Below are positions 1-64,000 of a stretch of DNA of 64,000 nt, piece after piece (positions within the stretch are counted from its first letter, which is position 1; the number at the start of each line of letters is the position of its first letter). Under the pieces are notes generated by a model that made no database searches, was not told where the DNA came from, and worked only from the letters and a program-made list of their open reading frames with translations. Made by a program: the position numbers and the translations under genes. This DNA comes from an uncultured Glaciecola sp. (GTDB lineage: Bacteria; Pseudomonadota; Gammaproteobacteria; Enterobacterales; Alteromonadaceae): contig CAJQOP010000001.1 in the NCBI GenBank assembly GCA_905479945.1, positions 1 to 64,000 on the forward strand, given 5' to 3'.

Positions 1-140
1 TGCATATTCCGGCCCAACGTGAACACCGATTCCGGGCGAACGTGAACACCTGTACCGTTTCAACGTGAACACTGATTCCGGCCTGAACGTGAACACTTTT
101 CAGGCCATTTCCGGAATGGGTGTTCACGTTCAACCGGAAT
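1..140 (+). repeat. IS21 left end with repeated transposase-binding motifs
   Basis: The left end holds at least four direct copies of AACGTGAACAC or a close variant (near 15, 39, 60 and 87) and one inverted copy (GTGTTCACGTT, near 120). They are interspersed with ATTCCGG blocks. Multiple terminal repeats bound by IstA are typical of IS21 elements. Confidence 0.85.
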
Positions 141-201
141 GACTTTCCCCGCATTGATTTTGTAACTGCTAACCTGTTTCTTTTTGTTTGAGGAGCAGGT
201 T

Positions 202-1746
202 GTGCCAGCACAGAGATCATCAATGCGTAAATTAAGAGATATATTGAGGCTGAAGCTACAATCTGACCTCAGCATTCGTCAAATCAATCGGAGCCTGCGA
301 ATAAGCGTGGGCTTGGTATCTAAAATAGTAAAAGCCGCGCAAGTCTTGGGCCTTGATTGGCCGACAGTTGAAGCCATGGATGAGCGTTGCTTAGCCGAGT
401 TGTTTTACCCCAAAGCTGATACCCGTTTAGCAGATAAGCGTGAGGTGCCCGATTGGGTAGAAGTGCGTATGGAGCTAGCCATGCCTGGCATGACCAAGTA
501 TGTCGCATGGGAAGAATATGCTGAAAAGTATCCCACCCGAAGCTTTGGTTACTCACAATATTGCTATCATTATTCCGTTTGGATTAAGAAACAACGCCGA
601 TCAATGCGTCAAATCCATATTGCCGGTGAAAAGCTGTTTGTGGATTATGCGGGGCAAACGGTAGCGATTGTAAATAGCCTTACTGGCGAGATACGTACCG
701 CTCAGATATTCGTCGCGGTGATGGGTGCATCGAACTACACTTATGCTGAAGCGACCTATACACAAACCTTATCAGATTGGGTGCAAAGCCATGCGCGTTG
801 CTTTGAATTCCTTGGCGGTGTGCCGCAGGTTGTGGTGCCTGATAATTTAAAAAGTGGCGTCACGAAAGCCTGTAATTACGACCCAGACGTGAATCCTACA
901 TACCAACAAATGGCCGCTCATTATGGTGTGGCGATTATCCCAGCAAGGCCCTACAAACCCAAAGATAAGTCGAAGGCTGAAGTGGGTGTGCAAATCATCG
1001 AGCGCTGGATATTAGCGAGAATACGGCACATGACCTTCTTCTCATTAGCGGAGCTTAATCAGACGATTAAAGCACTGCTAGAGGATGTGAATAATCGGGT
1101 ATCAAAGCACTTAAAAGGAAGCCGTAAACACTGGTTCGAGACTATCGATAAACCAAACTTAAGCCCGCTACCAATGCATGCTTATGAATATACCGACATC
1201 AAGCCGGTGAATGTCAACATCGATTATCACGTGCAATATGACGACCACTTGTACTCGGTGCCGCACCACTTAGTTGGCGAGCGCATTGACTTGCATGCCA
1301 AGTTCAACATGATTGAACTCTACTTCCGTGGCAACTTGGTGGCAAACCACGCGCGGCAATATCGTTACGGCACGACAACTACGCCAGCTCATATGCCTAA
1401 GGAGCATGAGATTTACCATAAATGGGACAAGTCTAAATTAGTCAACTGGGCAAAGAACGTCGGCCCTGAAAGTCTTAACTGGGTGGAAACGCAGTTCCAT
1501 CGTAAATCCCATAAGGAGCAAGCATTTAGAGTCTGCTTGGGGATGTTGAACCTTGGCAAGAAGTATCCGCATAGTCGGCTTGATAAAGCATGCGGGATTG
1601 CTAATCAACACAAGCTCTACCGACTCAAACAAATCAAAGACATCTTAAAAAGTAACCAAGATAAGTTGCATCAAGATAGCGCTGATATTACGTCAACTTT
1701 ACCCCAATCTCACGAGAACATCCGTGGCCCACAAAGCTTCCACTAA
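202..1746 (+). CDS. istA: IS21-family transposase IstA
   Basis: DDE transposase that cuts and joins the IS ends. An N-terminal helix-turn-helix region (about residues 10-45, with the run RQINRSLRISVGLVSKI) is followed by an RNase-H-like core. The acidic triad is visible as FVDYAG (D about 148), VVPDNLK (D about 214) and KAEVG (E about 260). A C-terminal region with HHLVGERIDL is typical of IstA. The start chosen is GTG at 202, because AGGAG lies 6 bases upstream; a TTG at 184 is in frame but has no ribosome site. About 514 aa, full length for the family. istB follows after 12 bases. Confidence 0.93.
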   Translation: MPAQRSSMRKLRDILRLKLQSDLSIRQINRSLRISVGLVSKIVKAAQVLGLDWPTVEAMDERCLAELFYPKADTRLADKREVPDWVEVRMELAMPGMTKYVAWEEYAEKYPTRSFGYSQYCYHYSVWIKKQRRSMRQIHIAGEKLFVDYAGQTVAIVNSLTGEIRTAQIFVAVMGASNYTYAEATYTQTLSDWVQSHARCFEFLGGVPQVVVPDNLKSGVTKACNYDPDVNPTYQQMAAHYGVAIIPARPYKPKDKSKAEVGVQIIERWILARIRHMTFFSLAELNQTIKALLEDVNNRVSKHLKGSRKHWFETIDKPNLSPLPMHAYEYTDIKPVNVNIDYHVQYDDHLYSVPHHLVGERIDLHAKFNMIELYFRGNLVANHARQYRYGTTTTPAHMPKEHEIYHKWDKSKLVNWAKNVGPESLNWVETQFHRKSHKEQAFRVCLGMLNLGKKYPHSRLDKACGIANQHKLYRLKQIKDILKSNQDKLHQDSADITSTLPQSHENIRGPQSFH

Positions 1747-1758
1747 TAGGACAACAAC

Positions 1759-2496
1759 ATGATGAACCACACATTAGGCCAACTAAGACAATTAAAACTA
1801 CACGGCATGGCTGCCGCGCTGCAACTACAAAGTGAGCAGCCAGGCAATTACGATAACCTTAGCTTCGAAGAGCGCATTGCCATGATGGCTGACAGTGAGC
1901 AGCACGAGCGTGAAATACGCAAACAAGAACGGCTACTTAAAGCCGCTAAACTAAAAATACATGCCAATGCACAAGATATTGATTACAGCCAACCACGAGG
2001 GCTAAAGCAGTCTCAAATGGCTTCCTTACTAACTTGCGAATGGGTCAGCAAACACCAAAACTTATTGCTAACAGGCCCGTGCGGCAGTGGAAAAACCTAC
2101 TTGGCGTGCGCTGCCGCGCACACCGCCTGCACCAAAGGCTACAGTGCTAAATACTATCGTTTATCGCGATTAATGATAGCGCTGACGCAAGCCAAAGCCG
2201 ACGGGACCTACACAAAAGCACTTACTCAACTTGCCAAAATTGACATGTTAATACTGGATGATTGGGGCTTAGAGCCACTAAAGCCGGCGCAAAGGAACGA
2301 CTTAATGGAAATCATGGATGATAGAAATGGCAGCACATCTACCGTCATTATTAGTCAGTTGCCAACAGACCAATGGTACGAATCGATTGGCGACAATACG
2401 CTTGCCGATGCGATATTAGATAGACTGATGCACAACGCACATCGTATCAATTTAAAAGGAGAATCAATGAGAAAAATACGCTCTGAGTTGACTTAA
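1759..2496 (+). CDS. istB: IS21-family helper ATPase IstB
   Basis: AAA+ ATPase of the DnaC/IstB type that helps IstA choose and capture its target. Walker A is GPCGSGKT at about residues 106-113 and Walker B is LILDD at about 164-168; a sensor-like ISQLP follows. The N-terminal helical region (residues 1-60) matches the IstB form. 245 aa is normal. It is translated just after istA, and its stop lies immediately before the right-end AACGTGAACAC motif, so element and gene end together. Confidence 0.94.
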   Translation: MMNHTLGQLRQLKLHGMAAALQLQSEQPGNYDNLSFEERIAMMADSEQHEREIRKQERLLKAAKLKIHANAQDIDYSQPRGLKQSQMASLLTCEWVSKHQNLLLTGPCGSGKTYLACAAAHTACTKGYSAKYYRLSRLMIALTQAKADGTYTKALTQLAKIDMLILDDWGLEPLKPAQRNDLMEIMDDRNGSTSTVIISQLPTDQWYESIGDNTLADAILDRLMHNAHRINLKGESMRKIRSELT

Positions 2497-2595
2497 CGTG
2501 AACACTTAGGGTACAAAACACACTAGCCCAATGCGGGGACGTTTAGGTGTTCACGTTCAAACCGGATTCGGTGTTCACCATCACCGGAATATGCA
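2494..2595 (-). repeat. IS21 right end
   Basis: It contains AACGTGAACAC just after the istB stop, an inverted GGTGTTCACGTT near 2549, GGTGTTCACC near 2571 and the terminal CCGGAATATGCA. Read on the minus strand it aligns with bases 1-52. Confidence 0.85.
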
Positions 2596-2924
2596 CTAGC
2601 TTCGAAATTGGATTGAACGTTGCTAACCCCAATAACATAGATATTAACATACAGGGTTTGTCTTACACGGCAGAAATCGGCGGTCACAAAGTATTCTCTG
2701 GCGTGACGAATCAATTACCGCTTATTCCTGCATATGGTAGCGAAAACATTAAACTCGATGCCCAAGCAGATCTTGTCGGTGGGATTGCTTTAATTTTCGA
2801 CTTGTTGAAAACTCGAGACAAAAAAATGGACTACACATTAGAAGTAAAAATCAGTATCGAGAATATTATATTTCCAATTTATGTCACCCGGACAGGTGAA
2901 TTGGACTTGCCAGCGGCTCGATAG
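2596..2924 (+). pseudogene. 3' remnant of a LEA2/WHy-like desiccation protein gene, split by IS21
   Basis: The reading frame runs out of the IS right end: its first 16 codons are IS sequence, and host protein begins with SFEIGLNVANPNNIDI. The pattern of an alternating beta-strand domain with NPN near the first strand, then YTAEIGGHKVFSG and a closing strand with IENIIFPIYV, resembles the LEA14/WHy (LEA type 2) fold. These are small periplasmic or lipid-anchored proteins linked to desiccation and stress. About 109 codons survive. The signal peptide and first strands would lie left of the IS, outside the window. Family assignment is by eye. Confidence 0.7.
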
Positions 2925-2973
2925 TTTTTGAAAACCCTTAGCAGACTAAAACCTGCACTATCAGCGCATTTAT

Positions 2974-3381
2974 TTAATCCTTTGATATGTGTGAAGGGCG
3001 ACTATCTTTCATTAAAAAATCAAGCTTCATTTGTGCTTGCTTGTGGTTTTCCAAATCTACTATTTCAATCATTTCGCATTCATCTCTAATCATTTCAGAA
3101 ATGAGGCTAGGATAATGACGGCAGTCTTCGGGTCGGCTCAGGTATATGCTGCAGGTATATTTATCTGGGGCAAGAGGGCTTGTTTTGGGTATTACATCAA
3201 GAAAAGGACATCGATTGAGCTTTATGCCAGAGTCAGGATCAAACCATATCTCCTCGTCTTTTACATATTGGAAGATTTCGGGTTCGAATAGCTCCCACAA
3301 ATCTATTTCTTCTTTTGTAGCCGAAAGAGCACCATCGCCATATTTAATGCAACATTTACCGCATTGATTACAATCTTTCAT
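2974..3381 (-). CDS. YkgJ-type cysteine cluster protein
   Basis: A 135-aa soluble protein with the N-terminal CNQCGKCC motif and further cysteines (NRCPFL, YTCSIYLSRPEDCRHYP), the signature of the UPF0153/YkgJ putative zinc- or iron-chelating family. The biochemical role of the family is not settled. It lies between the IS-damaged gene and the TPR gene that ends the TonB operon, 56 bases from the latter and on the same strand, but with its own start. No signal peptide is seen, so it should be cytosolic. Confidence 0.82.
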   Translation of the reverse strand: MKDCNQCGKCCIKYGDGALSATKEEIDLWELFEPEIFQYVKDEEIWFDPDSGIKLNRCPFLDVIPKTSPLAPDKYTCSIYLSRPEDCRHYPSLISEMIRDECEMIEIVDLENHKQAQMKLDFLMKDSRPSHISKD

Positions 3382-3437
3382 CGTCTGCTAATTGTTTGGG
3401 TATCGTCGTATTTACTATAACATTGAACGGGCTGCAA

Positions 3438-4781
3438 TCAGATACTATTGAGCTCAGCCTCTAGCCTTTCGGAATCGCTCTTTTCAGTACCTACATACCT
3501 CGCCCACTGCTGAGCTGCTGCTCTGCTAGATTTGAACTGCTCAGCTTTAGCTAGTTCATCCAAGGCTAAGACAAAGTCTTTTTGGTTGTAATGGGCTAAA
3601 CCTAGTAACATATGCACAGCACCTTGATTACCCAAGCCACCTTTCTCTATCGCTTTATCTGATGCAATAATGGCTTTATCAAATTGGTCATTATTGTAAT
3701 ACAAATGTCCCAATTGCGCGTCTAACTCGCCGTTATCAGCTAGCTCCGCGGCTTCAATTAATACTGGTATGGCTTTATCTTGCTCTTTCGCCGCTGTCCA
3801 GCAAATAGATAAGAACTTCAAGTTGCGAAGGTTGGCTTCCAGCACACCATTTTTGATAGCTTGTTCCATTAGCGCTGCGGCTTTGAACGGAGCTTCATGG
3901 TAAAAATACAATTGGGCAAAGTTGAAGATATCAGAAGCTGTGTCTAAATAGCCCATTTGGTAGGCACTTTCCATCATAGCCAATTGACGTTTCTCTTGAC
4001 CTAGTTCTCCATACATACCCGCCAACTGTATCCAGTACTTTGGGTTGTCATATAAGCGGATCATCTTAGCTAAAATTTCTTTTACTTTTTCTGGCTGTTT
4101 CATTTCATAATAAGCAGCACGCTGCAGAATCAACCACCCTTCATCTGGCAAATAACCATCAGCTTCATGTCCTTCAATCGCTAATTCGATATACCTTGCC
4201 GATTCTACGTAGTTCTTATTTTGATAATGCGCTTGGGCTTTTAGTACGAAATTTTTTGGCGGTATAATGCCGTTATTCAAAGACTCCCACTCTTCCAACT
4301 TAGTAATGCTTTGTTCGAATTTACCCGTTGCCATATACAACTGCGCGATAGTAAATAGCGTTGTTTGCTCAAACTTAACTGGAATAGGGTCTTGAGAAAC
4401 CGCTTGTTCGAAGCTTTCAATCGACTTATCTAATTGCTCATTATTGTAATAGATGAAGCCATAGAAATTGTACATCATAGACTTTTCGTATCCGTTCATT
4501 GAGCTTTCTTTGTCTCGAACCACATCCAAAATTTCGATAGCTTCTGCTATATTGCCCGCATCTCCCGCAGTTTGCGCGCGAGACAACTGCTCATACACAC
4601 TTGAACGTAATGCCGGGACACGACGAGTTTTACGTTCCCCTAGTTGTGCTTTTGATGATTGTGCTTTTGATGATTGTGCTGCTGATTCTTGCGCTAATGC
4701 CATCGTGTTAACTGAAGAGATGAGTAACAGCGACACAAAAGGCAATAGCAAGGATAACAACAAAGAGAGTTTATTTTTCAT
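3438..4781 (-). CDS. Periplasmic TPR protein of the TonB2 operon
   Basis: A 447-aa protein with an N-terminal signal peptide (hydrophobic run LLLSLLLPFVSLLLISS, cleavage near ALAQ) followed by many tetratricopeptide-like repeats, such as YNFYGFIYYNNEQLDKSIESF and LGHLYYNNDQFDKAIIASDK. TPR proteins of this type close the TtpC-type TonB operons of Alteromonadales and Vibrio relatives. They probably scaffold the TonB complex in the periplasm (inference). Just after the signal peptide the coding DNA has a 15-bp tandem duplication giving SSKAQSSKAQ. Its start lies 9 bases from the tonB stop, so it belongs to that operon. Confidence 0.86.
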   Translation of the reverse strand: MKNKLSLLLSLLLPFVSLLLISSVNTMALAQESAAQSSKAQSSKAQLGERKTRRVPALRSSVYEQLSRAQTAGDAGNIAEAIEILDVVRDKESSMNGYEKSMMYNFYGFIYYNNEQLDKSIESFEQAVSQDPIPVKFEQTTLFTIAQLYMATGKFEQSITKLEEWESLNNGIIPPKNFVLKAQAHYQNKNYVESARYIELAIEGHEADGYLPDEGWLILQRAAYYEMKQPEKVKEILAKMIRLYDNPKYWIQLAGMYGELGQEKRQLAMMESAYQMGYLDTASDIFNFAQLYFYHEAPFKAAALMEQAIKNGVLEANLRNLKFLSICWTAAKEQDKAIPVLIEAAELADNGELDAQLGHLYYNNDQFDKAIIASDKAIEKGGLGNQGAVHMLLGLAHYNQKDFVLALDELAKAEQFKSSRAAAQQWARYVGTEKSDSERLEAELNSI

Positions 4782-4790
4782 CGCCTACCC

Positions 4791-5399
4791 TTACCCGTCA
4801 ATCTTAAATGTAATGCGGTTTTGCACACCAGCGACAGCTGTTGGCTCACCATTCACGACACGTGGTTTGTATTTAAATTTCTTCGCCGCATCCATCGCAG
4901 CTTGATCAAAGATACCTTCTGGATTGGCTTCAACCACAAAAGTATCGACGACAGCGCCAATTTTATTGACGGTAAACTCAACAATAACATAGCCCTGAAT
5001 ACCGCGTTGAAGCGCTCTGCGCGGATAAACAGGAGTTACTTTAACGATGGGTAAATATTCACCATCACCCGTTTCAAGGGCTAAACCGCCGTCTAGGGAA
5101 ATATCGTTAGAGACATCAGCGCCAAAATCTAAAGCACCGCCTTCCCCATCAGGTGCCGGAGAGTCCATTTGCGGCGCTTCCATTTCAGGTGGCGGCGCTT
5201 CTGGCTTTGGTGGACGCTTAGGTTTATTGTCTTTTTTCTGCACATTTTCTTCTTTTGGAACACGCACAAAATCAAGAACTTTACCTACCGGAGGCTCAGA
5301 TAATGTCTTGTCACCGCTAGCTATCAAGGCTTGCATCAAAAAGAACAAGCTCAGCGTGATAACTGCAGCTAAGACAATAGCTATTAACAGTCTTAGCAT
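4791..5399 (-). CDS. tonB: TonB energy-transducing protein (TonB2 type)
   Basis: A 202-aa protein with one N-terminal membrane anchor (about residues 3-26). A proline- and lysine-rich periplasmic stretch follows (KPKRPPKPEAPPPEMEAP), then a C-terminal TonB domain with YPRRALQRGIQGYVIVEFTV and FKYKPRVVNG. The short length is typical of TonB2 proteins. It carries the energy of the inner-membrane proton gradient to outer-membrane receptors. It follows exbD by 6 bases in the order ttpC-exbB-exbD-tonB-TPR. Confidence 0.93.
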   Translation of the reverse strand: MLRLLIAIVLAAVITLSLFFLMQALIASGDKTLSEPPVGKVLDFVRVPKEENVQKKDNKPKRPPKPEAPPPEMEAPQMDSPAPDGEGGALDFGADVSNDISLDGGLALETGDGEYLPIVKVTPVYPRRALQRGIQGYVIVEFTVNKIGAVVDTFVVEANPEGIFDQAAMDAAKKFKYKPRVVNGEPTAVAGVQNRITFKIDG

Positions 5400-5405
5400 T
5401 TCAAT

Positions 5406-5807
5406 CTACTCTTGTGCAGCAATAGAAACATCAGTTACACCAGCGGCGCGCGAGGCATCCATCACTTTTATTAAGAATTCAGTAGTCGACTTACGATCTG
5501 CCTGAATAACCACTGAACCTTGTGGGTTCTCGGCGTGCAAACGCTCAACGTTAGCTTGCACTGCACGTACGTCAATTCTGCGTTTATTAATCCAGATTTC
5601 GTTTTTATCACTAATACCAATCAAGATATTTGCACGATCTTTTTTCACGGCCGTTGCGGCATCAGGCCGATTCACATCAATGCCTGACTCTTTTACAAAA
5701 GACGCCGTAACAATAAAGAAGATTAGCATGATGAATACAACGTCAAGCATTGGCGTCATGTCAATCGTTGCTTCTTCTTCTTCGACTAAATTTTGTAAGT
5801 GTTTCAT
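5406..5807 (-). CDS. exbD: ExbD/TolR-type biopolymer transport protein
   Basis: A 133-aa protein with a short cytosolic N-terminus, one membrane helix carrying the family aspartate (IDMTPMLDVVFIMLIFFIVTA), and a periplasmic domain ending in ADRKSTTEFLIKVMDASRAAGV. The helix aspartate takes part in proton conduction with ExbB. It sits between exbB and tonB with gaps of 20 and 6 bases, so it is co-transcribed with them. Confidence 0.94.
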   Translation of the reverse strand: MKHLQNLVEEEEATIDMTPMLDVVFIMLIFFIVTASFVKESGIDVNRPDAATAVKKDRANILIGISDKNEIWINKRRIDVRAVQANVERLHAENPQGSVVIQADRKSTTEFLIKVMDASRAAGVTDVSIAAQE

Positions 5808-5827
5808 ATAAATTCCTTAACTAACGA

Positions 5828-6355
5828 CTATTCGCTGCGTTGAAGTTGTAATGCGTCTTCAAGATGCATGCGTTCAGTTTTTGCTGTTCTGGTTAACCAG
5901 GTTGAAGCAAATACACCCGAAAGTGCGCCTACCATGCCAGCCATTGTCGGTATGGTTGCTTGTGAAACACCTGCGGCCATTGAGCGTGCATTGCCGCCAC
6001 CCGTCATTGCCATAACATCAAATACCATTATCATGCCAGTTACTGTGCCCATTAAGCCCAACAAAGGACACAAGGCAACTAGTGCTTGAATGATAGGTAA
6101 ACTGAAACGCAGATTTAAACTCACTCGAGAAATCATTGCTTGACGAATTTGCACGGCATTCCACGACTTGCGTTCACCGCGTGCTTTCCATTCAGCAATG
6201 GTATCCTTCATCATTTTCTTGTGACCATTTGTCACATATAGAATTCTCTCAAGTATCAATATCCACATCACGAAAATGAGTGCACCAATAACCAGCAAGA
6301 TGTTCCCGCCAGTCTCGGTAAAGTCACGAATTGATTCGAAGATATCTACAAACAT
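5828..6355 (-). CDS. exbB: ExbB/TolQ-type proton channel subunit (ExbB2)
   Basis: A 175-aa MotA/TolQ/ExbB family protein with three membrane helices (near residues 15-35, 85-110 and 125-150). It carries the conserved LCPLLGLMGTVTGMI segment and the SQATIPTMAGMVGALSGVFA pore helix. Together with ExbD and TonB it forms the energising complex. The short length is typical of the second ExbB of TtpC-type operons. It starts 3 bases after the ttpC stop. Confidence 0.93.
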   Translation of the reverse strand: MFVDIFESIRDFTETGGNILLVIGALIFVMWILILERILYVTNGHKKMMKDTIAEWKARGERKSWNAVQIRQAMISRVSLNLRFSLPIIQALVALCPLLGLMGTVTGMIMVFDVMAMTGGGNARSMAAGVSQATIPTMAGMVGALSGVFASTWLTRTAKTERMHLEDALQLQRSE

Positions 6356-6358
6356 AGC

Positions 6359-7780
6359 TTAAGCCTTAGCTGGCTTTTCAGCGCGCTCGGTCTTTTCAGC
6401 CCTTTCAGCAATAACGCCAGCAGCCTGTTCTTGTAAAATCATCACAACATTCTTACTTTGTGTGCTAAGCAGTGCGTATACCAAGGTTGTTGGAATAGCG
6501 ACAACCAATCCAAGTACTGTAGTCATCAAGGCTGAAGATATGCCTCCCGCCATAATTTTAGGGTCACCTGTACCAAACAAAGTAATCTGTTGGAAGGTAA
6601 CAATCATTCCAGTAACTGTTCCCAATAGGCCACCGAGTGGTGCAACAACTGAAATCATTTTTACTAGCGTCAAGTAGCGGCCAAGCTTCGGCACTTCACC
6701 TAAAATTGCCTCGGTTAAGTGTAATTCCAATGCCTCAGTGTCAACATCTGGGTATTTCTCTTTCACTTTCAACACGCGACCTAGCGGGTTATTGTCTGAC
6801 AAAGTGGTCGACTTAAGTTGGCGGTTAACGCTCGAGGTTACTAAGGTCAATACAACGAAGCGCCAGAATGCTACTAGTATACCGACGGCACCTACCGCAA
6901 TGATAATGTAGCCAACCAATCCACCTTGATGGATGCGCTCTTCCAACGAAGGAGCTTGAATAAGTAGACCTAGGATTGAACCGCCTGTTGGATCTAAACC
7001 AAAAGTAACCAACTCACCAGATGATTCTTGTAATGCAACTGTTGAAGCAACAAAACGGTCTTTTGGTTGACGAATCAATTCCGATACAACACCAGTCACG
7101 CCTTGATAATCGAGGTACTTACCATCTGCAATCAAACCAAATGGACCAACACGTACCACTTCTTTATTTACTTTATTACCACCGGCTTCTACAACATCGA
7201 TGTTAAAGCGAGTGACCTTGCCTGATTCTGTCATTTCGCGTTGAATTTCAAACCAAACACGCTCAATTTCCGCGATAGAAGCAAGTTTAGTCGACTTACC
7301 CATCGACTGTGCCATGTTATCTAGAAATTCTGATCGACCTGGGATCTGCGCTGAAATAACCGAGTTTGCGAATTTATTTTTGGTATCACCAGCTACCTGC
7401 TGAAGTACACCAAATAATTCTTTCAACGAACCTAGGCGCTCATCTAAAGCACCATTGAGGTCAGATATTTTGAATTCATTCTCTTCAAATTGGGTTTCTA
7501 ACTGTTCAGACAAGCCAAGTTGTGCGTCTCTGCGTTTAAGCGTGTCACGTAATATTTGGTCTTGCTCTGCGCGCTTTGAAACAAAGTCTTGTTCGCGAGC
7601 TTTGTTCTGCTGTGATTGTGCAAATTTACCCTCTTCTAATTGCTTTAGAAGTGCATCTAAGTCGAGTGCAGTATCAGACTGTGCTTGCACTGAAAAAGAG
7701 AATACAGCAGCTAAGAGTGCAACTAAGGAGGCCTTTGAAATAGCCTTTGAAATAGCCTTCATAAGTAGAGCTTTCATCAT
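6359..7780 (-). CDS. ttpC: TtpC-like long ExbB/MotA protein with periplasmic coiled coil
   Basis: A 473-aa protein with a signal peptide (SLVALLAAVFSFSVQA). A long helical, glutamine- and glutamate-rich segment (about residues 38-130) precedes the C-terminal MotA/TolQ/ExbB domain (about 285-460) with APLGGLLGTVTGMI. This matches TtpC, the extra component required by TonB2 systems in Vibrio. The N-terminus has a small repeat (KAISKAISKA) and the C-terminus another (RAEKTERAEK). A GGGAAAG-like ribosome site lies in the 7-base gap after the DUF3450 stop, which shows tight coupling. Confidence 0.9.
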   Translation of the reverse strand: MMKALLMKAISKAISKASLVALLAAVFSFSVQAQSDTALDLDALLKQLEEGKFAQSQQNKAREQDFVSKRAEQDQILRDTLKRRDAQLGLSEQLETQFEENEFKISDLNGALDERLGSLKELFGVLQQVAGDTKNKFANSVISAQIPGRSEFLDNMAQSMGKSTKLASIAEIERVWFEIQREMTESGKVTRFNIDVVEAGGNKVNKEVVRVGPFGLIADGKYLDYQGVTGVVSELIRQPKDRFVASTVALQESSGELVTFGLDPTGGSILGLLIQAPSLEERIHQGGLVGYIIIAVGAVGILVAFWRFVVLTLVTSSVNRQLKSTTLSDNNPLGRVLKVKEKYPDVDTEALELHLTEAILGEVPKLGRYLTLVKMISVVAPLGGLLGTVTGMIVTFQQITLFGTGDPKIMAGGISSALMTTVLGLVVAIPTTLVYALLSTQSKNVVMILQEQAAGVIAERAEKTERAEKPAKA

Positions 7781-7787
7781 CTTTCCC

Positions 7788-8555
7788 TTAATCCGTGATC
7801 GCGACAGGAACCATCAATAGGTCCGGTGCTAGTTGTTTCTTCGCGATACGCAAACCTTTTGAAATTTGGTTTTTGTAGCTTGAGTCTAATTCTTCCCACT
7901 GACGAGTTTGTTTGTTCCAAACTCCTTGGAAACTGCCATCGCGTGTCTGATAAATTAAGGTAGTACGACCGATGCGAAGAAACTCTACAGAGCGCTCTTG
8001 GCCATCGATTTCCTTCAAACCAGGGTAAGCTTCAATCGTTTTGCCGTAATCCATTTCAACTTGGTAAGCTTCCATGACGCGGCGAAATTTCTCAGAAGTA
8101 GATACATCAGCTCGGTCCATCATGCTTTGCAAATCTAGGATGCGATTGCTACGCTCTTCAATTAAGAAAGGCACATCTAATGGGACAAACTGCGACAAGC
8201 CTGTAATCATGTTGAGCATCAATGGGGTAATTTGACGCTCAATGACACTGACTTCATCGATTGATTTATTCAGGTCTATCATTTCTTGATCTTGGTTGCT
8301 AATTTGACGACGCAGTTGCGCGTTATAAACTTCCAAGCCTTCAATTTCTTTGCTTAGCGTTTTGAACTGCTGCAGTTTGTTATCAATTTGATCAGTGATG
8401 CTGTTAATTTTACCTTGCGAGCTTGCCGCAGATTCATTAATTTCAGTCGCCTTTTTGGCCGCTGGGTCAAGATAACTGTCTTCTTGTGCAATAACACTTG
8501 TGCTTAAAAGCACTGCCGCTGTGGCCGTTGCTATTAACGTTTGAAAAGCCTTCAT
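7788..8555 (-). CDS. DUF3450 periplasmic coiled-coil protein, first gene of TonB2 operon
   Basis: A 255-aa protein with a signal peptide (LIATATAAVLLSTSVIA) and a heptad-like helical region (about residues 35-110). A C-terminal part contains FLRIGRTTLIYQTRDG and LGVWN-like strands, as in DUF3450 proteins. In Alteromonadales and vibrios this family heads the ttpC-exbB-exbD-tonB-TPR operon. It probably assists TtpC in the periplasm (inference). The promoter should lie in 8556-8740, where no strong consensus was seen. Confidence 0.87.
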   Translation of the reverse strand: MKAFQTLIATATAAVLLSTSVIAQEDSYLDPAAKKATEINESAASSQGKINSITDQIDNKLQQFKTLSKEIEGLEVYNAQLRRQISNQDQEMIDLNKSIDEVSVIERQITPLMLNMITGLSQFVPLDVPFLIEERSNRILDLQSMMDRADVSTSEKFRRVMEAYQVEMDYGKTIEAYPGLKEIDGQERSVEFLRIGRTTLIYQTRDGSFQGVWNKQTRQWEELDSSYKNQISKGLRIAKKQLAPDLLMVPVAITD

Positions 8556-8730
8556 ATACGCATCCTAATTTCAAAATAAACGGTGTGGACAATGGATTAT
8601 TTTCACAAAAAAATTATAGGCAATTTCTTAGTGCACCACGCCAAAATCTGAGCAAAGGATAGAGGTGTTGTATTACAGATTTATTACATGATGGTCATAA
8701 TTGCGGGAGGGCTTAAAACACATAAACGAA

Positions 8731-8766
8731 AAAGGCTGTGCTATCTATTAGTAGCGCAGCCTTTTA
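8731..8766. terminator. Hairpin terminator downstream of the TonB-dependent receptor gene
   Basis: AAAGGCTGTGCTA and TAGCGCAGCCTTTT form a long stem with a T-run on the outer side, with nearly symmetrical A and T runs. It lies between the receptor stop (8802) and the DUF3450 start (8555), so the receptor and the TonB2 operon are likely separate transcripts. Confidence 0.8.
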
Positions 8767-8801
8767 GCTATTTGAGGAGTTTTATGAACTTTTTATGTCA
8801 G

Positions 8802-11474
8802 TTAGAAATCATACTTTATTGACAGGCTAAATTCAGTCCCGCGGGTTTCCGAGCGCAGCAATACATCTTCAAATTCCAAGGCTTTATTTTCACCTAAAAT
8901 ATTCTGCACTTTGAATGTGAGAGTGGTATTAAAGTCCGGATAGAATTTATAGATTGTGTCCAAGGAATGGAATGGTTGTTCATAGCTATCATCAAATCCG
9001 TCGATACCGGGGATCAAAATACGCTCTCCAAACACATTATAAACTACCGACAACGAATGCTCACCGTTATCTGAATCAAAACCACCTTGCAGATTCATTA
9101 CATATTGAGAATGACCCGTAAGACGACGTTCAAGATTGGTAACAGCCGCTGACACACCAGTTTGATCAACAATACTCTGACGATCAAGTTGGATTTCTGA
9201 ATCACTTAGGGTTAAGTTACCTGATACAAAAATATTATCCCAAACGCCTTTGCCTATAAAGTCTAGTCCTTGTAGAAACTCAATTTCAATACCGTATAAT
9301 TCACCTGTTTCCGCGTTTGCGATACGAATCAATGGTGGACCATCCTGCGCCGGCGACTGCACCGATTCGATAGGTGCATCCATGTCTTTATAGAATAAGC
9401 CGACAGACAAGTTATTACCAGCTTCGCGATACCATTCCCAACGTACATCGTAGTTAATAATCGATGTAGTATTAATACCTGGCGTTCCCGCGATTGGAAA
9501 CTGAGTTAAGGGGTCGATAAAGGTGGAAGACGATACTTCACGTAAATCTGGACGCACTACCGTTTGACCAATACTGGCCCTAAACTGCATGCTGTCATCT
9601 TTAATATATGTTAAGGCAAATGCAGGATAAAAATCATCCTCTTCGAAAGCAAGCTGCGCACGGTCTGCTTCATCTGGCAAATCAAACTGATTGGTTCTTG
9701 GGTCAAAAGGCGCGACGACTTGACGGAAGTCTTCAAATCTTACGCCACCACTAAAGCGCCATTTATTTTTGAAGAATAAGTCACCTTCAATATAATACGC
9801 ATCCACTTTTTGGCCTGCTGCATAATCATCTCCCGCAATAGTAGTATCACGGATAATAGCAGGACCAGCTGCAGCAAAATTACTTTCGTCTGCTAAATTG
9901 GCGTCACTCAAGCTAGTGAAGTAGGAATTACCCAGTAGCAATTCAGTATTTGTAAATGCACGCGTATTAATATCAAAACGACGATTCTCTGCAGTACGGG
10001 TTTTAGTGACGAAGTCGGCACCAAACTTAAATTCCATTTCCCAATTTTCAATGGAGTACGGCAGAGTAAAGTTATACCCAGCATTTTCTAATCTATCGTG
10101 CAGATTTTGAAATGAATAGCGCGCTGCCGTTGTCGAGTTGTTTAATGATATTTCGTTCGTGCGATTGAAAACTCCGTCTTCGTTATCATCGCTGATAACA
10201 AATCGAGATTCGAAGTTGCCCGGTGCGTTACGAACCGAGCGACCGATACTGTATTTCCAATCAAAACCCGCAAAGTTGAACCGCGGGAAAGTATGCATAC
10301 CACGAATTTGATTAGTAAACATTTTGCGCTCTTCATACTCTACTTCAATGTCTCGAATACGCAGACCTTCAGCGAGGTTTAGATTCTCAGTGTTACCGAA
10401 CTTCTCGCTAATTTCATCGCGAGTGTCATTCAGCAAAATCAAACTGTAATCGATGCGATGGTTACGATCGTAGTCGATACCCAAGTTGATCATGTTTGAC
10501 CATTTAACGCTAGTTTCAGTTACCGACACATCGTCAAAAAAACGTACAACATTGATGGCCTCTTGAACGCGATCAGCTTGCTGTAATTCATACTCTTCAG
10601 ATACAGTTGTTTCAGTGTTATAACTGCTTGTAATCAAGAATCCGTAGCGCCACTTGTCATCAATATCGAAGCTATTTCCTAAGGAGAAACTAAAGCCTGA
10701 ATCAGGATTAATAGATTTTAAGAAAGGGTCATAATCACGATTAACACCGCGTAATAATTCCAATGCAACGTCCTGATCAAGTCCGTCTAAGAACTCTTTA
10801 TTTTCCCAGCGCGCAGCAATTGCCGCTGGTGCTGCTCGCGTGCCGTCATCTCTTCCTTGCCAGTCTTTGTCGCCACCATTATAAGCTAATGCGTCACCGG
10901 AATTTTCAGTGTTAAAGCCTAAGCTACCCGACAAATTGAAAATAAACTGCGTCGGAATAGTTTTTAAGCGAATATCAACATTACCACCACCAAACGAAGC
11001 AGGCATTGAGGGTGAAAATGACTTTTGAACAGACAGACTTTCAATAATATCAGCAGGGAACAAATCTAAAGGAATAACGTTTCTGGTTGGATCAGGACTT
11101 GGCACCGCCGCGCCATTCAGTTGTGTACTTGAATATCGCTCACCTAAACCACGCACATAAATAAATTTACCGTCTACCAAAGTCAAGCCAGTAACACGAC
11201 GAAGAGCTGATGCAGCATCGCTGTCACCGGTTCTCGATATTTGTTCTGCACCTAATATATCGGCAACGAAGGCTTGATTTTTACGTTCTTCTAAAACAGC
11301 TGTCGCTGTTCCTTTTAACCTTGTTCCAGTAGCAACAACTTCTTCGATTGCCTCTTCTTCATCTGCCTGTTGCGCCATGACTGGTGATGCAATTGAGAAT
11401 GAAGCGGTGGCTAAAGACGCTAACACCGCGAGTGTCAGTTGTTTTATTGGAAACCTGTTTGCAGGCTGGTTCAT
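8802..11474 (-). CDS. TonB-dependent outer-membrane receptor
   Basis: An 890-aa receptor with a long signal peptide (to about residue 35, ...SPVMAQQ). A TonB-box-like EEVVATGTR is followed by a plug domain (about 60-170, with [17 protein letters not shown] and PSPDPTR) and a 22-strand barrel ending in the C-terminal aromatic ...SLSIKYDF. The substrate is not evident from sequence. Position between the TonB2 operon and a lipoprotein/PstS/phoRB block suggests import of a phosphorus-containing compound (inference). The preceding lipoprotein gene on the same strand is 189 bases away, with a hairpin between them. Confidence 0.9.
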
Positions 11475-11547
11475 TTTAACCTCATTAGCTACTTTGTTCT
11501 TTTAATATAAAAGATTAAGCGACATATATAACTGAATATTTGATACG

Positions 11548-11576
11548 CAAATGCGCTACTTAAAGTAACGCATTTG
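11548..11576. other. Intercistronic hairpin between lipoprotein and receptor genes
   Basis: CAAATGCGCTACTT and AAGTAACGCATTTG pair over 14 bp with a single mismatch and a 1-base centre. No T-run follows on the minus strand, so it may set mRNA ends or stability rather than terminate fully. Confidence 0.55.
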
Positions 11577-11663
11577 TATTATTTACTTTTGAGCTGCTTT
11601 TGAGAAAACTCGTCTCAAAATTATCGCACCTCGAACTAAGTTTTTATTTAACAAGCGGGTCTA

Positions 11664-14453
11664 TTAAAGACCTACTGTCCAATTTGCAGTCCAGTCGTTG
11701 TCAGCATCTTTCACTGCGCCAATAAAGTCTACTGTGGTAAAGAAGCTATCTACGCTTGAAACATCAGTCGGCGCTGTTGTATCAATGGTAAATATACCAT
11801 TCAATACAGCAGCTTGGTCGGCAGCAATAGAGTTATCAGTTTGAGCAAGCAACCAAGCCTCTTGATCAAATGTACCCGAGTTTTTAATATTCTCTTCGCA
11901 AGCTAATACCGACGATTGGAAGACTAATTGTGGCGTGCTAGTGCCGTCCATATTGTCTTCTAGTGTAGTGTCACCATCGGACAAGTCAGCTTCGAAGCAT
12001 TCACCCATTCCAGCAGGCCCAGTAACTACAAAATTATATAATTGCGCGTTGGTCTGGTCACGCAGCAAAACACCTTCAGAATCGGCATCAGCGGTATCAA
12101 AAGTATTACCAATAATGGTCATGTTAGCTATCGTAGGATTTGAGAAAGCAGAACCTTCACCACCATCGCCATCACCTTCAATACCACGGTTTGCATCAGA
12201 GTTGTCGTCAGCATGCTTAACTAATACAAACTGCATTTTACCTTTAAAGCCATTATCCCAATCAACTGAGTCATCTTGAATACCAGTAAGAACAACATAT
12301 TTTGCATTCACTGCACCGCCGAAGAATTCAACACCGTCATCTGCGTTTTTATGTACTTGCAAGTATTCAACAACTGTACCAGAACCAACTGCACCAAAAG
12401 TGATGCCGTTTAATTCGTTATCAGGAGCAACTTCAAAGCCACCATGCATTACGCGAACATAACGCAAGGTTCCTGAGTTGTCGTCATCATTGGTTCCGCC
12501 AAATACAGCACCTTCTTGGACTCCTTCAACTTGCAAAGCACAAGGCGTCGCATCTTGCGGACATTTAGTTGAGTTGCCGTTACCTAATATCACAATCCCA
12601 CCCCATTGGCCAGCTGCGCCATTGGCTAAACCTGCGCTTACGCCGTTAGCAACGTGTTGACGAGACGTGAATGTAATCGGAGAAGTCGCTGTGCCGCTCG
12701 CTTCAATCTTAGAACCTCGGCTTACAACCAGGTAATCAGCGCCCGAACTGCCGAACACAACCACACCAGGGTCGACAGTAAGGGTTGCACTATTTGCATT
12801 ATCACCACCAACAAACACCGCTTCGGAAAGTGCGTAGTGGTTGCCCGCAGTTAGGCGCATATCTGTAGTAATGCGGCCAGAAATTTGGCAGGTGTTAGTT
12901 GTGCCATCTACGGCAGGAATAGTCGTTGTGCCAGCAGGGCAACCTGAGACGGAAGTAACAACGCCAACTTCACCACCACCAAAACCGAAAGCCCAACCTT
13001 GACGCCAATCGTCTTCACCAACAGCGCCGACAAAAGTGTTTGCTTCAAAAAATGTATCTAAATTTGACGCGTTGCCACCTGACGTAAGCAATGTGCTTTG
13101 GGCAGTCAAGGTGCCGTCACTATTCAAACCAATATTAGCGCGGTCGGCAAATGCGACTATGCTATTACCTTGCTGCTCTGTGCCGAACCAATTGTTTAGG
13201 TCGACATCAGTATCACCCGATTTAAATGCTTCTGAACAGGCGATAACCGAGTTAGTAATAGTAATACCGCCGTCAGCCAAATTTCCTTGCACTGTGTCGT
13301 CATTATCCATTTCTAAACATTCGCCCATGCCTTCTGGGCCAGTAATCAACATGTTGATGATGTTCGCGCCTGTTTGGTCACGCAGCAAGACGCCTTCTGA
13401 AGCAGCATCGGCTGTTTCAAACGAGTTACCAACGATAGTAATATTAGCAATTTTAGGTAATGAGAAATTTGCGCCTTCACCACCGTCGCCGTCGCCTTCA
13501 ATGCCGCGATTTGCATCAGAGCCATCAGCAGCATGCTCAACATAAACGTATTGCATCTTGCCGTTGTAACCGTTATCCCAATCAACTGAATCATCTTGAA
13601 TTGAGGTTAATACGACGTGCTTAGCGTTGACTGAACCACCAAAAAATTCGATGCCGTCATCCGCATTTGCATGTACTTGCAAGTAATCTATTTCAGTTTG
13701 TGAACCCACACCGCCAAATGTGATGCCATTGAGTTCGTTGTCTGGGGCAATTTCAAAACCTGCATACTTAACCACAACATACTTCAAGGTACCTGAATCG
13801 TCATCGTCGTCCGTGCCGCCAAATACCGCACCAGTCTGCGCGCCTTCGACTTGTAAGGAGCACTCAGTGCCGTCTGTAGGACACTTAGTTGTTGGTGCAT
13901 TACCAAGAACAATCATGCCGCCCCATTGGCCGGCTTGTACTTCATCGCCTATAACATCGTTATATGAAGTGAAAAGAATTGGAGAAGATTCCGTGCCGAC
14001 GGCTTCAATTTTTGAACCACGGCTAATCACTAAATAATCAGCACCGCGACTACCAAACACGATTGTGCCTGGCTCTATTACTAGGCTTACGCTGTTTGCT
14101 TTATCACTGCCAATAAAGACGGGACCCGTTAATGCCCATACAGTGTCGTTAGTCAGTGTAATAACACCGTCTACAGCATCTGAATCTGTTAGACGACCAG
14201 CAAGCTCTCTTACTTCAATCGTTTGACCCAAAGCTGTAGATATTTGACCGCTTAAGAAAGTATCAACTGAACCCGGCTTTGTATCATCAGGAGTAGGAGT
14301 AACTGGAGTACCTCCTCCCCCATTATTAACAACACTGTTATCAATGATGTCGCCTTCAGAAATATTGATATCTCCGCCACATGCGCCAAGCGCTAAAGAT
14401 GCTGCGATTACAGAAACTTTAAATAGTCCGTTTAAGTTCATTTTGTTCTCCAA
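11664..14453 (-). CDS. Large surface lipoprotein with two homologous beta-helix-like halves
   Basis: A 929-aa protein with a lipoprotein signal (VSVIAASLALGAC, cysteine near residue 25) and a Ser/Thr/Pro/Gly linker (GGGGTPVTPTPDD). Two repeats of about 400 aa follow (about 60-480 and 510-925). Each holds VFGSRGADYLVISRGSKIEA-like, GQWGGMIVLGN, EFFGGSVNAK, DDSVDWDNG, NRGIEGDGDGGEG and EGVLLRDQT motifs, which suggests stacked beta strands and acidic calcium-like loops. Enzymatic function is not recognised. It is co-oriented with, and just upstream of, the TonB-dependent receptor, so a surface-exposed substrate-capture partner is plausible (inference). Confidence 0.75.
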   Translation of the reverse strand: MENKMNLNGLFKVSVIAASLALGACGGDINISEGDIIDNSVVNNGGGGTPVTPTPDDTKPGSVDTFLSGQISTALGQTIEVRELAGRLTDSDAVDGVITLTNDTVWALTGPVFIGSDKANSVSLVIEPGTIVFGSRGADYLVISRGSKIEAVGTESSPILFTSYNDVIGDEVQAGQWGGMIVLGNAPTTKCPTDGTECSLQVEGAQTGAVFGGTDDDDDSGTLKYVVVKYAGFEIAPDNELNGITFGGVGSQTEIDYLQVHANADDGIEFFGGSVNAKHVVLTSIQDDSVDWDNGYNGKMQYVYVEHAADGSDANRGIEGDGDGGEGANFSLPKIANITIVGNSFETADAASEGVLLRDQTGANIINMLITGPEGMGECLEMDNDDTVQGNLADGGITITNSVIACSEAFKSGDTDVDLNNWFGTEQQGNSIVAFADRANIGLNSDGTLTAQSTLLTSGGNASNLDTFFEANTFVGAVGEDDWRQGWAFGFGGGEVGVVTSVSGCPAGTTTIPAVDGTTNTCQISGRITTDMRLTAGNHYALSEAVFVGGDNANSATLTVDPGVVVFGSSGADYLVVSRGSKIEASGTATSPITFTSRQHVANGVSAGLANGAAGQWGGIVILGNGNSTKCPQDATPCALQVEGVQEGAVFGGTNDDDNSGTLRYVRVMHGGFEVAPDNELNGITFGAVGSGTVVEYLQVHKNADDGVEFFGGAVNAKYVVLTGIQDDSVDWDNGFKGKMQFVLVKHADDNSDANRGIEGDGDGGEGSAFSNPTIANMTIIGNTFDTADADSEGVLLRDQTNAQLYNFVVTGPAGMGECFEADLSDGDTTLEDNMDGTSTPQLVFQSSVLACEENIKNSGTFDQEAWLLAQTDNSIAADQAAVLNGIFTIDTTAPTDVSSVDSFFTTVDFIGAVKDADNDWTANWTVGL

Positions 14454-14510
14454 AAAAACGTCAAGAAAATAGCTTACTTCTAAAATTTGATCGGAGCTTA
14501 CTTGATGTAA

Positions 14511-14544
14511 ATGACAGTTATGTTACATGACAATATTGTCACAA
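14511..14544 (-). promoter_or_regulatory. Candidate Pho box cluster upstream of the large lipoprotein gene
   Basis: Read on the minus strand, 14527-14544 is TTGTGACAATATTGTCAT, two TGTCA-like half-sites 11 bases apart as in a Pho box (about 12 of 18 positions match the E. coli consensus). A further CTGTCAT lies at 14511-14517. The site is about 60-90 bases upstream of the lipoprotein start, and phoB is in the same locus. It also contains the perfect palindrome TGACAATATTGTCA, so another regulator is possible. Confidence 0.35.
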
Positions 14545-14616
14545 AAGTTTCATATTTCGAGTCTGTTCGGCCTCTCGGTAGGGTAGCGTGCTGGGGGCTT
14601 GTTTAAAACCTTTTAT

Positions 14617-14640
14617 TGCAGCTCATTATATAAGCTGCAA
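14617..14640. other. Hairpin downstream of the PstS-like gene
   Basis: TTGCAGCT and AGCTGCAA pair across an 8-base loop. No T-run follows on either side within a few bases, so a terminator role is uncertain. Confidence 0.4.
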
Positions 14641-14659
14641 CGATAAAGCGTGGTGGTTT

Positions 14660-15898
14660 TTATTGCGAGATAAACGCGATTTGCTTATCTCTAAGCACCT
14701 GATTTATAGAGTAATAGCCATTTTCACGCACCATATTTTGGCCTTCTTCAGATAAGATGAAACCTAAAAATGCTCTCTCTAATATCGGCAGCGCTTTATT
14801 TGGCGGTTTATTGACTACAATATATAGATAGCGAGATAACGGATATTTGTCGCGTGTAATATTTTCAGTGTTGGGCTCTATGTATTCAGTCCTATATTTT
14901 ATGGGCACTTCTTCGTTGTTAGATCTAGCTAATGCATCATCATTGTTGGACGTTGTAGTCGAGGGTGCGTTCGTCATCGGAACCTTAACGCCGATAGAAA
15001 GTGCTTTCACATTTTCATCACTGTGCCCTAGCGCAGCATAGCCCATGCCGCCCAATGATGATGCAATCGACAATACGACTGACGATGAACCCGGCAGTTC
15101 GTTGACGGTGGTCTTGAAATCGCCGTCGCACAAAGCTTGTTGTTTAAATAGATCGTAAGTTCCTGACGCTGAATTACGTCCATATAAAAGCACATCTCGG
15201 CCTTCACCAAATTTAGTAACACCTAGATCAATCCATTTACTTAGCTTTTCTTTTGAGCCACAAAAACGGGTTTCTGAAAACAAAGCATCTACTTGTTCTA
15301 AGCTTAAGGCTTGTATTGGGTTGTTTTTTTCAACATAAATAGCGATAGCATCGACTGCGACAATAAGCGTGGTTGGCGGATAACCATATTTTTGCGTGAA
15401 TCGGCTTATTTCACTTGTCGTTAATGCTCGAGACATAGGGCCAATTGTTGCGGTGCCTTGAGTCAAAGCTTGTGGTGCAGTGGCGGAACCAGATGCTTGT
15501 ATTTGAAATTTAACGTGAGGGTACACCGATTTAAACCTTTGGGCCCAAAGCGACACTAATGTTGCCAAGGTGTCCGAGCCCACCGACGATATGCTGCCAT
15601 ATACGCCCGCTAAACTGTTGGAAGATTTGTCGGTTTTTTGTTTGGCAATTAGATCAACAGGAATATCAATAGGTCTGTTATTTTGTTGACCTATACGATC
15701 TGTTTGGGCAGCAATTCGCCGTTCTTCTACTTCTCTTGCTTCTTTTGGCTCTTTTGGTTCTATCACTGCTTGTGCTTGTGCTGCATTAAAGGCGTAAAGA
15801 ATTGCAACTAAAGTCAAAATTACATAATAGGCCTGGCGTTTTTTAAACACCCGTCTTTTGGCATTGCAGTAAAATTGAATAGAGTAAGTATGGCTCAC
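14660..15898 (-). CDS. PstS-family phosphate-binding periplasmic protein
   Basis: A 412-aa protein with an N-terminal hydrophobic signal (about residues 23-43) and a low-complexity stretch (EPKEPKEAREVEERR). The binding domain has GSVGSDTLATLVSLWAQRF-like start, SGSATAPQAL, GPMSR and GRNSASGTYDLFKQQALC, all hallmarks of PstS-type proteins. It is longer than typical PstS because of the N-terminal insert. Its ATG overlaps the phoR stop by 4 bases, so it is translated with phoBR. No pstCAB genes are in the window, so it may feed a distant transporter or act in sensing. Confidence 0.85.
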   Translation of the reverse strand: MSHTYSIQFYCNAKRRVFKKRQAYYVILTLVAILYAFNAAQAQAVIEPKEPKEAREVEERRIAAQTDRIGQQNNRPIDIPVDLIAKQKTDKSSNSLAGVYGSISSVGSDTLATLVSLWAQRFKSVYPHVKFQIQASGSATAPQALTQGTATIGPMSRALTTSEISRFTQKYGYPPTTLIVAVDAIAIYVEKNNPIQALSLEQVDALFSETRFCGSKEKLSKWIDLGVTKFGEGRDVLLYGRNSASGTYDLFKQQALCDGDFKTTVNELPGSSSVVLSIASSLGGMGYAALGHSDENVKALSIGVKVPMTNAPSTTTSNNDDALARSNNEEVPIKYRTEYIEPNTENITRDKYPLSRYLYIVVNKPPNKALPILERAFLGFILSEEGQNMVRENGYYSINQVLRDKQIAFISQ

Positions 15899-17205
15899 GA
15901 ATCCACGCTATTTTCATATATAAGTTCTGGAGGAAGTATAAATGAAAACTCGCTCCCCTTTCCAACTTTACTCTCAATATTTAAATAAGAGTTATGATGG
16001 TTAAGCACATGTTTTACGATTGAAAGACCTAGGCCCGACCCGCCAGTTTTTCTTGAGCGTGCTTTGTCGACTCTATAGAAACGTTCGGTTAACCGGCGTA
16101 TATGCTTATCTTCAATGCCATGACCATTATCAATAACGGCAAAGTAGGCGCCACCGGCCCTTTTCTTCCAAAGCACCTTAATCGTGCCACCTGCGGGCGT
16201 GTAATGTATTGCGTTAAATATTAAGTTGGAACAAGCACTGCGCATCTCAGTTTCTACGCCAAAGATAACTAGTTGCTCATCCACTTTAAACAAAATCTTG
16301 TGCTTTTTACCCTTATTTAATGCATCAGCTTCAGTTTCCACTTGCTTTAGCATTGCGCTCATGTCAATTGTGTTTTCATAAATACGCTCGGCAGAACCCT
16401 CGATTTTTGATAATATTAACAAGTCTTCAATAAGTGCCTGCATGCGCTTTGTTTGCGTTCCCATTTCATTCATTGCTTTATTAACAAATGGGTTTTGCTC
16501 GTCGCTAACCGTCAATACTTCAAGATAGCCGTTAATGACTGTTAACGGCGTGCGCAATTCGTGAGATACATTAGCGACGAAATCTTTGCGCATTTCTTCT
16601 AATTGGGATACTCGCGACACATCACGGATAATAAGCAATAACTGGTCTTCACCATAAGCCATGATCCGGTATTCAAACGTTTTATTTGGATTATTTGGCG
16701 CTGGGATTTCTATTGGATAGTGATAATCACCAGAGTGAAAATACTCAATGAATTTAGGATGACGAATGAGGTTATCAATTCTGCGGCCTGAATCATCGGG
16801 CCACTTTAATCCCATTTCTATTCTTGCATGACGATTGCACCAAACAATTTTCGCTTCTTTGTCGACAACGACCAAAGCATCAGGCAATGCTTCAGAACCT
16901 TCACGAAAACGTTTAACCAGGACACCTAAATTTTTTCGCTTGTTCCTATTGCGGCGCTGCAGGTAATAAATTCCCTCATAAACATGCTCCCAAACACCCG
17001 GTGCAGAGGGGGGCGACATTTTACGGCTTTCCCATAACCACTTGGTCAGCCTGTAAAGGTGCAAATAGTTGGAGGCAAGCAGCGTGACAGCAGCAACTAA
17101 CAAAACCAAGGTAATGTTCTCAAGGTAAACGCCCAGCATCATAATTAAAGCTATGTATACAAACAGCCTTAAAATGCTTTTAGTCCATGACCGAGGGTAA
17201 TACAT
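15895..17205 (-). CDS. phoR: Phosphate-regulon sensor kinase PhoR
   Basis: A 436-aa histidine kinase with two N-terminal membrane segments (about residues 10-45). A DUF3329-like linker and a PAS domain (about 95-200, LPDALVVVDKEAKIVWCN) come next. The HisKA box FVANVSHELRTPLTV (H about 215) and an ATPase domain with N, G1 and G2 boxes (NLIFNAIHYTP, VIDNGHGIE, GGSGLGLSIV) complete it. It phosphorylates PhoB under phosphate limitation. It directly follows phoB with no gap. Confidence 0.94.
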   Translation of the reverse strand: MYYPRSWTKSILRLFVYIALIMMLGVYLENITLVLLVAAVTLLASNYLHLYRLTKWLWESRKMSPPSAPGVWEHVYEGIYYLQRRNRNKRKNLGVLVKRFREGSEALPDALVVVDKEAKIVWCNRHARIEMGLKWPDDSGRRIDNLIRHPKFIEYFHSGDYHYPIEIPAPNNPNKTFEYRIMAYGEDQLLLIIRDVSRVSQLEEMRKDFVANVSHELRTPLTVINGYLEVLTVSDEQNPFVNKAMNEMGTQTKRMQALIEDLLILSKIEGSAERIYENTIDMSAMLKQVETEADALNKGKKHKILFKVDEQLVIFGVETEMRSACSNLIFNAIHYTPAGGTIKVLWKKRAGGAYFAVIDNGHGIEDKHIRRLTERFYRVDKARSRKTGGSGLGLSIVKHVLNHHNSYLNIESKVGKGSEFSFILPPELIYENSVDS

Positions 17206-17913
17206 CTAAATCTTATTTGAGAAGCGATAACCTGCGCCACGCACTGTCTGGATCATAGCATCATGGCCATGTTGCGATAATGCTTTGCGCAAGCGTCGAA
17301 TATGCACATCTACCGTTCTATCTTCAACGTAGACATTAGTGCCCCATACGTTGTCCAGTAGCAACTCTCTGCTATATACACGCTCAGGATGCGTCATGAA
17401 AAAGTGCAGTAACTTGAATTCAGTTGGTCCCATATCAAGGGGATCACCATTGGCGGTGACACGGTGAGAAATGGGTTCTAAGATAAGCCCATTAAATTCA
17501 ATCGGTTCTTCTTTAGACGTAGGAGTTACCCTGCGCATAACCGCTTTTATTCTGGCGACAAGTTCCTTCGGTGAGAATGGTTTGGTGACGTAGTCATCTG
17601 CACCAGCTTCAAGTCCACGAATTTTGTCATCCTCTTCTCCGCGTGCTGTCAACATAATTACTGGGATTTCACGGGTAAACTCGTGTTGTTTTAGCTTTTT
17701 CGCAAGCTGAACGCCACTGCCGCCTGGTAGCATCCAATCAAGTAAGATCAAGTCAGGATAAGGTTCTTTAACTTTTTCTAGTGCGATATCATAATCTTCA
17801 GCTTCAACAACGTTAAAACCAGCTTGCTCCAAAACAAAGGAAAGCATTTCCCTGATCGGAGCTTCATCTTCAACTAACAAAATTGTGCGAGGCATCGGTT
17901 TCACTCGAGACAT
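17206..17913 (-). CDS. phoB: Phosphate-regulon response regulator PhoB
   Basis: A 235-aa OmpR-type regulator. The receiver domain has [11 protein letters not shown], the phospho-acceptor in [10 protein letters not shown] (D near residue 60), MLTARG and the lysine of [13 protein letters not shown]. The winged-helix DNA-binding domain (about 140-235) has [12 protein letters not shown] and [12 protein letters not shown]. An in-frame ATG six codons in ([11 protein letters not shown]) would match E. coli PhoB length more closely; neither start has a clear ribosome site. It is the first gene of phoB-phoR-pstS-like. Confidence 0.95.
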
Positions 17914-18313
17914 ATTTTAATGACCACTATTATTAGAGTAATGTGTGACAGTTTTATTAAACTAAGCAAGTAATTAGCAAAATTAATAGATTATTTAAAA
18001 AATTGTTTAAAAAAAACCAAAAAACGAAGGTTTTTTAGCGTTAAGTTGCGCTAAGACCAATATTTATGACATCAATATAACGTGAATTTGGTGATAATAG
18101 ACACACCTCTTTTGATAAATCGGTGCAACTCTGGCTTTTTAGTGACTCCTATTACTATCATCTCAAAATTAATATTGACCGCAAACGACGCTAAAGAGGT
18201 GTGTCTGTTTTTACTAAATAGGTGTGTCTATTTTCAAAGATTGGTTTTGACCATCGGCCCGCAGATTGGTAGAGTTCGCCTTCTTTTTTTCGTCAATAAA
18301 CAATAGAGTTATT
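17914..18313. other. Intergenic region between phoB and rdgC
   Basis: About 400 bases hold the divergent promoters of phoB and rdgC. Near phoB there is one CTGTCAC half-site (minus strand, around 17949). AAAAAACC/GGTTTTTT (18011-18036) can form a short hairpin. Three copies of the GTGTGTCT element occupy 18097-18235. I see no protein gene. Confidence 0.6.
18097..18235. repeat. Dispersed AGACACACCT element, three copies
   Basis: The 10-mer is present at 18099-18108 (plus) and 18197-18206 and 18220-18229 (minus). The last has the fuller form AAATAGGTGTGTCTATTTT. The first and the latter two are inverted, so a large fold-back of about 120 bases could form upstream of rdgC. Confidence 0.8.
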
Positions 18314-19210
18314 ATGTGGTTCAAAAACCTAAAGTTATATCAGTTAACAAGCAAACTCGAACTCACTGAAGAGCAGTTGCAAACTCAGTTAGAAAGCATG
18401 TCTTTTAGTCCCTGTGGTTCGCAAGATATCGCAACAATGGGATGGACTTCTCCTTTCAGAAACAGCGACATGCTTTTTCAAAAAACAGCTAACCGCTACT
18501 GGCTTGTTTTGAAAAAACAAGAACGCATGCTGCCTGCTTCAGTAGTCAATGATGAATTGGCTGAAAAAGTAGCAAAAATTGAAGCCGAAACAGGCTCACC
18601 AGTGCCTAAAAAGTCTCAACAGGATCTAAAACAAGAAATTATTCATAGCTTATTGCCACGAACCTTTACGAAAAATAGTACTACTCATGGTTTTATCTCA
18701 CCAGAGCATAACTTAGTAGTGGTTGACGCAAGTTCAGATGGTGCAGCAGAAGCCTTTTTAGCATGTGTGAGAAAATGTATTGGATCACTACCTGTCGTTC
18801 CATTTGCCAAAAGCAGTAAAGAAGAAGTTTTAACTTCTTGGATACTGCAAGATGCTCCTACACAAATGGAGATTTTGGATGAAGCTGAATTTAAATCGCC
18901 ATCTGAAGACGGTGCAATTATTAGATGTAAATCGCAAGACCTAGATGCAGATGAAATGTTAGCTCATTTGCAGTCTGGTATGCTAGTGCAGAAGATTAGT
19001 GTTGCATGGCAAGATCGCCTTACTTGCATCATCGGTGAAGATCTTTCGATTAAACGCCTTAAATTTACTGATGTAGTTAAAGAGCAAAATGAAGACATTC
19101 CCAAAGATGAAATTAATGTCAAGCTCGATGCAGATTTCACCCTTATGTCAGGTGAAATAGTCGAGTTTGCTAACTCCTTACGTGACATTTTCGAAGTAGA
19201 ATCTGAATAG
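18314..19210 (+). CDS. rdgC: Recombination-associated protein RdgC
   Basis: A 298-aa protein beginning MWFKNLKLYQLTSKLEL, the conserved start of RdgC, with FSPCGSQDIATMGWTSPF and FTDVVKEQNEDIPKDE further on. RdgC is a ring-shaped dimeric DNA-binding protein that modulates RecA. An upstream in-frame ATG at 18266 would add 16 residues with no family match, so ATG at 18314 is chosen. The gene stands alone and ends in a hairpin. Confidence 0.95.
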   Translation: MWFKNLKLYQLTSKLELTEEQLQTQLESMSFSPCGSQDIATMGWTSPFRNSDMLFQKTANRYWLVLKKQERMLPASVVNDELAEKVAKIEAETGSPVPKKSQQDLKQEIIHSLLPRTFTKNSTTHGFISPEHNLVVVDASSDGAAEAFLACVRKCIGSLPVVPFAKSSKEEVLTSWILQDAPTQMEILDEAEFKSPSEDGAIIRCKSQDLDADEMLAHLQSGMLVQKISVAWQDRLTCIIGEDLSIKRLKFTDVVKEQNEDIPKDEINVKLDADFTLMSGEIVEFANSLRDIFEVESE

Positions 19211-19217
19211 TAAATTT

Positions 19218-19240
19218 GGGGCTGAATTTCAAACAGCCCC
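19218..19240 (+). terminator. rdgC terminator-like hairpin
   Basis: GGGGCTG and CAGCCCC pair across a 9-base loop just after the rdgC stop. The following run is AT-rich (AATTATGTAATTTTATT) rather than a pure T-run. Confidence 0.6.
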
Positions 19241-19265
19241 AATTATGTAATTTTATTACGTAAAT

Positions 19266-19442
19266 ATGAAAGCTGCACCAAAACAATACACAACCATAGA
19301 AAAGCACTCCAAACAATCCCCAACTTGGCGCAAAACCACCAAAACAGTGCAGCGCAATATAATCAGCGATATTGTAAACAATGTTAAATACTCATCAAAA
19401 AGCATCAAGACCTGTAAACAATACGTAATTAAATTACATTAA
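19266..19442 (+). CDS. Possible small basic ORF, 58 aa
   Basis: An open frame begins MKAAPKQYTTIEKHSKQ and continues for 58 codons to TAA, with a second TAA at once. The product would be strongly basic, with only one Asp and one Glu. The coding strand is G-poor and C/A-rich, unlike its AT-rich surroundings. No ribosome site is seen and no family is recognised, so it could be chance or the trace of a structured RNA: GCTGCAC at 19272 and GTGCAGC at 19348 are complementary. Confidence 0.22.
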   Translation: MKAAPKQYTTIEKHSKQSPTWRKTTKTVQRNIISDIVNNVKYSSKSIKTCKQYVIKLH

Positions 19443-19649
19443 TAATATTAAATAATGACTTATTTTCATTTTTTTGTAATTTAATTACAAAAAAGACTAG
19501 ATCTCCACTTTTAATTCAGTACTATTCTTCAGGCAGCAATGTTGTTGCACTTTTATATAAGTGTTAATTATTTTAAAAAACTTACTTTTGAGTAACTTAT
19601 TTTTAATCACTTATTACTTTTGAAAATTTATTAATCCTGGGATATACAC
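19443..19649. other. AT-rich region upstream of the DUF3718-like gene
   Basis: This AT-rich stretch holds a perfect palindrome at 19471-19493 (TTTTTGTAATT and AATTACAAAAA around one base), which may be an operator or weak bidirectional terminator. No gene is seen. Confidence 0.5.
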
Positions 19650-20096
19650 ATGAAAATTTTATTTACGTCAATCGCTATTGCGACTATTGCTTTTACTTCT
19701 TCAGTATCAGCTACCAATGTTCAAATTCGTCCAGCTGACGATACTTTCGAAACTAAAGTATGCTACGCAGCAGCAACTCAAAGCCTCAAAGCAGCTTATA
19801 ACTTGGTAAAAGAAAGCGATGAGAACTTGAATCGTTTTACTAGTTTATTAACTTGTAACGGCAAATCTCTGGCTCGTACGGCAAAAACATTCAAAAAAGC
19901 ACAAAGCCCTGCAGTCAGAAAAGTAAGGTTTGTTACTGATGACGCAGCAGCTTCAAAAATTTGCTTAGATGCCGTTATTTTTGGTGTTAACATTGCATTA
20001 GAAAAGCATGGTGTAAAGAATGAAAACATCATCTGTAATAATTTAAATATTAACTCTTTTGCAAAGAGATTCGCTGGAAAATCAGTCGCTTTATAG
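19650..20096 (+). CDS. Small secreted protein with two related Cys repeats, DUF3718-like
   Basis: A 148-aa protein with a clear signal peptide (ILFTSIAIATIAFTSSVSA). The mature part has two similar halves: KVCYAAATQSLKAAYNL ... LLTCNG ... LARTAKTF, and KICLDAVIFGVNIALEK ... IICNN ... FAKRFAG. Each has two cysteines likely to form a disulphide. This pattern resembles DUF3718 proteins of Alteromonadales, doubled. Function is unknown. It stands alone, with long AT-rich DNA upstream, which suggests its own regulation. Confidence 0.6.
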   Translation: MKILFTSIAIATIAFTSSVSATNVQIRPADDTFETKVCYAAATQSLKAAYNLVKESDENLNRFTSLLTCNGKSLARTAKTFKKAQSPAVRKVRFVTDDAAASKICLDAVIFGVNIALEKHGVKNENIICNNLNINSFAKRFAGKSVAL

Positions 20097-20204
20097 CGCA
20101 TAGATTCGGAACAGGATAGTTCCCAGCAAATCCTGATTTGGTGGATGGTGGTGACGCATACGTATGTCACATCATTTGCCATCCAGAGACAGCAGTTCTT
20201 GCAC

Positions 20205-20431
20205 TTATTTTAATTCTCCTGGCGAAACATCCCCTTCATAGATGTAAACATAGACAGCTTTCTGGCTGAAAAACCAGTAACAAAAGAGTCACCTTCTCGG
20301 CCACTGGCGTATTTGTAATGATATTCTCCGAAACCTTGCATACTTAAGCATCTGTAAGGCTTATATTTAGTCCATTTTTGCATTAGGACTAGCATCTCAA
20401 GAGCGTCCTTTTTCCTATTTTCATTTTCTAT
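20205..20431 (-). pseudogene. Decayed DUF1801-like gene fragment
   Basis: On the minus strand an open frame reads NRKKDALEMLVLMQKW ... MQGFGEYHYKYASGREGDSF and VTGFSARK, which matches the core of DUF1801 proteins (GFG-YHYKY-SGREGD-FSPRK). After SARK the family would continue with a beta strand. The same frame instead gives unrelated residues and a stop, while a different frame resumes with AVYVYIYEGD before stopping at 20205. The N-terminal part is lost behind a TAG. This is best read as a truncated, frameshifted relic. Confidence 0.55.
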
Positions 20432-20512
20432 CTATTAAGGCGGTAACCATGATAACGCTCCTAACGGGAATGGCTTCTCGATTTTTATGTGTCTTGCAGA
20501 ACAGCAAAAACT
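20432..20512. other. Short region with no confident gene
   Basis: A 21-codon frame (ATG 20450 to TAA 20515) is preceded by AAGGCGG, a fair ribosome site, but it matches nothing and is probably chance. Confidence 0.2.
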
Positions 20513-20540
20513 AAAAAGCTCAGTAAATACTGAGCTTTTT
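20513..20540. terminator. Bidirectional terminator after the HDOD gene
   Basis: AAAAAGCTCAGTA and TACTGAGCTTTTT form a perfect 13-bp stem around two bases, with A and T runs on both sides. It closes the HDOD gene on the minus strand. Confidence 0.88.
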
Positions 20541-20563
20541 TAAGACTAGTAGAAACAATTCAA

Positions 20564-21397
20564 TTACGCAAAAATAGCTTTTGCGTTATCTCTCATTTCT
20601 GCAAACTCAGGGGTTTGATACTGTTCAATATCGGTGAAGATACCTTTTTCCATAGCTAAAGTGAGTATTTCATCACCATTGTCTGCTTTATTAGCTAAAG
20701 CAGCGCCAATACGGACAAAGTCGATATAGCTTATTTCTGGCTCTGAAAAATCTAAGTTTCTCCAATGCTCCGCACATTGAATAAATATGTCACTAAATTT
20801 CCATTCTCTCATGATGCTGCCACCGATACGGCCAGATAGTTTTTCAATCGCGACCTCCAAAAAGGTAGGATTGGCGAAAACACTGTCGTGACGTTCAGCT
20901 TCGGTCAGCACTGGTAAAGCACCAATATTGGCGACTAAAGCAGAAAGCGTAATGGTATCCAAACTTAAATTTTTCTTGCCCGTAGCTGCTTGATAGGTTA
21001 ACAGCGCTGCCATTGAATTAGAAACAATATCAATCGTATCTGTCCACATCCGACTCATGTACTTCTTAACAATTTCATTTTTAGAAACGAAGAGTTGTTC
21101 CATTGCTAAAGCGGTTGCAATATTTTTAACTTGAAATAAACCAATCCGAGTTACCGCCTGTGTTGTAGAGGTAACTTTAATAGTGCGCCCTAAGTAAGCA
21201 CTATTGGAAATCTTAATCATTCTAGCACTCAACGAGGGGTCTTGGCCGACAACATCAGCCATGCCATTTAGATTTATGTTTGGATCATCAGCTGACTTCC
21301 TCACTTTTAATGCAATTGCAGGAAGCGTGGGAAGAACCAAGGTATCGTTATTGATTTTCTCGACTAATATGGTTAACAGTGCATTTTGCGTAGACAT
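20564..21397 (-). CDS. HDOD domain protein
   Basis: A 277-aa protein whose first 200 residues form an HDOD domain: LPTLPAIALKVRKSADDPN, VVGQDPSLSARMIKISNSAYLG and TQAVTRIGLFQVKNIATALAME. This domain is related to HD hydrolases but lacks their metal-binding histidines; such proteins act in signalling or stress responses. No other output domain is seen. It lies alone, with its promoter in the AT-rich stretch 21398-21460. Confidence 0.88.
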   Translation of the reverse strand: MSTQNALLTILVEKINNDTLVLPTLPAIALKVRKSADDPNINLNGMADVVGQDPSLSARMIKISNSAYLGRTIKVTSTTQAVTRIGLFQVKNIATALAMEQLFVSKNEIVKKYMSRMWTDTIDIVSNSMAALLTYQAATGKKNLSLDTITLSALVANIGALPVLTEAERHDSVFANPTFLEVAIEKLSGRIGGSIMREWKFSDIFIQCAEHWRNLDFSEPEISYIDFVRIGAALANKADNGDEILTLAMEKGIFTDIEQYQTPEFAEMRDNAKAIFA

Positions 21398-21539
21398 GGA
21401 AATGGAGCCTTATATATTAATATTCTATCGACCAAAGTATTTGTACTCTAATTAAGTTTCGAGCGTCACAAAAACTTACTATTATGCTCGGAGTACTACT
21501 ATTACCTGCTGCTCATGCGCTCGGCGGTCAACAGGATTT

Positions 21540-21902
21540 CTAACTTTTCAAGTTTTCTTGGTAAGGCGGCCAGCCTAGTGCCTTACCGGCTAAAACGTGT
21601 AAATGTATATGATAAACGGTTTGTCCACCGTCCTGATTACAATTCATCACAGTGCGAAAACCTTGTTCTGCGACACCAAAGTCTTTTGCGACTATTGCCG
21701 CGACTCGATGCATATAACCGACAAGTGCTTCATCTTCTAAAGTAATGTCATTGGTTGTCGCAATTGCCTTTTTTGGAATCACGAGAAAATGCACTGGAGC
21801 TTGAGGGCTAATGTCCTTAAACGCTAATACTCTCTCGTCTTCAAACAATATATCGGCAGGTATTTCTTTATTAATAATTTTTGTAAATATTGTTTCACTC
21901 AT
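21540..21902 (-). CDS. hinT: HIT-family purine nucleoside phosphoramidase HinT
   Basis: A 120-aa histidine triad protein with FTKIINKEIPADILFEDERVL at the start and the catalytic HIHLHVLAG motif (about residues 98-106) after GQTVYHIH. HinT hydrolyses nucleoside phosphoramidates such as lysyl-AMP. The length is normal. It is on the same strand as uppP, 46 bases downstream of it, and may be read from the same transcript. Confidence 0.93.
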   Translation of the reverse strand: MSETIFTKIINKEIPADILFEDERVLAFKDISPQAPVHFLVIPKKAIATTNDITLEDEALVGYMHRVAAIVAKDFGVAEQGFRTVMNCNQDGGQTVYHIHLHVLAGKALGWPPYQENLKS

Positions 21903-21948
21903 AGTAACAGTCCTCTTATTAAACGGCTGACTAATTTGCGTATATAAA

Positions 21949-22749
21949 TCAACCTAAAACTATGTATAACAATACGAAACCTAATGCTAATCGATAAATA
22001 ACAAAAGGAAGCATACCAATTCTTGATATCCAACTAAGGAACAAAAATATACACAAGTACGCAGCTACAAAAGAAAACCCTGCACCATAAAGCAGTTCAT
22101 TCCAATTGACTTGTGAAGTACTTTCCAATAAGCCAATAACAGAAAAAAGGCCGGCTCCCAAAATGATCGGAATCGACAATAAAAACGAAAATTTTGCAGT
22201 GCTCTCTCTGTCTAGCCCTAGCATAAGTCCTGCCGTCATAGTGATGCCAGAACGCGATGTCCCTGGGATGATAGCTAGAGCTTGGGCTAAGCCGATAATG
22301 ACAGCTTCCTTTACACCTATTTTTCCAATGGTTTTGGTTTGCTTGGCTTTAACATCTGCAAACCATAACAACAGACCAAAGACGATCGTTGTTATCGCAA
22401 TCACTAGTGCTTCTCTGGCGTAGAGGGCAACCCAATCTTTCATTAAATAGCCAAATATGACACCAGGAATAGTACCAATAATAATCATCCAGGCCAATTT
22501 GCTTTCTGCAGTCTGTTGGTTTGACATACCGTGTTTGAAAAAAGCGATTGTCAAGGTAACAATATCACTTCTGAAGTAAATCATAACGGCAAGTAGGCTG
22601 CCGACATGCACTGCTACATCGAACGCAAGGCCTTGATTCCGCCACCCTAAAATTTCGGCAGGTAAAATTAAATGAGCGGAGCTGGAAATAGGTAAAAATT
22701 CAGTTAAGCCTTGAATAATCGCCAAAATAATAATTTCAAAAAACGTCAT
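21949..22749 (-). CDS. uppP: Undecaprenyl-diphosphatase UppP (BacA)
   Basis: A 266-aa membrane protein with about eight helices. It has the two family motifs: QGLTEFLPISSSAHLIL near residue 15 and PGTSRSGITMTAGLMLGLDRE near 160. It recycles the undecaprenyl carrier lipid for peptidoglycan synthesis. The gene starts 2 bases after the folK stop, so folB-folK-uppP is an operon. Confidence 0.96.
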   Translation of the reverse strand: MTFFEIIILAIIQGLTEFLPISSSAHLILPAEILGWRNQGLAFDVAVHVGSLLAVMIYFRSDIVTLTIAFFKHGMSNQQTAESKLAWMIIIGTIPGVIFGYLMKDWVALYAREALVIAITTIVFGLLLWFADVKAKQTKTIGKIGVKEAVIIGLAQALAIIPGTSRSGITMTAGLMLGLDRESTAKFSFLLSIPIILGAGLFSVIGLLESTSQVNWNELLYGAGFSFVAAYLCIFLFLSWISRIGMLPFVIYRLALGFVLLYIVLG

Positions 22750-22751
22750 GT

Positions 22752-23249
22752 TTACTTATTGCTCCATGTGTACTCTGCTAGCCACAAGTTTTGCTTTTGC
22801 TTGTCGTATTGCTGCCAAAGGGTTTGATATGATTGCTTAACTATCGGATGAATAATATGGGGTACTAAATCTGCTAAAGGCCTCAGGACAAAAGCATTAT
22901 AAAGTATTTCTTCTCTTGGCAAAACTACCGGGGTTTTAACTATGCAGTTATCATACGTAAGTAAATCGAGATCTAAGGTTCTGGAAGCAAATTTTTCCTC
23001 CCCTCGTATTCTTCCATTTTGATCTTCAATGTACTTGAGCACTTCACAAACACCACCAATGCTCAAATCTGTTTTTGCCGAAACCACGAGATTAAAGAAA
23101 GTATTACCTTTAAATCCAACTGCTTCGCTCTCGTATACTGGCGATAATTGGACATCAACAAAGGCATGCGATAAACCTGACAGTCCCGCATCTGTGTTTT
23201 TTGTTTTATCAATATTCGAACCAACACTGATTAGAATAAAATGAGACAC
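22752..23249 (-). CDS. folK: HPPK, 2-amino-4-hydroxy-6-hydroxymethyldihydropteridine diphosphokinase
   Basis: A 165-aa protein with SVGSNI at the start, VSPVYES-like LSPVYESEAVG, FFNLVVSAKT and the pyrophosphokinase signature RTLDLDLLTYDN. It makes the diphosphate used in dihydropteroate synthesis. It starts with GTG within TAGTG, overlapping the folB stop by one base, which is a translational-coupling arrangement. Confidence 0.94.
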   Translation of the reverse strand: MSHFILISVGSNIDKTKNTDAGLSGLSHAFVDVQLSPVYESEAVGFKGNTFFNLVVSAKTDLSIGGVCEVLKYIEDQNGRIRGEEKFASRTLDLDLLTYDNCIVKTPVVLPREEILYNAFVLRPLADLVPHIIHPIVKQSYQTLWQQYDKQKQNLWLAEYTWSNK

Positions 23250-23602
23250 TAAGTGCGTTCTCTGGTCATAGTAACAGCGACATTTTCAGCTTCTTTGAGA
23301 ATATCCGGCTTGTTCACGGTTAAGGTAACTTTATGCGGATTGAATTCGGCAAGTATCATCTCGACCATCTCTTTGGCTAACGCTTCCAACAAAAAGTACG
23401 AAGATTCTCCTGCTATGTCAGCGAGTCTCTGGGCTACTTTACCGTAATCGATAGTATTTTTCACGTCATCAGTATCCGCAGCCACAGCTAGATCCGTATG
23501 CATATCAACATCTAATATCAATCGTTGTTTGGCATGACGTTCAAAATCAAATACACCTATAAGTGCGTGAACAGTCAAGCCTTGTATTTTAACTAAATCC
23601 AT
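23249..23602 (-). CDS. folB: Dihydroneopterin aldolase
   Basis: A 117-aa protein with VKIQGLTVHALIGVFDFERHAKQRLILDVDMHTD, DYGKVAQRLADIAGESSYFLLEALAKEM and the closing VTLTVNKPDIL. It converts dihydroneopterin to the FolK substrate. It is the first gene of folB-folK-uppP and is divergent from plsY, 83 bases apart, as in many gammaproteobacteria. Confidence 0.95.
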   Translation of the reverse strand: MDLVKIQGLTVHALIGVFDFERHAKQRLILDVDMHTDLAVAADTDDVKNTIDYGKVAQRLADIAGESSYFLLEALAKEMVEMILAEFNPHKVTLTVNKPDILKEAENVAVTMTRERT

Positions 23603-23685
23603 GACAATAATTTAATCGCCTAGCGATTTTTTTCACCTTCGAGTAATCTAACGCTAAGTGTAACCGCAACTCAGGGACCAAGTAT

Positions 23686-24288
23686 ATGATTTCATTTACT
23701 GTGATGATGATTATTGCCGCTTATCTACTTGGTTCTATTTCCAGTGCCATTGTAGTTTGCTACCTTTTTGGTAAAGGTGACCCAAGAACTCAAGGTTCAG
23801 GCAATCCTGGTGCAACCAATGTACTCCGTATTGCTGGCCCATTTGCGGCTGTATTAGTCTTAACATTCGATATATTGAAGGGCACAATTAGTGTATATGC
23901 CGCGTTTCGATTAGGGCTTGATGCACTTCCACTCGGTATAGTCGCTATAGCGGCCTGCATAGGGCATATGTTTCCAATATTTTTTAAGTTTAAAGGCGGT
24001 AAAGGCGTTGCTACAGCGCTTGGTTGTTTGTTTTCATTAGGGTTCGATTTGGCAGGTTTGTTACTTGGGACATGGTTATTGGTGATCTTAATAACAGGAT
24101 ATTCTTCAGTCGCGGCTATTTTAACAGTCACGTTAGCACCTCTTTACACTTTATTTCTAAAGCCCGAGTATTTATATTCAGTGTTGATGCTGTCTATTCT
24201 CATCGTTTTGCAACACCGCCAAAACATTCAACGATTGTATCGAGGCGAAGAAAGTAAAGTTTGGAAGAAAGGCAAGGTTAACGAGTAA
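23686..24288 (+). CDS. plsY: Acyl-phosphate:glycerol-3-phosphate acyltransferase PlsY
   Basis: A 200-aa protein with five membrane helices. It has the PlsY motifs [30 protein letters not shown] and [12 protein letters not shown], plus a basic tail. It transfers acyl groups from acyl-phosphate to glycerol-3-phosphate, the first step of phospholipid synthesis. It is divergent from folB and convergent with tsaD. Confidence 0.95.
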
Positions 24289-24389
24289 GCTTACTTACCT
24301 AACAAACTCCGCCAACTAAAAAGCCATAAACCACTTGGCTATATTGAACCTCCAAACGAATGTCTGTTGACTCGCAGGGCAATACTAAA

Positions 24390-25403
24390 TCAGATAGCTG
24401 GCAATGAATCTAGTGACCACCGCGGCATAGCTTTAGTGTCTAAACCCACAGACTCTCCCGCCAATATACGCTGGGCACCAGCAAACGCTATCATGGCACC
24501 GTTATCCGTGCAGTATTCAAAAGCAGGATAAAACACTTCTATTCCCTTGCGACGGTTCAACTCTTGTAAAGACGCTCTTAACTGTTTGTTAGCACTAACA
24601 CCGCCAGCAATAACTAAGCGTTTTTGACCGGTTTGTTTCAAGGCGCGCTGACACTTTATTAATAAGGTGTCTACAACAGCCTCTTGAAATGCCAGGGCGA
24701 TGTTAGCTTTTGTTTGATCGCTTCCATCACAAGCACGAATTGTGTTTGCTGCAAATGTTTTTAGCCCACTGAAACTCATATCTAAACCCGGCCTGTTAGT
24801 CATTGGGCGGGGGAAATTGTAATGTCCCGGTTCTCCTTTCTCAGCTAGCTTTGCTAATAGTGGTCCCCCCGGATAATCGAGACCAAGAAGTTTAGCGGTT
24901 TTATCGAAAGCTTCACCTGCTGCATCATCTAACGATTCACCTAGCACCTTATATTGCCCAATGCCTTGCACATCAACGATCATGCTATGACCGCCTGATA
25001 CTAATAAAGCGATAAAAGGAAATGGAGGTGGATTATCATCTAGCATTGGCGCCAGCAAGTGGCCTTCCATATGATGCACACCGCAGGCTGGAACCCCCCA
25101 AGCGTAGGCTAAACTTCTACCTACTGACGAACCAACCAACAAAGCACCTACTAGACCAGGGCCGCGTGTGAATGCGACCCCGTCTATATCAGCGGATTTA
25201 AGTCCAGCATTTTCTATCGTGCGTTTGATTAAAGGTACTATTTTTCGAACGTGATCACGCGAAGCTAACTCCGGCACCACTCCACCATAATCAGCATGCA
25301 ACTTCACTTGACTATAAAGTTCATGTGATAATAAACCATGGTCAGTGTCGTAAATCGCAACACCGGTTTCGTCGCAAGACGTTTCTATGCCCAGAATTTT
25401 CAT
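24390..25403 (-). CDS. tsaD: tRNA threonylcarbamoyladenosine synthesis protein TsaD
   Basis: A 337-aa ASKHA-fold protein starting [19 protein letters not shown]. It has the metal-binding [34 protein letters not shown] and the C-terminal FAGAQRI. With TsaB and TsaE it builds t6A37 in ANN-decoding tRNAs. It is divergent from rpsU, the classic gammaproteobacterial arrangement. Confidence 0.96.
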
Positions 25404-25585
25404 GTAAATACTCAGTAAAAAATATAGCTTAGTGCTTTATAATAGTTTTTTCAGTAACTTACGTTGAAACGACTGAAAAAGCAGTAAATTTGGCCATGAT
25501 CACAGTGCAATCGGCGAGGCGCTAGTATATACTGCGCATCGCTGACGGAAAACCAACAAAATTGAATATTTTTGTACTAATTTAC

Positions 25586-25614
25586 TTTACAAGCCTATGT
25601 AAAAGTTTTAGTAT
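25586..25614 (+). promoter_or_regulatory. Sigma-70 type promoter of the rpsU operon
   Basis: TTTACA (25586-25591), 17 bases, then TAGTAT (25609-25614), about 70 bases before the rpsU start. This matches the sigma-70 consensus at 9 of 12 positions with ideal spacing. Confidence 0.6.
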
Positions 25615-25684
25615 TCCGCACCATTTTTTAAGCCCGGGTAATAAAACATACCTGGTAGATAAAACATCTTAAGGTGATGAATTA

Positions 25685-25900
25685 ATGCCAATCGTGAAAG
25701 TAAGAGATAACGAACCGTTTGATATCGCGCTTAGACGCTTCAAACGCTCATGTGAGAAAGCTGGTGTACTATCTGAAGTTCGCCGTCGCGAATTTTTCGA
25801 AAAGCCAACTTGGGAACGCAAGCGCAAGAAAGCTGCTGCTAAAAAGCGTCACATGAAAAAGTTAGCTCGCGAAAACGCACGTCGTATCAAGTTATACTAA
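25685..25900 (+). CDS. rpsU: 30S ribosomal protein bS21
   Basis: A 71-aa very basic protein, [20 protein letters not shown], with the C-terminal [18 protein letters not shown]. It is the small-subunit protein needed for initiation on natural mRNAs. AAGGTGATG just upstream of the start is a good ribosome site. It heads the rpsU-yqeY-dnaG-rpoD group. Confidence 0.98.
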
Positions 25901-25943
25901 TTCCGAAAAGTACAACTTAACTGGTCTCGAGCCAATTAAATTC

Positions 25944-25974
25944 AAAACGGGCGTCTTTATGACGTCCGTTTTTG
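25944..25974 (+). terminator. Attenuator-like hairpin after rpsU
   Basis: AAAACGG-CGTC and GACG-CCGTTTTT pair (one mismatch) across TTTAT, followed by TTTTTG. It lies between rpsU and yqeY, like the internal terminator of the E. coli rpsU-dnaG-rpoD operon, and should lower downstream expression. Confidence 0.75.
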
Positions 25975-26010
25975 TTTCTGCAGAACCAAAAATATCGAAG
26001 GTATAGATTG

Positions 26011-26454
26011 ATGACTTTACTAGAAACCTTAAAAGAAGCGCAAAAAGACGCGATGCGTGCGAAAGCCAAACTAACGCTTAAAACAATTAGAATGGCATTA
26101 GCTGCCGTCAAACAACGTGAAGTTGATGAGCGGATTGAATTGAACGATACAGATGTGCTTGCTATTTTAACCAAAATGGTTAAGCAACGTAAAGAATCTA
26201 TCACTCTATTCAAAGAAGCTAAACGACAAGATCTAGTCGATATTGAAGAAGAAGAAATAGTAGTGTTAACTCGTTTCTTGCCTCAAGCTTTGACCACGGA
26301 AGAAATCAATGCATTAATCGATGAAGCAATGTCAGCGACCGGTGCTACTACTATGCAGGACATGGGTAAAGTCATGGGCTGGTTAAAACCGCGAGTCACG
26401 GGTAGAGCAGATATGGGCGCAGTGAGTGGAAGTATCAAAGCAAAACTGAATTAA
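26011..26454 (+). CDS. GatB/YqeY domain protein
   Basis: A 147-aa YqeY-type protein: LLETLKEAQKDAMRAKAKLTLKTIRMALAAVKQREVD, TILTKMVKQRKESI-like region and MGKVMGWLKPRVTGRADM. The family shares the tail domain of GatB and probably has a tRNA-related role. The start ATG at 26011 fits the family length; the open frame extends further upstream without support. It lies between rpsU and dnaG, a common insertion outside enterics, and its stop is one base from the dnaG start. Confidence 0.92.
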   Translation: MTLLETLKEAQKDAMRAKAKLTLKTIRMALAAVKQREVDERIELNDTDVLAILTKMVKQRKESITLFKEAKRQDLVDIEEEEIVVLTRFLPQALTTEEINALIDEAMSATGATTMQDMGKVMGWLKPRVTGRADMGAVSGSIKAKLN

Positions 26455-26455
26455 A

Positions 26456-28225
26456 GTGACTGGACGCATCCCAAGAGATTTCATCGATGACCTTATTGCT
26501 AGAAGCGATATCGTTGATATCATTGATGCGCGCGTAAAGTTAAAAAAGGCCGGTAAAAACCATCAAGCATGTTGTCCATTTCATAACGAAAAGAGCCCTT
26601 CATTCTCAGTGAGTCAAGAAAAGCAGTTTTATTACTGCTTTGGCTGCGGCGCAAAAGGCAACATCATTAGCTTTTTAATGGAATTTGATCGTCTTGAATT
26701 TCCTGAAGCGATAGAAGAGTTAGCGAAAATCTATGGCGTTGATGTACCAAGAGAAAAAGGTGGCGCTCCAGCACCTACAGCACAGCAAAAAAGCCAGCGA
26801 GAGCAAGACTACTTATTGATGGAATCAGTCACTCGTTACTTCCAGCATCAATTGAAACACCATTCGCAAGCGCCTGAAGTTATTGAGTACCTCAAAGGTC
26901 GCGGCTTGAGTGGTGATATTGTGAAAGCTTGGGATATGGGCTTTGCCCCACCCGAGTGGGATTCTGTCTTGCGTACTTTTGGTACAGACGATCACAAACA
27001 ATCGCGATTACTTGAATTAAAGCTCATTACAGAAAATGATAATAAGCGCAGATTCGATTTTTTTCGTAATCGGGTCATGTTCCCCATCCGCGATAAGCGA
27101 GGTCGTGTTGTTGGCTTTGGTGGCCGGGTTATGCAGGATGATGGTCCAAAGTATCTCAACAGCCCTGAAACCCCAATTTTCCATAAAGGATTCGAATTAT
27201 TTGGTCTGTACCAAGCACGTAAAAACAATCGAAAGTTAGACCGATTGTTAGTTGTTGAAGGTTATATGGATGTTGTTGCACTTAGTCAGTTTGACATTCA
27301 ATATGCTGTCGCAGCCCTAGGCACAGCGACGACACCAGAACATATTCAAGCGATGTTCAAGTCTACGTCTGAAATTGTTTGTTGTTATGATGGCGATAGA
27401 GCAGGTCGCGAAGCTGCGTGGCGCGCGCTCGAAAATGCCCTGCCATTTTTGAAAGATGGCGTAGCAATGAAGTTCTTATTCTTACCCGATGGAGAAGATC
27501 CAGACACCATGGTAAGAAAAATTGGCAAAGAAGCATTCGAAGAATTGCTCATTGATGCGGTTCCATTATCTAAATTCTTCTTCGACAATTTATTCAAACG
27601 CCATTCAGTTTCTTCAAATGAAGGAAAAGCTGCTTTAAAAGCCGAAGCGGTGCCTTTGATCGAAAAGATTCAAGGCGAAAATCAACGTGAGTTGTTGATG
27701 GACGATTTGGAAAAGCTTGCTGGAGATATTAATAAGCGTGACGAGAAAAAAGCAATAGAGAATGCGAACAGCCGTAAAGCGCCTCGAAAAATAGATTTCA
27801 AAACACCACAAAAAATTAAGCAATCACCATTGCGAATGTTGCTAAGGCTTCTTATGGACTCCCCTCAATTGGCATCTGAATGTCTGAATGTTAAATTTGC
27901 TGCACTAAAGAATACAGCGATCTCTGGCATGCCGTTACTAATCGACCTGCACGCCTATTGTTATGCTAATCCAAAAGCAAATACAGGAATGGTGCTTGAA
28001 GCTTTTCGTGACCATGCAAACATAAAGCACCTCGCACAGTTATTAGAAAGCGACTTATTGTCTGGCAATATGAATGTTAAAGCCGAATACCTTGCTTGTT
28101 TTAAGAAATTAATTAACTCCCATTTTAGCGCTCGTTTAGATGAGCTCATGGCAAAAGCCAAGTTTTCAGAGTTGTCTGAACAAGAGCAACAAGAATTGAC
28201 ACTTTTAATCCAGAAACTAAATTAG
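26456..28225 (+). CDS. dnaG: DNA primase DnaG
   Basis: A 589-aa primase. The CHC2 zinc finger is at about residues 39-66 (CCPFHNEKSPSFSV ... YYCFGCGAKGN) and the catalytic core has RFDFFRNRVMFPI. The TOPRIM domain has LLVVEGYMDVVAL and CCYDGDRAGREA, and a helical C-terminal DnaB-binding region closes it. The start is GTG (26456), giving (M)TGRIPRDFIDDLIARSDIVD as in other DnaG proteins. It lies one base after the yqeY stop, so translation is likely coupled. Confidence 0.97.
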   Translation: MTGRIPRDFIDDLIARSDIVDIIDARVKLKKAGKNHQACCPFHNEKSPSFSVSQEKQFYYCFGCGAKGNIISFLMEFDRLEFPEAIEELAKIYGVDVPREKGGAPAPTAQQKSQREQDYLLMESVTRYFQHQLKHHSQAPEVIEYLKGRGLSGDIVKAWDMGFAPPEWDSVLRTFGTDDHKQSRLLELKLITENDNKRRFDFFRNRVMFPIRDKRGRVVGFGGRVMQDDGPKYLNSPETPIFHKGFELFGLYQARKNNRKLDRLLVVEGYMDVVALSQFDIQYAVAALGTATTPEHIQAMFKSTSEIVCCYDGDRAGREAAWRALENALPFLKDGVAMKFLFLPDGEDPDTMVRKIGKEAFEELLIDAVPLSKFFFDNLFKRHSVSSNEGKAALKAEAVPLIEKIQGENQRELLMDDLEKLAGDINKRDEKKAIENANSRKAPRKIDFKTPQKIKQSPLRMLLRLLMDSPQLASECLNVKFAALKNTAISGMPLLIDLHAYCYANPKANTGMVLEAFRDHANIKHLAQLLESDLLSGNMNVKAEYLACFKKLINSHFSARLDELMAKAKFSELSEQEQQELTLLIQKLN

Positions 28226-28641
28226 TTGTCATTTATAGCCCATAAATATCACTATCCATAGATGTTCTAGATTAACAATTTTGAAATAAATGTCCTTTCA
28301 TCTCCTTTATTTATCTTGTTTTCATTCTATGTGCCGATATCTAGTGTTGTAGGCAAACCGCGAATTAAATGCCTAGAATGCTAGATTATAAAGCTACTTG
28401 AAATTACACAAATTTATTTCCATTAAAAGGTTGATAAAAGACTTTTGTAAACCCATATATGGTAAATGGCGCACTAGTCAAAACTAGACGTTTTGTGATA
28501 AACTATGTAATCAGAAAACTCTAAAATAAAGCAAGCTGAGGAATTTATTCCTTGGTATCGTTTAACGGGTTGAAAATAAGCTACTTATCAAACACTTAGC
28601 TTATTCGCGTTAACAACTCCAAATTAAATGTAAGGTATATT
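28226..28641. other. dnaG-rpoD intergenic region
   Basis: About 415 bases, AT-rich, with no protein gene seen. It probably carries extra promoters for rpoD, including the heat-shock-like candidate listed separately. A direct ACTAGTCAAAACTAGA repeat lies near 28473. Confidence 0.6.
28397..28426 (+). promoter_or_regulatory. Candidate heat-shock (sigma-32) promoter for rpoD
   Basis: CTTGAAA (28397-28403), 16 bases, then CCATTAA (28420-28426). This resembles the sigma-32 consensus CTTGAAA-N13-17-CCCATNT. A heat-shock promoter before rpoD exists in E. coli. Position fits, about 215 bases before rpoD. Confidence 0.4.
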
Positions 28642-30456
28642 GTGCAAAGCAAGCAGTCCCAGATAAAACTCCTGATTGCAAAAGGTAAAGAACAAGGTTA
28701 TTTGACCTTTGCCGAAGTAAACGACCATCTCCCTCAAAACATTGTCGACTCGGATCAAATCGAAGATATCATTCGTATGATCAACGACATGGGAATTAAG
28801 GTCTCTGAGTCTGCACCAGACTCAGATGAATTACTTATGCAAGAATCTTCTGCCGATGAAGACGTCGCTGAAGCAGCCGCGCTAGCGCTAGCTACAGTTG
28901 AAAGTGAAATCGGCCGTACAACAGACCCCGTGCGTATGTATATGCGTGAAATGGGAACTGTTGAGCTACTCACACGTGAAGGCGAAATAGAAATAGCCAA
29001 GCGTATAGAAGATGGTATTAATCAGGTTCAATGTTCCGTTGCAGAATACCCTGAAGCCATCACTCACCTTCTCGATCAATGGGATTTATTCGAAGCTGAA
29101 GAAATTCGTATAAGCGACATTATTATCGGCTTTGTTGATCCTAACGAACAAGACGTCGCACCAACTGCTACCCACATTGGTTCAGAGTTATCGAAAGAAG
29201 AGCTCGAGAACGAAGACGATGACGACGAAGAAGAGGAAGATACCGGAGTAGATCCAGAACTTGCTCGTGAAAAATTTACTGCTTTAAGTAAACAATACTA
29301 TAAAGCGATGAAAGTCATTGATGCTAAAGGTCGTTCGCACAAAGCTGCACGCAAAGAGATTAATGAGTTAAGCGAAGTTTTTAAAGAGTTTCGCCTGATT
29401 CCAAAGCAGTTTGACCGCATGGTAAAAAATATGCGCAGTATGATGGACAGAGTTCGTATTCAAGAACGTTTGGTCATGAAATACTGTGTTGTGAATTCAA
29501 AAATGCCCAAGAAAGACTTTATAAAGGCATTTGCTGGCAATGAAACTAGTATCGATTGGTTATACAAAGCACTTGACGGCAAGGCACCATACGTTGAGAA
29601 ACTTCTTGAATTTAAAGAAGAAATTGAACGTAGTGTTAGCAAGATTAATGCTGTAGAAGCTGAAACTGGTCTAGTTATTCCAGATATCAAAGACATCAAT
29701 CGGAGAATGTCGATTGGTGAGGCTAAAGCTCGACGTGCTAAGAAAGAGATGGTTGAAGCAAACTTACGTTTGGTTATCTCTATCGCGAAAAAATATACCA
29801 ACCGCGGCCTACAATTCTTGGATCTTATCCAAGAAGGTAACATCGGCTTGATGAAAGCAGTCGATAAGTTTGAATACCGTCGAGGCTATAAGTTTTCAAC
29901 TTACGCAACTTGGTGGATACGTCAGGCAATAACACGTTCAATTGCTGACCAAGCTAGGACAATACGTATTCCAGTGCATATGATTGAGACGATTAACAAA
30001 CTAAATCGTATCTCGCGTCAAATGCTCCAGGAAATGGGTAGGGAGCCAACGCCAGAAGAATTGTCAGAACGCATGGTTATGCCTGAAGACAAAATTCGTA
30101 AGGTCTTGAAAATCGCAAAAGAACCTATTTCAATGGAAACGCCAATTGGTGATGATGAAGATTCACATCTAGGCGACTTCATTGAAGATAGTACAATTAT
30201 TCAACCACTGGATTCTGCCACAGGTGGCAGCTTGAAAGATGCTACTCAAGAAGTGCTAGCCGGCTTAACAGCTCGCGAAGCAAAAGTATTGAGAATGCGA
30301 TTTGGTATTGATATGAACACCGACCATACTTTGGAAGAAGTGGGTAAGCAGTTTGATGTAACGCGTGAACGTATTAGACAAATCGAAGCTAAGGCATTGC
30401 GTAAACTACGCCACCCTAGCCGCTCTGAACAGCTAAGAAGCTTCTTAGACGAATAG
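28642..30456 (+). CDS. rpoD: RNA polymerase primary sigma factor RpoD (sigma-70)
   Basis: A 604-aa sigma factor. Region 1.1 is at the N-terminus ([21 protein letters not shown]) and region 1.2 has [12 protein letters not shown] large acidic non-conserved region includes [12 protein letters not shown]. Region 2 has the -10 helix [13 protein letters not shown]-like sequence, region 3 follows, and region 4 has [23 protein letters not shown]. The start is GTG with TAAGG 6 bases upstream. It ends the macromolecular-synthesis group and is followed by a strong terminator. Confidence 0.98.
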
Positions 30457-30472
30457 TAAAGAAAGTAGAATA

Positions 30473-30510
30473 AAAGCCCCATTAGTACGCATTACTAATG
30501 GGGCTTTTTT
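30473..30510 (+). terminator. rpoD terminator
   Basis: AAAAGCCCCATTAGTA and TTACTAATGGGGCTTTTTT form a stem of about 15 bp followed by six T, a strong intrinsic terminator. Confidence 0.92.
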
Positions 30511-30540
30511 ATGTCTGACGTTTACGGCTCTAAGCAAAGC

Positions 30541-30695
30541 AAGACCAAACTAGAGACCAAACTAGACACACCTATTTAAGAAGACCAAACTAGACACACC
30601 TATTTAAGAAATATCAGCAAGGTCTTATATGGAAAAACACCTAATAGGTGTGTCTATTTTACAGCTGTCTATTTTACAGCTGTCTAGTTTACAGA
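30541..30695. repeat. Dispersed AGACACACCT element cluster with tandem flank copies
   Basis: Copies are at 30564-30573 and 30592-30601 (plus) and 30646-30655 (minus). The two plus copies are a 28-base direct repeat (AGACCAAAC then TAGACACACCTATTTAAG). The minus copy is followed by a 15-base tandem repeat (ACAGCTGTCTATTTT, then ACAGCTGTCTAGTTT), copies of the outer flank. The 30457-30879 gap otherwise contains only the two terminators. Confidence 0.85.
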
Positions 30696-30772
30696 TATTT
30701 GCCAGGCATCAAGTCCCAAACAAGGGTACACCCGTTGGAGAAAGTTTTACGGCTCTTTTCTGTAAGCAATAA

Positions 30773-30803
30773 AAAAGGTGCATTTGATTAAACGCACCTT
30801 TCT
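30773..30803 (-). terminator. Terminator of the RND efflux operon
   Basis: On the minus strand AAAGGTGC and GCACCTTTTTT pair around about 13 bases with a T-run on the exit side. It lies about 80 bases after the RND pump stop. Confidence 0.75.
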
Positions 30804-30879
30804 GATTTAGGAATACCCTTTAAGTAATGTAGAGCTTTAGCCGCTCCATCTACTTAGACATGCCGATATCATATTTTAA

Positions 30880-33800
30880 TTATTCCTCGCCTTTCTTATA
30901 AGGAACTTCAGCTTCAAGCTTTGTAAGTTTGTTGGCGCGTTTCTCGGGAGAACCAGTTCCCCTGGCTAAATAAGCATAAGCGGTGGGGACAATGAACAAA
31001 GTCATAAAGGCTGACAGCATAACACCAGCAAAAATAACCATCCCGATGACAGCTCTTGACTCTGCTCCAGGCCCTGTTGCCAAGACCAAAGGCAAAGCAC
31101 TGAATACCGTTGTAAACCCAGTCATTACAATTGGGCGGAGTCTTAACATCGAAGCCTTTTTCAGCGCTTCTTCAAACTCAACGCCTGAATCTCTTAACTG
31201 ATTGGCAAATTCGACGATCAAAATCCCATTCTTTGCGGCCAGTCCAATTAACATTACCAAGCCTATTTGGCTGTATATGTTTATCGACATACCCGATAAA
31301 TAAAGCCCGATATAAGCACCGACAAGCGCTAGAGGTACCGTTAACATTATTACTAAAGGATGGATCCAGCTCTCAAATTGTGCGGCCAAAACTAGATACG
31401 TTATTGCTAACGCCAAGGCAAAAATAAATATAAACGAAGAACCTGATTCCTGATAAAGCTGCGATTGTCCTTTGTAATCAACAGAAACGCCATCAGGAAG
31501 TTCAGTTGCCACAATATTCTCAAGGAACGCTAATGCTTCACCCACAGTATAGTCATCGGCTAAGTTTGCACTAATAGTTATTGCTCGCATTCTGTTGTAA
31601 CGATTGAGCGTATTTGAAGTTGCTCGCTCAGTAATATTCAGCAAGTTATCCATCGGAATTAGCTGCCCGCTTCTATCCGAGCGCACATATATATTGTCAA
31701 TACTGCTAGGGCTTCTATAATCGGCTTCATTGCCCTCAAGAATAACGTCATATTCTTGCCCCCTATCCAGATAAGTCGATACTCGCCTTTGCCCCAACAT
31801 AGTTTCTAAGGTTCGCCCAACTTCTGAAATGGACACACCTAGGTCAGCGGAGCGGTCTCGATCAATATTAATTAATAGCTGGGGTGAGGTTTCTTTATAA
31901 TCTGAATCAAGACGCAATAATTTTGGGTTTTCTGCCGCTTTTTCCAAAACAATATCTCGCCAGGTAATCAACTCCTCGTAGGTATTACCCTGTAATACAA
32001 ACTGTACGGGGCGTCCTAAACCGCGTCCACCTAGTGCCGAACGCATTATTGCAAACGCTCTTACATCTGGAATTTGAGATAATTTACCGCTAATTTCATT
32101 CATTAAATCAAACGTTGAACGTTCACGAGTATCCCAATCTGCGGCCCCAACAATAGCTATGCCAGCAGTACCTCCAAAACCAGGAGTTCTAACCAATATG
32201 CGCTTAGCTTCACCTGACTCTTTATACGGCAGTAAAATTTCTTCAATTACTTTGAGATTTCTTGCGTTACTTTCATAGCTAGCTCCCTCTTGAGCCTGCA
32301 TTAGAATAAAGAAAGTACCTCTGTCTTCTCGCGGAACGAACTCTTCTGGAATTTTGCTTTGCAGTTGCACCAGTATAACAATACTAATAATCACGATTAA
32401 CAACATCATGAATGGCTGCTTAATACTTTTAGTAAGACTGTTGTAGTAATTCAGCTCTAACTTTTTGAAGCTCACATCTACCCATTTACCAAAGCCAGAA
32501 CTTCGCTCACGCTTCTTCAGCAACTTTGATGCTAGCATTGGCGTTAAGGTTAATGCAGTAAAGCTAGAGAACGCCACCGCGGCAGCAATAGCAATAGCGA
32601 ATTCAGTGAAAAGCCGACCAATATTACCTTCAAGAAAAACTAATGGTAAAAATACAGATACCAGAACTAGTGTTGTAGCGATAACCGCAAAGCCAACTTC
32701 TCGAGCTCCTCTATAGGCAGCCAGAATTGGCGGCTCACCCATTTCAATGCGTCGATAAATATTTTCGAGCACAACAATAGCATCATCAACAACCAATCCA
32801 ATTGCCAAAACAAGCGCGAGTAAGGTGAGCAAATTTATTGAGAAACCGAGCATATACATCACTATAAACGCGGCAGTCAATGATACTGGTACTGTTACAG
32901 CGGGTATAATCGTCGCCCGAATATTCCCTAAAAACAGATAAATAACGATAATAACCATAAACATCGCGATACCGAGGGTGTTATAAACTTCGCTTATAGA
33001 TTCTTCGATAAATACTGATGAATCATAGCTTTCGACGAAATATATGTTGCTCGGTAATGTCTCTGCGATTCGATTTATGGCCGCCCTAGCCGATTTAGCA
33101 ACATCTAAGGTATTAGATTTAGATTGCTTAACAATGCCTAAACCAATCATGTTGACGCCGTCACCACGAAAATCAGTTTCGTCATCTTCAGCCGCTAATT
33201 CAACTATGGCTACTTCTGATAAACGCACTAAAAACCCATCGCTGCCCGCTTTAACTGTTAGGTTTGCAAAATCATCAGGGGTTAAAAATGAACGCGCAAT
33301 CCGGACATCAAAATCACGCTCAAAAGACTCTACTCGTCCGGCAGGCAATTCAACATTTTCAGATCGGATAATACGCTCAATATCACCAACTGTGATGCCC
33401 CTTGCAGCCATTGCATTTCGGTTTAGTGAGACCTTCATGGCATAAGTTCGGCCGCCGCCAATTTGAACGCGAGCAACACCGTCAGCTGTTGATAAGCGAT
33501 CCACAATGAACCTATCGGCATAATCCGTAAGTTCCATGGTGTTTAGGTTCGTACTTCTTAAGTTGTACCAAACAATAACATCTTCATCACTGTTTGATTT
33601 AGACACCTCAGGGGGAAGAGCTTGGTCAGGCAAGCTATTTAGCGCACGAGAAACCCTTTCTCGGACATCATTTGAGGCAGCATCAATATCTCGACTCAAA
33701 TTGAATTCAATCGTAATGCTAGAGCGACCATTGCGGCTTGAAGACGAGACGTTCTTAATACCTTCGATCCCGCTTATTCTGTCTTCCAAGGGTTGCGTAA

Positions 33801-33987
33801 TTCTGGTTTCGATAATGTCAGCAGATGCACCTGGGTAACTAGTATTGATAGAAACAATAGGAGGATCAATATCTGGATATTCACGCAACGAGAGAAAAGT
33901 GATGGCAACAATACCAAATACCAACAGAATGAGATTAACAACTGAAGCAAAAACAGGACGTTTTACAGAAACATCTGAAAGTAACAT
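30880..33987 (-). CDS. RND-family multidrug efflux permease (HAE1 type)
   Basis: A 1035-aa inner-membrane proton antiporter beginning MLLSDVSVKRPVFASVVNLILLVFG. The two six-helix halves each follow a large periplasmic loop, and the helix-4 motif is LLALVLAIGLVVDDAIVVLENI, with the proton-relay aspartates VVDDA. Conserved GIVKQSKSNTLDVAKS and the second half GLAAKNGILIVEF are present. It is AcrB-like in size. The adaptor gene lies 9 bases upstream, and no TolC-type channel gene is here. The substrate is unknown. Confidence 0.94.
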   Translation of the reverse strand: MLLSDVSVKRPVFASVVNLILLVFGIVAITFLSLREYPDIDPPIVSINTSYPGASADIIETRITQPLEDRISGIEGIKNVSSSSRNGRSSITIEFNLSRDIDAASNDVRERVSRALNSLPDQALPPEVSKSNSDEDVIVWYNLRSTNLNTMELTDYADRFIVDRLSTADGVARVQIGGGRTYAMKVSLNRNAMAARGITVGDIERIIRSENVELPAGRVESFERDFDVRIARSFLTPDDFANLTVKAGSDGFLVRLSEVAIVELAAEDDETDFRGDGVNMIGLGIVKQSKSNTLDVAKSARAAINRIAETLPSNIYFVESYDSSVFIEESISEVYNTLGIAMFMVIIVIYLFLGNIRATIIPAVTVPVSLTAAFIVMYMLGFSINLLTLLALVLAIGLVVDDAIVVLENIYRRIEMGEPPILAAYRGAREVGFAVIATTLVLVSVFLPLVFLEGNIGRLFTEFAIAIAAAVAFSSFTALTLTPMLASKLLKKRERSSGFGKWVDVSFKKLELNYYNSLTKSIKQPFMMLLIVIISIVILVQLQSKIPEEFVPREDRGTFFILMQAQEGASYESNARNLKVIEEILLPYKESGEAKRILVRTPGFGGTAGIAIVGAADWDTRERSTFDLMNEISGKLSQIPDVRAFAIMRSALGGRGLGRPVQFVLQGNTYEELITWRDIVLEKAAENPKLLRLDSDYKETSPQLLINIDRDRSADLGVSISEVGRTLETMLGQRRVSTYLDRGQEYDVILEGNEADYRSPSSIDNIYVRSDRSGQLIPMDNLLNITERATSNTLNRYNRMRAITISANLADDYTVGEALAFLENIVATELPDGVSVDYKGQSQLYQESGSSFIFIFALALAITYLVLAAQFESWIHPLVIMLTVPLALVGAYIGLYLSGMSINIYSQIGLVMLIGLAAKNGILIVEFANQLRDSGVEFEEALKKASMLRLRPIVMTGFTTVFSALPLVLATGPGAESRAVIGMVIFAGVMLSAFMTLFIVPTAYAYLARGTGSPEKRANKLTKLEAEVPYKKGEE

Positions 33988-33996
33988 AGTGCTTCC

Positions 33997-35073
33997 TTAT
34001 ACTTTACTAAGAACGGGAGTTGCCGCTATTATTTTTACGCCGGCACCATCTCTGACCTTTAAGGTACCCTCAACAATAACTTCTTGACCAGCTTCAACGC
34101 CCTCCAGTATTTGCACCCAACCAGGCTTTCTTTGGCCAATAATCACTTTCGTTTTACGCGCTTTGCTCTCGCCATCAATGACAAACACAAATTGCGACTC
34201 GCCTTCTGGAATCAATGCACTTTCAGGTATAACTAAAGCGCTAATAACCCGTTTCTCAATATTTATTTGCAAAAGCATTCCCGGTCGCAATTTTAAATCA
34301 GCATTTGGGATTTGTGCTCTTACTTGAATAGAGCGAGTAATTGGATCGATACGTGAATCGACGCTGGTAATTTCACCGTTGAAAGCTTCATCAGGGTAGG
34401 CGATGGAATGTGCCACGATATTTTGGCCATTTGCAACGCTGGCAAGATGTGACTCAGAAATACTAAAATCAACTTTCACAATGCTTAAGTCATCAAGCGT
34501 AGATATGATGTCACCAGGGCGCACTAAACTGCCAATACTAACCTGACGAAGACCAAGTCGACCGGCAAAAGGCGCCCGCACATGGAGTTCAGATAACTGG
34601 GCATCAGCGACATCTTTTTGTGCATTTAATGCATCTACTCTTGCTCTTTGTTCATCTAACAACTGCTCTGAAGCAGCACTTTCTTTAGCCAAGCCCTTGA
34701 TTCTGCCTAGTTGACGCTTCGCCTCAGCTATATTAATCGATAACTCGTTTACTCTAGCGCGTTCCTCTCTATCGCTTAACTCAATAAGTAATTGGCCGCC
34801 TTTGACAATATCGCCATCCTCAAACAATACTGATTTAACAATTTCAGCTTGCTGCGCAGTGATATTCACCGACTCGTTAGCAACCGCTGTGCCTAAAGCT
34901 TCAACAATAACAGGAAAAGCTTGTTTCTCTGCTTTAGCAACTACGACGGGCGTAGCGCCACCACGGCGTTGCTGACCTTCCTTCTCTGCTTCGGGAAAAT
35001 TCAAATAAATAACGAATGCAAGGAGCGCAATTACGCCAACCAGCAAAGGAGAAAATTTAACAAACTTGGTCAT
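33997..35073 (-). CDS. RND efflux periplasmic adaptor (membrane fusion protein)
   Basis: A 358-aa HlyD/AcrA-type adaptor. An N-terminal anchor (LLVGVIALLAFVIYL) is followed by the lipoyl half-motifs, a coiled-coil hairpin (about residues 95-160) and the APFAGRLGLRQVSIGSLVRPGD segment. Beta-barrel domains with RSIQVRAQIPN and LRPGMLLQINI come last. It joins the inner-membrane pump to an outer-membrane channel. It is first in the operon; a promoter should lie in AT-rich 35074-35180. Confidence 0.93.
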   Translation of the reverse strand: MTKFVKFSPLLVGVIALLAFVIYLNFPEAEKEGQQRRGGATPVVVAKAEKQAFPVIVEALGTAVANESVNITAQQAEIVKSVLFEDGDIVKGGQLLIELSDREERARVNELSINIAEAKRQLGRIKGLAKESAASEQLLDEQRARVDALNAQKDVADAQLSELHVRAPFAGRLGLRQVSIGSLVRPGDIISTLDDLSIVKVDFSISESHLASVANGQNIVAHSIAYPDEAFNGEITSVDSRIDPITRSIQVRAQIPNADLKLRPGMLLQINIEKRVISALVIPESALIPEGESQFVFVIDGESKARKTKVIIGQRKPGWVQILEGVEAGQEVIVEGTLKVRDGAGVKIIAATPVLSKV

Positions 35074-35264
35074 TACTATTCCTATTGGATACTAAAAAAT
35101 TACATCAAAACTATTATATGTCTTATTATATGCCTTATTGACGTTTGCATATAGCTTTTCACATCAATCTTTACACATAGTTTATCGAATCACTTGATTC
35201 TGGACTGATTGCACATTAATCTGCCATACGAGCCTAACTTTTACTGATAATTTTGAATTCTGGA

Positions 35265-35786
35265 TTGAAACTTTTAATATTATTGTTTACTTTTTTTCTG
35301 GTTGCTTGCACTCAAGCACCACCTGCTTCGCCGACCTGTCGTATCGCAAAAGAATTTAATTCCGATTATCAAGGTCCATCAGCTTGTATTATTAGAGTTC
35401 AGAATTCACTCTTGGTCATTAAGTATAGCTCAGATGCCCCATATGACCTGCCATTTGGTAATCCGCTTTCAAATGAATCAGCACAATGCACAGCGCACCG
35501 AAGTACATGGGAGCAAACCGGCATAAACGTTGAGGTCGATCAATTGCTAGGCATTACGCAATCGGGAATGATGCTGTTTTCTTGCAAATTAGGCGGCGGG
35601 TTTACCAGTAAAGATGGCCCCATTGCACCACCTAGTTGGTCAAATAAAGATATAGAGCAGATAGACTTCATTAACCCCTTCGATACAAGGCATGCCGCAT
35701 GGCGTCAGCCTGACAACTTAATTATGTATCGTGATGGATTTGTCACCGCAATAGATCCTCTGAATAACGAAGATACTGGACTATAA
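35265..35786 (+). CDS. Lipoprotein with a degenerate Nudix domain
   Basis: About 173 aa. LLILLFTFFLVAC is a lipoprotein signal with a lipobox cysteine. The mature part resembles a Nudix fold: ACIIRVQNSLLVIKY strand, then the region GNPLSNESAQCTAHRSTWEQTGI in the place of the GX5EX7REUXEEXGU box. It keeps G, E, R, E and G but has Ser and Gln in place of two metal-binding acids, so hydrolase activity is doubtful. There are no ATG starts; TTG at 35265 gives the most typical signal, and TTG at 35253 is also in frame. Neither has a good ribosome site. Confidence 0.65.
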   Translation: MKLLILLFTFFLVACTQAPPASPTCRIAKEFNSDYQGPSACIIRVQNSLLVIKYSSDAPYDLPFGNPLSNESAQCTAHRSTWEQTGINVEVDQLLGITQSGMMLFSCKLGGGFTSKDGPIAPPSWSNKDIEQIDFINPFDTRHAAWRQPDNLIMYRDGFVTAIDPLNNEDTGL

Positions 35787-35896
35787 CAACAAATTTCACC
35801 TAAATAGTCGTCTTTTTCCCAGTTTTAACGTATTTTACCGATGTCCCTCGTATTTTATTTTTACTCATAATCAAATTTGCAGTTCTTGGAGTTACT

Positions 35897-37657
35897 ATGC
35901 CGCAATTCAAAGCCCCTATTACAGATATTCAGTTTCTTTTAAATGACTGGTTAGCCATCGACAAACACTACCAAGATATAGGCGCTGAGGGAATGGATGC
36001 AGAACTCGTAAATGAAATTATTGCTCAAGGCGCAAAGTTCGCCGAAGAAGCAGTTGCACCGTTAAACAGAGAAGGTGACGAGATAGGATGCAAACTAATA
36101 GATGGTTCAGTTAGCACACCTCCAGGATTCCCGGAAGCCTACCATGAGTATATAGCTAATGGTTGGAATGCAATGCTTGGTAATCCCGATTTTGATGGTC
36201 AAGACCTTCCCCATTCAGCGGCAGTGCCGGTGCATGAGATGTTGAGTGCAGCGAATTTGAGTTGGCGCTTAACCTCAATATTAACAGAAAGTGCTGTTCT
36301 CGCTGTCGATAAACACGCCACCGACGACTTAAAAGCACAATATCTGTCTAAGCTCATTAGCGGTGAGTGGACAGGGACGATGAACTTGACCGAGCCGCAT
36401 GCAGGCAGCGACTTATCTTTACTTAATAGTAAAGCCGCACCGCAAGCTGATGGTTCTTTCTTAGTGACTGGCAACAAGATTTTTATTACAGGTGGCGACC
36501 ATGACTGGACGAGCAATATTATTCACCTTGTGTTGGCAAGGCTGCCTAATTCACCAGCAGGTGTTAAAGGCATCAGCTTGTTTTTAGTCCCTAAATTTTT
36601 GCTAGATGATAAGGGTGAACCTGCACAGCGCAATTCGGTAGGCGTGGGCAGCATTGAAAAGAAAATGGGTATTAAGGCTAGTCCTACTTGCGTTATGAAT
36701 TTCGACGCTGCCAAAGGCTGGTTGGTCGGTGAAGAAAACAATGGTCTTGCGTGCATGTTTACTATGATGAACGATGCTCGATTCCAAGTTGGTATCCAAG
36801 GCTTAGGCACAGCAGAAGCGTCCTTCCAAGGTGCGCTCAGTTACGCTCGTGATCGTCTTCAATCTAGGGCACCTCAGGGGACACAGCAACCTGAACAAAA
36901 AGCAGATGCACTGTTACATCAACCCGATGTGAAAAAAATGTTGTTAACGCAGAAAGCCCTTACTGAGGGATGTAGGGCTCTCGCCATGCTATATGCGCAG
37001 CAGATGGATGTTGAAAAATACACCTCGGATGAACGTAGAAGCCAAGCTAAAAAAGTCATTGCCTTCCTCACTCCTATTTGTAAAGGCTTCATGACTGACA
37101 TGGCAACAGAAGTCACCAACATTGGAATACAAGTATACGGTGGCCATGGTTATGTGCGTGAATGGGGTATGGAACAACTGGTTAGAGACACACGTATTGC
37201 CCAACTTTATGAAGGCACCAATGGTATTCAGGCTGTAGACTTAATTGGCCGAAAACTTACGCGTGATGGTGGGGACATGTTAAAAGCGACCTTTGACCTT
37301 TTGTCTTCGCGAGTTGCCGCCATGTCAGACATTGGAAAACAAGAGCAAGCAAGTGCACTTTTGCAAGAATGGAACGATACATCGAAAGCCTTGTTAGGAG
37401 CAAAATCTGTTGATCTTGCTGGCGCGGCTACCGATTATTTGCACTATAGCGCGTATTCTATATTAGGTGTTTTATGGCTAGATATGGCAAGTGCAGCAGC
37501 ACATTCGTCAAATGAGCTAATAGTTAAAGGCAAGGAAAATACATGTAACTTCTATATAAAAAGACTATTGCCTAGAAAAGATATTCACAAGTCAGTTATA
37601 TTGACAGCCGCAGATGATTTAATGGCCCTTGAAGACCAGCAATATGACTATGTGTAG
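35897..37657 (+). CDS. Acyl-CoA dehydrogenase (long, C-terminal-extended type)
   Basis: A 586-aa FAD enzyme. N-terminal helical domain, then TGTMNLTEPHAGSDLSLL and the FAD-contact FITGGDHD, the GVGSIEKKMGIKASPT strand region, and a C-terminal helical domain with VQVYGGHGYVREWG-like IQVYGGHGYVREWGMEQLVRD and YEGTNGIQAVDLIGRKL. The extra C-terminal domain is typical of the roughly 590-aa group that includes DmdC-like enzymes. The exact acyl substrate is not clear. TTGGAG lies 6 bases before the start. Confidence 0.9.
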   Translation: MPQFKAPITDIQFLLNDWLAIDKHYQDIGAEGMDAELVNEIIAQGAKFAEEAVAPLNREGDEIGCKLIDGSVSTPPGFPEAYHEYIANGWNAMLGNPDFDGQDLPHSAAVPVHEMLSAANLSWRLTSILTESAVLAVDKHATDDLKAQYLSKLISGEWTGTMNLTEPHAGSDLSLLNSKAAPQADGSFLVTGNKIFITGGDHDWTSNIIHLVLARLPNSPAGVKGISLFLVPKFLLDDKGEPAQRNSVGVGSIEKKMGIKASPTCVMNFDAAKGWLVGEENNGLACMFTMMNDARFQVGIQGLGTAEASFQGALSYARDRLQSRAPQGTQQPEQKADALLHQPDVKKMLLTQKALTEGCRALAMLYAQQMDVEKYTSDERRSQAKKVIAFLTPICKGFMTDMATEVTNIGIQVYGGHGYVREWGMEQLVRDTRIAQLYEGTNGIQAVDLIGRKLTRDGGDMLKATFDLLSSRVAAMSDIGKQEQASALLQEWNDTSKALLGAKSVDLAGAATDYLHYSAYSILGVLWLDMASAAAHSSNELIVKGKENTCNFYIKRLLPRKDIHKSVILTAADDLMALEDQQYDYV

Positions 37658-37729
37658 AATATAAAAAATACTTAATTAGTTCTTAATTAGCCCTTATTTA
37701 GTTTTTACTTAAAGTAGATTAAAAGCCTT

Positions 37730-38695
37730 ATGAATTTCCCGCTAATTACTGCAACTTTAATGGCTATGCTAGCATTTGCAGGAAATTCAGTCCTTTGTCG
37801 ACTCGCGTTAGAGCACGGTGCTATCGACCCCGCAAGTTTTACTTTGGTGAGGTTAGTAAGCGGTGCAATAATGCTGGTTATCCTAGTGTTCTTAATTCCC
37901 CTTTTAGAGACCATAAAAACGTCTTTACTTAGCTCTAGTAAAAACACTGAAAAAGATATTAAAAACCTTCATCAGTCGCCGAAACCTGCCTTTCGCCAGA
38001 AAATGAGCCATTTCATAAAATTCAATAATAGTAGTTGGTTTGGTGGCTTATTTCTATTTGCATATGCCGCTGGTTTTTCATTTGCGTACATCACTCTTCC
38101 TGCTGGAACGGGCGCGTTAATTCTATTTGCTACAGTACAAATTACAATGCTCACTTATGCGCTATTCAATGCAGTTAGGTTGAGTGGTACACAGTGGTTT
38201 GGTCTATTAATCGCATTGCTAGGACTAATCTACTTATTTCTTCCTGGTATTAGTGCCCCTCCTCTAGTGGGCGCATTATTAATGGTTGCAGCCGGCATAT
38301 CTTGGGGAGCCTATTCCATTTTAGGTAAGAAAGTAGCCAATGCTACACAATCAAGCGCGGAGAATTTTGTTAGAGCCATAGTACCAGCAATTTTTCTAAG
38401 TCTGATTTTCCTAAGCGATATATCAATGACACCATATGGCGTTTTATTAGCCATTTCCTCTGGTGCAATTACCTCAGGAATAGGTTACGCCATTTGGTAT
38501 GCGGTTTTACCTCAATTGAAAGCAGCATCTGCCGCATCCTTGCAACTTACGGTTCCCGTCATAGCCACTATCGGAGGTGTAATATGGTTGAGTGAGGAAG
38601 TAAATATTAGACTGGCTATTGCCTCAATTTCTATTCTAGGCGGCGTAGCGCTAGTTGTACTAATGCCTAAAAAGACTAAAAATAGTGCTAAGTGA
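37730..38695 (+). CDS. DMT-superfamily (EamA) transporter
   Basis: A 321-aa membrane protein with ten helices in two EamA repeats. The first repeat begins FPLITATLMAMLAFAGNSVLCRLAL and the second GALLMVAAGISWGAYSILGKK. A polar insertion (about residues 62-95, KTSLLSSSKNTEKDIKN) separates helices 2 and 3. The family exports metabolites or amino acids. Its 3' end overlaps the convergent methionine gamma-lyase gene by 8 bases. Confidence 0.88.
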   Translation: MNFPLITATLMAMLAFAGNSVLCRLALEHGAIDPASFTLVRLVSGAIMLVILVFLIPLLETIKTSLLSSSKNTEKDIKNLHQSPKPAFRQKMSHFIKFNNSSWFGGLFLFAYAAGFSFAYITLPAGTGALILFATVQITMLTYALFNAVRLSGTQWFGLLIALLGLIYLFLPGISAPPLVGALLMVAAGISWGAYSILGKKVANATQSSAENFVRAIVPAIFLSLIFLSDISMTPYGVLLAISSGAITSGIGYAIWYAVLPQLKAASAASLQLTVPVIATIGGVIWLSEEVNIRLAIASISILGGVALVVLMPKKTKNSAK

Positions 38696-39905
38696 TTTTC
38701 TCTAATATTGATTCACTCATGATTGAGTTAAGTGCTTGTTGAAGGTCTTCCAATATATCTTCTACCCCTTCCAAACCGACCGACAAGCGTATCAAACCAT
38801 CACTTATGCCATGCTCCTGACGCTCTTCGCTTGTATAGGTCGAATGCGTCATACTTGCAGGATGCTGTATCAACGTTTCTGCATCACCGAGTGAAACTGC
38901 GCGCTGGATCATATCAAGCTTGTTCATCATTTTAATACCAGCCCGCACGCCCCCTTTAACTTCGAAAGTGATCATTCCGCCAAAGTCTGACATTTGTCTT
39001 TTTGCCAATTCATACTGCGCGAAACTTTCTAGGCCTGGATAACACACCGTTTTTATAGCAGGACTAGCCTCCAGCATGAGCGCAACTCGCATCGCGCTTT
39101 GGCAGTGCCTGTCCATTCTTAGCTCAAGAGTTTTAATACCTCGCATAACCAGCATCGCATTGAAAGGCGCCATACAAGCCCCTGTCATATCTTTCATGCC
39201 GTACAAACGAATTTCATCTACCAGTTCTTTGGGCCCAGCAATTAGCCCTGCAACCAGATCGCCATGACCTCCCAAGTATTTAGTTGCTGAATGCACGACC
39301 AGGTCAGCCCCCAATTTTATTGGTTGGGTTAAATAAGGGGTCGCATAGGTATTATCTACAACGACAATTGCATTGTACTGATGGGCTATTGCTGACACAG
39401 CTTGAATATCCACCAAACGCATGTTTGGATTGGCCGGCGTTTCAAAATATACTACTTTGGTTTTATCGGAAATCTTGCTTTCTAAGAGTTCATGGTCGGA
39501 TAAATCCACATGAGTTACTTGTATTCCAAATTTTCCTAAACCATGATGTAAAAAAGTAAAAGTACAGCCATACATTGTCTTATCAACAATAATTTCGTCA
39601 CCTGGCGAGAGCAAGGTCCACATGGTTGACGATATCGCGCCTATACCAGAAGCTAGGGCGAGTCCTGCTTCAGTGCCTTCAAGAATAGCGATACGTTGTT
39701 CAAGTAAATCTAATGTTGGATTCGAAATTCTTGAATAGAAATGGCCCTCGCGCTTACCTGCAAACATCTCTCCACCGGCTTCAGCCGTATCGAATGCGAA
39801 TGTGGAAGTAAAGTGAATCGGAGGCGTCAATGCACCTTCATGAGCCTGAGCATCGTAGCCATGATGAATGGCTAAGCTTGAGAAACTTTTATTTTTGCTG
39901 CGCAT
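38688..39905 (-). CDS. megL: Methionine gamma-lyase
   Basis: A 405-aa PLP enzyme of the Cys/Met metabolism family. The PLP lysine is in HSATKYLGGHGD (K209). The MYGCTFTFLHHG segment places Tyr112 and Cys114 exactly like Tyr114 and Cys116 of Pseudomonas putida methionine gamma-lyase; that cysteine separates this activity from cystathionine lyases. It splits methionine to methanethiol, ammonia and 2-oxobutyrate. It is divergent from an Lrp-type regulator 99 bases away, as for mdeA-mdeR of P. putida. Confidence 0.88.
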   Translation of the reverse strand: MRSKNKSFSSLAIHHGYDAQAHEGALTPPIHFTSTFAFDTAEAGGEMFAGKREGHFYSRISNPTLDLLEQRIAILEGTEAGLALASGIGAISSTMWTLLSPGDEIIVDKTMYGCTFTFLHHGLGKFGIQVTHVDLSDHELLESKISDKTKVVYFETPANPNMRLVDIQAVSAIAHQYNAIVVVDNTYATPYLTQPIKLGADLVVHSATKYLGGHGDLVAGLIAGPKELVDEIRLYGMKDMTGACMAPFNAMLVMRGIKTLELRMDRHCQSAMRVALMLEASPAIKTVCYPGLESFAQYELAKRQMSDFGGMITFEVKGGVRAGIKMMNKLDMIQRAVSLGDAETLIQHPASMTHSTYTSEERQEHGISDGLIRLSVGLEGVEDILEDLQQALNSIMSESILEKIT

Positions 39906-40004
39906 GAAACATCCCCTCTTTTTTGCAAATTATATGCTTCAGTGAAAGGTTTTTTCATGTTAGTTTAGCTCTATATTCAGCATAAATTAGCAGAAAATGC
40001 CAAA

Positions 40005-40481
40005 ATGAGTAGTTCAAAGATAAATATGGATAGCAAGGACCGCGAAATTATTCGAGAATTACAAGTCGATGGGAGAATGAGTAATCAAGAACTCGCAGCG
40101 AAAGTAAATCTGAGCCCATCCCCTTGTTTAAGAAGGCTTCGAAATTTAGAAAATGAGGGCATAATTAAAGGTTATGGAGTTGAGGTGGACGCTGAAGCTT
40201 ATGGACTGCCAATTACTGTATTTGCTAGAGTACAATTGGAAAAACATAGCGCCGACGTGGTTTCAAGTTTTGAACAACATATTGAGTTTGCCGAGCAAGT
40301 ATTAGAATGCTATGTAATGACTGGTGTATCTGATTACCTTTTAAAAATTGTCGTTGCTGATTTACATGCATATGAAGTGTTTGTGCGAAAAGTTCTGCAT
40401 CCCATTGGCAGTATTGCTTCAATCGATACGAGCTTTGCATATGGTACCGTAAAGAAAACTGGCATCTTCCCACGTATTTAA
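40005..40481 (+). CDS. Lrp/AsnC-family regulator, probable MdeR-like activator
   Basis: A 158-aa regulator with an N-terminal HTH (KDREIIRELQVDGRMSNQELAAKVNLSPSPCLRRLRNLENEGII) and a C-terminal RAM ligand domain with VTGVSDYLLKIVVADLHAYEVFV. An in-frame ATG at 40026 is an alternative start. It is divergent from megL, so control of methionine breakdown is the likely role (inference from neighbours and the mdeR precedent). Confidence 0.88.
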   Translation: MSSSKINMDSKDREIIRELQVDGRMSNQELAAKVNLSPSPCLRRLRNLENEGIIKGYGVEVDAEAYGLPITVFARVQLEKHSADVVSSFEQHIEFAEQVLECYVMTGVSDYLLKIVVADLHAYEVFVRKVLHPIGSIASIDTSFAYGTVKKTGIFPRI

Positions 40482-40550
40482 TGTGCTTGAAATACACCAT
40501 TACTTCAATTATGAGGTAGATTTTAATCCGATATCCGCAGCGGCTAGGAA

Positions 40551-40620
40551 ATAGACACACCTACTTTCAAGTACCTAATCAGATGATACAAAAATATGCT
40601 AAAACAGACACACCTATTTC
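40551..40620 (+). repeat. Dispersed AGACACACCT element, two direct copies
   Basis: Copies at 40553-40562 and 40606-40615, both plus, 53 bases apart. The second is followed by ATTTC as in the full form. They lie between the lrp-type gene and the aldose epimerase gene. Confidence 0.8.
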
Positions 40621-40731
40621 CAAATGATTTATTGAATATGCTAATTGATATCGGTAAATTCGACATTCATTAAAATTCTTTTTCAGCTAAGATAGTTAAG
40701 ATTTCTTGTTCATTTTAAAAAAGAGCTGTTG

Positions 40732-41673
40732 ATGCCCGCACCAATATTAAAAAAATTTATACTTAAAAACCAAATTGGGATGCAAGTTGAACTCTGCGAG
40801 TTTGGTGCTCGCATACTTTCAATAAAAGTGCCGGACAAAAACGGTAAACTTATTGAGACAACACTTAATCATACTTCTGATGACGCCATTTATTCTGACG
40901 ATGCTTACATGGGGGCCACTGTTGGTAGAGTTAGCAATCGCATTTCCGGCAGCAAGTTTGTTCTCGATGGAATTGAATATCAGTTATCAATGAATGACGG
41001 AGCAAATAGCCTACACGGCGGTGAAGATGGTTTTTCGAAAAGGATCTGGCAAACAAAAGGCATAAACGCCGCTGGCAATTCACTGCTGTTTTCTCTGCGT
41101 TCGCAAGACGGTGATCAAGGTTTTCCTGGCGAAGTAAACGCAGAAGTATTGTTTTCTTTAAGTGAAGAAAACGAATTAAGGTTAGACTTTTCCGCTACAT
41201 CTTTAAAGCCAACACCCATTAATTTTTGCAATCATGCTTACTTCAATATGGGCGAGAACAACATCAATGAACTAGAGTTGTCAATTCAAGCAGATGATTA
41301 CCTGCCTGTTGACGAAGAAAGTATTCCCTTAGGACATTTCGTTGCGGTTGCTGGTAGTCGCTTTGACTTGAAGCAATCAACATTATTGGGGCCAAGACTT
41401 GCTCTGGGTACTTTTGATCATTGCTATCGTGCGACACAAGCTAAAATGGCAAGATTAACTTCTAAAAAGAATGGTTTAAGTTTGGAGCTTGAGTCTGATC
41501 AAATGGGTATACAATTCTATTCAGGAAATTTTTTACAAAGGCCTCAATCCGCTTTATGCCTTGAAGCTCAGGGTTATCCTGATGCTATGAATCATGAAGC
41601 GCTTGAACATAATATTTTAAGACCGAGCGAAAAATACAAAAAGTATGTTATTTTCCGCTATAAACATACTTAA
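40732..41673 (+). CDS. Aldose 1-epimerase (GalM family)
   Basis: A 313-aa beta-sandwich protein with YMGATVGRVSNRISGSKF, the DGANSLHGGEDGFSKRIW histidine segment and INFCNHAYFNMGE, which carries the second catalytic histidine. FDHCYR and the C-terminal catalytic glutamate in CLEAQGYPDAMNH are also seen. It interconverts alpha and beta sugar anomers. ATG at 40732 is preferred over the adjacent TTG at 40729. No sugar genes are nearby, so the substrate is not indicated. Confidence 0.9.
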   Translation: MPAPILKKFILKNQIGMQVELCEFGARILSIKVPDKNGKLIETTLNHTSDDAIYSDDAYMGATVGRVSNRISGSKFVLDGIEYQLSMNDGANSLHGGEDGFSKRIWQTKGINAAGNSLLFSLRSQDGDQGFPGEVNAEVLFSLSEENELRLDFSATSLKPTPINFCNHAYFNMGENNINELELSIQADDYLPVDEESIPLGHFVAVAGSRFDLKQSTLLGPRLALGTFDHCYRATQAKMARLTSKKNGLSLELESDQMGIQFYSGNFLQRPQSALCLEAQGYPDAMNHEALEHNILRPSEKYKKYVIFRYKHT

Positions 41674-41774
41674 TAGGCATAACTAACGAAGCGCTGTAGG
41701 CTTTTCTATATCCAATAAGGCCTCAGAAATGTCATTTTACTTAGTTGCCCCTCAATTTTATTCAACATCAAACT

Positions 41775-42257
41775 CTATAATGGTTTTTCCCAAAATAATG
41801 CTCTTCCCATAGCCGGATCTAACTCGTATCCTTTGAATCCAGCTTTTATGTAAGCACTTTTTGCCGCTTCATTGCCTTCCAACACTTCCAGAGTAATTTT
41901 ACAGCAACCTTTTTGATTTGCCACGTCTTCGATTTTTGAAAGCAAAACCTGACTAAGTTGCAAACCTCTAAACTCTGGGTTCACAGCGAAGTCATGGATA
42001 TTAATGATTGGTTTACATTTGAAGGTAGAAAAGCTCTCTATACAATTAGAGAATCCAGCTGGCTTATCATCCACATAGCAAATAACTGAAAAGACGTAGG
42101 GCCGTTTTAAAAGTTCAGTGACCAGATTGGTTTTAGAGTACTCACTTAATTCAGAGGCGCCACCCATTGGATCATTAGCGTACTTATTTAAAAGTGATAG
42201 TAACTCACTCGTTTGTTTTTCATTTTTATAGTCGACGAGCTCAGTTGTAATTTTCAT
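41775..42257 (-). CDS. GNAT-family N-acetyltransferase
   Basis: A 160-aa protein with the GNAT acetyl-CoA site: IHDFAVNPEFRGLQLSQVLLSKIEDVANQKGCCKITLEVLEGNEAAKSAYIKAGF. The substrate is not known. It may be co-transcribed with ybaK, whose stop lies 23 bases upstream of its start on the same strand. Confidence 0.88.
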   Translation of the reverse strand: MKITTELVDYKNEKQTSELLSLLNKYANDPMGGASELSEYSKTNLVTELLKRPYVFSVICYVDDKPAGFSNCIESFSTFKCKPIINIHDFAVNPEFRGLQLSQVLLSKIEDVANQKGCCKITLEVLEGNEAAKSAYIKAGFKGYELDPAMGRALFWEKPL

Positions 42258-42280
42258 GAAATTCTCTAAATTATTTTTAC

Positions 42281-42748
42281 TTATACGGTAATGCTATCAA
42301 ATTTTGCGCCTAACAGTGACTCAAAAGTACTAGGGCAAATAGCAATTTCAAGCCCTCTTCTGCCGCCACTGACATAGATCAGCTCAAAATTCCGAGCGCT
42401 ATCATCTACAAATGTTTCAAGCGCTTTCTTCTGACCAAACGGACTGACTCCGCCCAACACATAACCAGTCATACTGCACACTTTTTTAGCCTCGGCCATT
42501 ACAGCTTTTTTACCCGAGGCCGCTTTCGCTAGTTTTTTCATGCTAAGTTGTTTGTTTGAAGGAATAGCTGCAACCACAAAATGATTTTTATCCACTTCAA
42601 TTACTAAAGTCTTAAAGACTTGTTCCGGAGCTAGATTTAGCTTATCGGAAGCTTCGTTAGCAAAACTCTGATTGGATGGGTCATGTGTATATTCAAGCAG
42701 TTCAAATGACGATTTTTGCTTATCTAAAAATAAAACCGCTGGCGTCAT
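42281..42748 (-). CDS. ybaK: Cys-tRNA(Pro) deacylase YbaK
   Basis: A 155-aa YbaK/EbsC protein with VFKTLVIEVDKNHFVVAAIPSNKQLSMKKLAKAASGKKA, the TGYVLGGVSPFGQKK motif and VSGGRRGLEIAI. It clears mischarged Cys-tRNA(Pro). The length is normal. Upstream 42749-43026 holds one dispersed element and no gene. Confidence 0.94.
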   Translation of the reverse strand: MTPAVLFLDKQKSSFELLEYTHDPSNQSFANEASDKLNLAPEQVFKTLVIEVDKNHFVVAAIPSNKQLSMKKLAKAASGKKAVMAEAKKVCSMTGYVLGGVSPFGQKKALETFVDDSARNFELIYVSGGRRGLEIAICPSTFESLLGAKFDSITV

Positions 42749-42882
42749 AAATCACACCTCTAACTAGGGTATAGGATATTGCACTAATGTAATCCTTGCC
42801 TAGATAGAAGTCTATCCTCTTAAAAATTTGTTTTATGCCATATATGCAATAACAGATGCACATGGTACAAGAGTCTAAACTG

Positions 42883-42917
42883 AAATAAGGTGTGTCTATT
42901 TTTTATGTCTATTTTAT
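42883..42917 (-). repeat. Dispersed AGACACACCT element with tandem flank copy
   Basis: The minus-strand copy at 42888-42897 lies in AAATAAGGTGTGTCTATTTT, followed by a truncated second flank copy (ATGTCTATTTTATAGG). Confidence 0.8.
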
Positions 42918-43026
42918 AGGCTGAACATTTAAAAAGACTTCAATGGATTTTTATTGGTGAGCTCTGACGCATATTGAGAAAGACTAACATCTGAATATGA
43001 ATTGAAGAATTAATTAGATGGTTCTC

Positions 43027-43599
43027 TTATTTTTGGTTCTCAAATTCTTGCTGAAACCAACGTGAAATCATTGCTTTTTCGTATCTCAATACTGCATTTT
43101 TTCTTATCATATTTGATCTTGTTAGATAAGACATGTCTTTCAATAACACCTCATCCTGCTTGATCACTTTTTCTGTTTCATCTATTAATTCATAAGAAAA
43201 AGTCATTCGTGGGATGTCTATATCTCGCATAATTCGATAATCATTAATACTGTCATTAAGATTATAAGTTAAACCAGCCATCGCAAGAGACTGGACAGTT
43301 CCAGCCATGTCCAAATCAGTAACTTTAATATTAAGCTTTTGGCCTTCTGGTAGTTCTTTACCCAAAAGTGTGAAATATTCTTCCAGCTCAGCAAACACCT
43401 TTTCCCGATATCGCTTTCTCGACATTGATGCATCTTTAACATCTCGGAATTTCTTTGGCTCTATCCATTCGATCGACACGTTGCCATCTAGAACATGCAT
43501 CTCAGTAAGAACATTTTCGAGTACTGCAGTTTGAGACGCCAAAACTTGCGAGGAAATAAAAATAAAAGAAGCAATCACAGGTAGTTTATACATATTCAT
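43027..43599 (-). CDS. DUF3016 family exported protein
   Basis: A 190-aa protein with a signal peptide (LPVIASFIFISSQVLA). The mature part has VSIEWIEPKKFRDVKDASMSRKRYREKVFAELEEYF, LPEGQKLNIKVTDLDMAG and EVLLKDMSYL, all typical of DUF3016. Role unknown. It is on the same strand as the membrane-anchored gene upstream, 80 bases away. Confidence 0.85.
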   Translation of the reverse strand: MNMYKLPVIASFIFISSQVLASQTAVLENVLTEMHVLDGNVSIEWIEPKKFRDVKDASMSRKRYREKVFAELEEYFTLLGKELPEGQKLNIKVTDLDMAGTVQSLAMAGLTYNLNDSINDYRIMRDIDIPRMTFSYELIDETEKVIKQDEVLLKDMSYLTRSNMIRKNAVLRYEKAMISRWFQQEFENQK

Positions 43600-43679
43600 A
43601 TGAATCTCGTTGGTAGCAAAAAAATCAAGCTACTGGTTGAGACTAGTAAATTAAGTGATTTGTTCAATAATTATTGGGA

Positions 43680-44030
43680 TTAGAAACGTAATTGCTTAAT
43701 TTGATCGCACAGCCGAATCAAATTACGGCCATAAATAAAGGGATTTTTGTCTCTATTGATGCAATAGAATTGATTAAACGATTCGAGCTTTTCTTTGCTC
43801 TCAGTAATCTCAATAACATAGTCAGTTTGATGTGGTTGCAAAGACATATTATTGTAAAAAAATCGCTCTCTAAGAACCATGAGGCTTTGCTGTTCCGGAA
43901 TATCGACAACTGACTCAATCCATCCAGACACTGTTTGCTGAATATCAGAAAGAAAGTATTGTACGAAAGAAGTCCTTAAAATAACGACCAATATTACAAT
44001 CTCTATGAAAATGACAAATGCTCGCCACAT
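43680..44030 (-). CDS. Membrane-anchored hypothetical protein
   Basis: A 116-aa protein with one N-terminal hydrophobic helix (FVIFIEIVILVVIL) and a soluble, probably periplasmic remainder with two cysteines (FYCINRD, RLCDQI). I do not recognise a family. It is divergent from ccoG, sharing a 320-base region with several inverted repeats, and may be read with the DUF3016 gene. Confidence 0.6.
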   Translation of the reverse strand: MWRAFVIFIEIVILVVILRTSFVQYFLSDIQQTVSGWIESVVDIPEQQSLMVLRERFFYNNMSLQPHQTDYVIEITESKEKLESFNQFYCINRDKNPFIYGRNLIRLCDQIKQLRF

Positions 44031-44079
44031 ATGAGTTCAAAAATCCTTAATAGATATAACAAAACATAACAAAAGCTAT

Positions 44080-44152
44080 GATTGAAGAGTACATAATACT
44101 CTTCAATCACTTAAAAACAAAGATATACGGCAATACATCTGTATATCTTTGT
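44080..44152. repeat. Two successive perfect hairpins upstream of ccoG
   Basis: The first pairs GATTGAAGAGTA (44080-44091) with TACTCTTCAATC (44097-44108) around a 5-base loop. The second pairs ACAAAGATATAC (44117-44128) with GTATATCTTTGT (44141-44152) around 12 bases. Each stem is 12 bp and perfect. Neither has a terminator-like T-run, so they may be RNA structures or operators. Confidence 0.6.
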
Positions 44153-44180
44153 AATTAATCGCCTTCCTGATAGGTATAAA

Positions 44181-44203
44181 ATAGCAATGATTATCAATGC
44201 TAT
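44181..44203. promoter_or_regulatory. Palindromic, Fur-box-like operator before ccoG
   Basis: ATAGCAATGATTATCAATGCTAT is self-complementary over 23 bp except for three positions, including the centre. Its core TGATAATCATT (minus strand) matches the centre of the Fur consensus, while the outer bases do not. It is about 150 bases before the ccoG start. Confidence 0.4.
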
Positions 44204-44350
44204 GCTTTTTTGATCTGAAATAACAAATTTATTGCGCAAGTTGTTATACTGAAGTTTGACAACTTTTGCTTTAATAGCAAGAAATCGAATTACCGTTTTA
44301 TCCAGTGCACTTTTTCTTTTTATATCCTGCGCACTTTTTCGGAGTGGTTC

Positions 44351-45781
44351 ATGAGCGAAAAAATTAAAATTAAAGATATAACTCCGGTTAAAATTCACAA
44401 GCCGGCTGAATCTGCTAATTACTCTTCAAGAAACAGAATTTATGTGCGTGCTGTAGAAGGCATGCTGGAAAACATCCGCCGCTTTTTTGGCTTAATATTT
44501 CTGGGGGTTTTTGCTGTAATTCCTTGGCTTCAATATAACGGAAGTCAAGCTGTGTTGCTAGATATCGGTGAACAGCGATTCACAATCTTTGCAATGACCC
44601 TCTGGCCTCAAGATCTTACTATTCTTGCATATATCTTAATCGTGTCTGCTTTTGCGCTGTTTTTTATCACCACATTTGCAGGACGTGTCTGGTGTGGCTT
44701 TATGTGCCCTCAAACTACTTGGACATTTATTTATATTTGGTTTGAAGAAAAAATTGAAGGCAGTCGTAACAAGCGAATGAAGTTAGACCAACGAAAAATG
44801 GATCTGGATAAATTTGTTCGCAAAACCTTAAAGCACTTTTCATGGCTTGGTGTCGCATTGCTAACTTCAATGACATTCGTCGGCTACTTCACCCCGATTG
44901 ATGCATTGTTTATTGATTCTTTAACATTCAACGTTAGTTTTTGGGCTGGCTTCTTTATCATCTTTTTTACCGTATGTACCTATGGAAATGCGGGCTATAT
45001 GCGCGAAATTATGTGCACTCATATATGCCCGTATGCACGTTTCCAATCAGCAATGTTCGACAAGGACACCTACACTGTTGCTTACGACCCCTGCAGAGGA
45101 GAGCAACGCGGACCACGCTCGCGTAAACTGAGCCCTGAGCAGCTTATGGAAACAAACTTGGGCGACTGTATTGACTGCAATTTATGTGTCCAAGTCTGCC
45201 CTACTGGCATAGATATCCGAAATGGCCTTCAGTATGAGTGTATTAATTGCGGTGCATGCGTTGATGCTTGCAATGACGTAATGGACAAGATGGGCTATGA
45301 GAAAGGGCTAATTAGCTTCACGTCTGAGCATCAACTCTCAGGCGGAACAACTAAAGTATTTAGGCCAAAATTAATTGGCTATGCGGTGGTTTTGTTTATC
45401 ATGACTAGTTTGTTAGCACTCGACATCTATACTAGAGTGCCGCTAGAAATTGATATCATAAAAGATAGAAACTCACTTTATCGCGAAACAAATCAAGGGC
45501 TAATTGAGAATGTATATACCCTGAAGTTACTTAATAAGGCCCAGCAAGATCGTACTTTCAAAGTATCAATTAGTGGAATTGAAGGTGCCCAATATATTGG
45601 AGTCTCCGAAGTAATTGTCAGAGGTGGCGAAGTGTTTACCTTGCCAATTAGCGTTGTAACAGACCCCTATTCATTAACAGAGGAGGTTACAGAATTTGAC
45701 TTCCATGTTGAAACACAAGACCAAGATGGTGAAATAATCAAAATTCAAGAAACTAGTCGGTTTATATTTACTGATGTCTGA
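44351..45781 (+). CDS. ccoG: Cytochrome c oxidase accessory protein CcoG (FixG/RdxA)
   Basis: A 476-aa polyferredoxin-like membrane protein with about five helices. It has the NapH-like GRVWCGFMCPQTTWTF and THICPYARFQSAMFD motifs and two 4Fe-4S clusters (CIDCNLCVQVCPTGIDI, CINCGACVDAC). A C-terminal immunoglobulin-like periplasmic domain follows. It reduces copper for cbb3 oxidase assembly. No ccoNOPQ genes are near. The last 8 bases overlap srkA. Confidence 0.95.
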   Translation: MSEKIKIKDITPVKIHKPAESANYSSRNRIYVRAVEGMLENIRRFFGLIFLGVFAVIPWLQYNGSQAVLLDIGEQRFTIFAMTLWPQDLTILAYILIVSAFALFFITTFAGRVWCGFMCPQTTWTFIYIWFEEKIEGSRNKRMKLDQRKMDLDKFVRKTLKHFSWLGVALLTSMTFVGYFTPIDALFIDSLTFNVSFWAGFFIIFFTVCTYGNAGYMREIMCTHICPYARFQSAMFDKDTYTVAYDPCRGEQRGPRSRKLSPEQLMETNLGDCIDCNLCVQVCPTGIDIRNGLQYECINCGACVDACNDVMDKMGYEKGLISFTSEHQLSGGTTKVFRPKLIGYAVVLFIMTSLLALDIYTRVPLEIDIIKDRNSLYRETNQGLIENVYTLKLLNKAQQDRTFKVSISGIEGAQYIGVSEVIVRGGEVFTLPISVVTDPYSLTEEVTEFDFHVETQDQDGEIIKIQETSRFIFTDV

Positions 45782-46742
45782 TTTTTCTTTTTCGGGTTTA
45801 AACCCAGATCTTATTTTAGACGCCATTGAAAGTGTTGATATTGAAGCGTCATCAGGCTTACTTGCACTCAATAGCTATGAAAACCGCGTCTATCAATTTT
45901 TAGCGGAAGACGGGAAACGCTACGTTGCAAAGTTTTATCGTCCCAAGCGATGGAGCAATGAGCAGATCCAAGAAGAACATGACTTTGCATTGGAACTAAT
46001 GGATCAAGAGATCCCGGTTGTGGCCCCCATGATAATCAATGGTGAGAGCTTACATCAGCATGCAGATTATCGATTTGCCTTATTTCCATCTGCTGGTGGA
46101 CGCCAGTTCGAAGTAGATAATTTGGAGCAACTTGAGTGGATGGGTCGCTTTATTGGCCGTATGCACAGGGTTGCTCAATCACAAGACTTTAAGCACCGCC
46201 CTCCAGTTAACACAAGCAGTTATTTAGACACACCTAAACAGGTGCTATTAACAGGACCTTTAGTTCCTTCTCACTTGCAAACTGCATTCCATACAATTCT
46301 CGATATGGTGATTTCAGAAACTAAGCAGAAGTTTTCTGAGAATTATGTATCGATGCGATTGCATGGTGATTTGCATCCTGGCAATATTTTATGGCGTGAC
46401 GGCCCCACTTTTGTAGATTTAGATGATTGTCGGATGGGCCCCGCGGTTCAAGATATATGGATGATGCTGTCAGGTGATCGACAACAACAGTTCATACAGT
46501 TGGACACATTAGTCGAAGCCTATAATGAATTTCACGAGTTCGACGTAACTCAGCTTGCTTTAATCGAGCCATTGAGAGCAATGCGCATGGTTCACTATAT
46601 GGCGTGGCTGACGCTGCGCTGGGAAGATCCCGCATTCCCTAGGGCTTTCCCCTGGTTCGCCGAAGACAGATATTGGGAAAATCAAATACTTGCATTAAAG
46701 GAACAGTTTTCTGCTTTACAAGAATCTCCGATAAGATTATAG
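45774..46742 (+). CDS. srkA: Stress response kinase SrkA (YihE/RdoA)
   Basis: A 322-aa APH-like kinase with LNSYENRVYQFLAEDGKRYVAKFYRP, catalytic RLHGDLHPGNILWRDG and metal-binding VDLDDCRMGPAVQDIWM. It is a Ser/Thr kinase that counters stress-induced death in E. coli, where it lies next to dsbA. Here btuB separates the two. It overlaps ccoG. Codons for LDTP (46226-46235) carry a copy of the dispersed element. Confidence 0.94.
   Translation: MSDFSFSGLNPDLILDAIESVDIEASSGLLALNSYENRVYQFLAEDGKRYVAKFYRPKRWSNEQIQEEHDFALELMDQEIPVVAPMIINGESLHQHADYRFALFPSAGGRQFEVDNLEQLEWMGRFIGRMHRVAQSQDFKHRPPVNTSSYLDTPKQVLLTGPLVPSHLQTAFHTILDMVISETKQKFSENYVSMRLHGDLHPGNILWRDGPTFVDLDDCRMGPAVQDIWMMLSGDRQQQFIQLDTLVEAYNEFHEFDVTQLALIEPLRAMRMVHYMAWLTLRWEDPAFPRAFPWFAEDRYWENQILALKEQFSALQESPIRL
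46223..46238 (+). repeat. Dispersed element copy inside srkA
   Basis: TTTAGACACACCTAAA at 46223-46238 holds the full 10-mer. Its flanks TTTAG and CTAAA are still complementary although they differ from the usual AATAG and CTATT. Confidence 0.7.
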
Positions 46743-46917
46743 GATCTCTGCGCATCTAATCTAGGCCATACATATCTCAGCTTTAACATGCAGCCTTTAA
46801 AAAGTGAATAGTCCCATTATGACAAGCAGGATAAGTTGATCTTAGTGCTGTTTCTTTTCAGCAGTCGAGGCAAACACGCTCTAGTTATAAGTCATTCAAA
46901 AACAAGCGTAAGAATTA
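46743..46917. other. srkA-riboswitch spacer
   Basis: About 175 bases with no gene or strong hairpin seen. Confidence 0.5.
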
Positions 46918-46918
46918 G

Positions 46919-46946
46919 TTCACATCTGCATTAAACACTCTATAAT
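46919..46946 (+). promoter_or_regulatory. Promoter of the btuB riboswitch transcript
   Basis: TTCACA (46919-46924), 16 bases, then a perfect TATAAT (46941-46946). Transcription would begin a few bases before the riboswitch. Confidence 0.7.
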
Positions 46947-46949
46947 TCG

Positions 46950-47178
46950 GCGCGTTCGAGGTGCTTTTGTACTAATGCAAAAGTTAAACGGGAAACTGGT
47001 GGAAATCCAGCGCTGCCCCCGCAACGGTAAACATAGAGAGTGTTGGTTCACTTTCATTTATTATTCATTGACTAATTTATTGTCAACTATTCAATAAATT
47101 AGTCAACGTCATCCACTGTGCTTTGCATGGGAAGGTTTTAATAAGAATATGTAAGCCCGGATACCGGCCTTGATAGGT
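46950..47178 (+). promoter_or_regulatory. Cobalamin riboswitch controlling btuB
   Basis: The conserved parts are all present: GAGGTGCTTTTGTACTAATGC at the start, GGGAAACTGGTGGAAATCC-type core, GCTGCCCCCGCAACGGTAA (the B12 box), and the closing GTAAGCCCGGATACCGGCCTTG. A 15-bp perfect hairpin (TTGACTAATTTATTG at 47068-47082 with its complement at 47092-47106, 9-base loop) extends the variable peripheral arm. It represses btuB when cobalamin is bound. It ends about 60 bases before the btuB start. Confidence 0.95.
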
Positions 47179-47240
47179 TCAGGCAATATGCCTTTCTTTT
47201 TGTCATGCTCGGGCGGAGCATATACAGAGTTAAAAACTTC

Positions 47241-49166
47241 ATGAAAATCAAATTCTCTTTACTGGCTGCAATACCTGTCGCCTTTTATCCTGTTGTCATT
47301 CAAGCCGAAGAAAATCAGCTAAACAACATTGAAACCATCAGTATTATTGGTTCCCGAGCACCTGTTGAAAAATCAACACTTGCGAGTTCAGTTTCATTTA
47401 TCAATGCCGACACTATTGCTGCGTCAGGCGCGGCAACAGTGCCTGATTTATTGCGAACATTTGCAAGTGTAAATTTAAGTCAATCAGGTCCTATAGGCAC
47501 ATTAACAGAGGTCCGCTTTCGTGGCAGCGAAAGCAACCATATATTAGTGCTGCTAGATGGTGTTGAAATTAACGATATTGCTCAGGGCGGTTTAGTTGAT
47601 TTTGCACATATTCTAGTATCAGATGTCGAAAGTATTGAACTACTTCGAGGCCCACAAAGTGCTCTTTGGGGAACAAGCGCAGTATCAGGCGTTATTAGTA
47701 TTACGACTAAAAAATCGGAGATTTTAGGGCAGCATAGATTGTCTTCAAATATTGCACTTGGCACTCAGTCTACAAATCAAATTGGTCTATCGTACAAAAC
47801 GAAACAAAACAACGTGATGGTGTCTGCAAATATCAATCACTATGCTACCGATGGTGACAACATTGCGCGTGAGGGCAGCGAAGACGATGGATATAGAAAT
47901 ACCTCTTTCAATACAAATATTACTTATCAATCAAGCGCGCAACACAAACTTACATTCAATGCCCGACTAATAGATTTCAAGAGTGAGTTCGATAGTATTG
48001 ATTTTGTTAATACTGGCTTACCAACGGACGCAGATAATTTTTCCAATGGAGACCAACTGAGCGCAATGGTAAGGTGGGACTTCAAACCTTCAAAGAGTAT
48101 TTGGTCTCAATCAGTAAGTTACCAAATGAACCGTTCTGCCACTGATAACTTTTCTAGCGATGCAATTTCTGGAAGCATTTTTTCTGGAGGCACTATAGGA
48201 GAAACGCAGCGTCTTAACTGGATAAACTATGTAGATTTAGGTGATAAGGACTTTATTAATATCGGTCTCGATGCCGTCAAAGAAGACTTCGAACAGTCTG
48301 GTCCTGTCGTGTTTGGCGATCCTAATCAGCAACAAGAAAACCAAACAATTTCAATATTAAGTGATGGTCAGTATGAGATAACTCAAGACCTCTATACAAG
48401 CTATAGTGTTCGTGCGGATAATAGTGACGAATTTGATAATGCGGAGAGTTTTCGGATAGGGCTGAATTATAATTTCAGCGATAACTTCAAAGTATTTGTT
48501 AGCCGTGGGAAGGCAATAAAAAACCCTTCATTTACAGAACGGTTCGGCTTTTTTCCCGGCACATTTACTGGTAACTCTGCTTTGATACCCGAATCTAGCT
48601 ACTCTTCTGAACTCGGCTTTATATTTAATGGCCTAGCTCAATTCAACGCTGCCGTCACTTTTTTTGACACCAAGCTTGAAGACGAAATAAATGGCTTTGT
48701 ATTTGATGCCACTTCAGGTGCGTTTACCGCGCAAAATTTAGAAGAAACGAGCACTCGTAAAGGCCTTGAGCTTTCTTTATATGGCGACTGGGACAGCTTA
48801 AGTTGGAAAGCCAGTTATGCTTATTTAGAGGCAAAAGCGCCGTCGGAAGTTGAACTAAGACGTTCTCGTCATTCGGGCTCAGCTACAGTAAATTACTCGC
48901 TAGACTACCGCAATAATCTTTATATTCAAGCTGATTACACTGGCTCGAAGCAAGACCGTTTCTTTCCTCCCCTCCCAAATCCTTCTCAAATTGTTGGCCT
49001 TAAACCGTATTGGCTAGTTAGCGCAAACTATCAATACCAATACAGCGAAAGATTAAAACTAGGTATACGTGTGGACAATTTACTGGATAAAAGTTTTGAA
49101 GATGTCGTTGGCTTTGTAGGACAATCTAGAAAAATATTACTCAATTTACAATACCAATGGAACTAA
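47241..49166 (+). CDS. btuB: Vitamin B12 outer-membrane receptor BtuB
   Basis: A 641-aa TonB-dependent receptor. The signal peptide (LLAAIPVAFYPVVIQA) is followed by a TonB-box-like ETISIIGS. The plug domain has DLLRTFASVNLSQSG, VRFRGSESNHILVLLDGVEIND and ELLRGPQSALWGTSAVSGVI. The barrel ends in NLQYQWN, with VSANYQYQYSERLKLGIRVDNLLDK before it. Import of cobalamins is strongly supported by the riboswitch. An in-frame ATG at 47205 would add 12 residues unlike a signal peptide, so 47241 is chosen. Energy could come from the TonB2 system at 3.4-8.6 kb. Confidence 0.92.
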   Translation: MKIKFSLLAAIPVAFYPVVIQAEENQLNNIETISIIGSRAPVEKSTLASSVSFINADTIAASGAATVPDLLRTFASVNLSQSGPIGTLTEVRFRGSESNHILVLLDGVEINDIAQGGLVDFAHILVSDVESIELLRGPQSALWGTSAVSGVISITTKKSEILGQHRLSSNIALGTQSTNQIGLSYKTKQNNVMVSANINHYATDGDNIAREGSEDDGYRNTSFNTNITYQSSAQHKLTFNARLIDFKSEFDSIDFVNTGLPTDADNFSNGDQLSAMVRWDFKPSKSIWSQSVSYQMNRSATDNFSSDAISGSIFSGGTIGETQRLNWINYVDLGDKDFINIGLDAVKEDFEQSGPVVFGDPNQQQENQTISILSDGQYEITQDLYTSYSVRADNSDEFDNAESFRIGLNYNFSDNFKVFVSRGKAIKNPSFTERFGFFPGTFTGNSALIPESSYSSELGFIFNGLAQFNAAVTFFDTKLEDEINGFVFDATSGAFTAQNLEETSTRKGLELSLYGDWDSLSWKASYAYLEAKAPSEVELRRSRHSGSATVNYSLDYRNNLYIQADYTGSKQDRFFPPLPNPSQIVGLKPYWLVSANYQYQYSERLKLGIRVDNLLDKSFEDVVGFVGQSRKILLNLQYQWN

Positions 49167-49343
49167 GCGTATAACTTTCTATCTAAGGCCTATTGCGTTT
49201 GGCTTGAACCTGAACGCTTTCTGAATAGACTGGCTAGAACACATGCTTTTAGCCTTATGCTTTGAAAAGCGATTTTGCTTTGTGGTATTCTGCAAGTAGA
49301 AAAATTAACATTAACTGTTACATCCGATTTTTAAGGAATTTTT

Positions 49344-49967
49344 ATGAAAAAGTTAGTTTCCATATTGCTAATTGCAATTCTTTTACCCTTGCAGGCCAGC
49401 GCAGCAGATTTATGGGAAGAAGGAAAACACTACACCGTGATAAGCGATAAAGCCACGGCAAAGCCAGAAGTTAAAGAATTCTTTTCTTTTTGGTGCCCAG
49501 CTTGTTATAGGTTTGAACCTATAGTCAAAAATATAAAGGCCTCAATTGGTGAAGATGTCAAATTCACAAAAGTGCACGTTAACTTTATGGGAATGGCAGG
49601 TCCAGAAGTTCAAGAAGCCGCGACGAAAGCAAAGCTTATTGCGCGAGTTATGAAAAAAGAAACAGAGTTGAATGGCGCTATCTTCAACTATATCCATCAA
49701 CAACGCTCAACAGTTACTGGATTGAATGACTTAAGAAGCATTTTCATAATCAATGGTGTTGATCCTGTTGAGTTCGACAAACATGCGAAGAGTTTCGCTG
49801 TAAAAAGCTTACATAATAAAAACAACAAAGAAATTACCAAATTTCGTGAACACCTTAATGGCGTTCCTAACTTTATCGTAAATGGAAAGTATCAAGCAAA
49901 ATTTGCCACAGATATGTCGGCAGATGACATTGCTAACCTTATTGTTTGGTTGACTAAACAGTCATAG
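49344..49967 (+). CDS. dsbA: Periplasmic thiol:disulphide oxidoreductase DsbA
   Basis: A 207-aa thioredoxin-fold protein with a signal peptide (LLIAILLPLQASAA). The active site is FWCPACYRFEP (C51, C54); the dipeptide is PA rather than the PH of E. coli DsbA. The cis-proline loop GVPNFIVNGKY is present. It introduces disulphides into exported proteins. AAGGA lies 8 bases before the start. It has its own terminator and a lipoprotein paralogue 330 bases downstream. Confidence 0.93.
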   Translation: MKKLVSILLIAILLPLQASAADLWEEGKHYTVISDKATAKPEVKEFFSFWCPACYRFEPIVKNIKASIGEDVKFTKVHVNFMGMAGPEVQEAATKAKLIARVMKKETELNGAIFNYIHQQRSTVTGLNDLRSIFIINGVDPVEFDKHAKSFAVKSLHNKNNKEITKFREHLNGVPNFIVNGKYQAKFATDMSADDIANLIVWLTKQS

Positions 49968-49983
49968 TGCTGCCTTCAGATTC

Positions 49984-50009
49984 AAAGGGCCTTAGGGCCC
50001 TTTTTTTTT
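49984..50009 (+). terminator. dsbA terminator
   Basis: AAAGGGCC and GGCCCTTT pair around TTAG, followed by nine T. Confidence 0.93.
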
Positions 50010-50022
50010 GATAAAAGCTTGA

Positions 50023-50140
50023 AAATAGACACACCTCTTTGCAATTGTATTGCACCTGTTAGCCACTAAAAGAGACACACCTAATTTCATGCCCTTCTTG
50101 AGCTTACCCACTTTTAACTCAAAAAAGGTGTGTCTATTTT
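50023..50140. repeat. Dispersed AGACACACCT element, three copies between dsbA paralogues
   Basis: Copies at 50027-50036 and 50073-50082 (plus) and 50126-50135 (minus, followed by ATTTTG). A degenerate fourth trace (AATATAGGTAGGTTGG) lies near 50183. The stretch 49968-50297 otherwise holds only the dsbA terminator and the next promoter. A minus-strand open frame through the repeats is not credible. Confidence 0.82.
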
Positions 50141-50297
50141 GCGACATTTCCAGGACTTTTGTAAATTTTTCGATTTTTAACTCAATATAGGTAGGTTGGT
50201 CCTCTGACAAGCCGATAAATACCGAGAATAGGTTTACCAATGTTCAAAAGCCACTATAATCATTATATCAAAAATGATTTTCAAACTAGGTAGTTCA

Positions 50298-51017
50298 ATG
50301 ACCAAAAATTTAATGTTTTTAGTAGTAATTTGCATGTTTAGCTTTGTTAACTTTGGATGTACTGACACGAAAGAAGCTGAGAAATTAGCAAGCTCACCGT
50401 CAGCCGAGCCTGCGATTGAAGCGGTAGTCCCTATAAGTTCTGAGCTTGAGGCACCAAAGTGGATTGAAGGAACGCATTACAATATTATAAGCGATGAGGT
50501 ATCAGAGAAAAAGGAAGTGGTTGAGTACTTTTCGTTTTGGTGTCCAGCATGTTACAGATTTGAACCCATAGTAAATCGAATAAAGTCAGGCTTAGCTGAA
50601 GATGTTAGCTTTAGAAAGGTGCATGTCAACTTCATGAGTTTTACAACTCCAGAAATTCAAGATGAAGCGACTAAAGCCATGCTTGTCGCGAGACAAATGG
50701 GTAATGAGAACCTGCTCAATGCAGCTATCTTTGCTCATATACACGAGCAAGGTAAGAAAATTGAAAGCATGAACGATTTAAAGCAACTTTTTATATCATA
50801 TGACATTTCAGAAGCAGATTTTAATCGTCGCTTGAACGACACAGCCTTATCCGATGAATTGTCACAAAATAATAACGAGATCATAAAATTCAAAGAGCAC
50901 GTTAAAAGTGTGCCTAACATCATTGTAAATGGGAAGTATCAAGCAACATTCACACGAGAGATGACGACGATACAAGATATTGTCGATTTAGTTAATTGGC
51001 TTGGCCAACAGGATTAA
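50298..51017 (+). CDS. DsbA-like lipoprotein, paralogue of the preceding DsbA
   Basis: A 239-aa protein: a lipoprotein signal with cysteine 21 (FSFVNFGC), an acidic linker, then a DsbA domain that closely follows the 49344 protein (WIEGTHYNIISDE, SFWCPACYRFEPIV, FRKVHVNFM, VPNIIVNGKYQA). The active site CPAC is kept (C82, C85). Tandem duplication followed by membrane anchoring is the simplest reading. ATG at 50298 is chosen because TAGG precedes it and it gives a clean lipobox; an upstream frame start at 50274 does not. Confidence 0.88.
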   Translation: MTKNLMFLVVICMFSFVNFGCTDTKEAEKLASSPSAEPAIEAVVPISSELEAPKWIEGTHYNIISDEVSEKKEVVEYFSFWCPACYRFEPIVNRIKSGLAEDVSFRKVHVNFMSFTTPEIQDEATKAMLVARQMGNENLLNAAIFAHIHEQGKKIESMNDLKQLFISYDISEADFNRRLNDTALSDELSQNNNEIIKFKEHVKSVPNIIVNGKYQATFTREMTTIQDIVDLVNWLGQQD

Positions 51018-51088
51018 AAGCTTGCAGCTAAAAGTAAGCAAAGTAGTGAGCTAACAATTAATGTTAAATAACTGTTATAAGGATTATT

Positions 51089-52024
51089 ATGTTTAAAAAA
51101 TCAATGTTCGCATCAGCATGCGCGCTAGCGCTACTCGCTTCTTTTGGTTGCTCGCAAGAACCTAAAGTAGAAGCTGTAACGTTAGAAATGCCAGAAGAAG
51201 CTAGTGAAATGAAAGTTCTTGAAACACCTGAGGCCGTGTTTGACGCGGAAAGATTATTGTCTGCAGTTCAAGGCCGCAGCGATGAAGACAAAGTCCGCGA
51301 CAATGCTAGAAACCCGTTACAAACCCTAGAGTTTTTTAAAGTGGCTCCTGGCATGTCTGTTGCCGAGGCTCTTCCTGGTGGCGGTTGGTACTCTAAAGTT
51401 TTAGCCTCGTACTTAGGGTCCGAAGGCCACCTGCATGGAATTAACTACAACGATGACATGTGGGCTAGATTCGGCTTTTTCTCGGAAGATGGGATTGCGG
51501 CTGCAATTAAAAGAACATCTGCATTCCCTGGAATGGTAAGTGAGTTCAACGATAAAGGACCAACATCCACAGGTTTTACCTTTAACAGTGCACCAGAAGA
51601 ACTCGCAGGAACTGTTGACAGAGTATTGTTTATTCGTGCTCTTCATAACTTAAGTCGATTTGAAACTGAAGCGGGTACTATGACTCAAGCCTTAGCGACA
51701 ACTAAAATGCTACTGAAAGACGGCGGTTTAGTCGGCGTTGTCCAGCATCAAGCACCTGAAGTAAATGACGACAAATGGGCTGATGGTAGTGCAGGCTATT
51801 TGAAAAAATCAGCGGTTATTGCAGCATTCAACAACGCTGGATTTGAATTGCTTAGCGAGTCAAGTATTCATGAAAATGCAAAAGACGTACCTACAGAAGA
51901 CGACATAGTATGGAGATTACCTCCTTCTTACAATGGCACCGCTGACGACCCAGAGCTGAAAGCGGCAGTTGATGCAATCGGTGAATCTAGTCGTATGACG
52001 CTTCTATTCATAAAAGCAAAATAA
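51089..52024 (+). CDS. Lipoprotein with class I methyltransferase-like fold
   Basis: A 311-aa protein with a lipoprotein signal (CALALLASFGC, C21). The mature domain looks like a SAM methyltransferase: GMSVAEALPGGGWYSKVLASYLG in the place of motif I, VDRVLFIRALHNLSRF in motif IV and LLKDGGLVGVVQHQ in motif V. COG4798-like exported methyltransferase homologues are known by annotation, but SAM is not expected in the periplasm, so the real activity is open. It ends by overlapping the parvulin start by one base. Confidence 0.75.
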   Translation: MFKKSMFASACALALLASFGCSQEPKVEAVTLEMPEEASEMKVLETPEAVFDAERLLSAVQGRSDEDKVRDNARNPLQTLEFFKVAPGMSVAEALPGGGWYSKVLASYLGSEGHLHGINYNDDMWARFGFFSEDGIAAAIKRTSAFPGMVSEFNDKGPTSTGFTFNSAPEELAGTVDRVLFIRALHNLSRFETEAGTMTQALATTKMLLKDGGLVGVVQHQAPEVNDDKWADGSAGYLKKSAVIAAFNNAGFELLSESSIHENAKDVPTEDDIVWRLPPSYNGTADDPELKAAVDAIGESSRMTLLFIKAK

Positions 52025-52299
52025 TGAAAGCCAACGCCTGCCATATATTGGTAAAGACAGAAGAAGAAGCCCTAAAAATAAAGTCACAATTAGACAAAGG
52101 GGCAAGTTTTCAGGCGCTTGCAAAAAAGCACAGTGTTTGTCCGACTGCTAAGAAGGGTGGTGACTTAGGCGAGTTTCGCCGTGGAGATATGGTTAAGGCA
52201 TTTGAAAACGTTGTGTTTAAAAAGCCGATACTGACTGTTCATGGACCTGTCAAAACTCAGTTCGGTTTTCATTTGATCAAAACCTTATATCGAAGTTAG
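52024..52299 (+). CDS. Small parvulin-type peptidyl-prolyl isomerase (PpiC)
   Basis: A 91-aa rotamase, MKANACHILVKTEEEALKIKSQLDKGASFQALAKKHSVCPTAKKGGDLGEFRRGDMVKAFENVVF ending GPVKTQFGFHLIKTLY (shown in part: ACHILVKTEEEA, GGDLGEFRRGDM, KTQFGFHLIK). It matches E. coli PpiC in length and lacks a signal peptide, so it is cytosolic. It is translationally coupled to the methyltransferase-like lipoprotein gene (TAATG). Confidence 0.92.
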   Translation: MKANACHILVKTEEEALKIKSQLDKGASFQALAKKHSVCPTAKKGGDLGEFRRGDMVKAFENVVFKKPILTVHGPVKTQFGFHLIKTLYRS

Positions 52300-52317
52300 T
52301 GCTTTATGACAAACATT

Positions 52318-52354
52318 AAAAAGGGAGCGTTTATTTATTAAGCGCTCCCTTTTT
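52318..52354. terminator. Bidirectional terminator between ppiC and the SulP gene
   Basis: AAAAAGGGAGCG and CGCTCCCTTTTTT form a 12-bp perfect stem with A and T runs, serving the convergent genes. Confidence 0.92.
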
Positions 52355-52406
52355 TATAACCCAAATGTACCTCTAGATAATAAGAGGCATATAACTCAGG
52401 CTCCAA

Positions 52407-53972
52407 TTATCCTAAGGTATCTGAAACAACGCGATATCGAGGATCTTCATTAACATTGATTTCAACATAGTCACCGGCCTTTTTAAGCAACACTCTGCAC
52501 TCTGGGCTGATATGCCTAATGTGTAGCTTCTTACCTTGCTCTTTATATTTATCAGCAAGACTATCTAATGCGTCAATGCCTGATGAATCCCATATTCTCG
52601 ATTCTTTAAAATCAATCACCACGTCTTCAGGATCATTTTGCGGGTCAAATAAGTCTTTGAAATGAGTAACAGAACCGAAAAACAGAGGCCCCTCTAAGTC
52701 ATAAACTTTCCAGTCATCGCTGTCGGTATGAGTTTTTGCCATAATGTGCGTTGCGTGTTTCCAAGCAAATACTAATGCTGAAACGATGACTCCAACGATT
52801 ACCGCGATTGCTAAGTCAGCAATAACAGTAATACCGGTTACCAAGAATAGAACAAAGGCATCTTCCTTATTAACACCGCGCACAATCCTAAATGAAGCCC
52901 ATTCAAATGTGCCAATAACAACAACAAACATCACACCAACTAAAGCAGCAAGAGGAACCATTTCAATTAATGGCGCGGCAAAAAGGATGAACGCTAACAA
53001 AACGAGTGCGGCGGTTATACCTGACAAACGGCCTCGACCACCAGAGTTGATATTAATCATACTTTGGCCAATCATGGCACAACCACCCATTCCACCGAAG
53101 AATCCATTGACTGTATTAGCAACACCTTGACCAACGCATTCTTTATTACCTTGCCCTCGAGTGTCTGTCATTTCATCAATAAGCGTTAGCGTAAGCAGTG
53201 ATTCAATCAAACCAACCAGACATAAAATAACTGCGGTTGGCAATATAATGTAAAACGTTGCAAGCGTGAAAGGAACACTTGGTATTGCGAAAGAAGGTAA
53301 TTCACCAGCCAAGGTAACTGTCGCTTTTTGTGCTTCAGGCGCCATGTCACGGACAAAATCAATAACCGTTCTGGCTTCTAAATCCAGACCATGAACGAGT
53401 GCTGTAACGCCAACAATTGCGACAAGTGAAGCTGGAATTGCTTTTGTTAATTTAGGCAGAAGATAAATTACCGCCATGGTTAATACCACTAAACCTAGCA
53501 TGATGTAGAGCACTGAGCCGCTCATCCATTCGAGATCGCCCAATGGGCTAGTCACTTTAAATTGACCTAGCTGCGCTAAGAAAATCACAATGGCTAATCC
53601 ATTAACAAAACCTAACATTACTGGGTAAGGAACGAGTCGAATGAACTTACCAAGCCTAAAGACACCCGCCATTATTTGCAGAAGGCCCGCAAGTAATACG
53701 GCAGCAAATAAATATTGCACGCCATGCTGGGCGACAAGTGCAACCATAACGACAGCCATAGCACCTGTTGCACCTGAAATCATTCCAGGCCTGCCACCAA
53801 TAGCAGATGTGATTAATCCCATCATGAAGGCAGCGTATAAGCCAACCATTGGCTCTACACCTGCAACAAAAGCAAACGCAACGGCTTCAGGCACAAGAGC
53901 AAACGCAACTGTGACACCAGAAAGGATATCGTTTTTTACGTTTCCTTTGGTGCCATTTATCAAATTAAACAT
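52407..53972 (-). CDS. SulP-family anion transporter with STAS domain
   Basis: A 521-aa SLC26/SulP transporter with 12 or more membrane segments ([30 protein letters not shown] at the start, [33 protein letters not shown] mid-way). The C-terminal STAS domain (about residues 420-510) has [21 protein letters not shown]. Such proteins carry sulphate, bicarbonate or dicarboxylates; the substrate cannot be read from sequence. Confidence 0.92.
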
Positions 53973-54071
53973 ATTTCGGGTTTCTATTATTTCAAAATTT
54001 TCGCGAGTCTAGCAGATATTGTTAGTAAATTCTTTTAACAGATTGTTAAAAGCTTATTACCAAAAGGAATA

Positions 54072-54386
54072 TTACTTTGAACCACCACCTAGACAGTTTG
54101 GCGATGAAGGTGAAACACCTTGTTTGCTATCCCACTCACTTGGTGTGTATGTATGTTGAGCCAGAGCGTGCACCGGCCCTGCCAACTCATTAGCGAGAAG
54201 TTGATTAATTGAACGCTGTCGTTGAATCAATCGTTTGCCTTCAAAATCCGCCGACACAACAGTAATTTTGAAATGCGTTTCAGAATTAGCAGGTACACTA
54301 TGCATATGACTTTCATTCACTACGCTCAAAAAGGCAATATCAAAACTGTTTTGAAGTTTATCAATAATGCTTTGTTCAATTTTCAT
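54072..54386 (-). CDS. bolA: BolA-family protein
   Basis: A 104-aa protein with the BolA core: NESHMHSVPANSETHFKITVVSADFEGKRLIQRQRSINQLLANEL and VHALAQHTYTPSEW. BolA binds Fe-S glutaredoxins and regulates morphology genes. The C-terminus has an extra low-complexity tail (SPSSPNCLGGGSK). It stands alone, with one dispersed element upstream. Confidence 0.92.
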   Translation of the reverse strand: MKIEQSIIDKLQNSFDIAFLSVVNESHMHSVPANSETHFKITVVSADFEGKRLIQRQRSINQLLANELAGPVHALAQHTYTPSEWDSKQGVSPSSPNCLGGGSK

Positions 54387-54410
54387 TTTTATCTCTGCTT
54401 ATATTTTTGT

Positions 54411-54458
54411 TTAAAATAGACGTAAAAAAGACAGACGTAAAAAAGACACACCTATTTC
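54411..54458 (+). repeat. Dispersed AGACACACCT element with tandem flank copies
   Basis: The 10-mer at 54444-54453 is preceded by partial repeats of its own flank (AAAATAGACGTAAAAAAGACAGACGTAAAAAAGACACACC region). A degenerate trace (TTTAGACGCGCCTTAT) is near 54495. Confidence 0.78.
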
Positions 54459-54557
54459 ACGAAACCTAAACTTGATAGCTTATAAAGATCTCAATTTAGA
54501 CGCGCCTTATTATGGGTTTCTAGCACAACAGTAGTATATTCACCCACTCTCAATTAT

Positions 54558-55172
54558 TCAGGTCAATACTTTAACATTTCTGAATGTAAAGTTTATTCTC
54601 GGCATTATAGTTTTCTTGGTCTTGGCAATCCCATGCTGCCAATATCGTTGTGTTTCGCCACTCATTATTAAAATAGACCCATGTTCCAATGGCAAACGAA
54701 ATTTCTCGCCCGTCACTTTGTTTTTAAAATCAAAATTTCTTGTTTCACCCAACGAAACTGAAGCAATCGTTGGCTGTTGACCTAATTCAGGTTCGTCATC
54801 AGAATGCATTCCCATGCTATCGACACCATCTCGATATAAATTTGCCAATACTGAGTTGAAAGCAGTTCCGCTAAGGCGCTCACATTTTTGCTTTAAGATC
54901 AGCAATTCTTTATTCCAGGGTAATGGCGTCATCGCCGTACCTGAATATTGATAATGAGCATCAGGATCTCCATACCAAGCCTGCAACCGAGGGATTTTTA
55001 ACATTTTACCAAAAAGTTTGATCTCTCCTTCACTCCAATCAAGTTCATTAACAAACATATCGAAAAGTTTGGTCGCTGTTTTATTATCGAGCCAATTAGC
55101 TAAATATTGTACCTTTGCATCGGCCAAGGGTAGACTGACCAACTCTCCATTAGAAAAAAGACTTTGCTGCAT
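54558..55172 (-). CDS. alkB: AlkB-like alpha-ketoglutarate-dependent dioxygenase
   Basis: A 204-aa enzyme with PRLQAWYGDPDAHYQYSG, NSVLANLYRDGVDSMGMHSDDEPELG (iron ligands H and D), SLGETRNFDFKNK, the distal histidine in YWQHGI and the 2-oxoglutarate-binding arginines in PRINFTFRNV. It resembles the ABH2-like short AlkB forms that directly reverse alkylated bases. It is divergent from rlmG, 52 bases apart. Confidence 0.9.
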   Translation of the reverse strand: MQQSLFSNGELVSLPLADAKVQYLANWLDNKTATKLFDMFVNELDWSEGEIKLFGKMLKIPRLQAWYGDPDAHYQYSGTAMTPLPWNKELLILKQKCERLSGTAFNSVLANLYRDGVDSMGMHSDDEPELGQQPTIASVSLGETRNFDFKNKVTGEKFRLPLEHGSILIMSGETQRYWQHGIAKTKKTIMPRINFTFRNVKVLT

Positions 55173-55224
55173 ATACTTTCAACACTTAATTGGTTTGTTC
55201 AAGGTCAACAAAACGGGTAATTCC

Positions 55225-56394
55225 ATGAATACGCATTTTACTGTATTTGAGCGCAGTTTACATTTAGAACGTTACCCTGCGAAGTACCAGCACATAAGTT
55301 TGCAAGCTTGGGATGCTGCCGATGAATATATTATTGAACATGTTGAAAACTGTTCTCTCTTTTGCGAGCCGGACAAAATAGACACACCTATTATTATCCT
55401 GAATGATGACTTCGGAGCATTAAGCGCTTGGTTTAATGATAAAAAACCAATACTAGTATCTGACTCATGGATTGCTCATAAGAGCGTCATGACAAATCTG
55501 ATGATCAATGGTTTTGACACAGATAATGTTAATTTTTGCGATGCACTTACTGATTTAACGGAAATTATCGATAAACCTGCAAAAATTGTATTAATAAAAA
55601 TACCTCGCTCACTTGCTCTTTTAGAGCATCAATTGATTTCATTACAGAAGGTTTTAGATGAAAAAACGACGATTATTGCCGCTGGGAAAGTTAAAGTCGT
55701 CCAAAATTCTGTTTTAAAACTGTTTGAGAAATACATAGGGGCAACAACAACGTCTCTTGCAAAAAAGAAATCACGTTTAATCTTTTCAAAGTATGCAGGA
55801 ATAAAAACTGAGCAGTCCCCTTTTCCGACTGTTGTTGCCGACCCCTTGATTCCATTTACCCTCAGTAACCATGCAAACGTATTTTGTAGAGAGCATTTAG
55901 ATATAGGAGCAAGAATACTGCTAAAAAATCTACCAAATGCACTTGGAAAAAGTGTAATTGACCTAGGTTGTGGCAATGGCGTAATAGGTGTGTCTATTTT
56001 GGACCAGAATAAAGATGCGCACGTTACGTTTGTAGATGAGTCCTTCATGGCTGTCGAGTCAGCAAGACAAAATGTGATTAACCATATAGGAAGTGAGGAC
56101 AGAGCTACCTTTATCGTTAGTAACTGCTTGGAAGAAATTCTAAAAACTAATTCATCAAATTATGACATCGTTTTATGTAATCCACCCTTTCACCAGCAAA
56201 ATACTATTACAGATCATGTTGCTTATCAAATGTTTACGGATGCAAAAAAAGCACTTAAAACTGGCGGTGAGTTACGGATTGTTGGCAACCGCCATTTAGA
56301 CTATCCGATAAAACTAAAGAAACTTTTCGGCGGTTATGAAGTCATTGAAAGTAATAAGAAGTTTAGTATTTTATCAACTTATAAAGCAAGGTAG
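55225..56394 (+). CDS. rlmG: 23S rRNA (guanine-1835-N2) methyltransferase RlmG
   Basis: A 389-aa two-domain protein. The N-terminal half is a degenerate methyltransferase-like domain. The C-terminal domain has SAM motif I (VIDLGCGNGVIGVSIL) and the catalytic VLCNPPFHQQN. The start ATG at 55225 gives MNTHFTVFERSLHLERYP; an upstream extension runs over the alkB start and is not real. Two copies of the dispersed 10-mer lie in the gene: in codons for DTP (55380-55389) and in motif I as GVS (55986-55995). Confidence 0.92.
   Translation: MNTHFTVFERSLHLERYPAKYQHISLQAWDAADEYIIEHVENCSLFCEPDKIDTPIIILNDDFGALSAWFNDKKPILVSDSWIAHKSVMTNLMINGFDTDNVNFCDALTDLTEIIDKPAKIVLIKIPRSLALLEHQLISLQKVLDEKTTIIAAGKVKVVQNSVLKLFEKYIGATTTSLAKKKSRLIFSKYAGIKTEQSPFPTVVADPLIPFTLSNHANVFCREHLDIGARILLKNLPNALGKSVIDLGCGNGVIGVSILDQNKDAHVTFVDESFMAVESARQNVINHIGSEDRATFIVSNCLEEILKTNSSNYDIVLCNPPFHQQNTITDHVAYQMFTDAKKALKTGGELRIVGNRHLDYPIKLKKLFGGYEVIESNKKFSILSTYKAR
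55376..55395 (+). repeat. Dispersed element copy inside rlmG (N-terminal half)
   Basis: AAATAGACACACCTATTATT is nearly the full intergenic form, including the AATAG and CTATT stem arms, in codons for KIDTPII. Confidence 0.75.
55981..56000 (-). repeat. Dispersed element copy inside rlmG (SAM motif I)
   Basis: GTAATAGGTGTGTCTATTTT keeps both stem arms and codes VIGVSIL directly after the GCGNG loop. Confidence 0.75.
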
Positions 56395-56398
56395 CGCA

Positions 56399-57010
56399 AT
56401 GACAAAACTGTCTGTATTTATTTTTTTGTGCACAATTTTAAGCTCTAACGTTTTAGCTAAAATACAGAAACAGCCCGGCGAGAATATTCAGAAAGATAAT
56501 TTCTATCCTACGGTGAAATTTGAAACTAGCATGGGAGATATTGTTATTGAAATGAATAGGCGCAAAGCACCTATTACGGTAAATAACTTTCTAAATTACG
56601 TCAAAAGAGGAGAATATGACAATACTCTTTTCCACAGAATCATCCCAGACTATATTGTGCAGGGTGGCGGCTATGCTCCTGAATATAAAGCTAAAAAGGC
56701 CAGCCGAACAATATTTAACGAATCAGGAAACGGATTAAAGAATGACGGATATACCATCGCCATGGCACGCGAGGACGATCCTCATTCAGCTAAACGTCAG
56801 TTTTTTTTTAATATGAAGGATAATGACAATCTTAACCCAGGAAAAACCTGGGGATACACCGTGTTTGGAATTATTATTGAGGGAACAGACGTACTGGATA
56901 AAATCGCTATGGCCGAAACTGAATATAAAGCATTGATTCGTTTTCAGGATGCACCTAAAGAGGACATACTCCTAAAACAGGCCATCATAATGCCCGAGCC
57001 GAAGCTTTAA
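56399..57010 (+). CDS. Exported cyclophilin-type peptidyl-prolyl isomerase
   Basis: A 203-aa protein with a signal peptide (VFIFLCTILSSNVLA), then a cyclophilin domain with ETSMGDIVIEMNRRKAPITVNNFLNYVKRGEYDNTLFHRIIPDYIVQGGGY (in part) and FFFNMKDNDNLN. ATG at 56399, 4 bases after the rlmG stop, gives a proper signal peptide. It acts in periplasmic protein folding. It is likely co-transcribed with rlmG. Confidence 0.9.
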   Translation: MTKLSVFIFLCTILSSNVLAKIQKQPGENIQKDNFYPTVKFETSMGDIVIEMNRRKAPITVNNFLNYVKRGEYDNTLFHRIIPDYIVQGGGYAPEYKAKKASRTIFNESGNGLKNDGYTIAMAREDDPHSAKRQFFFNMKDNDNLNPGKTWGYTVFGIIIEGTDVLDKIAMAETEYKALIRFQDAPKEDILLKQAIIMPEPKL

Positions 57011-57115
57011 TCAACGCCATATCATAGCTTTATGGTAATAATTTATTCTTAAACTGAATGTAAAAATTGAGTTTACCTGTCTATACTCATTACAAATATA
57101 AGAAAAAGGAAAATT

Positions 57116-58756
57116 ATGAAAGCATCTGATTTAATGGTAAAAGCTTTGGAAGCCGAGGGCGTAGAATACATTTTTGGTATACCCGGCGAAGAAAACCTCG
57201 ATTTGTTGGAGTCTTTGCGTAGTTCGTCCATAAAACTTATTTTAACCCGTCACGAGCAAGGTGCTGGCTTTATGGCCGCAACTTATGGTCGCTTGACAGG
57301 TAAAGTGGGTGTCTGTTTATCGACACTAGGGCCAGGTGCAACTAATCTTGTGACGCCTGCGGCTTATGCACAACTAGGTGCGATGCCTATGTTGATGATC
57401 ACAGGTCAAAAGCCGATTAAAACAAGCAAACAAGGTCGTTTTCAAGTGATTGATGTAGTCGATATGATGCGGCCAATCACCAAATATACGACGCAAGTTG
57501 TTAGTGGTGATCGAATTCCATCAATAGTCAGGGAAGCATTTAGGCTTGCATCCGAGGAACGCCCAGGTGCAGTTCATATTGAGCTTCCAGAAGATATTGC
57601 CGACGAATCAACTACCGCTCAATTATTGAAACCAAGCGTTGCTCGACGTCCAATTGCTGAGTATAAAGCAATTAGCTTAGCCGTAGATATGATTGAAAAT
57701 GCAAAGTCGCCTGTTCTGCTCATTGGCGCAGGATCAAACCGGAAGCTAACAGCCAAAATGCTCCAAGAATTGGTTGATAAAACGGGTATACCGTATATTA
57801 CAACGCAAATGGGTAAAGGTGTTCTTGATGAGAGTGCAGAGCTTTTCATGGGAAATACCGCCTTGTCATCGGGCGATTTTGTCCATAGAGTTATTGAGCG
57901 AGCTGACCTTATTATCAATGTAGGTCATGATGTTGTAGAGAAGCCACCATTCTTTATGGAGGACGACAGCCAGCAAGTTATCCATATTAACTTTGATTCG
58001 GCTGCCGTTGATCCAGTTTACTTTCCTCAATTAGAAGTCATTGGTGATATTGCTAATAGCATCTGGCAAATAAAAGAAAAAATAGAACCCCAAGACAACT
58101 GGAAACTCAAATTTGATCGCGATGCAAAGGATGCATATATCAAGCATCGTAATGCGTCTGAAGACGATGACAGATTCCCTATTCTACCAGAGCGCTTTGT
58201 TAGGGAAGTAAGAAAAGCGATGCCTAAAGACGGCATAGTCACCCTAGATAACGGTGTATATAAAATATGGTTTGCTAGAAATTATCCAGCGTATTTACCG
58301 AATACACTTTTATTAGATAACGCTTTAGCTACTATGGGCGCAGGTTTGCCCTCGGCAATGGCGGCAAAATTAGTGAATCCAGATAAAGCAGTCATTGCTG
58401 TTTGTGGTGATGGCGGTTTCATGATGAATAGTCAAGAGCTTGAGACGGCAGTGCGATTGAAACTTCATATTGTGGTGATTATTTTACGTGATGATGCTTA
58501 TGGCATGATCAAATGGAAACAGGCAAATATGAATTTCGACAATTTCGGATTGGATTATGGTAATCCTGATTTTGTAAAATATGTTGAATCTTATGGTGGC
58601 AAAGGTTGGAGAATTGATGCAACTGACGAGCTACTGCCGACACTAGAGAATTGCTTATCGGACCCTGCAGTGCACTTAATAGATGTTCCGGTTGATTACA
58701 GTTTAAATGATGAAACACTCAATAAGACTATTCGCGAGCTTAGTTCAAAACTATAG
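57116..58756 (+). CDS. alsS: Acetolactate synthase, catabolic AlsS-like large subunit
   Basis: A 546-aa ThDP enzyme with the catalytic glutamate in LTRHEQGAGFMAATYGRLTG, STLGPGATNLVT and the ThDP/Mg motif CGDGGFMMNSQELETAVRL ... RDDAYGMIKWKQ. It condenses two pyruvates to acetolactate. No regulatory small subunit or acetolactate decarboxylase gene is adjacent, which favours the AlsS-like type, but the physiological role is open. AAAAGGAAAATT precedes the start. Confidence 0.85.
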   Translation: MKASDLMVKALEAEGVEYIFGIPGEENLDLLESLRSSSIKLILTRHEQGAGFMAATYGRLTGKVGVCLSTLGPGATNLVTPAAYAQLGAMPMLMITGQKPIKTSKQGRFQVIDVVDMMRPITKYTTQVVSGDRIPSIVREAFRLASEERPGAVHIELPEDIADESTTAQLLKPSVARRPIAEYKAISLAVDMIENAKSPVLLIGAGSNRKLTAKMLQELVDKTGIPYITTQMGKGVLDESAELFMGNTALSSGDFVHRVIERADLIINVGHDVVEKPPFFMEDDSQQVIHINFDSAAVDPVYFPQLEVIGDIANSIWQIKEKIEPQDNWKLKFDRDAKDAYIKHRNASEDDDRFPILPERFVREVRKAMPKDGIVTLDNGVYKIWFARNYPAYLPNTLLLDNALATMGAGLPSAMAAKLVNPDKAVIAVCGDGGFMMNSQELETAVRLKLHIVVIILRDDAYGMIKWKQANMNFDNFGLDYGNPDFVKYVESYGGKGWRIDATDELLPTLENCLSDPAVHLIDVPVDYSLNDETLNKTIRELSSKL

Positions 58757-58770
58757 ATAATCATCGCTAT

Positions 58771-58826
58771 CAAAATAGATATCAAAATAGACACACCTAT
58801 TTGAAATAAGGTGTGTCTATTTAAAA
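58771..58826. repeat. Inverted pair of dispersed elements directly before the aldehyde dehydrogenase
   Basis: Copies at 58789-58798 (plus) and 58809-58818 (minus) form a long palindrome, AAATAGACACACCTATTT against its inverse, with a 4-base spacer. A truncated flank copy (CAAAATAGATAT) lies before it. The inner end abuts the ribosome site AAAAGGAC of the next gene, so the hairpin could terminate or hide the start. Confidence 0.85.
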
Positions 58827-58837
58827 GGACAATAACC

Positions 58838-60274
58838 ATGATGAAATTAGCTAAACAATATCCGTACTTTCTTGCAAATAAAGCAGTGTTTGCCAATAAA
58901 AGCCTCGAAGTAACCAATAAATATACCGGTGAAGTCGCCACTACAGTTGCTTTGGCTGATGCAGATGTAATTGATAAAGCCATAGCTGCTGCCGAAAAAA
59001 GCCAGAAATATCTGAATAAAATGCCAGCTTATAAACGCCAGCAAATACTCGAACATTGCGTAACAAGATTTAAAGAGCGCTTCGATGAATTAGCTTATGC
59101 ACTTTGTATAGAAGCTGGCAAGCCCATCAAGGACGCAAGAGGAGAAGTAACAAGGCTTATTGACACTTTTAAGATTGCAGCTGAGGAGTCAGTTCGAATT
59201 GAAGGTGCAGTAATGAATTTAGAGATCACAGAGAGAGCTACTGGATACCAAGGAAAATATAAAAAAGTCCCAATTGGCCCCTGCTCTTTTATTTCTCCAT
59301 TCAACTTCCCACTAAATTTAGCCGCTCATAAAGTGGCTCCAGCCATTGCTGCTGGTTGCTCATTTGTTTTGAAACCGGCAAGCAGAACACCCATTGGTGC
59401 TTTAATCATTGGAGAAGTGCTGGCTGAGACCGATCTGCCTGAAGGTGCATTTTCAATACTGCCGTGCAGTCGAGATGGCGCTGATTTATTTACAACAGAT
59501 GATCGTTTCAAACTCCTAAGTTTTACAGGCTCGCCCAGTGTCGGTTGGGAATTAAAAGCTAAAGCGGGTAAAAAGCCAGTAATTCTCGAGTTAGGTGGTA
59601 ATGCAGGCTGTATAGTCGATCATGACACTGACATCGATGACGCTGTAGAACGAATTGTATTTGGCGCATATTATCAGTCTGGACAAAGTTGTATTAGCGT
59701 TCAGCGCATATTTATCCATGAAGCTATATATGATGAATTCAAAGCCGCATACGCTCATAAAGTGTCGAATCTGGTTCATGGTGACCCTTTAAATGAAGAT
59801 ACTTTTATCGGACCAATGATTTCAAAGTCCGAAGCCCAAAGGCTTGAAGGTTGGATTCAGAGCGCCATAGCTAAAGGAGCTACGCTATTGTGCGGGGGCA
59901 AGCGAGATGGATTGATGCTTCAAGCCGCTTTATTAGAAAATGTACCTGATGAATGTGAAATAAATACAGAAGAAGCATTTGGCCCAGTCTCAATTATCGC
60001 CCCATTTTCTAGTTTTGATGAAGCTTTAAAACGCGTAAATGATAGCCAATTTGGCTTACAAGCAGGTATATTCACAAGAGACATATATAAAGCTCATCAA
60101 GCATGGGATGAGCTAGACGTAGGCGGCGTAGTGATAGGAGATGTGCCAAGTTGGCGCGTTGACAATATGCCGTATGGTGGGGTTAAAGAGTCAGGACTTG
60201 GCCGCGAGGGAATTAAGTTTGCCATTGAAGACATGACCGAAATAAGACTAATGGTGTTGAGGACACCTCAATAA
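58838..60274 (+). CDS. NAD(P)-dependent aldehyde dehydrogenase
   Basis: A 478-aa ALDH with SPFNFPLNLAAHKVAPAIAAGC, KPASRTPIGAL, the FTGSPSVGWELK glycine loop, catalytic glutamate in ILELGGNAGC, nucleophile cysteine in QSGQSCISVQRI and EEAFGPVSII. It is nearest in form to the ALDH group containing phosphonoacetaldehyde and lactaldehyde dehydrogenases; the substrate is unsure. The start ATG at 58838 follows AAAAGGAC; the frame extends through the repeat to a GTG but without family support. alsS lies 81 bases upstream. Confidence 0.88.
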   Translation: MMKLAKQYPYFLANKAVFANKSLEVTNKYTGEVATTVALADADVIDKAIAAAEKSQKYLNKMPAYKRQQILEHCVTRFKERFDELAYALCIEAGKPIKDARGEVTRLIDTFKIAAEESVRIEGAVMNLEITERATGYQGKYKKVPIGPCSFISPFNFPLNLAAHKVAPAIAAGCSFVLKPASRTPIGALIIGEVLAETDLPEGAFSILPCSRDGADLFTTDDRFKLLSFTGSPSVGWELKAKAGKKPVILELGGNAGCIVDHDTDIDDAVERIVFGAYYQSGQSCISVQRIFIHEAIYDEFKAAYAHKVSNLVHGDPLNEDTFIGPMISKSEAQRLEGWIQSAIAKGATLLCGGKRDGLMLQAALLENVPDECEINTEEAFGPVSIIAPFSSFDEALKRVNDSQFGLQAGIFTRDIYKAHQAWDELDVGGVVIGDVPSWRVDNMPYGGVKESGLGREGIKFAIEDMTEIRLMVLRTPQ

Positions 60275-60571
60275 ATTGATAAAACTATATATGATTTTCT
60301 CGCACCCTATGTGAGAGTTTTAATTTGTGGAAGTTTGTATAGAAAACTCTTACTTAGACACACCTTATCTAGTGTTGTGTCTAAGTAATTAGTTACAAGT
60401 CAGGTATCACTAGCGCTCAAATCAAGCGACTTTTCAGGATCTGTAAAACCCCTTTTCAAAAATCAAAAATATGGTCTTTATGATCTCATTGTTTTACAAC
60501 CCGAGCTTCAAACTTCTCAAAAATAATTTTTCCTGTTTTTCTAGCAATGCCGCTCGCGGGTATTTTGGTTT
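60275..60571. other. Region after the aldehyde dehydrogenase gene
   Basis: It holds a terminator-like hairpin (TCTCGCA with TGTGAGAGTTTT, 60299-60322) and one dispersed element inside a second hairpin (60351-60386). No gene is seen. Confidence 0.6.
60351..60386 (+). repeat. Dispersed element within an imperfect palindrome
   Basis: The copy at 60356-60365 in ACTTAGACACACCTTATC is answered by GTTGTGTCTAAGT, giving an 11-to-12-bp stem. It has the look of a hairpin made from an intact copy and a decayed inverted copy. Confidence 0.75.
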
Positions 60572-60823
60572 TTATCTATCATCACTTCTATGCTCCTTAG
60601 GCCAATAATTGGTAGTTTCAACAAAGCGTTTAACCTCGTCTTGGCCACCAACTTCACCGCCCACTTTAAGGCAAGTATGTATATAGCTACTAATAAAGGT
60701 AAAAGGCTCTGATCTAATATTACTATATCTATCTGTGCTGACTTTACTTAGCAGGCTAACGTACCCAGTAAAATTTTGAGTTGTTTCTATATTGCAAGAT
60801 TCTATCGTCGATGAATGCATCAT
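60572..60823 (-). CDS. Possible small hypothetical protein
   Basis: An 83-aa frame ending VKRFVETTNYWPKEHRSDDR, 24 bases downstream of epmA on the same strand. No signal peptide, membrane segment or known family is seen, and no good ribosome site. Codon use is not odd for the region. It could be a real accessory gene or a remnant. Confidence 0.3.
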   Translation of the reverse strand: MMHSSTIESCNIETTQNFTGYVSLLSKVSTDRYSNIRSEPFTFISSYIHTCLKVGGEVGGQDEVKRFVETTNYWPKEHRSDDR

Positions 60824-60847
60824 TAAAAAGTCTCAATAAAAACAAAA

Positions 60848-61846
60848 TTACAATGCTCCAAAATCGAAACTAATCACTTCTCTTATTTGCTTTTTATCCA
60901 ACGCAAGCATTAATAACCTATCGATACCTAGCGCGACGCCAGCACAGCTGGGTAGACCTTCTTTCAAGGCATTCAGGAACTTCTCATCGATAGGCTTTGG
61001 TGCTAGACCAACTTGAACTCTTGCATTATTATCCAAATCGAATCTTACACGTTGCTCACTTTCCTCACTTAACTCCTCAAAACCATTTGCTAGCTCAACG
61101 CCCTTGTAATAAAACTCAAATCGTTGTGATACCGAAGGGTCGGCTTCGCTAAGTTTCGCTAATGACGCCTGACTAGCCGGGAAATGAGTCACCACGATTG
61201 GTTTATCAGTTCCAATTTGAGTTTCAATTTTTTCGCAAAACAAAAGTTGAAGCAAAGTATCCTTTTCAACTATTGAAAGCGTATTAGAAAAATGAGTAGG
61301 TACAAGGTTTTCGTATCCAAGATCATTGCAAATAGACACAATCTTTTCATCAGAAACACATTTGAGGTCAATATCGAGGTACTTAATAAAAAGTTCTCCG
61401 TAGCTTACTTTTTCACAATGAGGTGTGTCTAAAACTAGCCTCAAGATAGAGTCTACGTCCTCTATCAAACTTTCCATTGAAAAACCCAGGCGATACCATT
61501 CCAATAATGTAAATTCTGGATTGTGATACCTTCCTACCTCATCGTCTCTGAAGCACTTAGCTATTTGAAAAATGCTTGGCGCGCCTGCGCATAACAAACG
61601 TTTCATATAATATTCAGGAGATGTTTGCAGATAAAGGTGTGTCTTTTTAACCGATAATGGGTTCGTATGGAGGGTCTCCATTGCTTCCAAATGCAAATCG
61701 GTCACTGTTGAAGGCGACAAAGTTGGGGTCTCCACCTCAAGCACATTGTGGCGAGAAAAATAGTCGCGTATCTGCCTCAAGATTTGGTTTCTCTTGATTA
61801 AACAGTCAATACTGGCAGAGGGCCTCCAATTCAAGCTATTGGTCAT
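60848..61846 (-). CDS. epmA: Elongation factor P--(R)-beta-lysine ligase EpmA
   Basis: A 332-aa class II LysRS-like enzyme without an anticodon domain. It has RDYFSRHNVLEVETPTLS, LQTSPEYYMKRLLCAGAPSIFQIAKCFR (motif 2) and GVALGIDRLLMLAL (motif 3). It attaches beta-lysine to EF-P Lys34. It is downstream of efp on the same strand, 51 bases apart, across a hairpin. Two copies of the dispersed 10-mer are in the gene, at 61421-61430 (codes DTP) and 61635-61644 (codes KTHL, another frame). Confidence 0.96.
   Translation of the reverse strand: MTNSLNWRPSASIDCLIKRNQILRQIRDYFSRHNVLEVETPTLSPSTVTDLHLEAMETLHTNPLSVKKTHLYLQTSPEYYMKRLLCAGAPSIFQIAKCFRDDEVGRYHNPEFTLLEWYRLGFSMESLIEDVDSILRLVLDTPHCEKVSYGELFIKYLDIDLKCVSDEKIVSICNDLGYENLVPTHFSNTLSIVEKDTLLQLLFCEKIETQIGTDKPIVVTHFPASQASLAKLSEADPSVSQRFEFYYKGVELANGFEELSEESEQRVRFDLDNNARVQVGLAPKPIDEKFLNALKEGLPSCAGVALGIDRLLMLALDKKQIREVISFDFGAL
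61421..61430 (-). repeat. Dispersed element core inside epmA (first)
   Basis: AGGTGTGTCT without stem arms; on the coding strand it encodes LDTPH. Confidence 0.6.
61633..61646 (-). repeat. Dispersed element core inside epmA (second)
   Basis: AAAGGTGTGTCTTT keeps short complementary arms; on the coding strand it is read in a different frame, encoding KKTHLY. Confidence 0.6.
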
Positions 61847-61859
61847 GTGGGTTCGATTG

Positions 61860-61888
61860 AGAGGCTAACATTTGAATGTTTAGCCTCT
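61860..61888. other. Intercistronic hairpin between efp and epmA
   Basis: AGAGGCTAACATT and AATGTTTAGCCTCT pair over 13 bp with one bulged base. There is no T-run on the minus strand, so partial termination or mRNA processing is more likely than full termination. Confidence 0.6.
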
Positions 61889-61897
61889 GTGTCAAAC

Positions 61898-62467
61898 CTA
61901 TTTCTGCGAGCGAGACGCATACTCACCACTTCTCGTATCAACTTTTATTATTTCGCCCGTTTGAACGAATAGAGGAACACGAACAACAGCACCAGTGGCT
62001 AATGTTGCAGGTTTGCCACCTGTGCCTGCAGTATCACCCTTTAGCCCAGGATCTGTTTCTGTTATTTCTAATTCAACAAAATTAGGAGGTGTTACTACAA
62101 TTGGAGTACCATTCCACAAAGTAATTGTACAATCGTCATTTTCAACTAACCATTTTATAGCGTCGCCTAATGCTTTTTCATCTGCAGCTATTTGCTCAAA
62201 TGTCTCATTATTCATAAAATGCCAAAATTCGCCATCGGTATATAGGTATGAAAGTTCCGTGTCCAGAACATCCGCGCCTTCTACCGTTTCACCTGAACGA
62301 AAGGTTTTTTCAAGTACTTTATTAGAAATTAATTTACGAATTTTGACGCGATTGAATGCTTGCCCCTTTCCGGGCTTTACATATTCATTCTCAAGAATGT
62401 TGCAAGGTTCGCCGTCGAGCATTATCTTTAAGCCCGCTTTGAACTCGTTTGTGCTGAAATTAGCCAT
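61898..62467 (-). CDS. efp: Elongation factor P
   Basis: A 189-aa protein, [20 protein letters not shown], with the modified lysine at position 34 in [13 protein letters not shown]. Three OB-like domains follow, and the end [13 protein letters not shown] is typical. It relieves ribosome stalling at polyproline. AGAGGAACT precedes the start. epmA and epmB beside it make the beta-lysylation set complete. Confidence 0.98.
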
Positions 62468-62489
62468 AGTTCCTCTAAAGTTTTATATT

Positions 62490-63536
62490 GTGAGAATATT
62501 TGTGGATCGAATAATACCTAAAAATACCATTGCTGTAGAGTCAAACTGGCAAAAAGAATTGGCTAATTGTTTTACAACCCTAGAATCCTTGCTGGAATTC
62601 TTAGAAATAGACATTAAGTTCGCCAGTGAAAACAATTCAGCTAGAAAGTTATTTGCTATGAAAGTACCTCGTCACTTTGCTGAATTAATGAAAAAAGGTG
62701 ATATTAACGATCCCTTGTTATTGCAGGTACTTCCTCAAAAAATTGAGTATAAAGACACACCTGGTTTCGTTAAAGACCCCTTGAAAGAACATGAAAACAG
62801 CACAAAAGGCGTCCTACATAAATATACCAACAGGGTATTAATTATTGTCAAAGGTGGCTGCGCAGTTAATTGTCGCTACTGCTTTAGGCGTGAATTTCCA
62901 TATGAGAAAAACTCGGTAAATAAACGTCAGTTAGAGGAGGCGCTTTCATATATCAGGAATAACCAGCAGATTAATGAAGTTATATATTCAGGAGGTGACC
63001 CTCTGATGTCGAAAGATAGCCATCTTCATTGGTTAACATCTGAGCTTGAAGATATTCCGCATATCGTCAGATTAAGAATACATACAAGACTACCCGTGGT
63101 CATTCCTTCTAGAATTGATGATGATTTTATCAGTTGGTTTTCCAATTCACGCTTTCAAAAAGTGTTGGTTCTTCATACAAATCACGCAAATGAAGTTAGT
63201 CCTCAACTTGCCGAAGTTTGTTCCAGATTGCGTTCTAATGGTATTACCATTCTAAATCAGGCAGTCTTGCTTAAGAATGTAAACGATGCGGTTGGGGCTC
63301 AAACAGACTTAAACGAAAAGCTATTTAGCATTGGTGTCATGCCATATTATTTGCACGTGCTTGATAAAGTTGCGGGAGCGGCTCATTTTGATGTAACGAT
63401 TGAAAGAGCTCGGGAGATAATGTGTGAGCTGATAAAGCGCTTGCCGGGGTATCTTGTCCCTAAACTCGTGACTGAAATTGGAGGACAACCCAGCAAAACG
63501 CCGATAGACTTAAATTTATATCCATCATCAAATTGA
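62490..63536 (+). CDS. epmB: EF-P beta-lysylation protein EpmB (lysine 2,3-aminomutase)
   Basis: A 348-aa radical SAM, PLP enzyme with GGCAVNCRYCFRREFPY, where cysteines 124, 128 and 131 bind the 4Fe-4S cluster. YSGGDPLMSKD, IRLRIHTRLPVVIP and HTNHANEV are also seen. It makes (R)-beta-lysine for EpmA. No ATG is near; GTG at 62490 (or 62502) fits the family length. It is divergent from efp with only 22 bases between the start codons. A dispersed 10-mer (62753-62762) codes KDTPG. Confidence 0.94.
   Translation: MRIFVDRIIPKNTIAVESNWQKELANCFTTLESLLEFLEIDIKFASENNSARKLFAMKVPRHFAELMKKGDINDPLLLQVLPQKIEYKDTPGFVKDPLKEHENSTKGVLHKYTNRVLIIVKGGCAVNCRYCFRREFPYEKNSVNKRQLEEALSYIRNNQQINEVIYSGGDPLMSKDSHLHWLTSELEDIPHIVRLRIHTRLPVVIPSRIDDDFISWFSNSRFQKVLVLHTNHANEVSPQLAEVCSRLRSNGITILNQAVLLKNVNDAVGAQTDLNEKLFSIGVMPYYLHVLDKVAGAAHFDVTIERAREIMCELIKRLPGYLVPKLVTEIGGQPSKTPIDLNLYPSSN
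62751..62762 (+). repeat. Dispersed element core inside epmB
   Basis: AAAGACACACCT without a matching right arm, in codons for YKDTPG. Confidence 0.6.
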
Positions 63537-63537
63537 G

Positions 63538-63720
63538 CTAAGCATAAGTATTTATGATTGATCCCAGCCCAGGGTTCGATGATGTTTTGGGTATATCAGC
63601 CGATTCAAGCAGCTGTAATGCAGCTTTGCCCTGTTGTTCTTGCATATTTTTTGCCAACAGAGCCGATTTTATCTCTAGTGCACCGGATACACCCGAGGCA
63701 TTAATGCCTGAAATATCCAT
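63538..63720 (-). CDS. YjfB-like putative motility protein
   Basis: A 60-aa protein, MDISGINASGVSGALEIKSALLAKNMQEQQGKAALQLLESADIP (in part), matching the small YjfB family of putative motility proteins. ATG at 63720 is chosen because AAGGAAATGGT lies just upstream, and the longer frame to 63819 has no support. It is convergent with epmB, with stops one base apart. Confidence 0.75.
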   Translation of the reverse strand: MDISGINASGVSGALEIKSALLAKNMQEQQGKAALQLLESADIPKTSSNPGLGSIINTYA

Positions 63721-63832
63721 ACCATTTCCTTTTATTTCTTGTAGCTGTGTAAAAAAGTGGGCAAAATTGCGCACTTCGCTTATATATCGGCCAACAGATC
63801 TTATACTTGAGCAAAACATTGAGAGGTTATAG

Positions 63833-64000
63833 ATGCAAAATATATTAGAAAAAATAAATGAAAATATTCAAATGGTTTATCGCAAAGCTATCGATGCTGA
63901 TGCTGCACTAGATAAACTTCAACAGTCAGGTAAAGGTAAATTTACCGTTATATTTTCCGAAGAAACGGATTTTATAACAAGAAATAAACGCTTTGGGCCT
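63833..64000 (+). CDS. Unrecognised protein, cut by the window end
   Basis: An open frame from ATG 63833 (GAGAGG upstream) runs to the end: MQNILEKINENIQMVYRKAI, then about 36 more residues ending NKRFGP. The start is helical and charged. I do not recognise the family from 56 residues. It is divergent from the yjfB-like gene, 112 bases apart. Confidence 0.6.
   Translation, partial: MQNILEKINENIQMVYRKAIDADAALDKLQQSGKGKFTVIFSEETDFITRNKRFGP

Follow-up and report, generated by a model that had tools for sequence, protein, structure and literature searches.

Exact short words clustered around a RAYT-like gene in an uncultured Glaciecola and its relatives

The TnpAY1 proteins of subclass 2.3 are described in passages of Quentin et al. 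2018 (PMC6006769) as being of ~325 aa, with the motifs NHYH, W-E and YVDLNP, occurring in Alteromonadales in several copies per genome and without a REP-like sequence. Passages of Nunvar et al. 2010 (PMC2817692) report that REPs accumulate up to ~200 kb from rayt in three marine gammaproteobacteria and to some extent in Thauera, and that rayt genes and REPs coevolve. Those REPs are palindromic and headed by GT(A/G)G, whereas the words described here are linear, exact, also placed in codons and singly conserved (a comparison with the article apart from its Additional file 3). Passages of Di Nocera et al. 2013 (PMC3733652) describe TIRYT/TIRtron, tyrosine transposase genes with flanking inverted repeats, some of which carry GGGGWSAS and some of which are genome-repeated. 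GGGGWSAS is close to the [AG]GACA[CG] word seen here, and neither a regional territory nor the overwriting of codons appears in those passages.

The build-up of REPs near rayt genes was already reported in 2010, and what is striking here is the linear exact word, the overwriting of codons and the dialects of different species. A word territory for subclass 2.3 was not described in the titles and abstracts listed or in the passages searched (outside subscription journals, preprints and the Nunvar supplement), passages of PMC3686654 and PMC8266576 included. Judged by title and abstract, no article among the matches listed for one of four 10-mers dealt with such repeats.

An exact word confined to one chromosome region

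The window, the whole 64-kb stretch analysed, contains 22 exact copies of AGACACACCT (Table 1), compared to a mean of 0.04 and a maximum of 1 in 100 dinucleotide shuffles. A preliminary description of this DNA had listed 22 copies of the 10-mer, and every coordinate and strand was verified; the genome-wide count that it proposed proved to be non-random rather than near chance. The 4.03-Mb genome (132 contigs) carries 38 copies, of which 32 are on contig C1, 31 within C1:18-95 kb, and six on other contigs. Of the longer AAATAGACACACCTATTT the genome has three exact copies, two of them in the window (18216-18233 and 58785-58802); at ≤2 mismatches there are 23 matches, every one on C1. Across genomes the words share the core GACACACC, preceded by A/G, mostly followed by T (in G012 by A or C) and set in A/T-rich sequence, and the flanks in relatives are mostly AATAAAGACACACCT-like. 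Six of the 22 window copies are in genes, and the other 16 were counted as intergenic, two short ORFs (18082-18306, 74 aa; 49992-50240, 82 aa) with no match in the relatives compared being disregarded. Within mapped genes lie 14 of the 36 C1 cores (genome G000). Cores with one mismatch were near background overall and somewhat more numerous than expected in G000 (62 compared to 52.0) and G008 (39 compared to 30.5), and the words are mostly either exact or missing.

Table 1. Copies of the word in the window and the adjoining RAYT-like gene
Feature	Position	Strand	Context
word AGACACACCT	18099..18108	+	intergenic, upstream of RdgC-like gene
word	18197..18206	-	intergenic, same cluster as 18099 copy
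word	18220..18229	-	intergenic; exact AAATAGACACACCTATTT
word	30564..30573	+	intergenic, after sigma-70 (RpoD-like) gene; adjoining 12-bp copy of own 5' flank
word	30592..30601	+	intergenic; within 28-bp tandem copy of 30564 word
word	30646..30655	-	intergenic; preceded by 15-bp tandem copies of own 5' flank
word	40553..40562	+	intergenic
word	40606..40615	+	intergenic
word	42888..42897	-	intergenic; 13-bp copy of own 5' flank
word	46226..46235	+	in APH-like kinase gene (45774-46742); core at same codons in 4/6 carriers, 0/4 aligned non-carriers
word	50027..50036	+	intergenic
word	50073..50082	+	intergenic
word	50126..50135	-	intergenic
word	54444..54453	+	intergenic; 15-bp copy of own 5' flank
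word	55380..55389	+	in RsmC-like methyltransferase gene; core 6/6 carriers (GGACACACCA in G012), 0/2 aligned non-carriers, 3 non-carriers gapped
word	55986..55995	-	in same RsmC-like gene as 55380; core 6/6 carriers, 0/5 non-carriers
word	58789..58798	+	first half of convergent pair; exact AAATAGACACACCTATTT; 12-bp copy of own 5' flank
word	58809..58818	-	second half of convergent pair with 58789 copy
word	60356..60365	+	intergenic
word	61421..61430	-	in class II tRNA-synthetase-like (EpmA-like) gene; core 5/6 carriers, 0/4 aligned non-carriers
word	61635..61644	-	in same EpmA-like gene as 61421; core 3/6 carriers
word	62753..62762	+	in radical-SAM (EpmB-like) gene; core 5/6 carriers, 0/4 aligned non-carriers
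RAYT-like gene	C1:64497-65483	+	just beyond window end; word at 64192, 0.3 kb upstream

The repeat had been read as a hairpin, AAATAG-ACACAC-CTATTT, with the ACACAC loop as its strand-specific signal. Neither the hairpin as a common feature nor the loop held, as relatives lack the hairpin. All six arm pairs form at 3 of 36 sites in G000 (five pairs at 21), 0/58 in G003, 0/24 in G008, 2/26 in G009, 2/38 in G010 and 0/43 in G012. Reshuffling the 3' arms among sites gave 4.6, 0.1, 0.8, 1.3, 1.9 and 0.6 six-pair stems for G000, G003, G008, G009, G010 and G012, respectively, a control that applies to six-pair stems and not to five-pair stems. Since reshuffled arms pair as often, there is no site-by-site pairing beyond the common A/T-rich flanks, and a hairpin or REP structure was rejected. 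The core GACACACC has no GT(A/G)G tetranucleotide and its arms have no conserved pairing in the six genomes; REPs are extragenic, genome-wide and in high copy, whereas this word is confined to a single region and partly genic.

The gene and its words across genomes

Annotation of the genes around the cluster located a RAYT-like gene 0.5 kb past the end of the window, at the place beside the repeat where the preliminary description had suggested looking for a Y1_Tnp/RAYT gene. Its guess of a RAYT/REP-like family therefore survives as to the kind, a RAYT-like gene adjoining the cluster, and fails as to the hairpin. The profile search of the genome with PF01797 missed this gene, whose score is under the Pfam cut-off (19 bits; curated cut-off 23), and the only match at E≤0.001 was on contig C65. 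Against NF047646 the protein scored 41.5 bits (curated cut-off 80). Among 32 homologues, NF047646 matched all (best 5.3e-14) and PF01797 matched 25 at E≤0.01. H71, H73, Y186, N190 and P191 were invariant in 32/32, in agreement with an HUH motif and the class 2 Y---NP tyrosine; the residue between the HUH histidines is not hydrophobic, being N in the protein of the window genome and frequently T in others. The protein has 328 aa with NHNH, FWE and YVDLNP, the features of subclass 2.3 (assessed apart from the subclass paper's own profiles), and on these sequence features the predicted enzyme fits TnpAY1 subclass 2.3. It resembles the proteins in the passages of PMC6006769 in length, NHxH/W-E/YVDLNP motifs, host order Alteromonadales and multicopy occurrence, and differs in having a linear word cluster as partner. 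Of 246 family genomes, 111 have homologues, in many cases several; the window genome has one. A PDB profile search with the protein returned nothing at E≤0.1, and PDB sequence searches gave nothing useful.

The word and the gene are linked. In the genus, a word cluster was present at 10/10 loci examined whose homologue is of full or almost full length (seven short partial gene matches being left out) and at 0/11 gene-free counterparts. Gene and cluster co-occurred in 6/6 carriers at the rsmC locus (six species; G004 and G005 left out of the comparison), 3/3 at the purH locus and 1/1 at C7 of G007. The five rsmC regions without the gene had 0-5 GACACACC per 41-100 kb, and the six such purH regions 0-1 GGACAGTC per 60 kb. 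One stretch of ≤161 kb holds 30/33 words in G003, 27/33 in G010 and 20/31 in G009, which has 10/31 on other contigs, and 21/24 GGACACGCAA of G007 lie within C7:75-129 kb. Clusters predicted beforehand around four homologues at other loci were found in all four cases, each with its own word. G007 holds two systems with different words, and some related species have none.

Outside the genus, 20 of 40 homologue stretches exceeded the best of 33 null stretches and the other 20 lacked a clear cluster within the ≤20 kb covered, the test stretches (three of them 12-14 kb long) being hand-picked from other genera among the best-scoring matches listed and the null stretches coming from the genus. The 33 exclude L100, the best null stretch overall, which lies in the territory of G002, and include L104, on that same contig. 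With permuted motifs, the 40 test stretches gave 1-6/40, or 9/40 for each of two motif families that coincide with part of the word after a one-base shift. At L119 six of nine words form one tandem-like array and at L157 two words lie just outside the aligned unit, so the contrast between these loci carries no inference.

Word density fell with distance from the gene, from 0.85 per kb adjoining it through 0.56, 0.44, 0.29 and 0.20 to 0.10 per kb at 40-50 kb (nine territories). G003 has a word-free 18-kb stretch close to the gene, so that either words are written slowly or this stretch arose recently. Across the genus 180/306 words point toward the gene (p=0.002), a weak bias that within 10 kb is 72/128 (p=0.18); words related by descent are non-independent in these counts and equally in those of mismatches, flank copies, density and pairing. 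Close neighbours on opposite strands are convergent, like the ends of an element.

Short exact sites restricted to one chromosome region are a feature of matS/MatP and parS/ParB. The words here are not at dif, and both locus and word vary between related species. In G003 (4.134 Mb) dif is at 2.041 Mb and the cluster at 3.07-3.23 Mb, i.e. mid-arm, and a Ter macrodomain signal was rejected because the cluster is not centred on dif. As regards an origin-proximal (parS-like) signal, GC-skew samples of this genome switch sign near dif and nowhere else sharply.

Conservation, codon change and duplications at the words

Single words are conserved. Whole-region alignment of G008 to G003 retained 20/22 aligned words compared to 17% for the control, although words in intergenic DNA may pull such alignments together. 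Codon alignments are free of that effect, and in 20 ordered species pairs they gave an in-gene word retention of 62-100% compared to 7-49% for the control (ORFs o015, o018, o042, o047 and o063 and ORFs present in <4 genomes being omitted; the in-gene counts omit o015 and o047). At the rsmC locus 30/31 in-gene columns were gap-free over the word; these copies are therefore not fragments of an IS, an outcome that the preliminary description had named as one that would count against its reading.

Non-carriers had the word at 0/70 and 0/92 ungapped positions, the 92 including repeats of one OmpR-like site via paralogues and leaving outside several in-gene words of the purH locus that fall in gapped or variable stretches. 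At the words, the RsmC-, EpmA-, EpmB-, EnvZ- and PrmA-like proteins have residues other than those found in relatives that lack the gene (one row of the 17-row in-gene codon comparison, g_72810, is a paralogue artefact). Where a genome lacks an in-gene word, 1-7 of the word's 8 bases are different there. Between the closely related G009 and G010 most differences are of 1-2 bases or are changes in length by 15 bp next to the word, and there is one deletion. In-gene words may arise either by block writing or by stepwise substitution.

Copies of the 5' flank adjoin 38/307 words and copies of the 3' flank 7/307, compared to 0.36% of random positions, and tandem copies of words are common. The duplications, of 10-15 bp, have their breakpoint within the word, at GA|CACACC. 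This suggests that the word is nicked at that position, which is thus the predicted nick site. In G084, near-identical 1.27-kb copies begin and finish in inward ATGGACAG, starting with CATGGACAG and finishing in the complement of ATGGACAGG, which is only similar to the TIRtron GGGGWSAS. Among 50 homologues, counted by eye within 350 bp of the gene, [AG]GACA[CG]NN was inward at 40 upstream and 27 downstream and outward at 17 and 12, respectively; an identical 8-mer was inward on both sides in 10/50.

What may write and hold the words

From these sequence patterns, the words are very probably the cognate recognition sites, and probable nicking sites, of the enzyme encoded at C1:64497-65483. As a whole, the best explanation, and in our judgement a likely one, is that they are the cognate words of a subclass 2.3 enzyme in a territory built and kept around its gene. 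The RAYT-like HUH/Tyr enzyme would bind and nick the word, and its gene may be a small element, or the descendant of one, bounded by inward-pointing words. A territory of the same word would accrue over tens of kilobases around resident copies, thinning outward, with words held exact and in place even where host proteins change. The range would be short since the enzyme would act mainly in the vicinity of the gene that encodes it. Words may be made and restored by copying or repair linked to nicking, or by selection acting on how the gene itself is transmitted. That a cis-limited drive maintains them is, to us, an evenly balanced proposition. We hold more tentatively, and with some doubt, that the enzyme acts as a local gene drive, writing and restoring exact 8-10 bp cleavage words over tens of kb, host genes included, against protein constraint, each variant re-editing its surroundings to its own dialect.

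The strong conservation of single words across species might just as well reflect a role for the host, with protein and words domesticated as a regional signal that serves the cell, e.g. in local chromosome organization or repair. The retained catalytic residues and the shared locus in six species agree with this. However, the locus varies by lineage (rsmC, purH, C7 of G007), two systems coexist in G007 while some related species have none, the G003 cluster lies away from dif and in-gene words cost the host codons, and we regard a host signal as unlikely. Dispersal of the REP/REPIN type, in which the enzyme inserts short copies near its own gene that then decay neutrally, has a precedent in the local formation proposed for the marine REPs in passages of Nunvar et al. 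2010 (PMC2817692), and the convergent neighbours, the tandem copies and the variable stretches at purH would suit it. Neutral decay should nevertheless leave many one-mismatch forms, which were at or slightly above background; the gap-free columns contradict insertion for most in-gene copies at rsmC, and there is no conserved hairpin. We consider it improbable, rather more so than a host signal. A short exact core with genic copies does resemble uptake words, and the words could be a partly sampled genome-wide signal (DNA-uptake or Chi-like), or chance. With only six copies outside C1 and a word that changes along with the gene, this is refuted or at best extremely improbable, and the comparison with DNA-uptake sequences made earlier finds no support in so regional a word.

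In summary, under the preferred reading of cognate words around a subclass 2.3 gene, an orphan RAYT-like subclass gains a DNA partner that can be tested and a predicted site of nicking, and word density against distance may be a natural readout of the enzyme's reach from its own gene. Should the enzyme write or hold the words, a neighbouring gene would partly dictate the sequence of host proteins encoded nearby. If the local drive is real, there would be chromosome neighbourhoods in which an adjacent selfish gene dictates part of the protein sequence.

The linear word and its regional confinement

The preliminary description reported 22 copies of the 10-mer AGACACACCT in the window, and both their number and their positions were confirmed (shuffle mean 0.04), with three one-mismatch forms, each occurring once. 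It also presented the repeat as a hairpin, and this did not hold: the exact hairpin sequence occurs only twice in the window, all six arm pairs are present at 3/36 sites and five pairs at 21/36 in the window's genome (G000), and five relatives have six-pair arms at 0–2 sites per genome, with similar numbers when arms were reshuffled among sites. Flanks in relatives are mostly AATAAAGACACACCT-like. What recurs is thus a linear word, the core GACACACC between A/T-rich sides. The orthologous region of the relative G012 has no AGACACACCT, yet contains 43 cores against 3.0 expected, mostly GGACACACC, then A, C or T, and the relative G003 has 58 cores against 3.0 expected, chiefly AGACACACCT and GGACACACCT. 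The word drifts in place, its outer letters changing while the region retains the cluster.

The G000 assembly (4,029,621 bases in 132 contigs) holds 38 copies of AGACACACCT, of which 32 are on contig C1 (137,616 bases) and 31 of these within 18.1–94.8 kb, compared to 2 copies genome-wide of a reversed control pattern. The neighbouring genes look ordinary and chromosomal (RdgC-like, sigma-70, AcrB-like, EF-P and others). Comparison with named relatives puts the organism with the Glaciecola-like Alteromonadaceae; G. pallidula is now named Brumicola pallidula in NCBI. Across the genus set, four relatives (G003, G008, G009 and G010) have 31–40 copies and eight others have 1–6; copies fall within one stretch in G003 (30/33), G010 (27/33) and G009 (20/31). 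In the complete genome of G003 (4.134 Mb) the cluster spans 3.07–3.23 Mb and dif is at 2.041 Mb, which places the cluster away from the terminus; a terminus-centred signal was rejected.

Features of the window, its relatives and the RAYT-like homologues
Feature	Position	Word or repeat	Detail
RAYT-like ORF	C1:64497-65483 (+), 0.5 kb beyond window end		328 aa; NHNH and YVDLNP motifs
G002 homologue cluster		GGACAGTC	29 vs 1.3 expected
G007 C7 homologue cluster	C7	GGACACGC	25 vs 0.7 expected
G007 C10 homologue cluster	C10	GGACAGTC	28 vs 1.1 expected
G005 homologue cluster		GGACAGTC	13 vs 0.2 expected, in 19 kb
23-bp direct and inverted repeats	window 1-140 and 2547-2578	GTGAACAC	adjoining rve/Mu-type transposase gene (184-1746); perhaps ends of an IS21-like element
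929-aa ORF without Pfam match	window 11664-14453		internal 300-nt repeat at 12045 and 13365, 74% alike
N-terminal part of long RsmC-like ORF	window 55018-55200 and orthologues		in several relatives only disjoint fragments match, some of them interrupted by stops; the gene may therefore really begin further downstream
Enriched words at gene-free rsmC locus	G011 C6:280001-321509 (L060-L062)	GCCGCATAGGCGGCTTAGAA	CRISPR-like repeat, resembling type I-F
Stretch missing from G000	G003 C1 ~3,162,000-3,180,000 (L028, L029)		18 kb near the RAYT-like gene, between aldehyde dehydrogenase and EpmA-like genes; zero words, though words on both sides
Tandem array in a homologue-bearing stretch	L134 4517-4943	AGACACCC	period ~53 bp; nine words, each directed at the homologue

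Association with a RAYT-like gene

The protein encoded just past the window scored below cut-off against PF01797 (19 bits, cut-off 23) and also against the REP-associated tyrosine transposase model NF047646 (41.5 bits at E 1.2e-10, cut-off 80), and residues H71, H73 and Y186 were unchanged in 32/32 aligned homologues. By length, motifs and taxon the predicted protein fits TnpAY1 subclass 2.3, for which Quentin et al. (2018, PMC6006769) did not find a REP-like partner. The gene occupies the same position in six cluster-bearing genomes (G000, G003, G008, G009, G010 and G012); G011 retains the neighbouring genes, without the RAYT-like gene and without a word cluster.

Full-length or nearly full-length homologues were found at other loci in G002 (one), G007 (two) and G005 (one), alongside seven short partial matches. 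A cluster of its own word was predicted round each of the four, and was found in 4/4. Genome-wide, 19/20 copies of G[AT]GGACAGTC in G002 lie within C3:229-332 kb; in G007, 22/24 copies of GGACACGCAA are on C7, 21 of these within 75–129 kb, and 23/26 copies of CTGGACAGTC are on C10. The 25 copies of [CG][AT]GGACAGTC in G005 are spread over several short contigs (10 on C169, 5 on C111, 3 on C181 and 7 singly elsewhere), and the genes of C169 resemble those of the word-rich territory of G002. The homologues of G002, G005 and G007 C10 share one locus, adjoining purH. Without the gene, the purH locus has 0–1 GGACAGTC per 60 kb (six genomes) and the rsmC surroundings have 0–5 GACACACC per 41–100 kb (five genomes); from these carrier and non-carrier counts, a cluster is present at 10/10 examined gene loci and in 0/11 gene-free regions.

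Beyond the genus, homologues (E≤1e-15) were detected in 111/246 sampled family genomes and 27/52 genera. Among 40 homologue-centred stretches, each up to 20 kb and hand-picked among the best matches listed, a directed [AG]GACA[CG]NN test placed 20 above the best of 33 null stretches, 10 of them scoring >9, and the other 20 not above it. One genome (G084) has two element copies 99.6% identical across 1268 bp, the shared stretch beginning with CATGGACAG and ending with the complement of ATGGACAGG; the element can thus move, and the words mark its ends.

Territory shape and conservation of single words

Across nine territories, word density per kb fell with distance from the gene, from 0.845 (0–5 kb) through 0.563 (5–10 kb), 0.435 (10–20 kb), 0.285 (20–30 kb) and 0.195 (30–40 kb) to 0.097 (40–50 kb), and was steady at 0.06–0.12 beyond 50 kb, where little DNA is covered. 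Density between ORFs was ~4- to 13-fold that inside them, and each territory has 8–29 in-ORF words. Opposite-orientation neighbours ≤120 bp apart were convergent in 28 cases vs 0 (six rsmC-locus genomes) and 6 vs 1 (three other territories). Words were directed at the gene in 74/89 instances in ten strong extra-genus cases, a clear trend; within the genus the tendency was weak (180/306) and, within 10 kb, not significant (72/128).

One-mismatch cores were at or near background in G003 (71 vs 78.8 expected), G009 (23 vs 25.8), G010 (40 vs 44.0) and G012 (70 vs 77.3), and somewhat above it in G000 (62 vs 52.0) and G008 (39 vs 30.5). One neighbour form was strongly enriched in each of G002, G007a and G007b (19, 10 and 12 vs ~1), which is read as an accepted word variant. 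Aligned words were identical in 20/22 cases from G008 to G003 (control 8-mers 17%; 2 words unaligned), 18/23 from G003 to G010 (16%; 35 unaligned), 20/24 from G009 to G010 (55%; 2 unaligned) and 21/27 from G010 to G009 (55%; 11 unaligned). Inside genes, codon alignments of 20 ordered pairs from five species gave retention of 62–100% vs 7–49% for control 8-mers, for example 11/12 from G000 to G010 (control 8%) and 9/13 from G000 to G003 (control 7%).

At the rsmC locus, 30/31 in-gene columns were gap-free over the word in all aligned genomes, and both words of the RsmC-like gene were present in 6/6 carriers, in G012 as GGACACACCA. Non-carriers had the word at 0/70 ungapped positions (five genomes) and, at the purH locus, at 0/92 (six genomes; some sites double-counted via paralogues), usually with different residues. 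In-gene word sets at the purH locus differ among its three carriers, with several more words in gapped stretches; examples, named by resemblance, are genes that are EnvZ-like in G002 (three words), PrmA-like in G005 (one) and PurH-like in G007 (one). Identity to non-carriers was 0.35 at word codons vs 0.53 over ten codons either side (Wilcoxon p=0.007; 17 cases, one row an artefact); as the word necessarily differs from the others' sequence, this shows a change reaching the protein, not its origin.

Duplication footprint, possible mechanism and precedent

At 38/307 words, the 12-base stretch that closes with the two opening letters of the word recurs just upstream as a near-copy (10/12). The corresponding 3' count is 7/307, and the rate at 18,000 random positions is 0.36%. 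In 31 cases with a period of 10–18, the match holds over GA (25/31, 28/31) and falls at the next C (9/31), later positions matching in 21, 8, 7, 6 and 3 of 31. The close pair G009/G010 displays 15-bp length differences of the same type. The recurrent 10–15 bp duplications, stopping at the junction GA/CACACC, suggest that the DNA breaks there repeatedly.

The words are probably recognition and nick sites of the RAYT-like enzyme. The decay of density with distance would mean either that the enzyme acts near its production site or that only gene-linked words aid transmission of the gene. Nick-linked copying would write or restore the words, or selection would maintain them, with a force that outweighs part of the constraint on the proteins; they may, instead, serve a host function. 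Nunvar et al. (2010, PMC2817692) described REPs accumulating ≤~200 kb from rayt genes in three marine gammaproteobacteria, as do more than a third of the copies in Thauera, and proposed local formation. Di Nocera et al. (2013, PMC3733652) described inverted repeats on either side of tyrosine transposase genes, some of these repeats sharing GGGGWSAS. The territory itself therefore has precedent. As far as our literature searches tell, the partner of subclass 2.3, the linear exact word, the conservation of single sites, the overwriting of codons in dialects that differ between species, and the footprint at the breakpoint are new.
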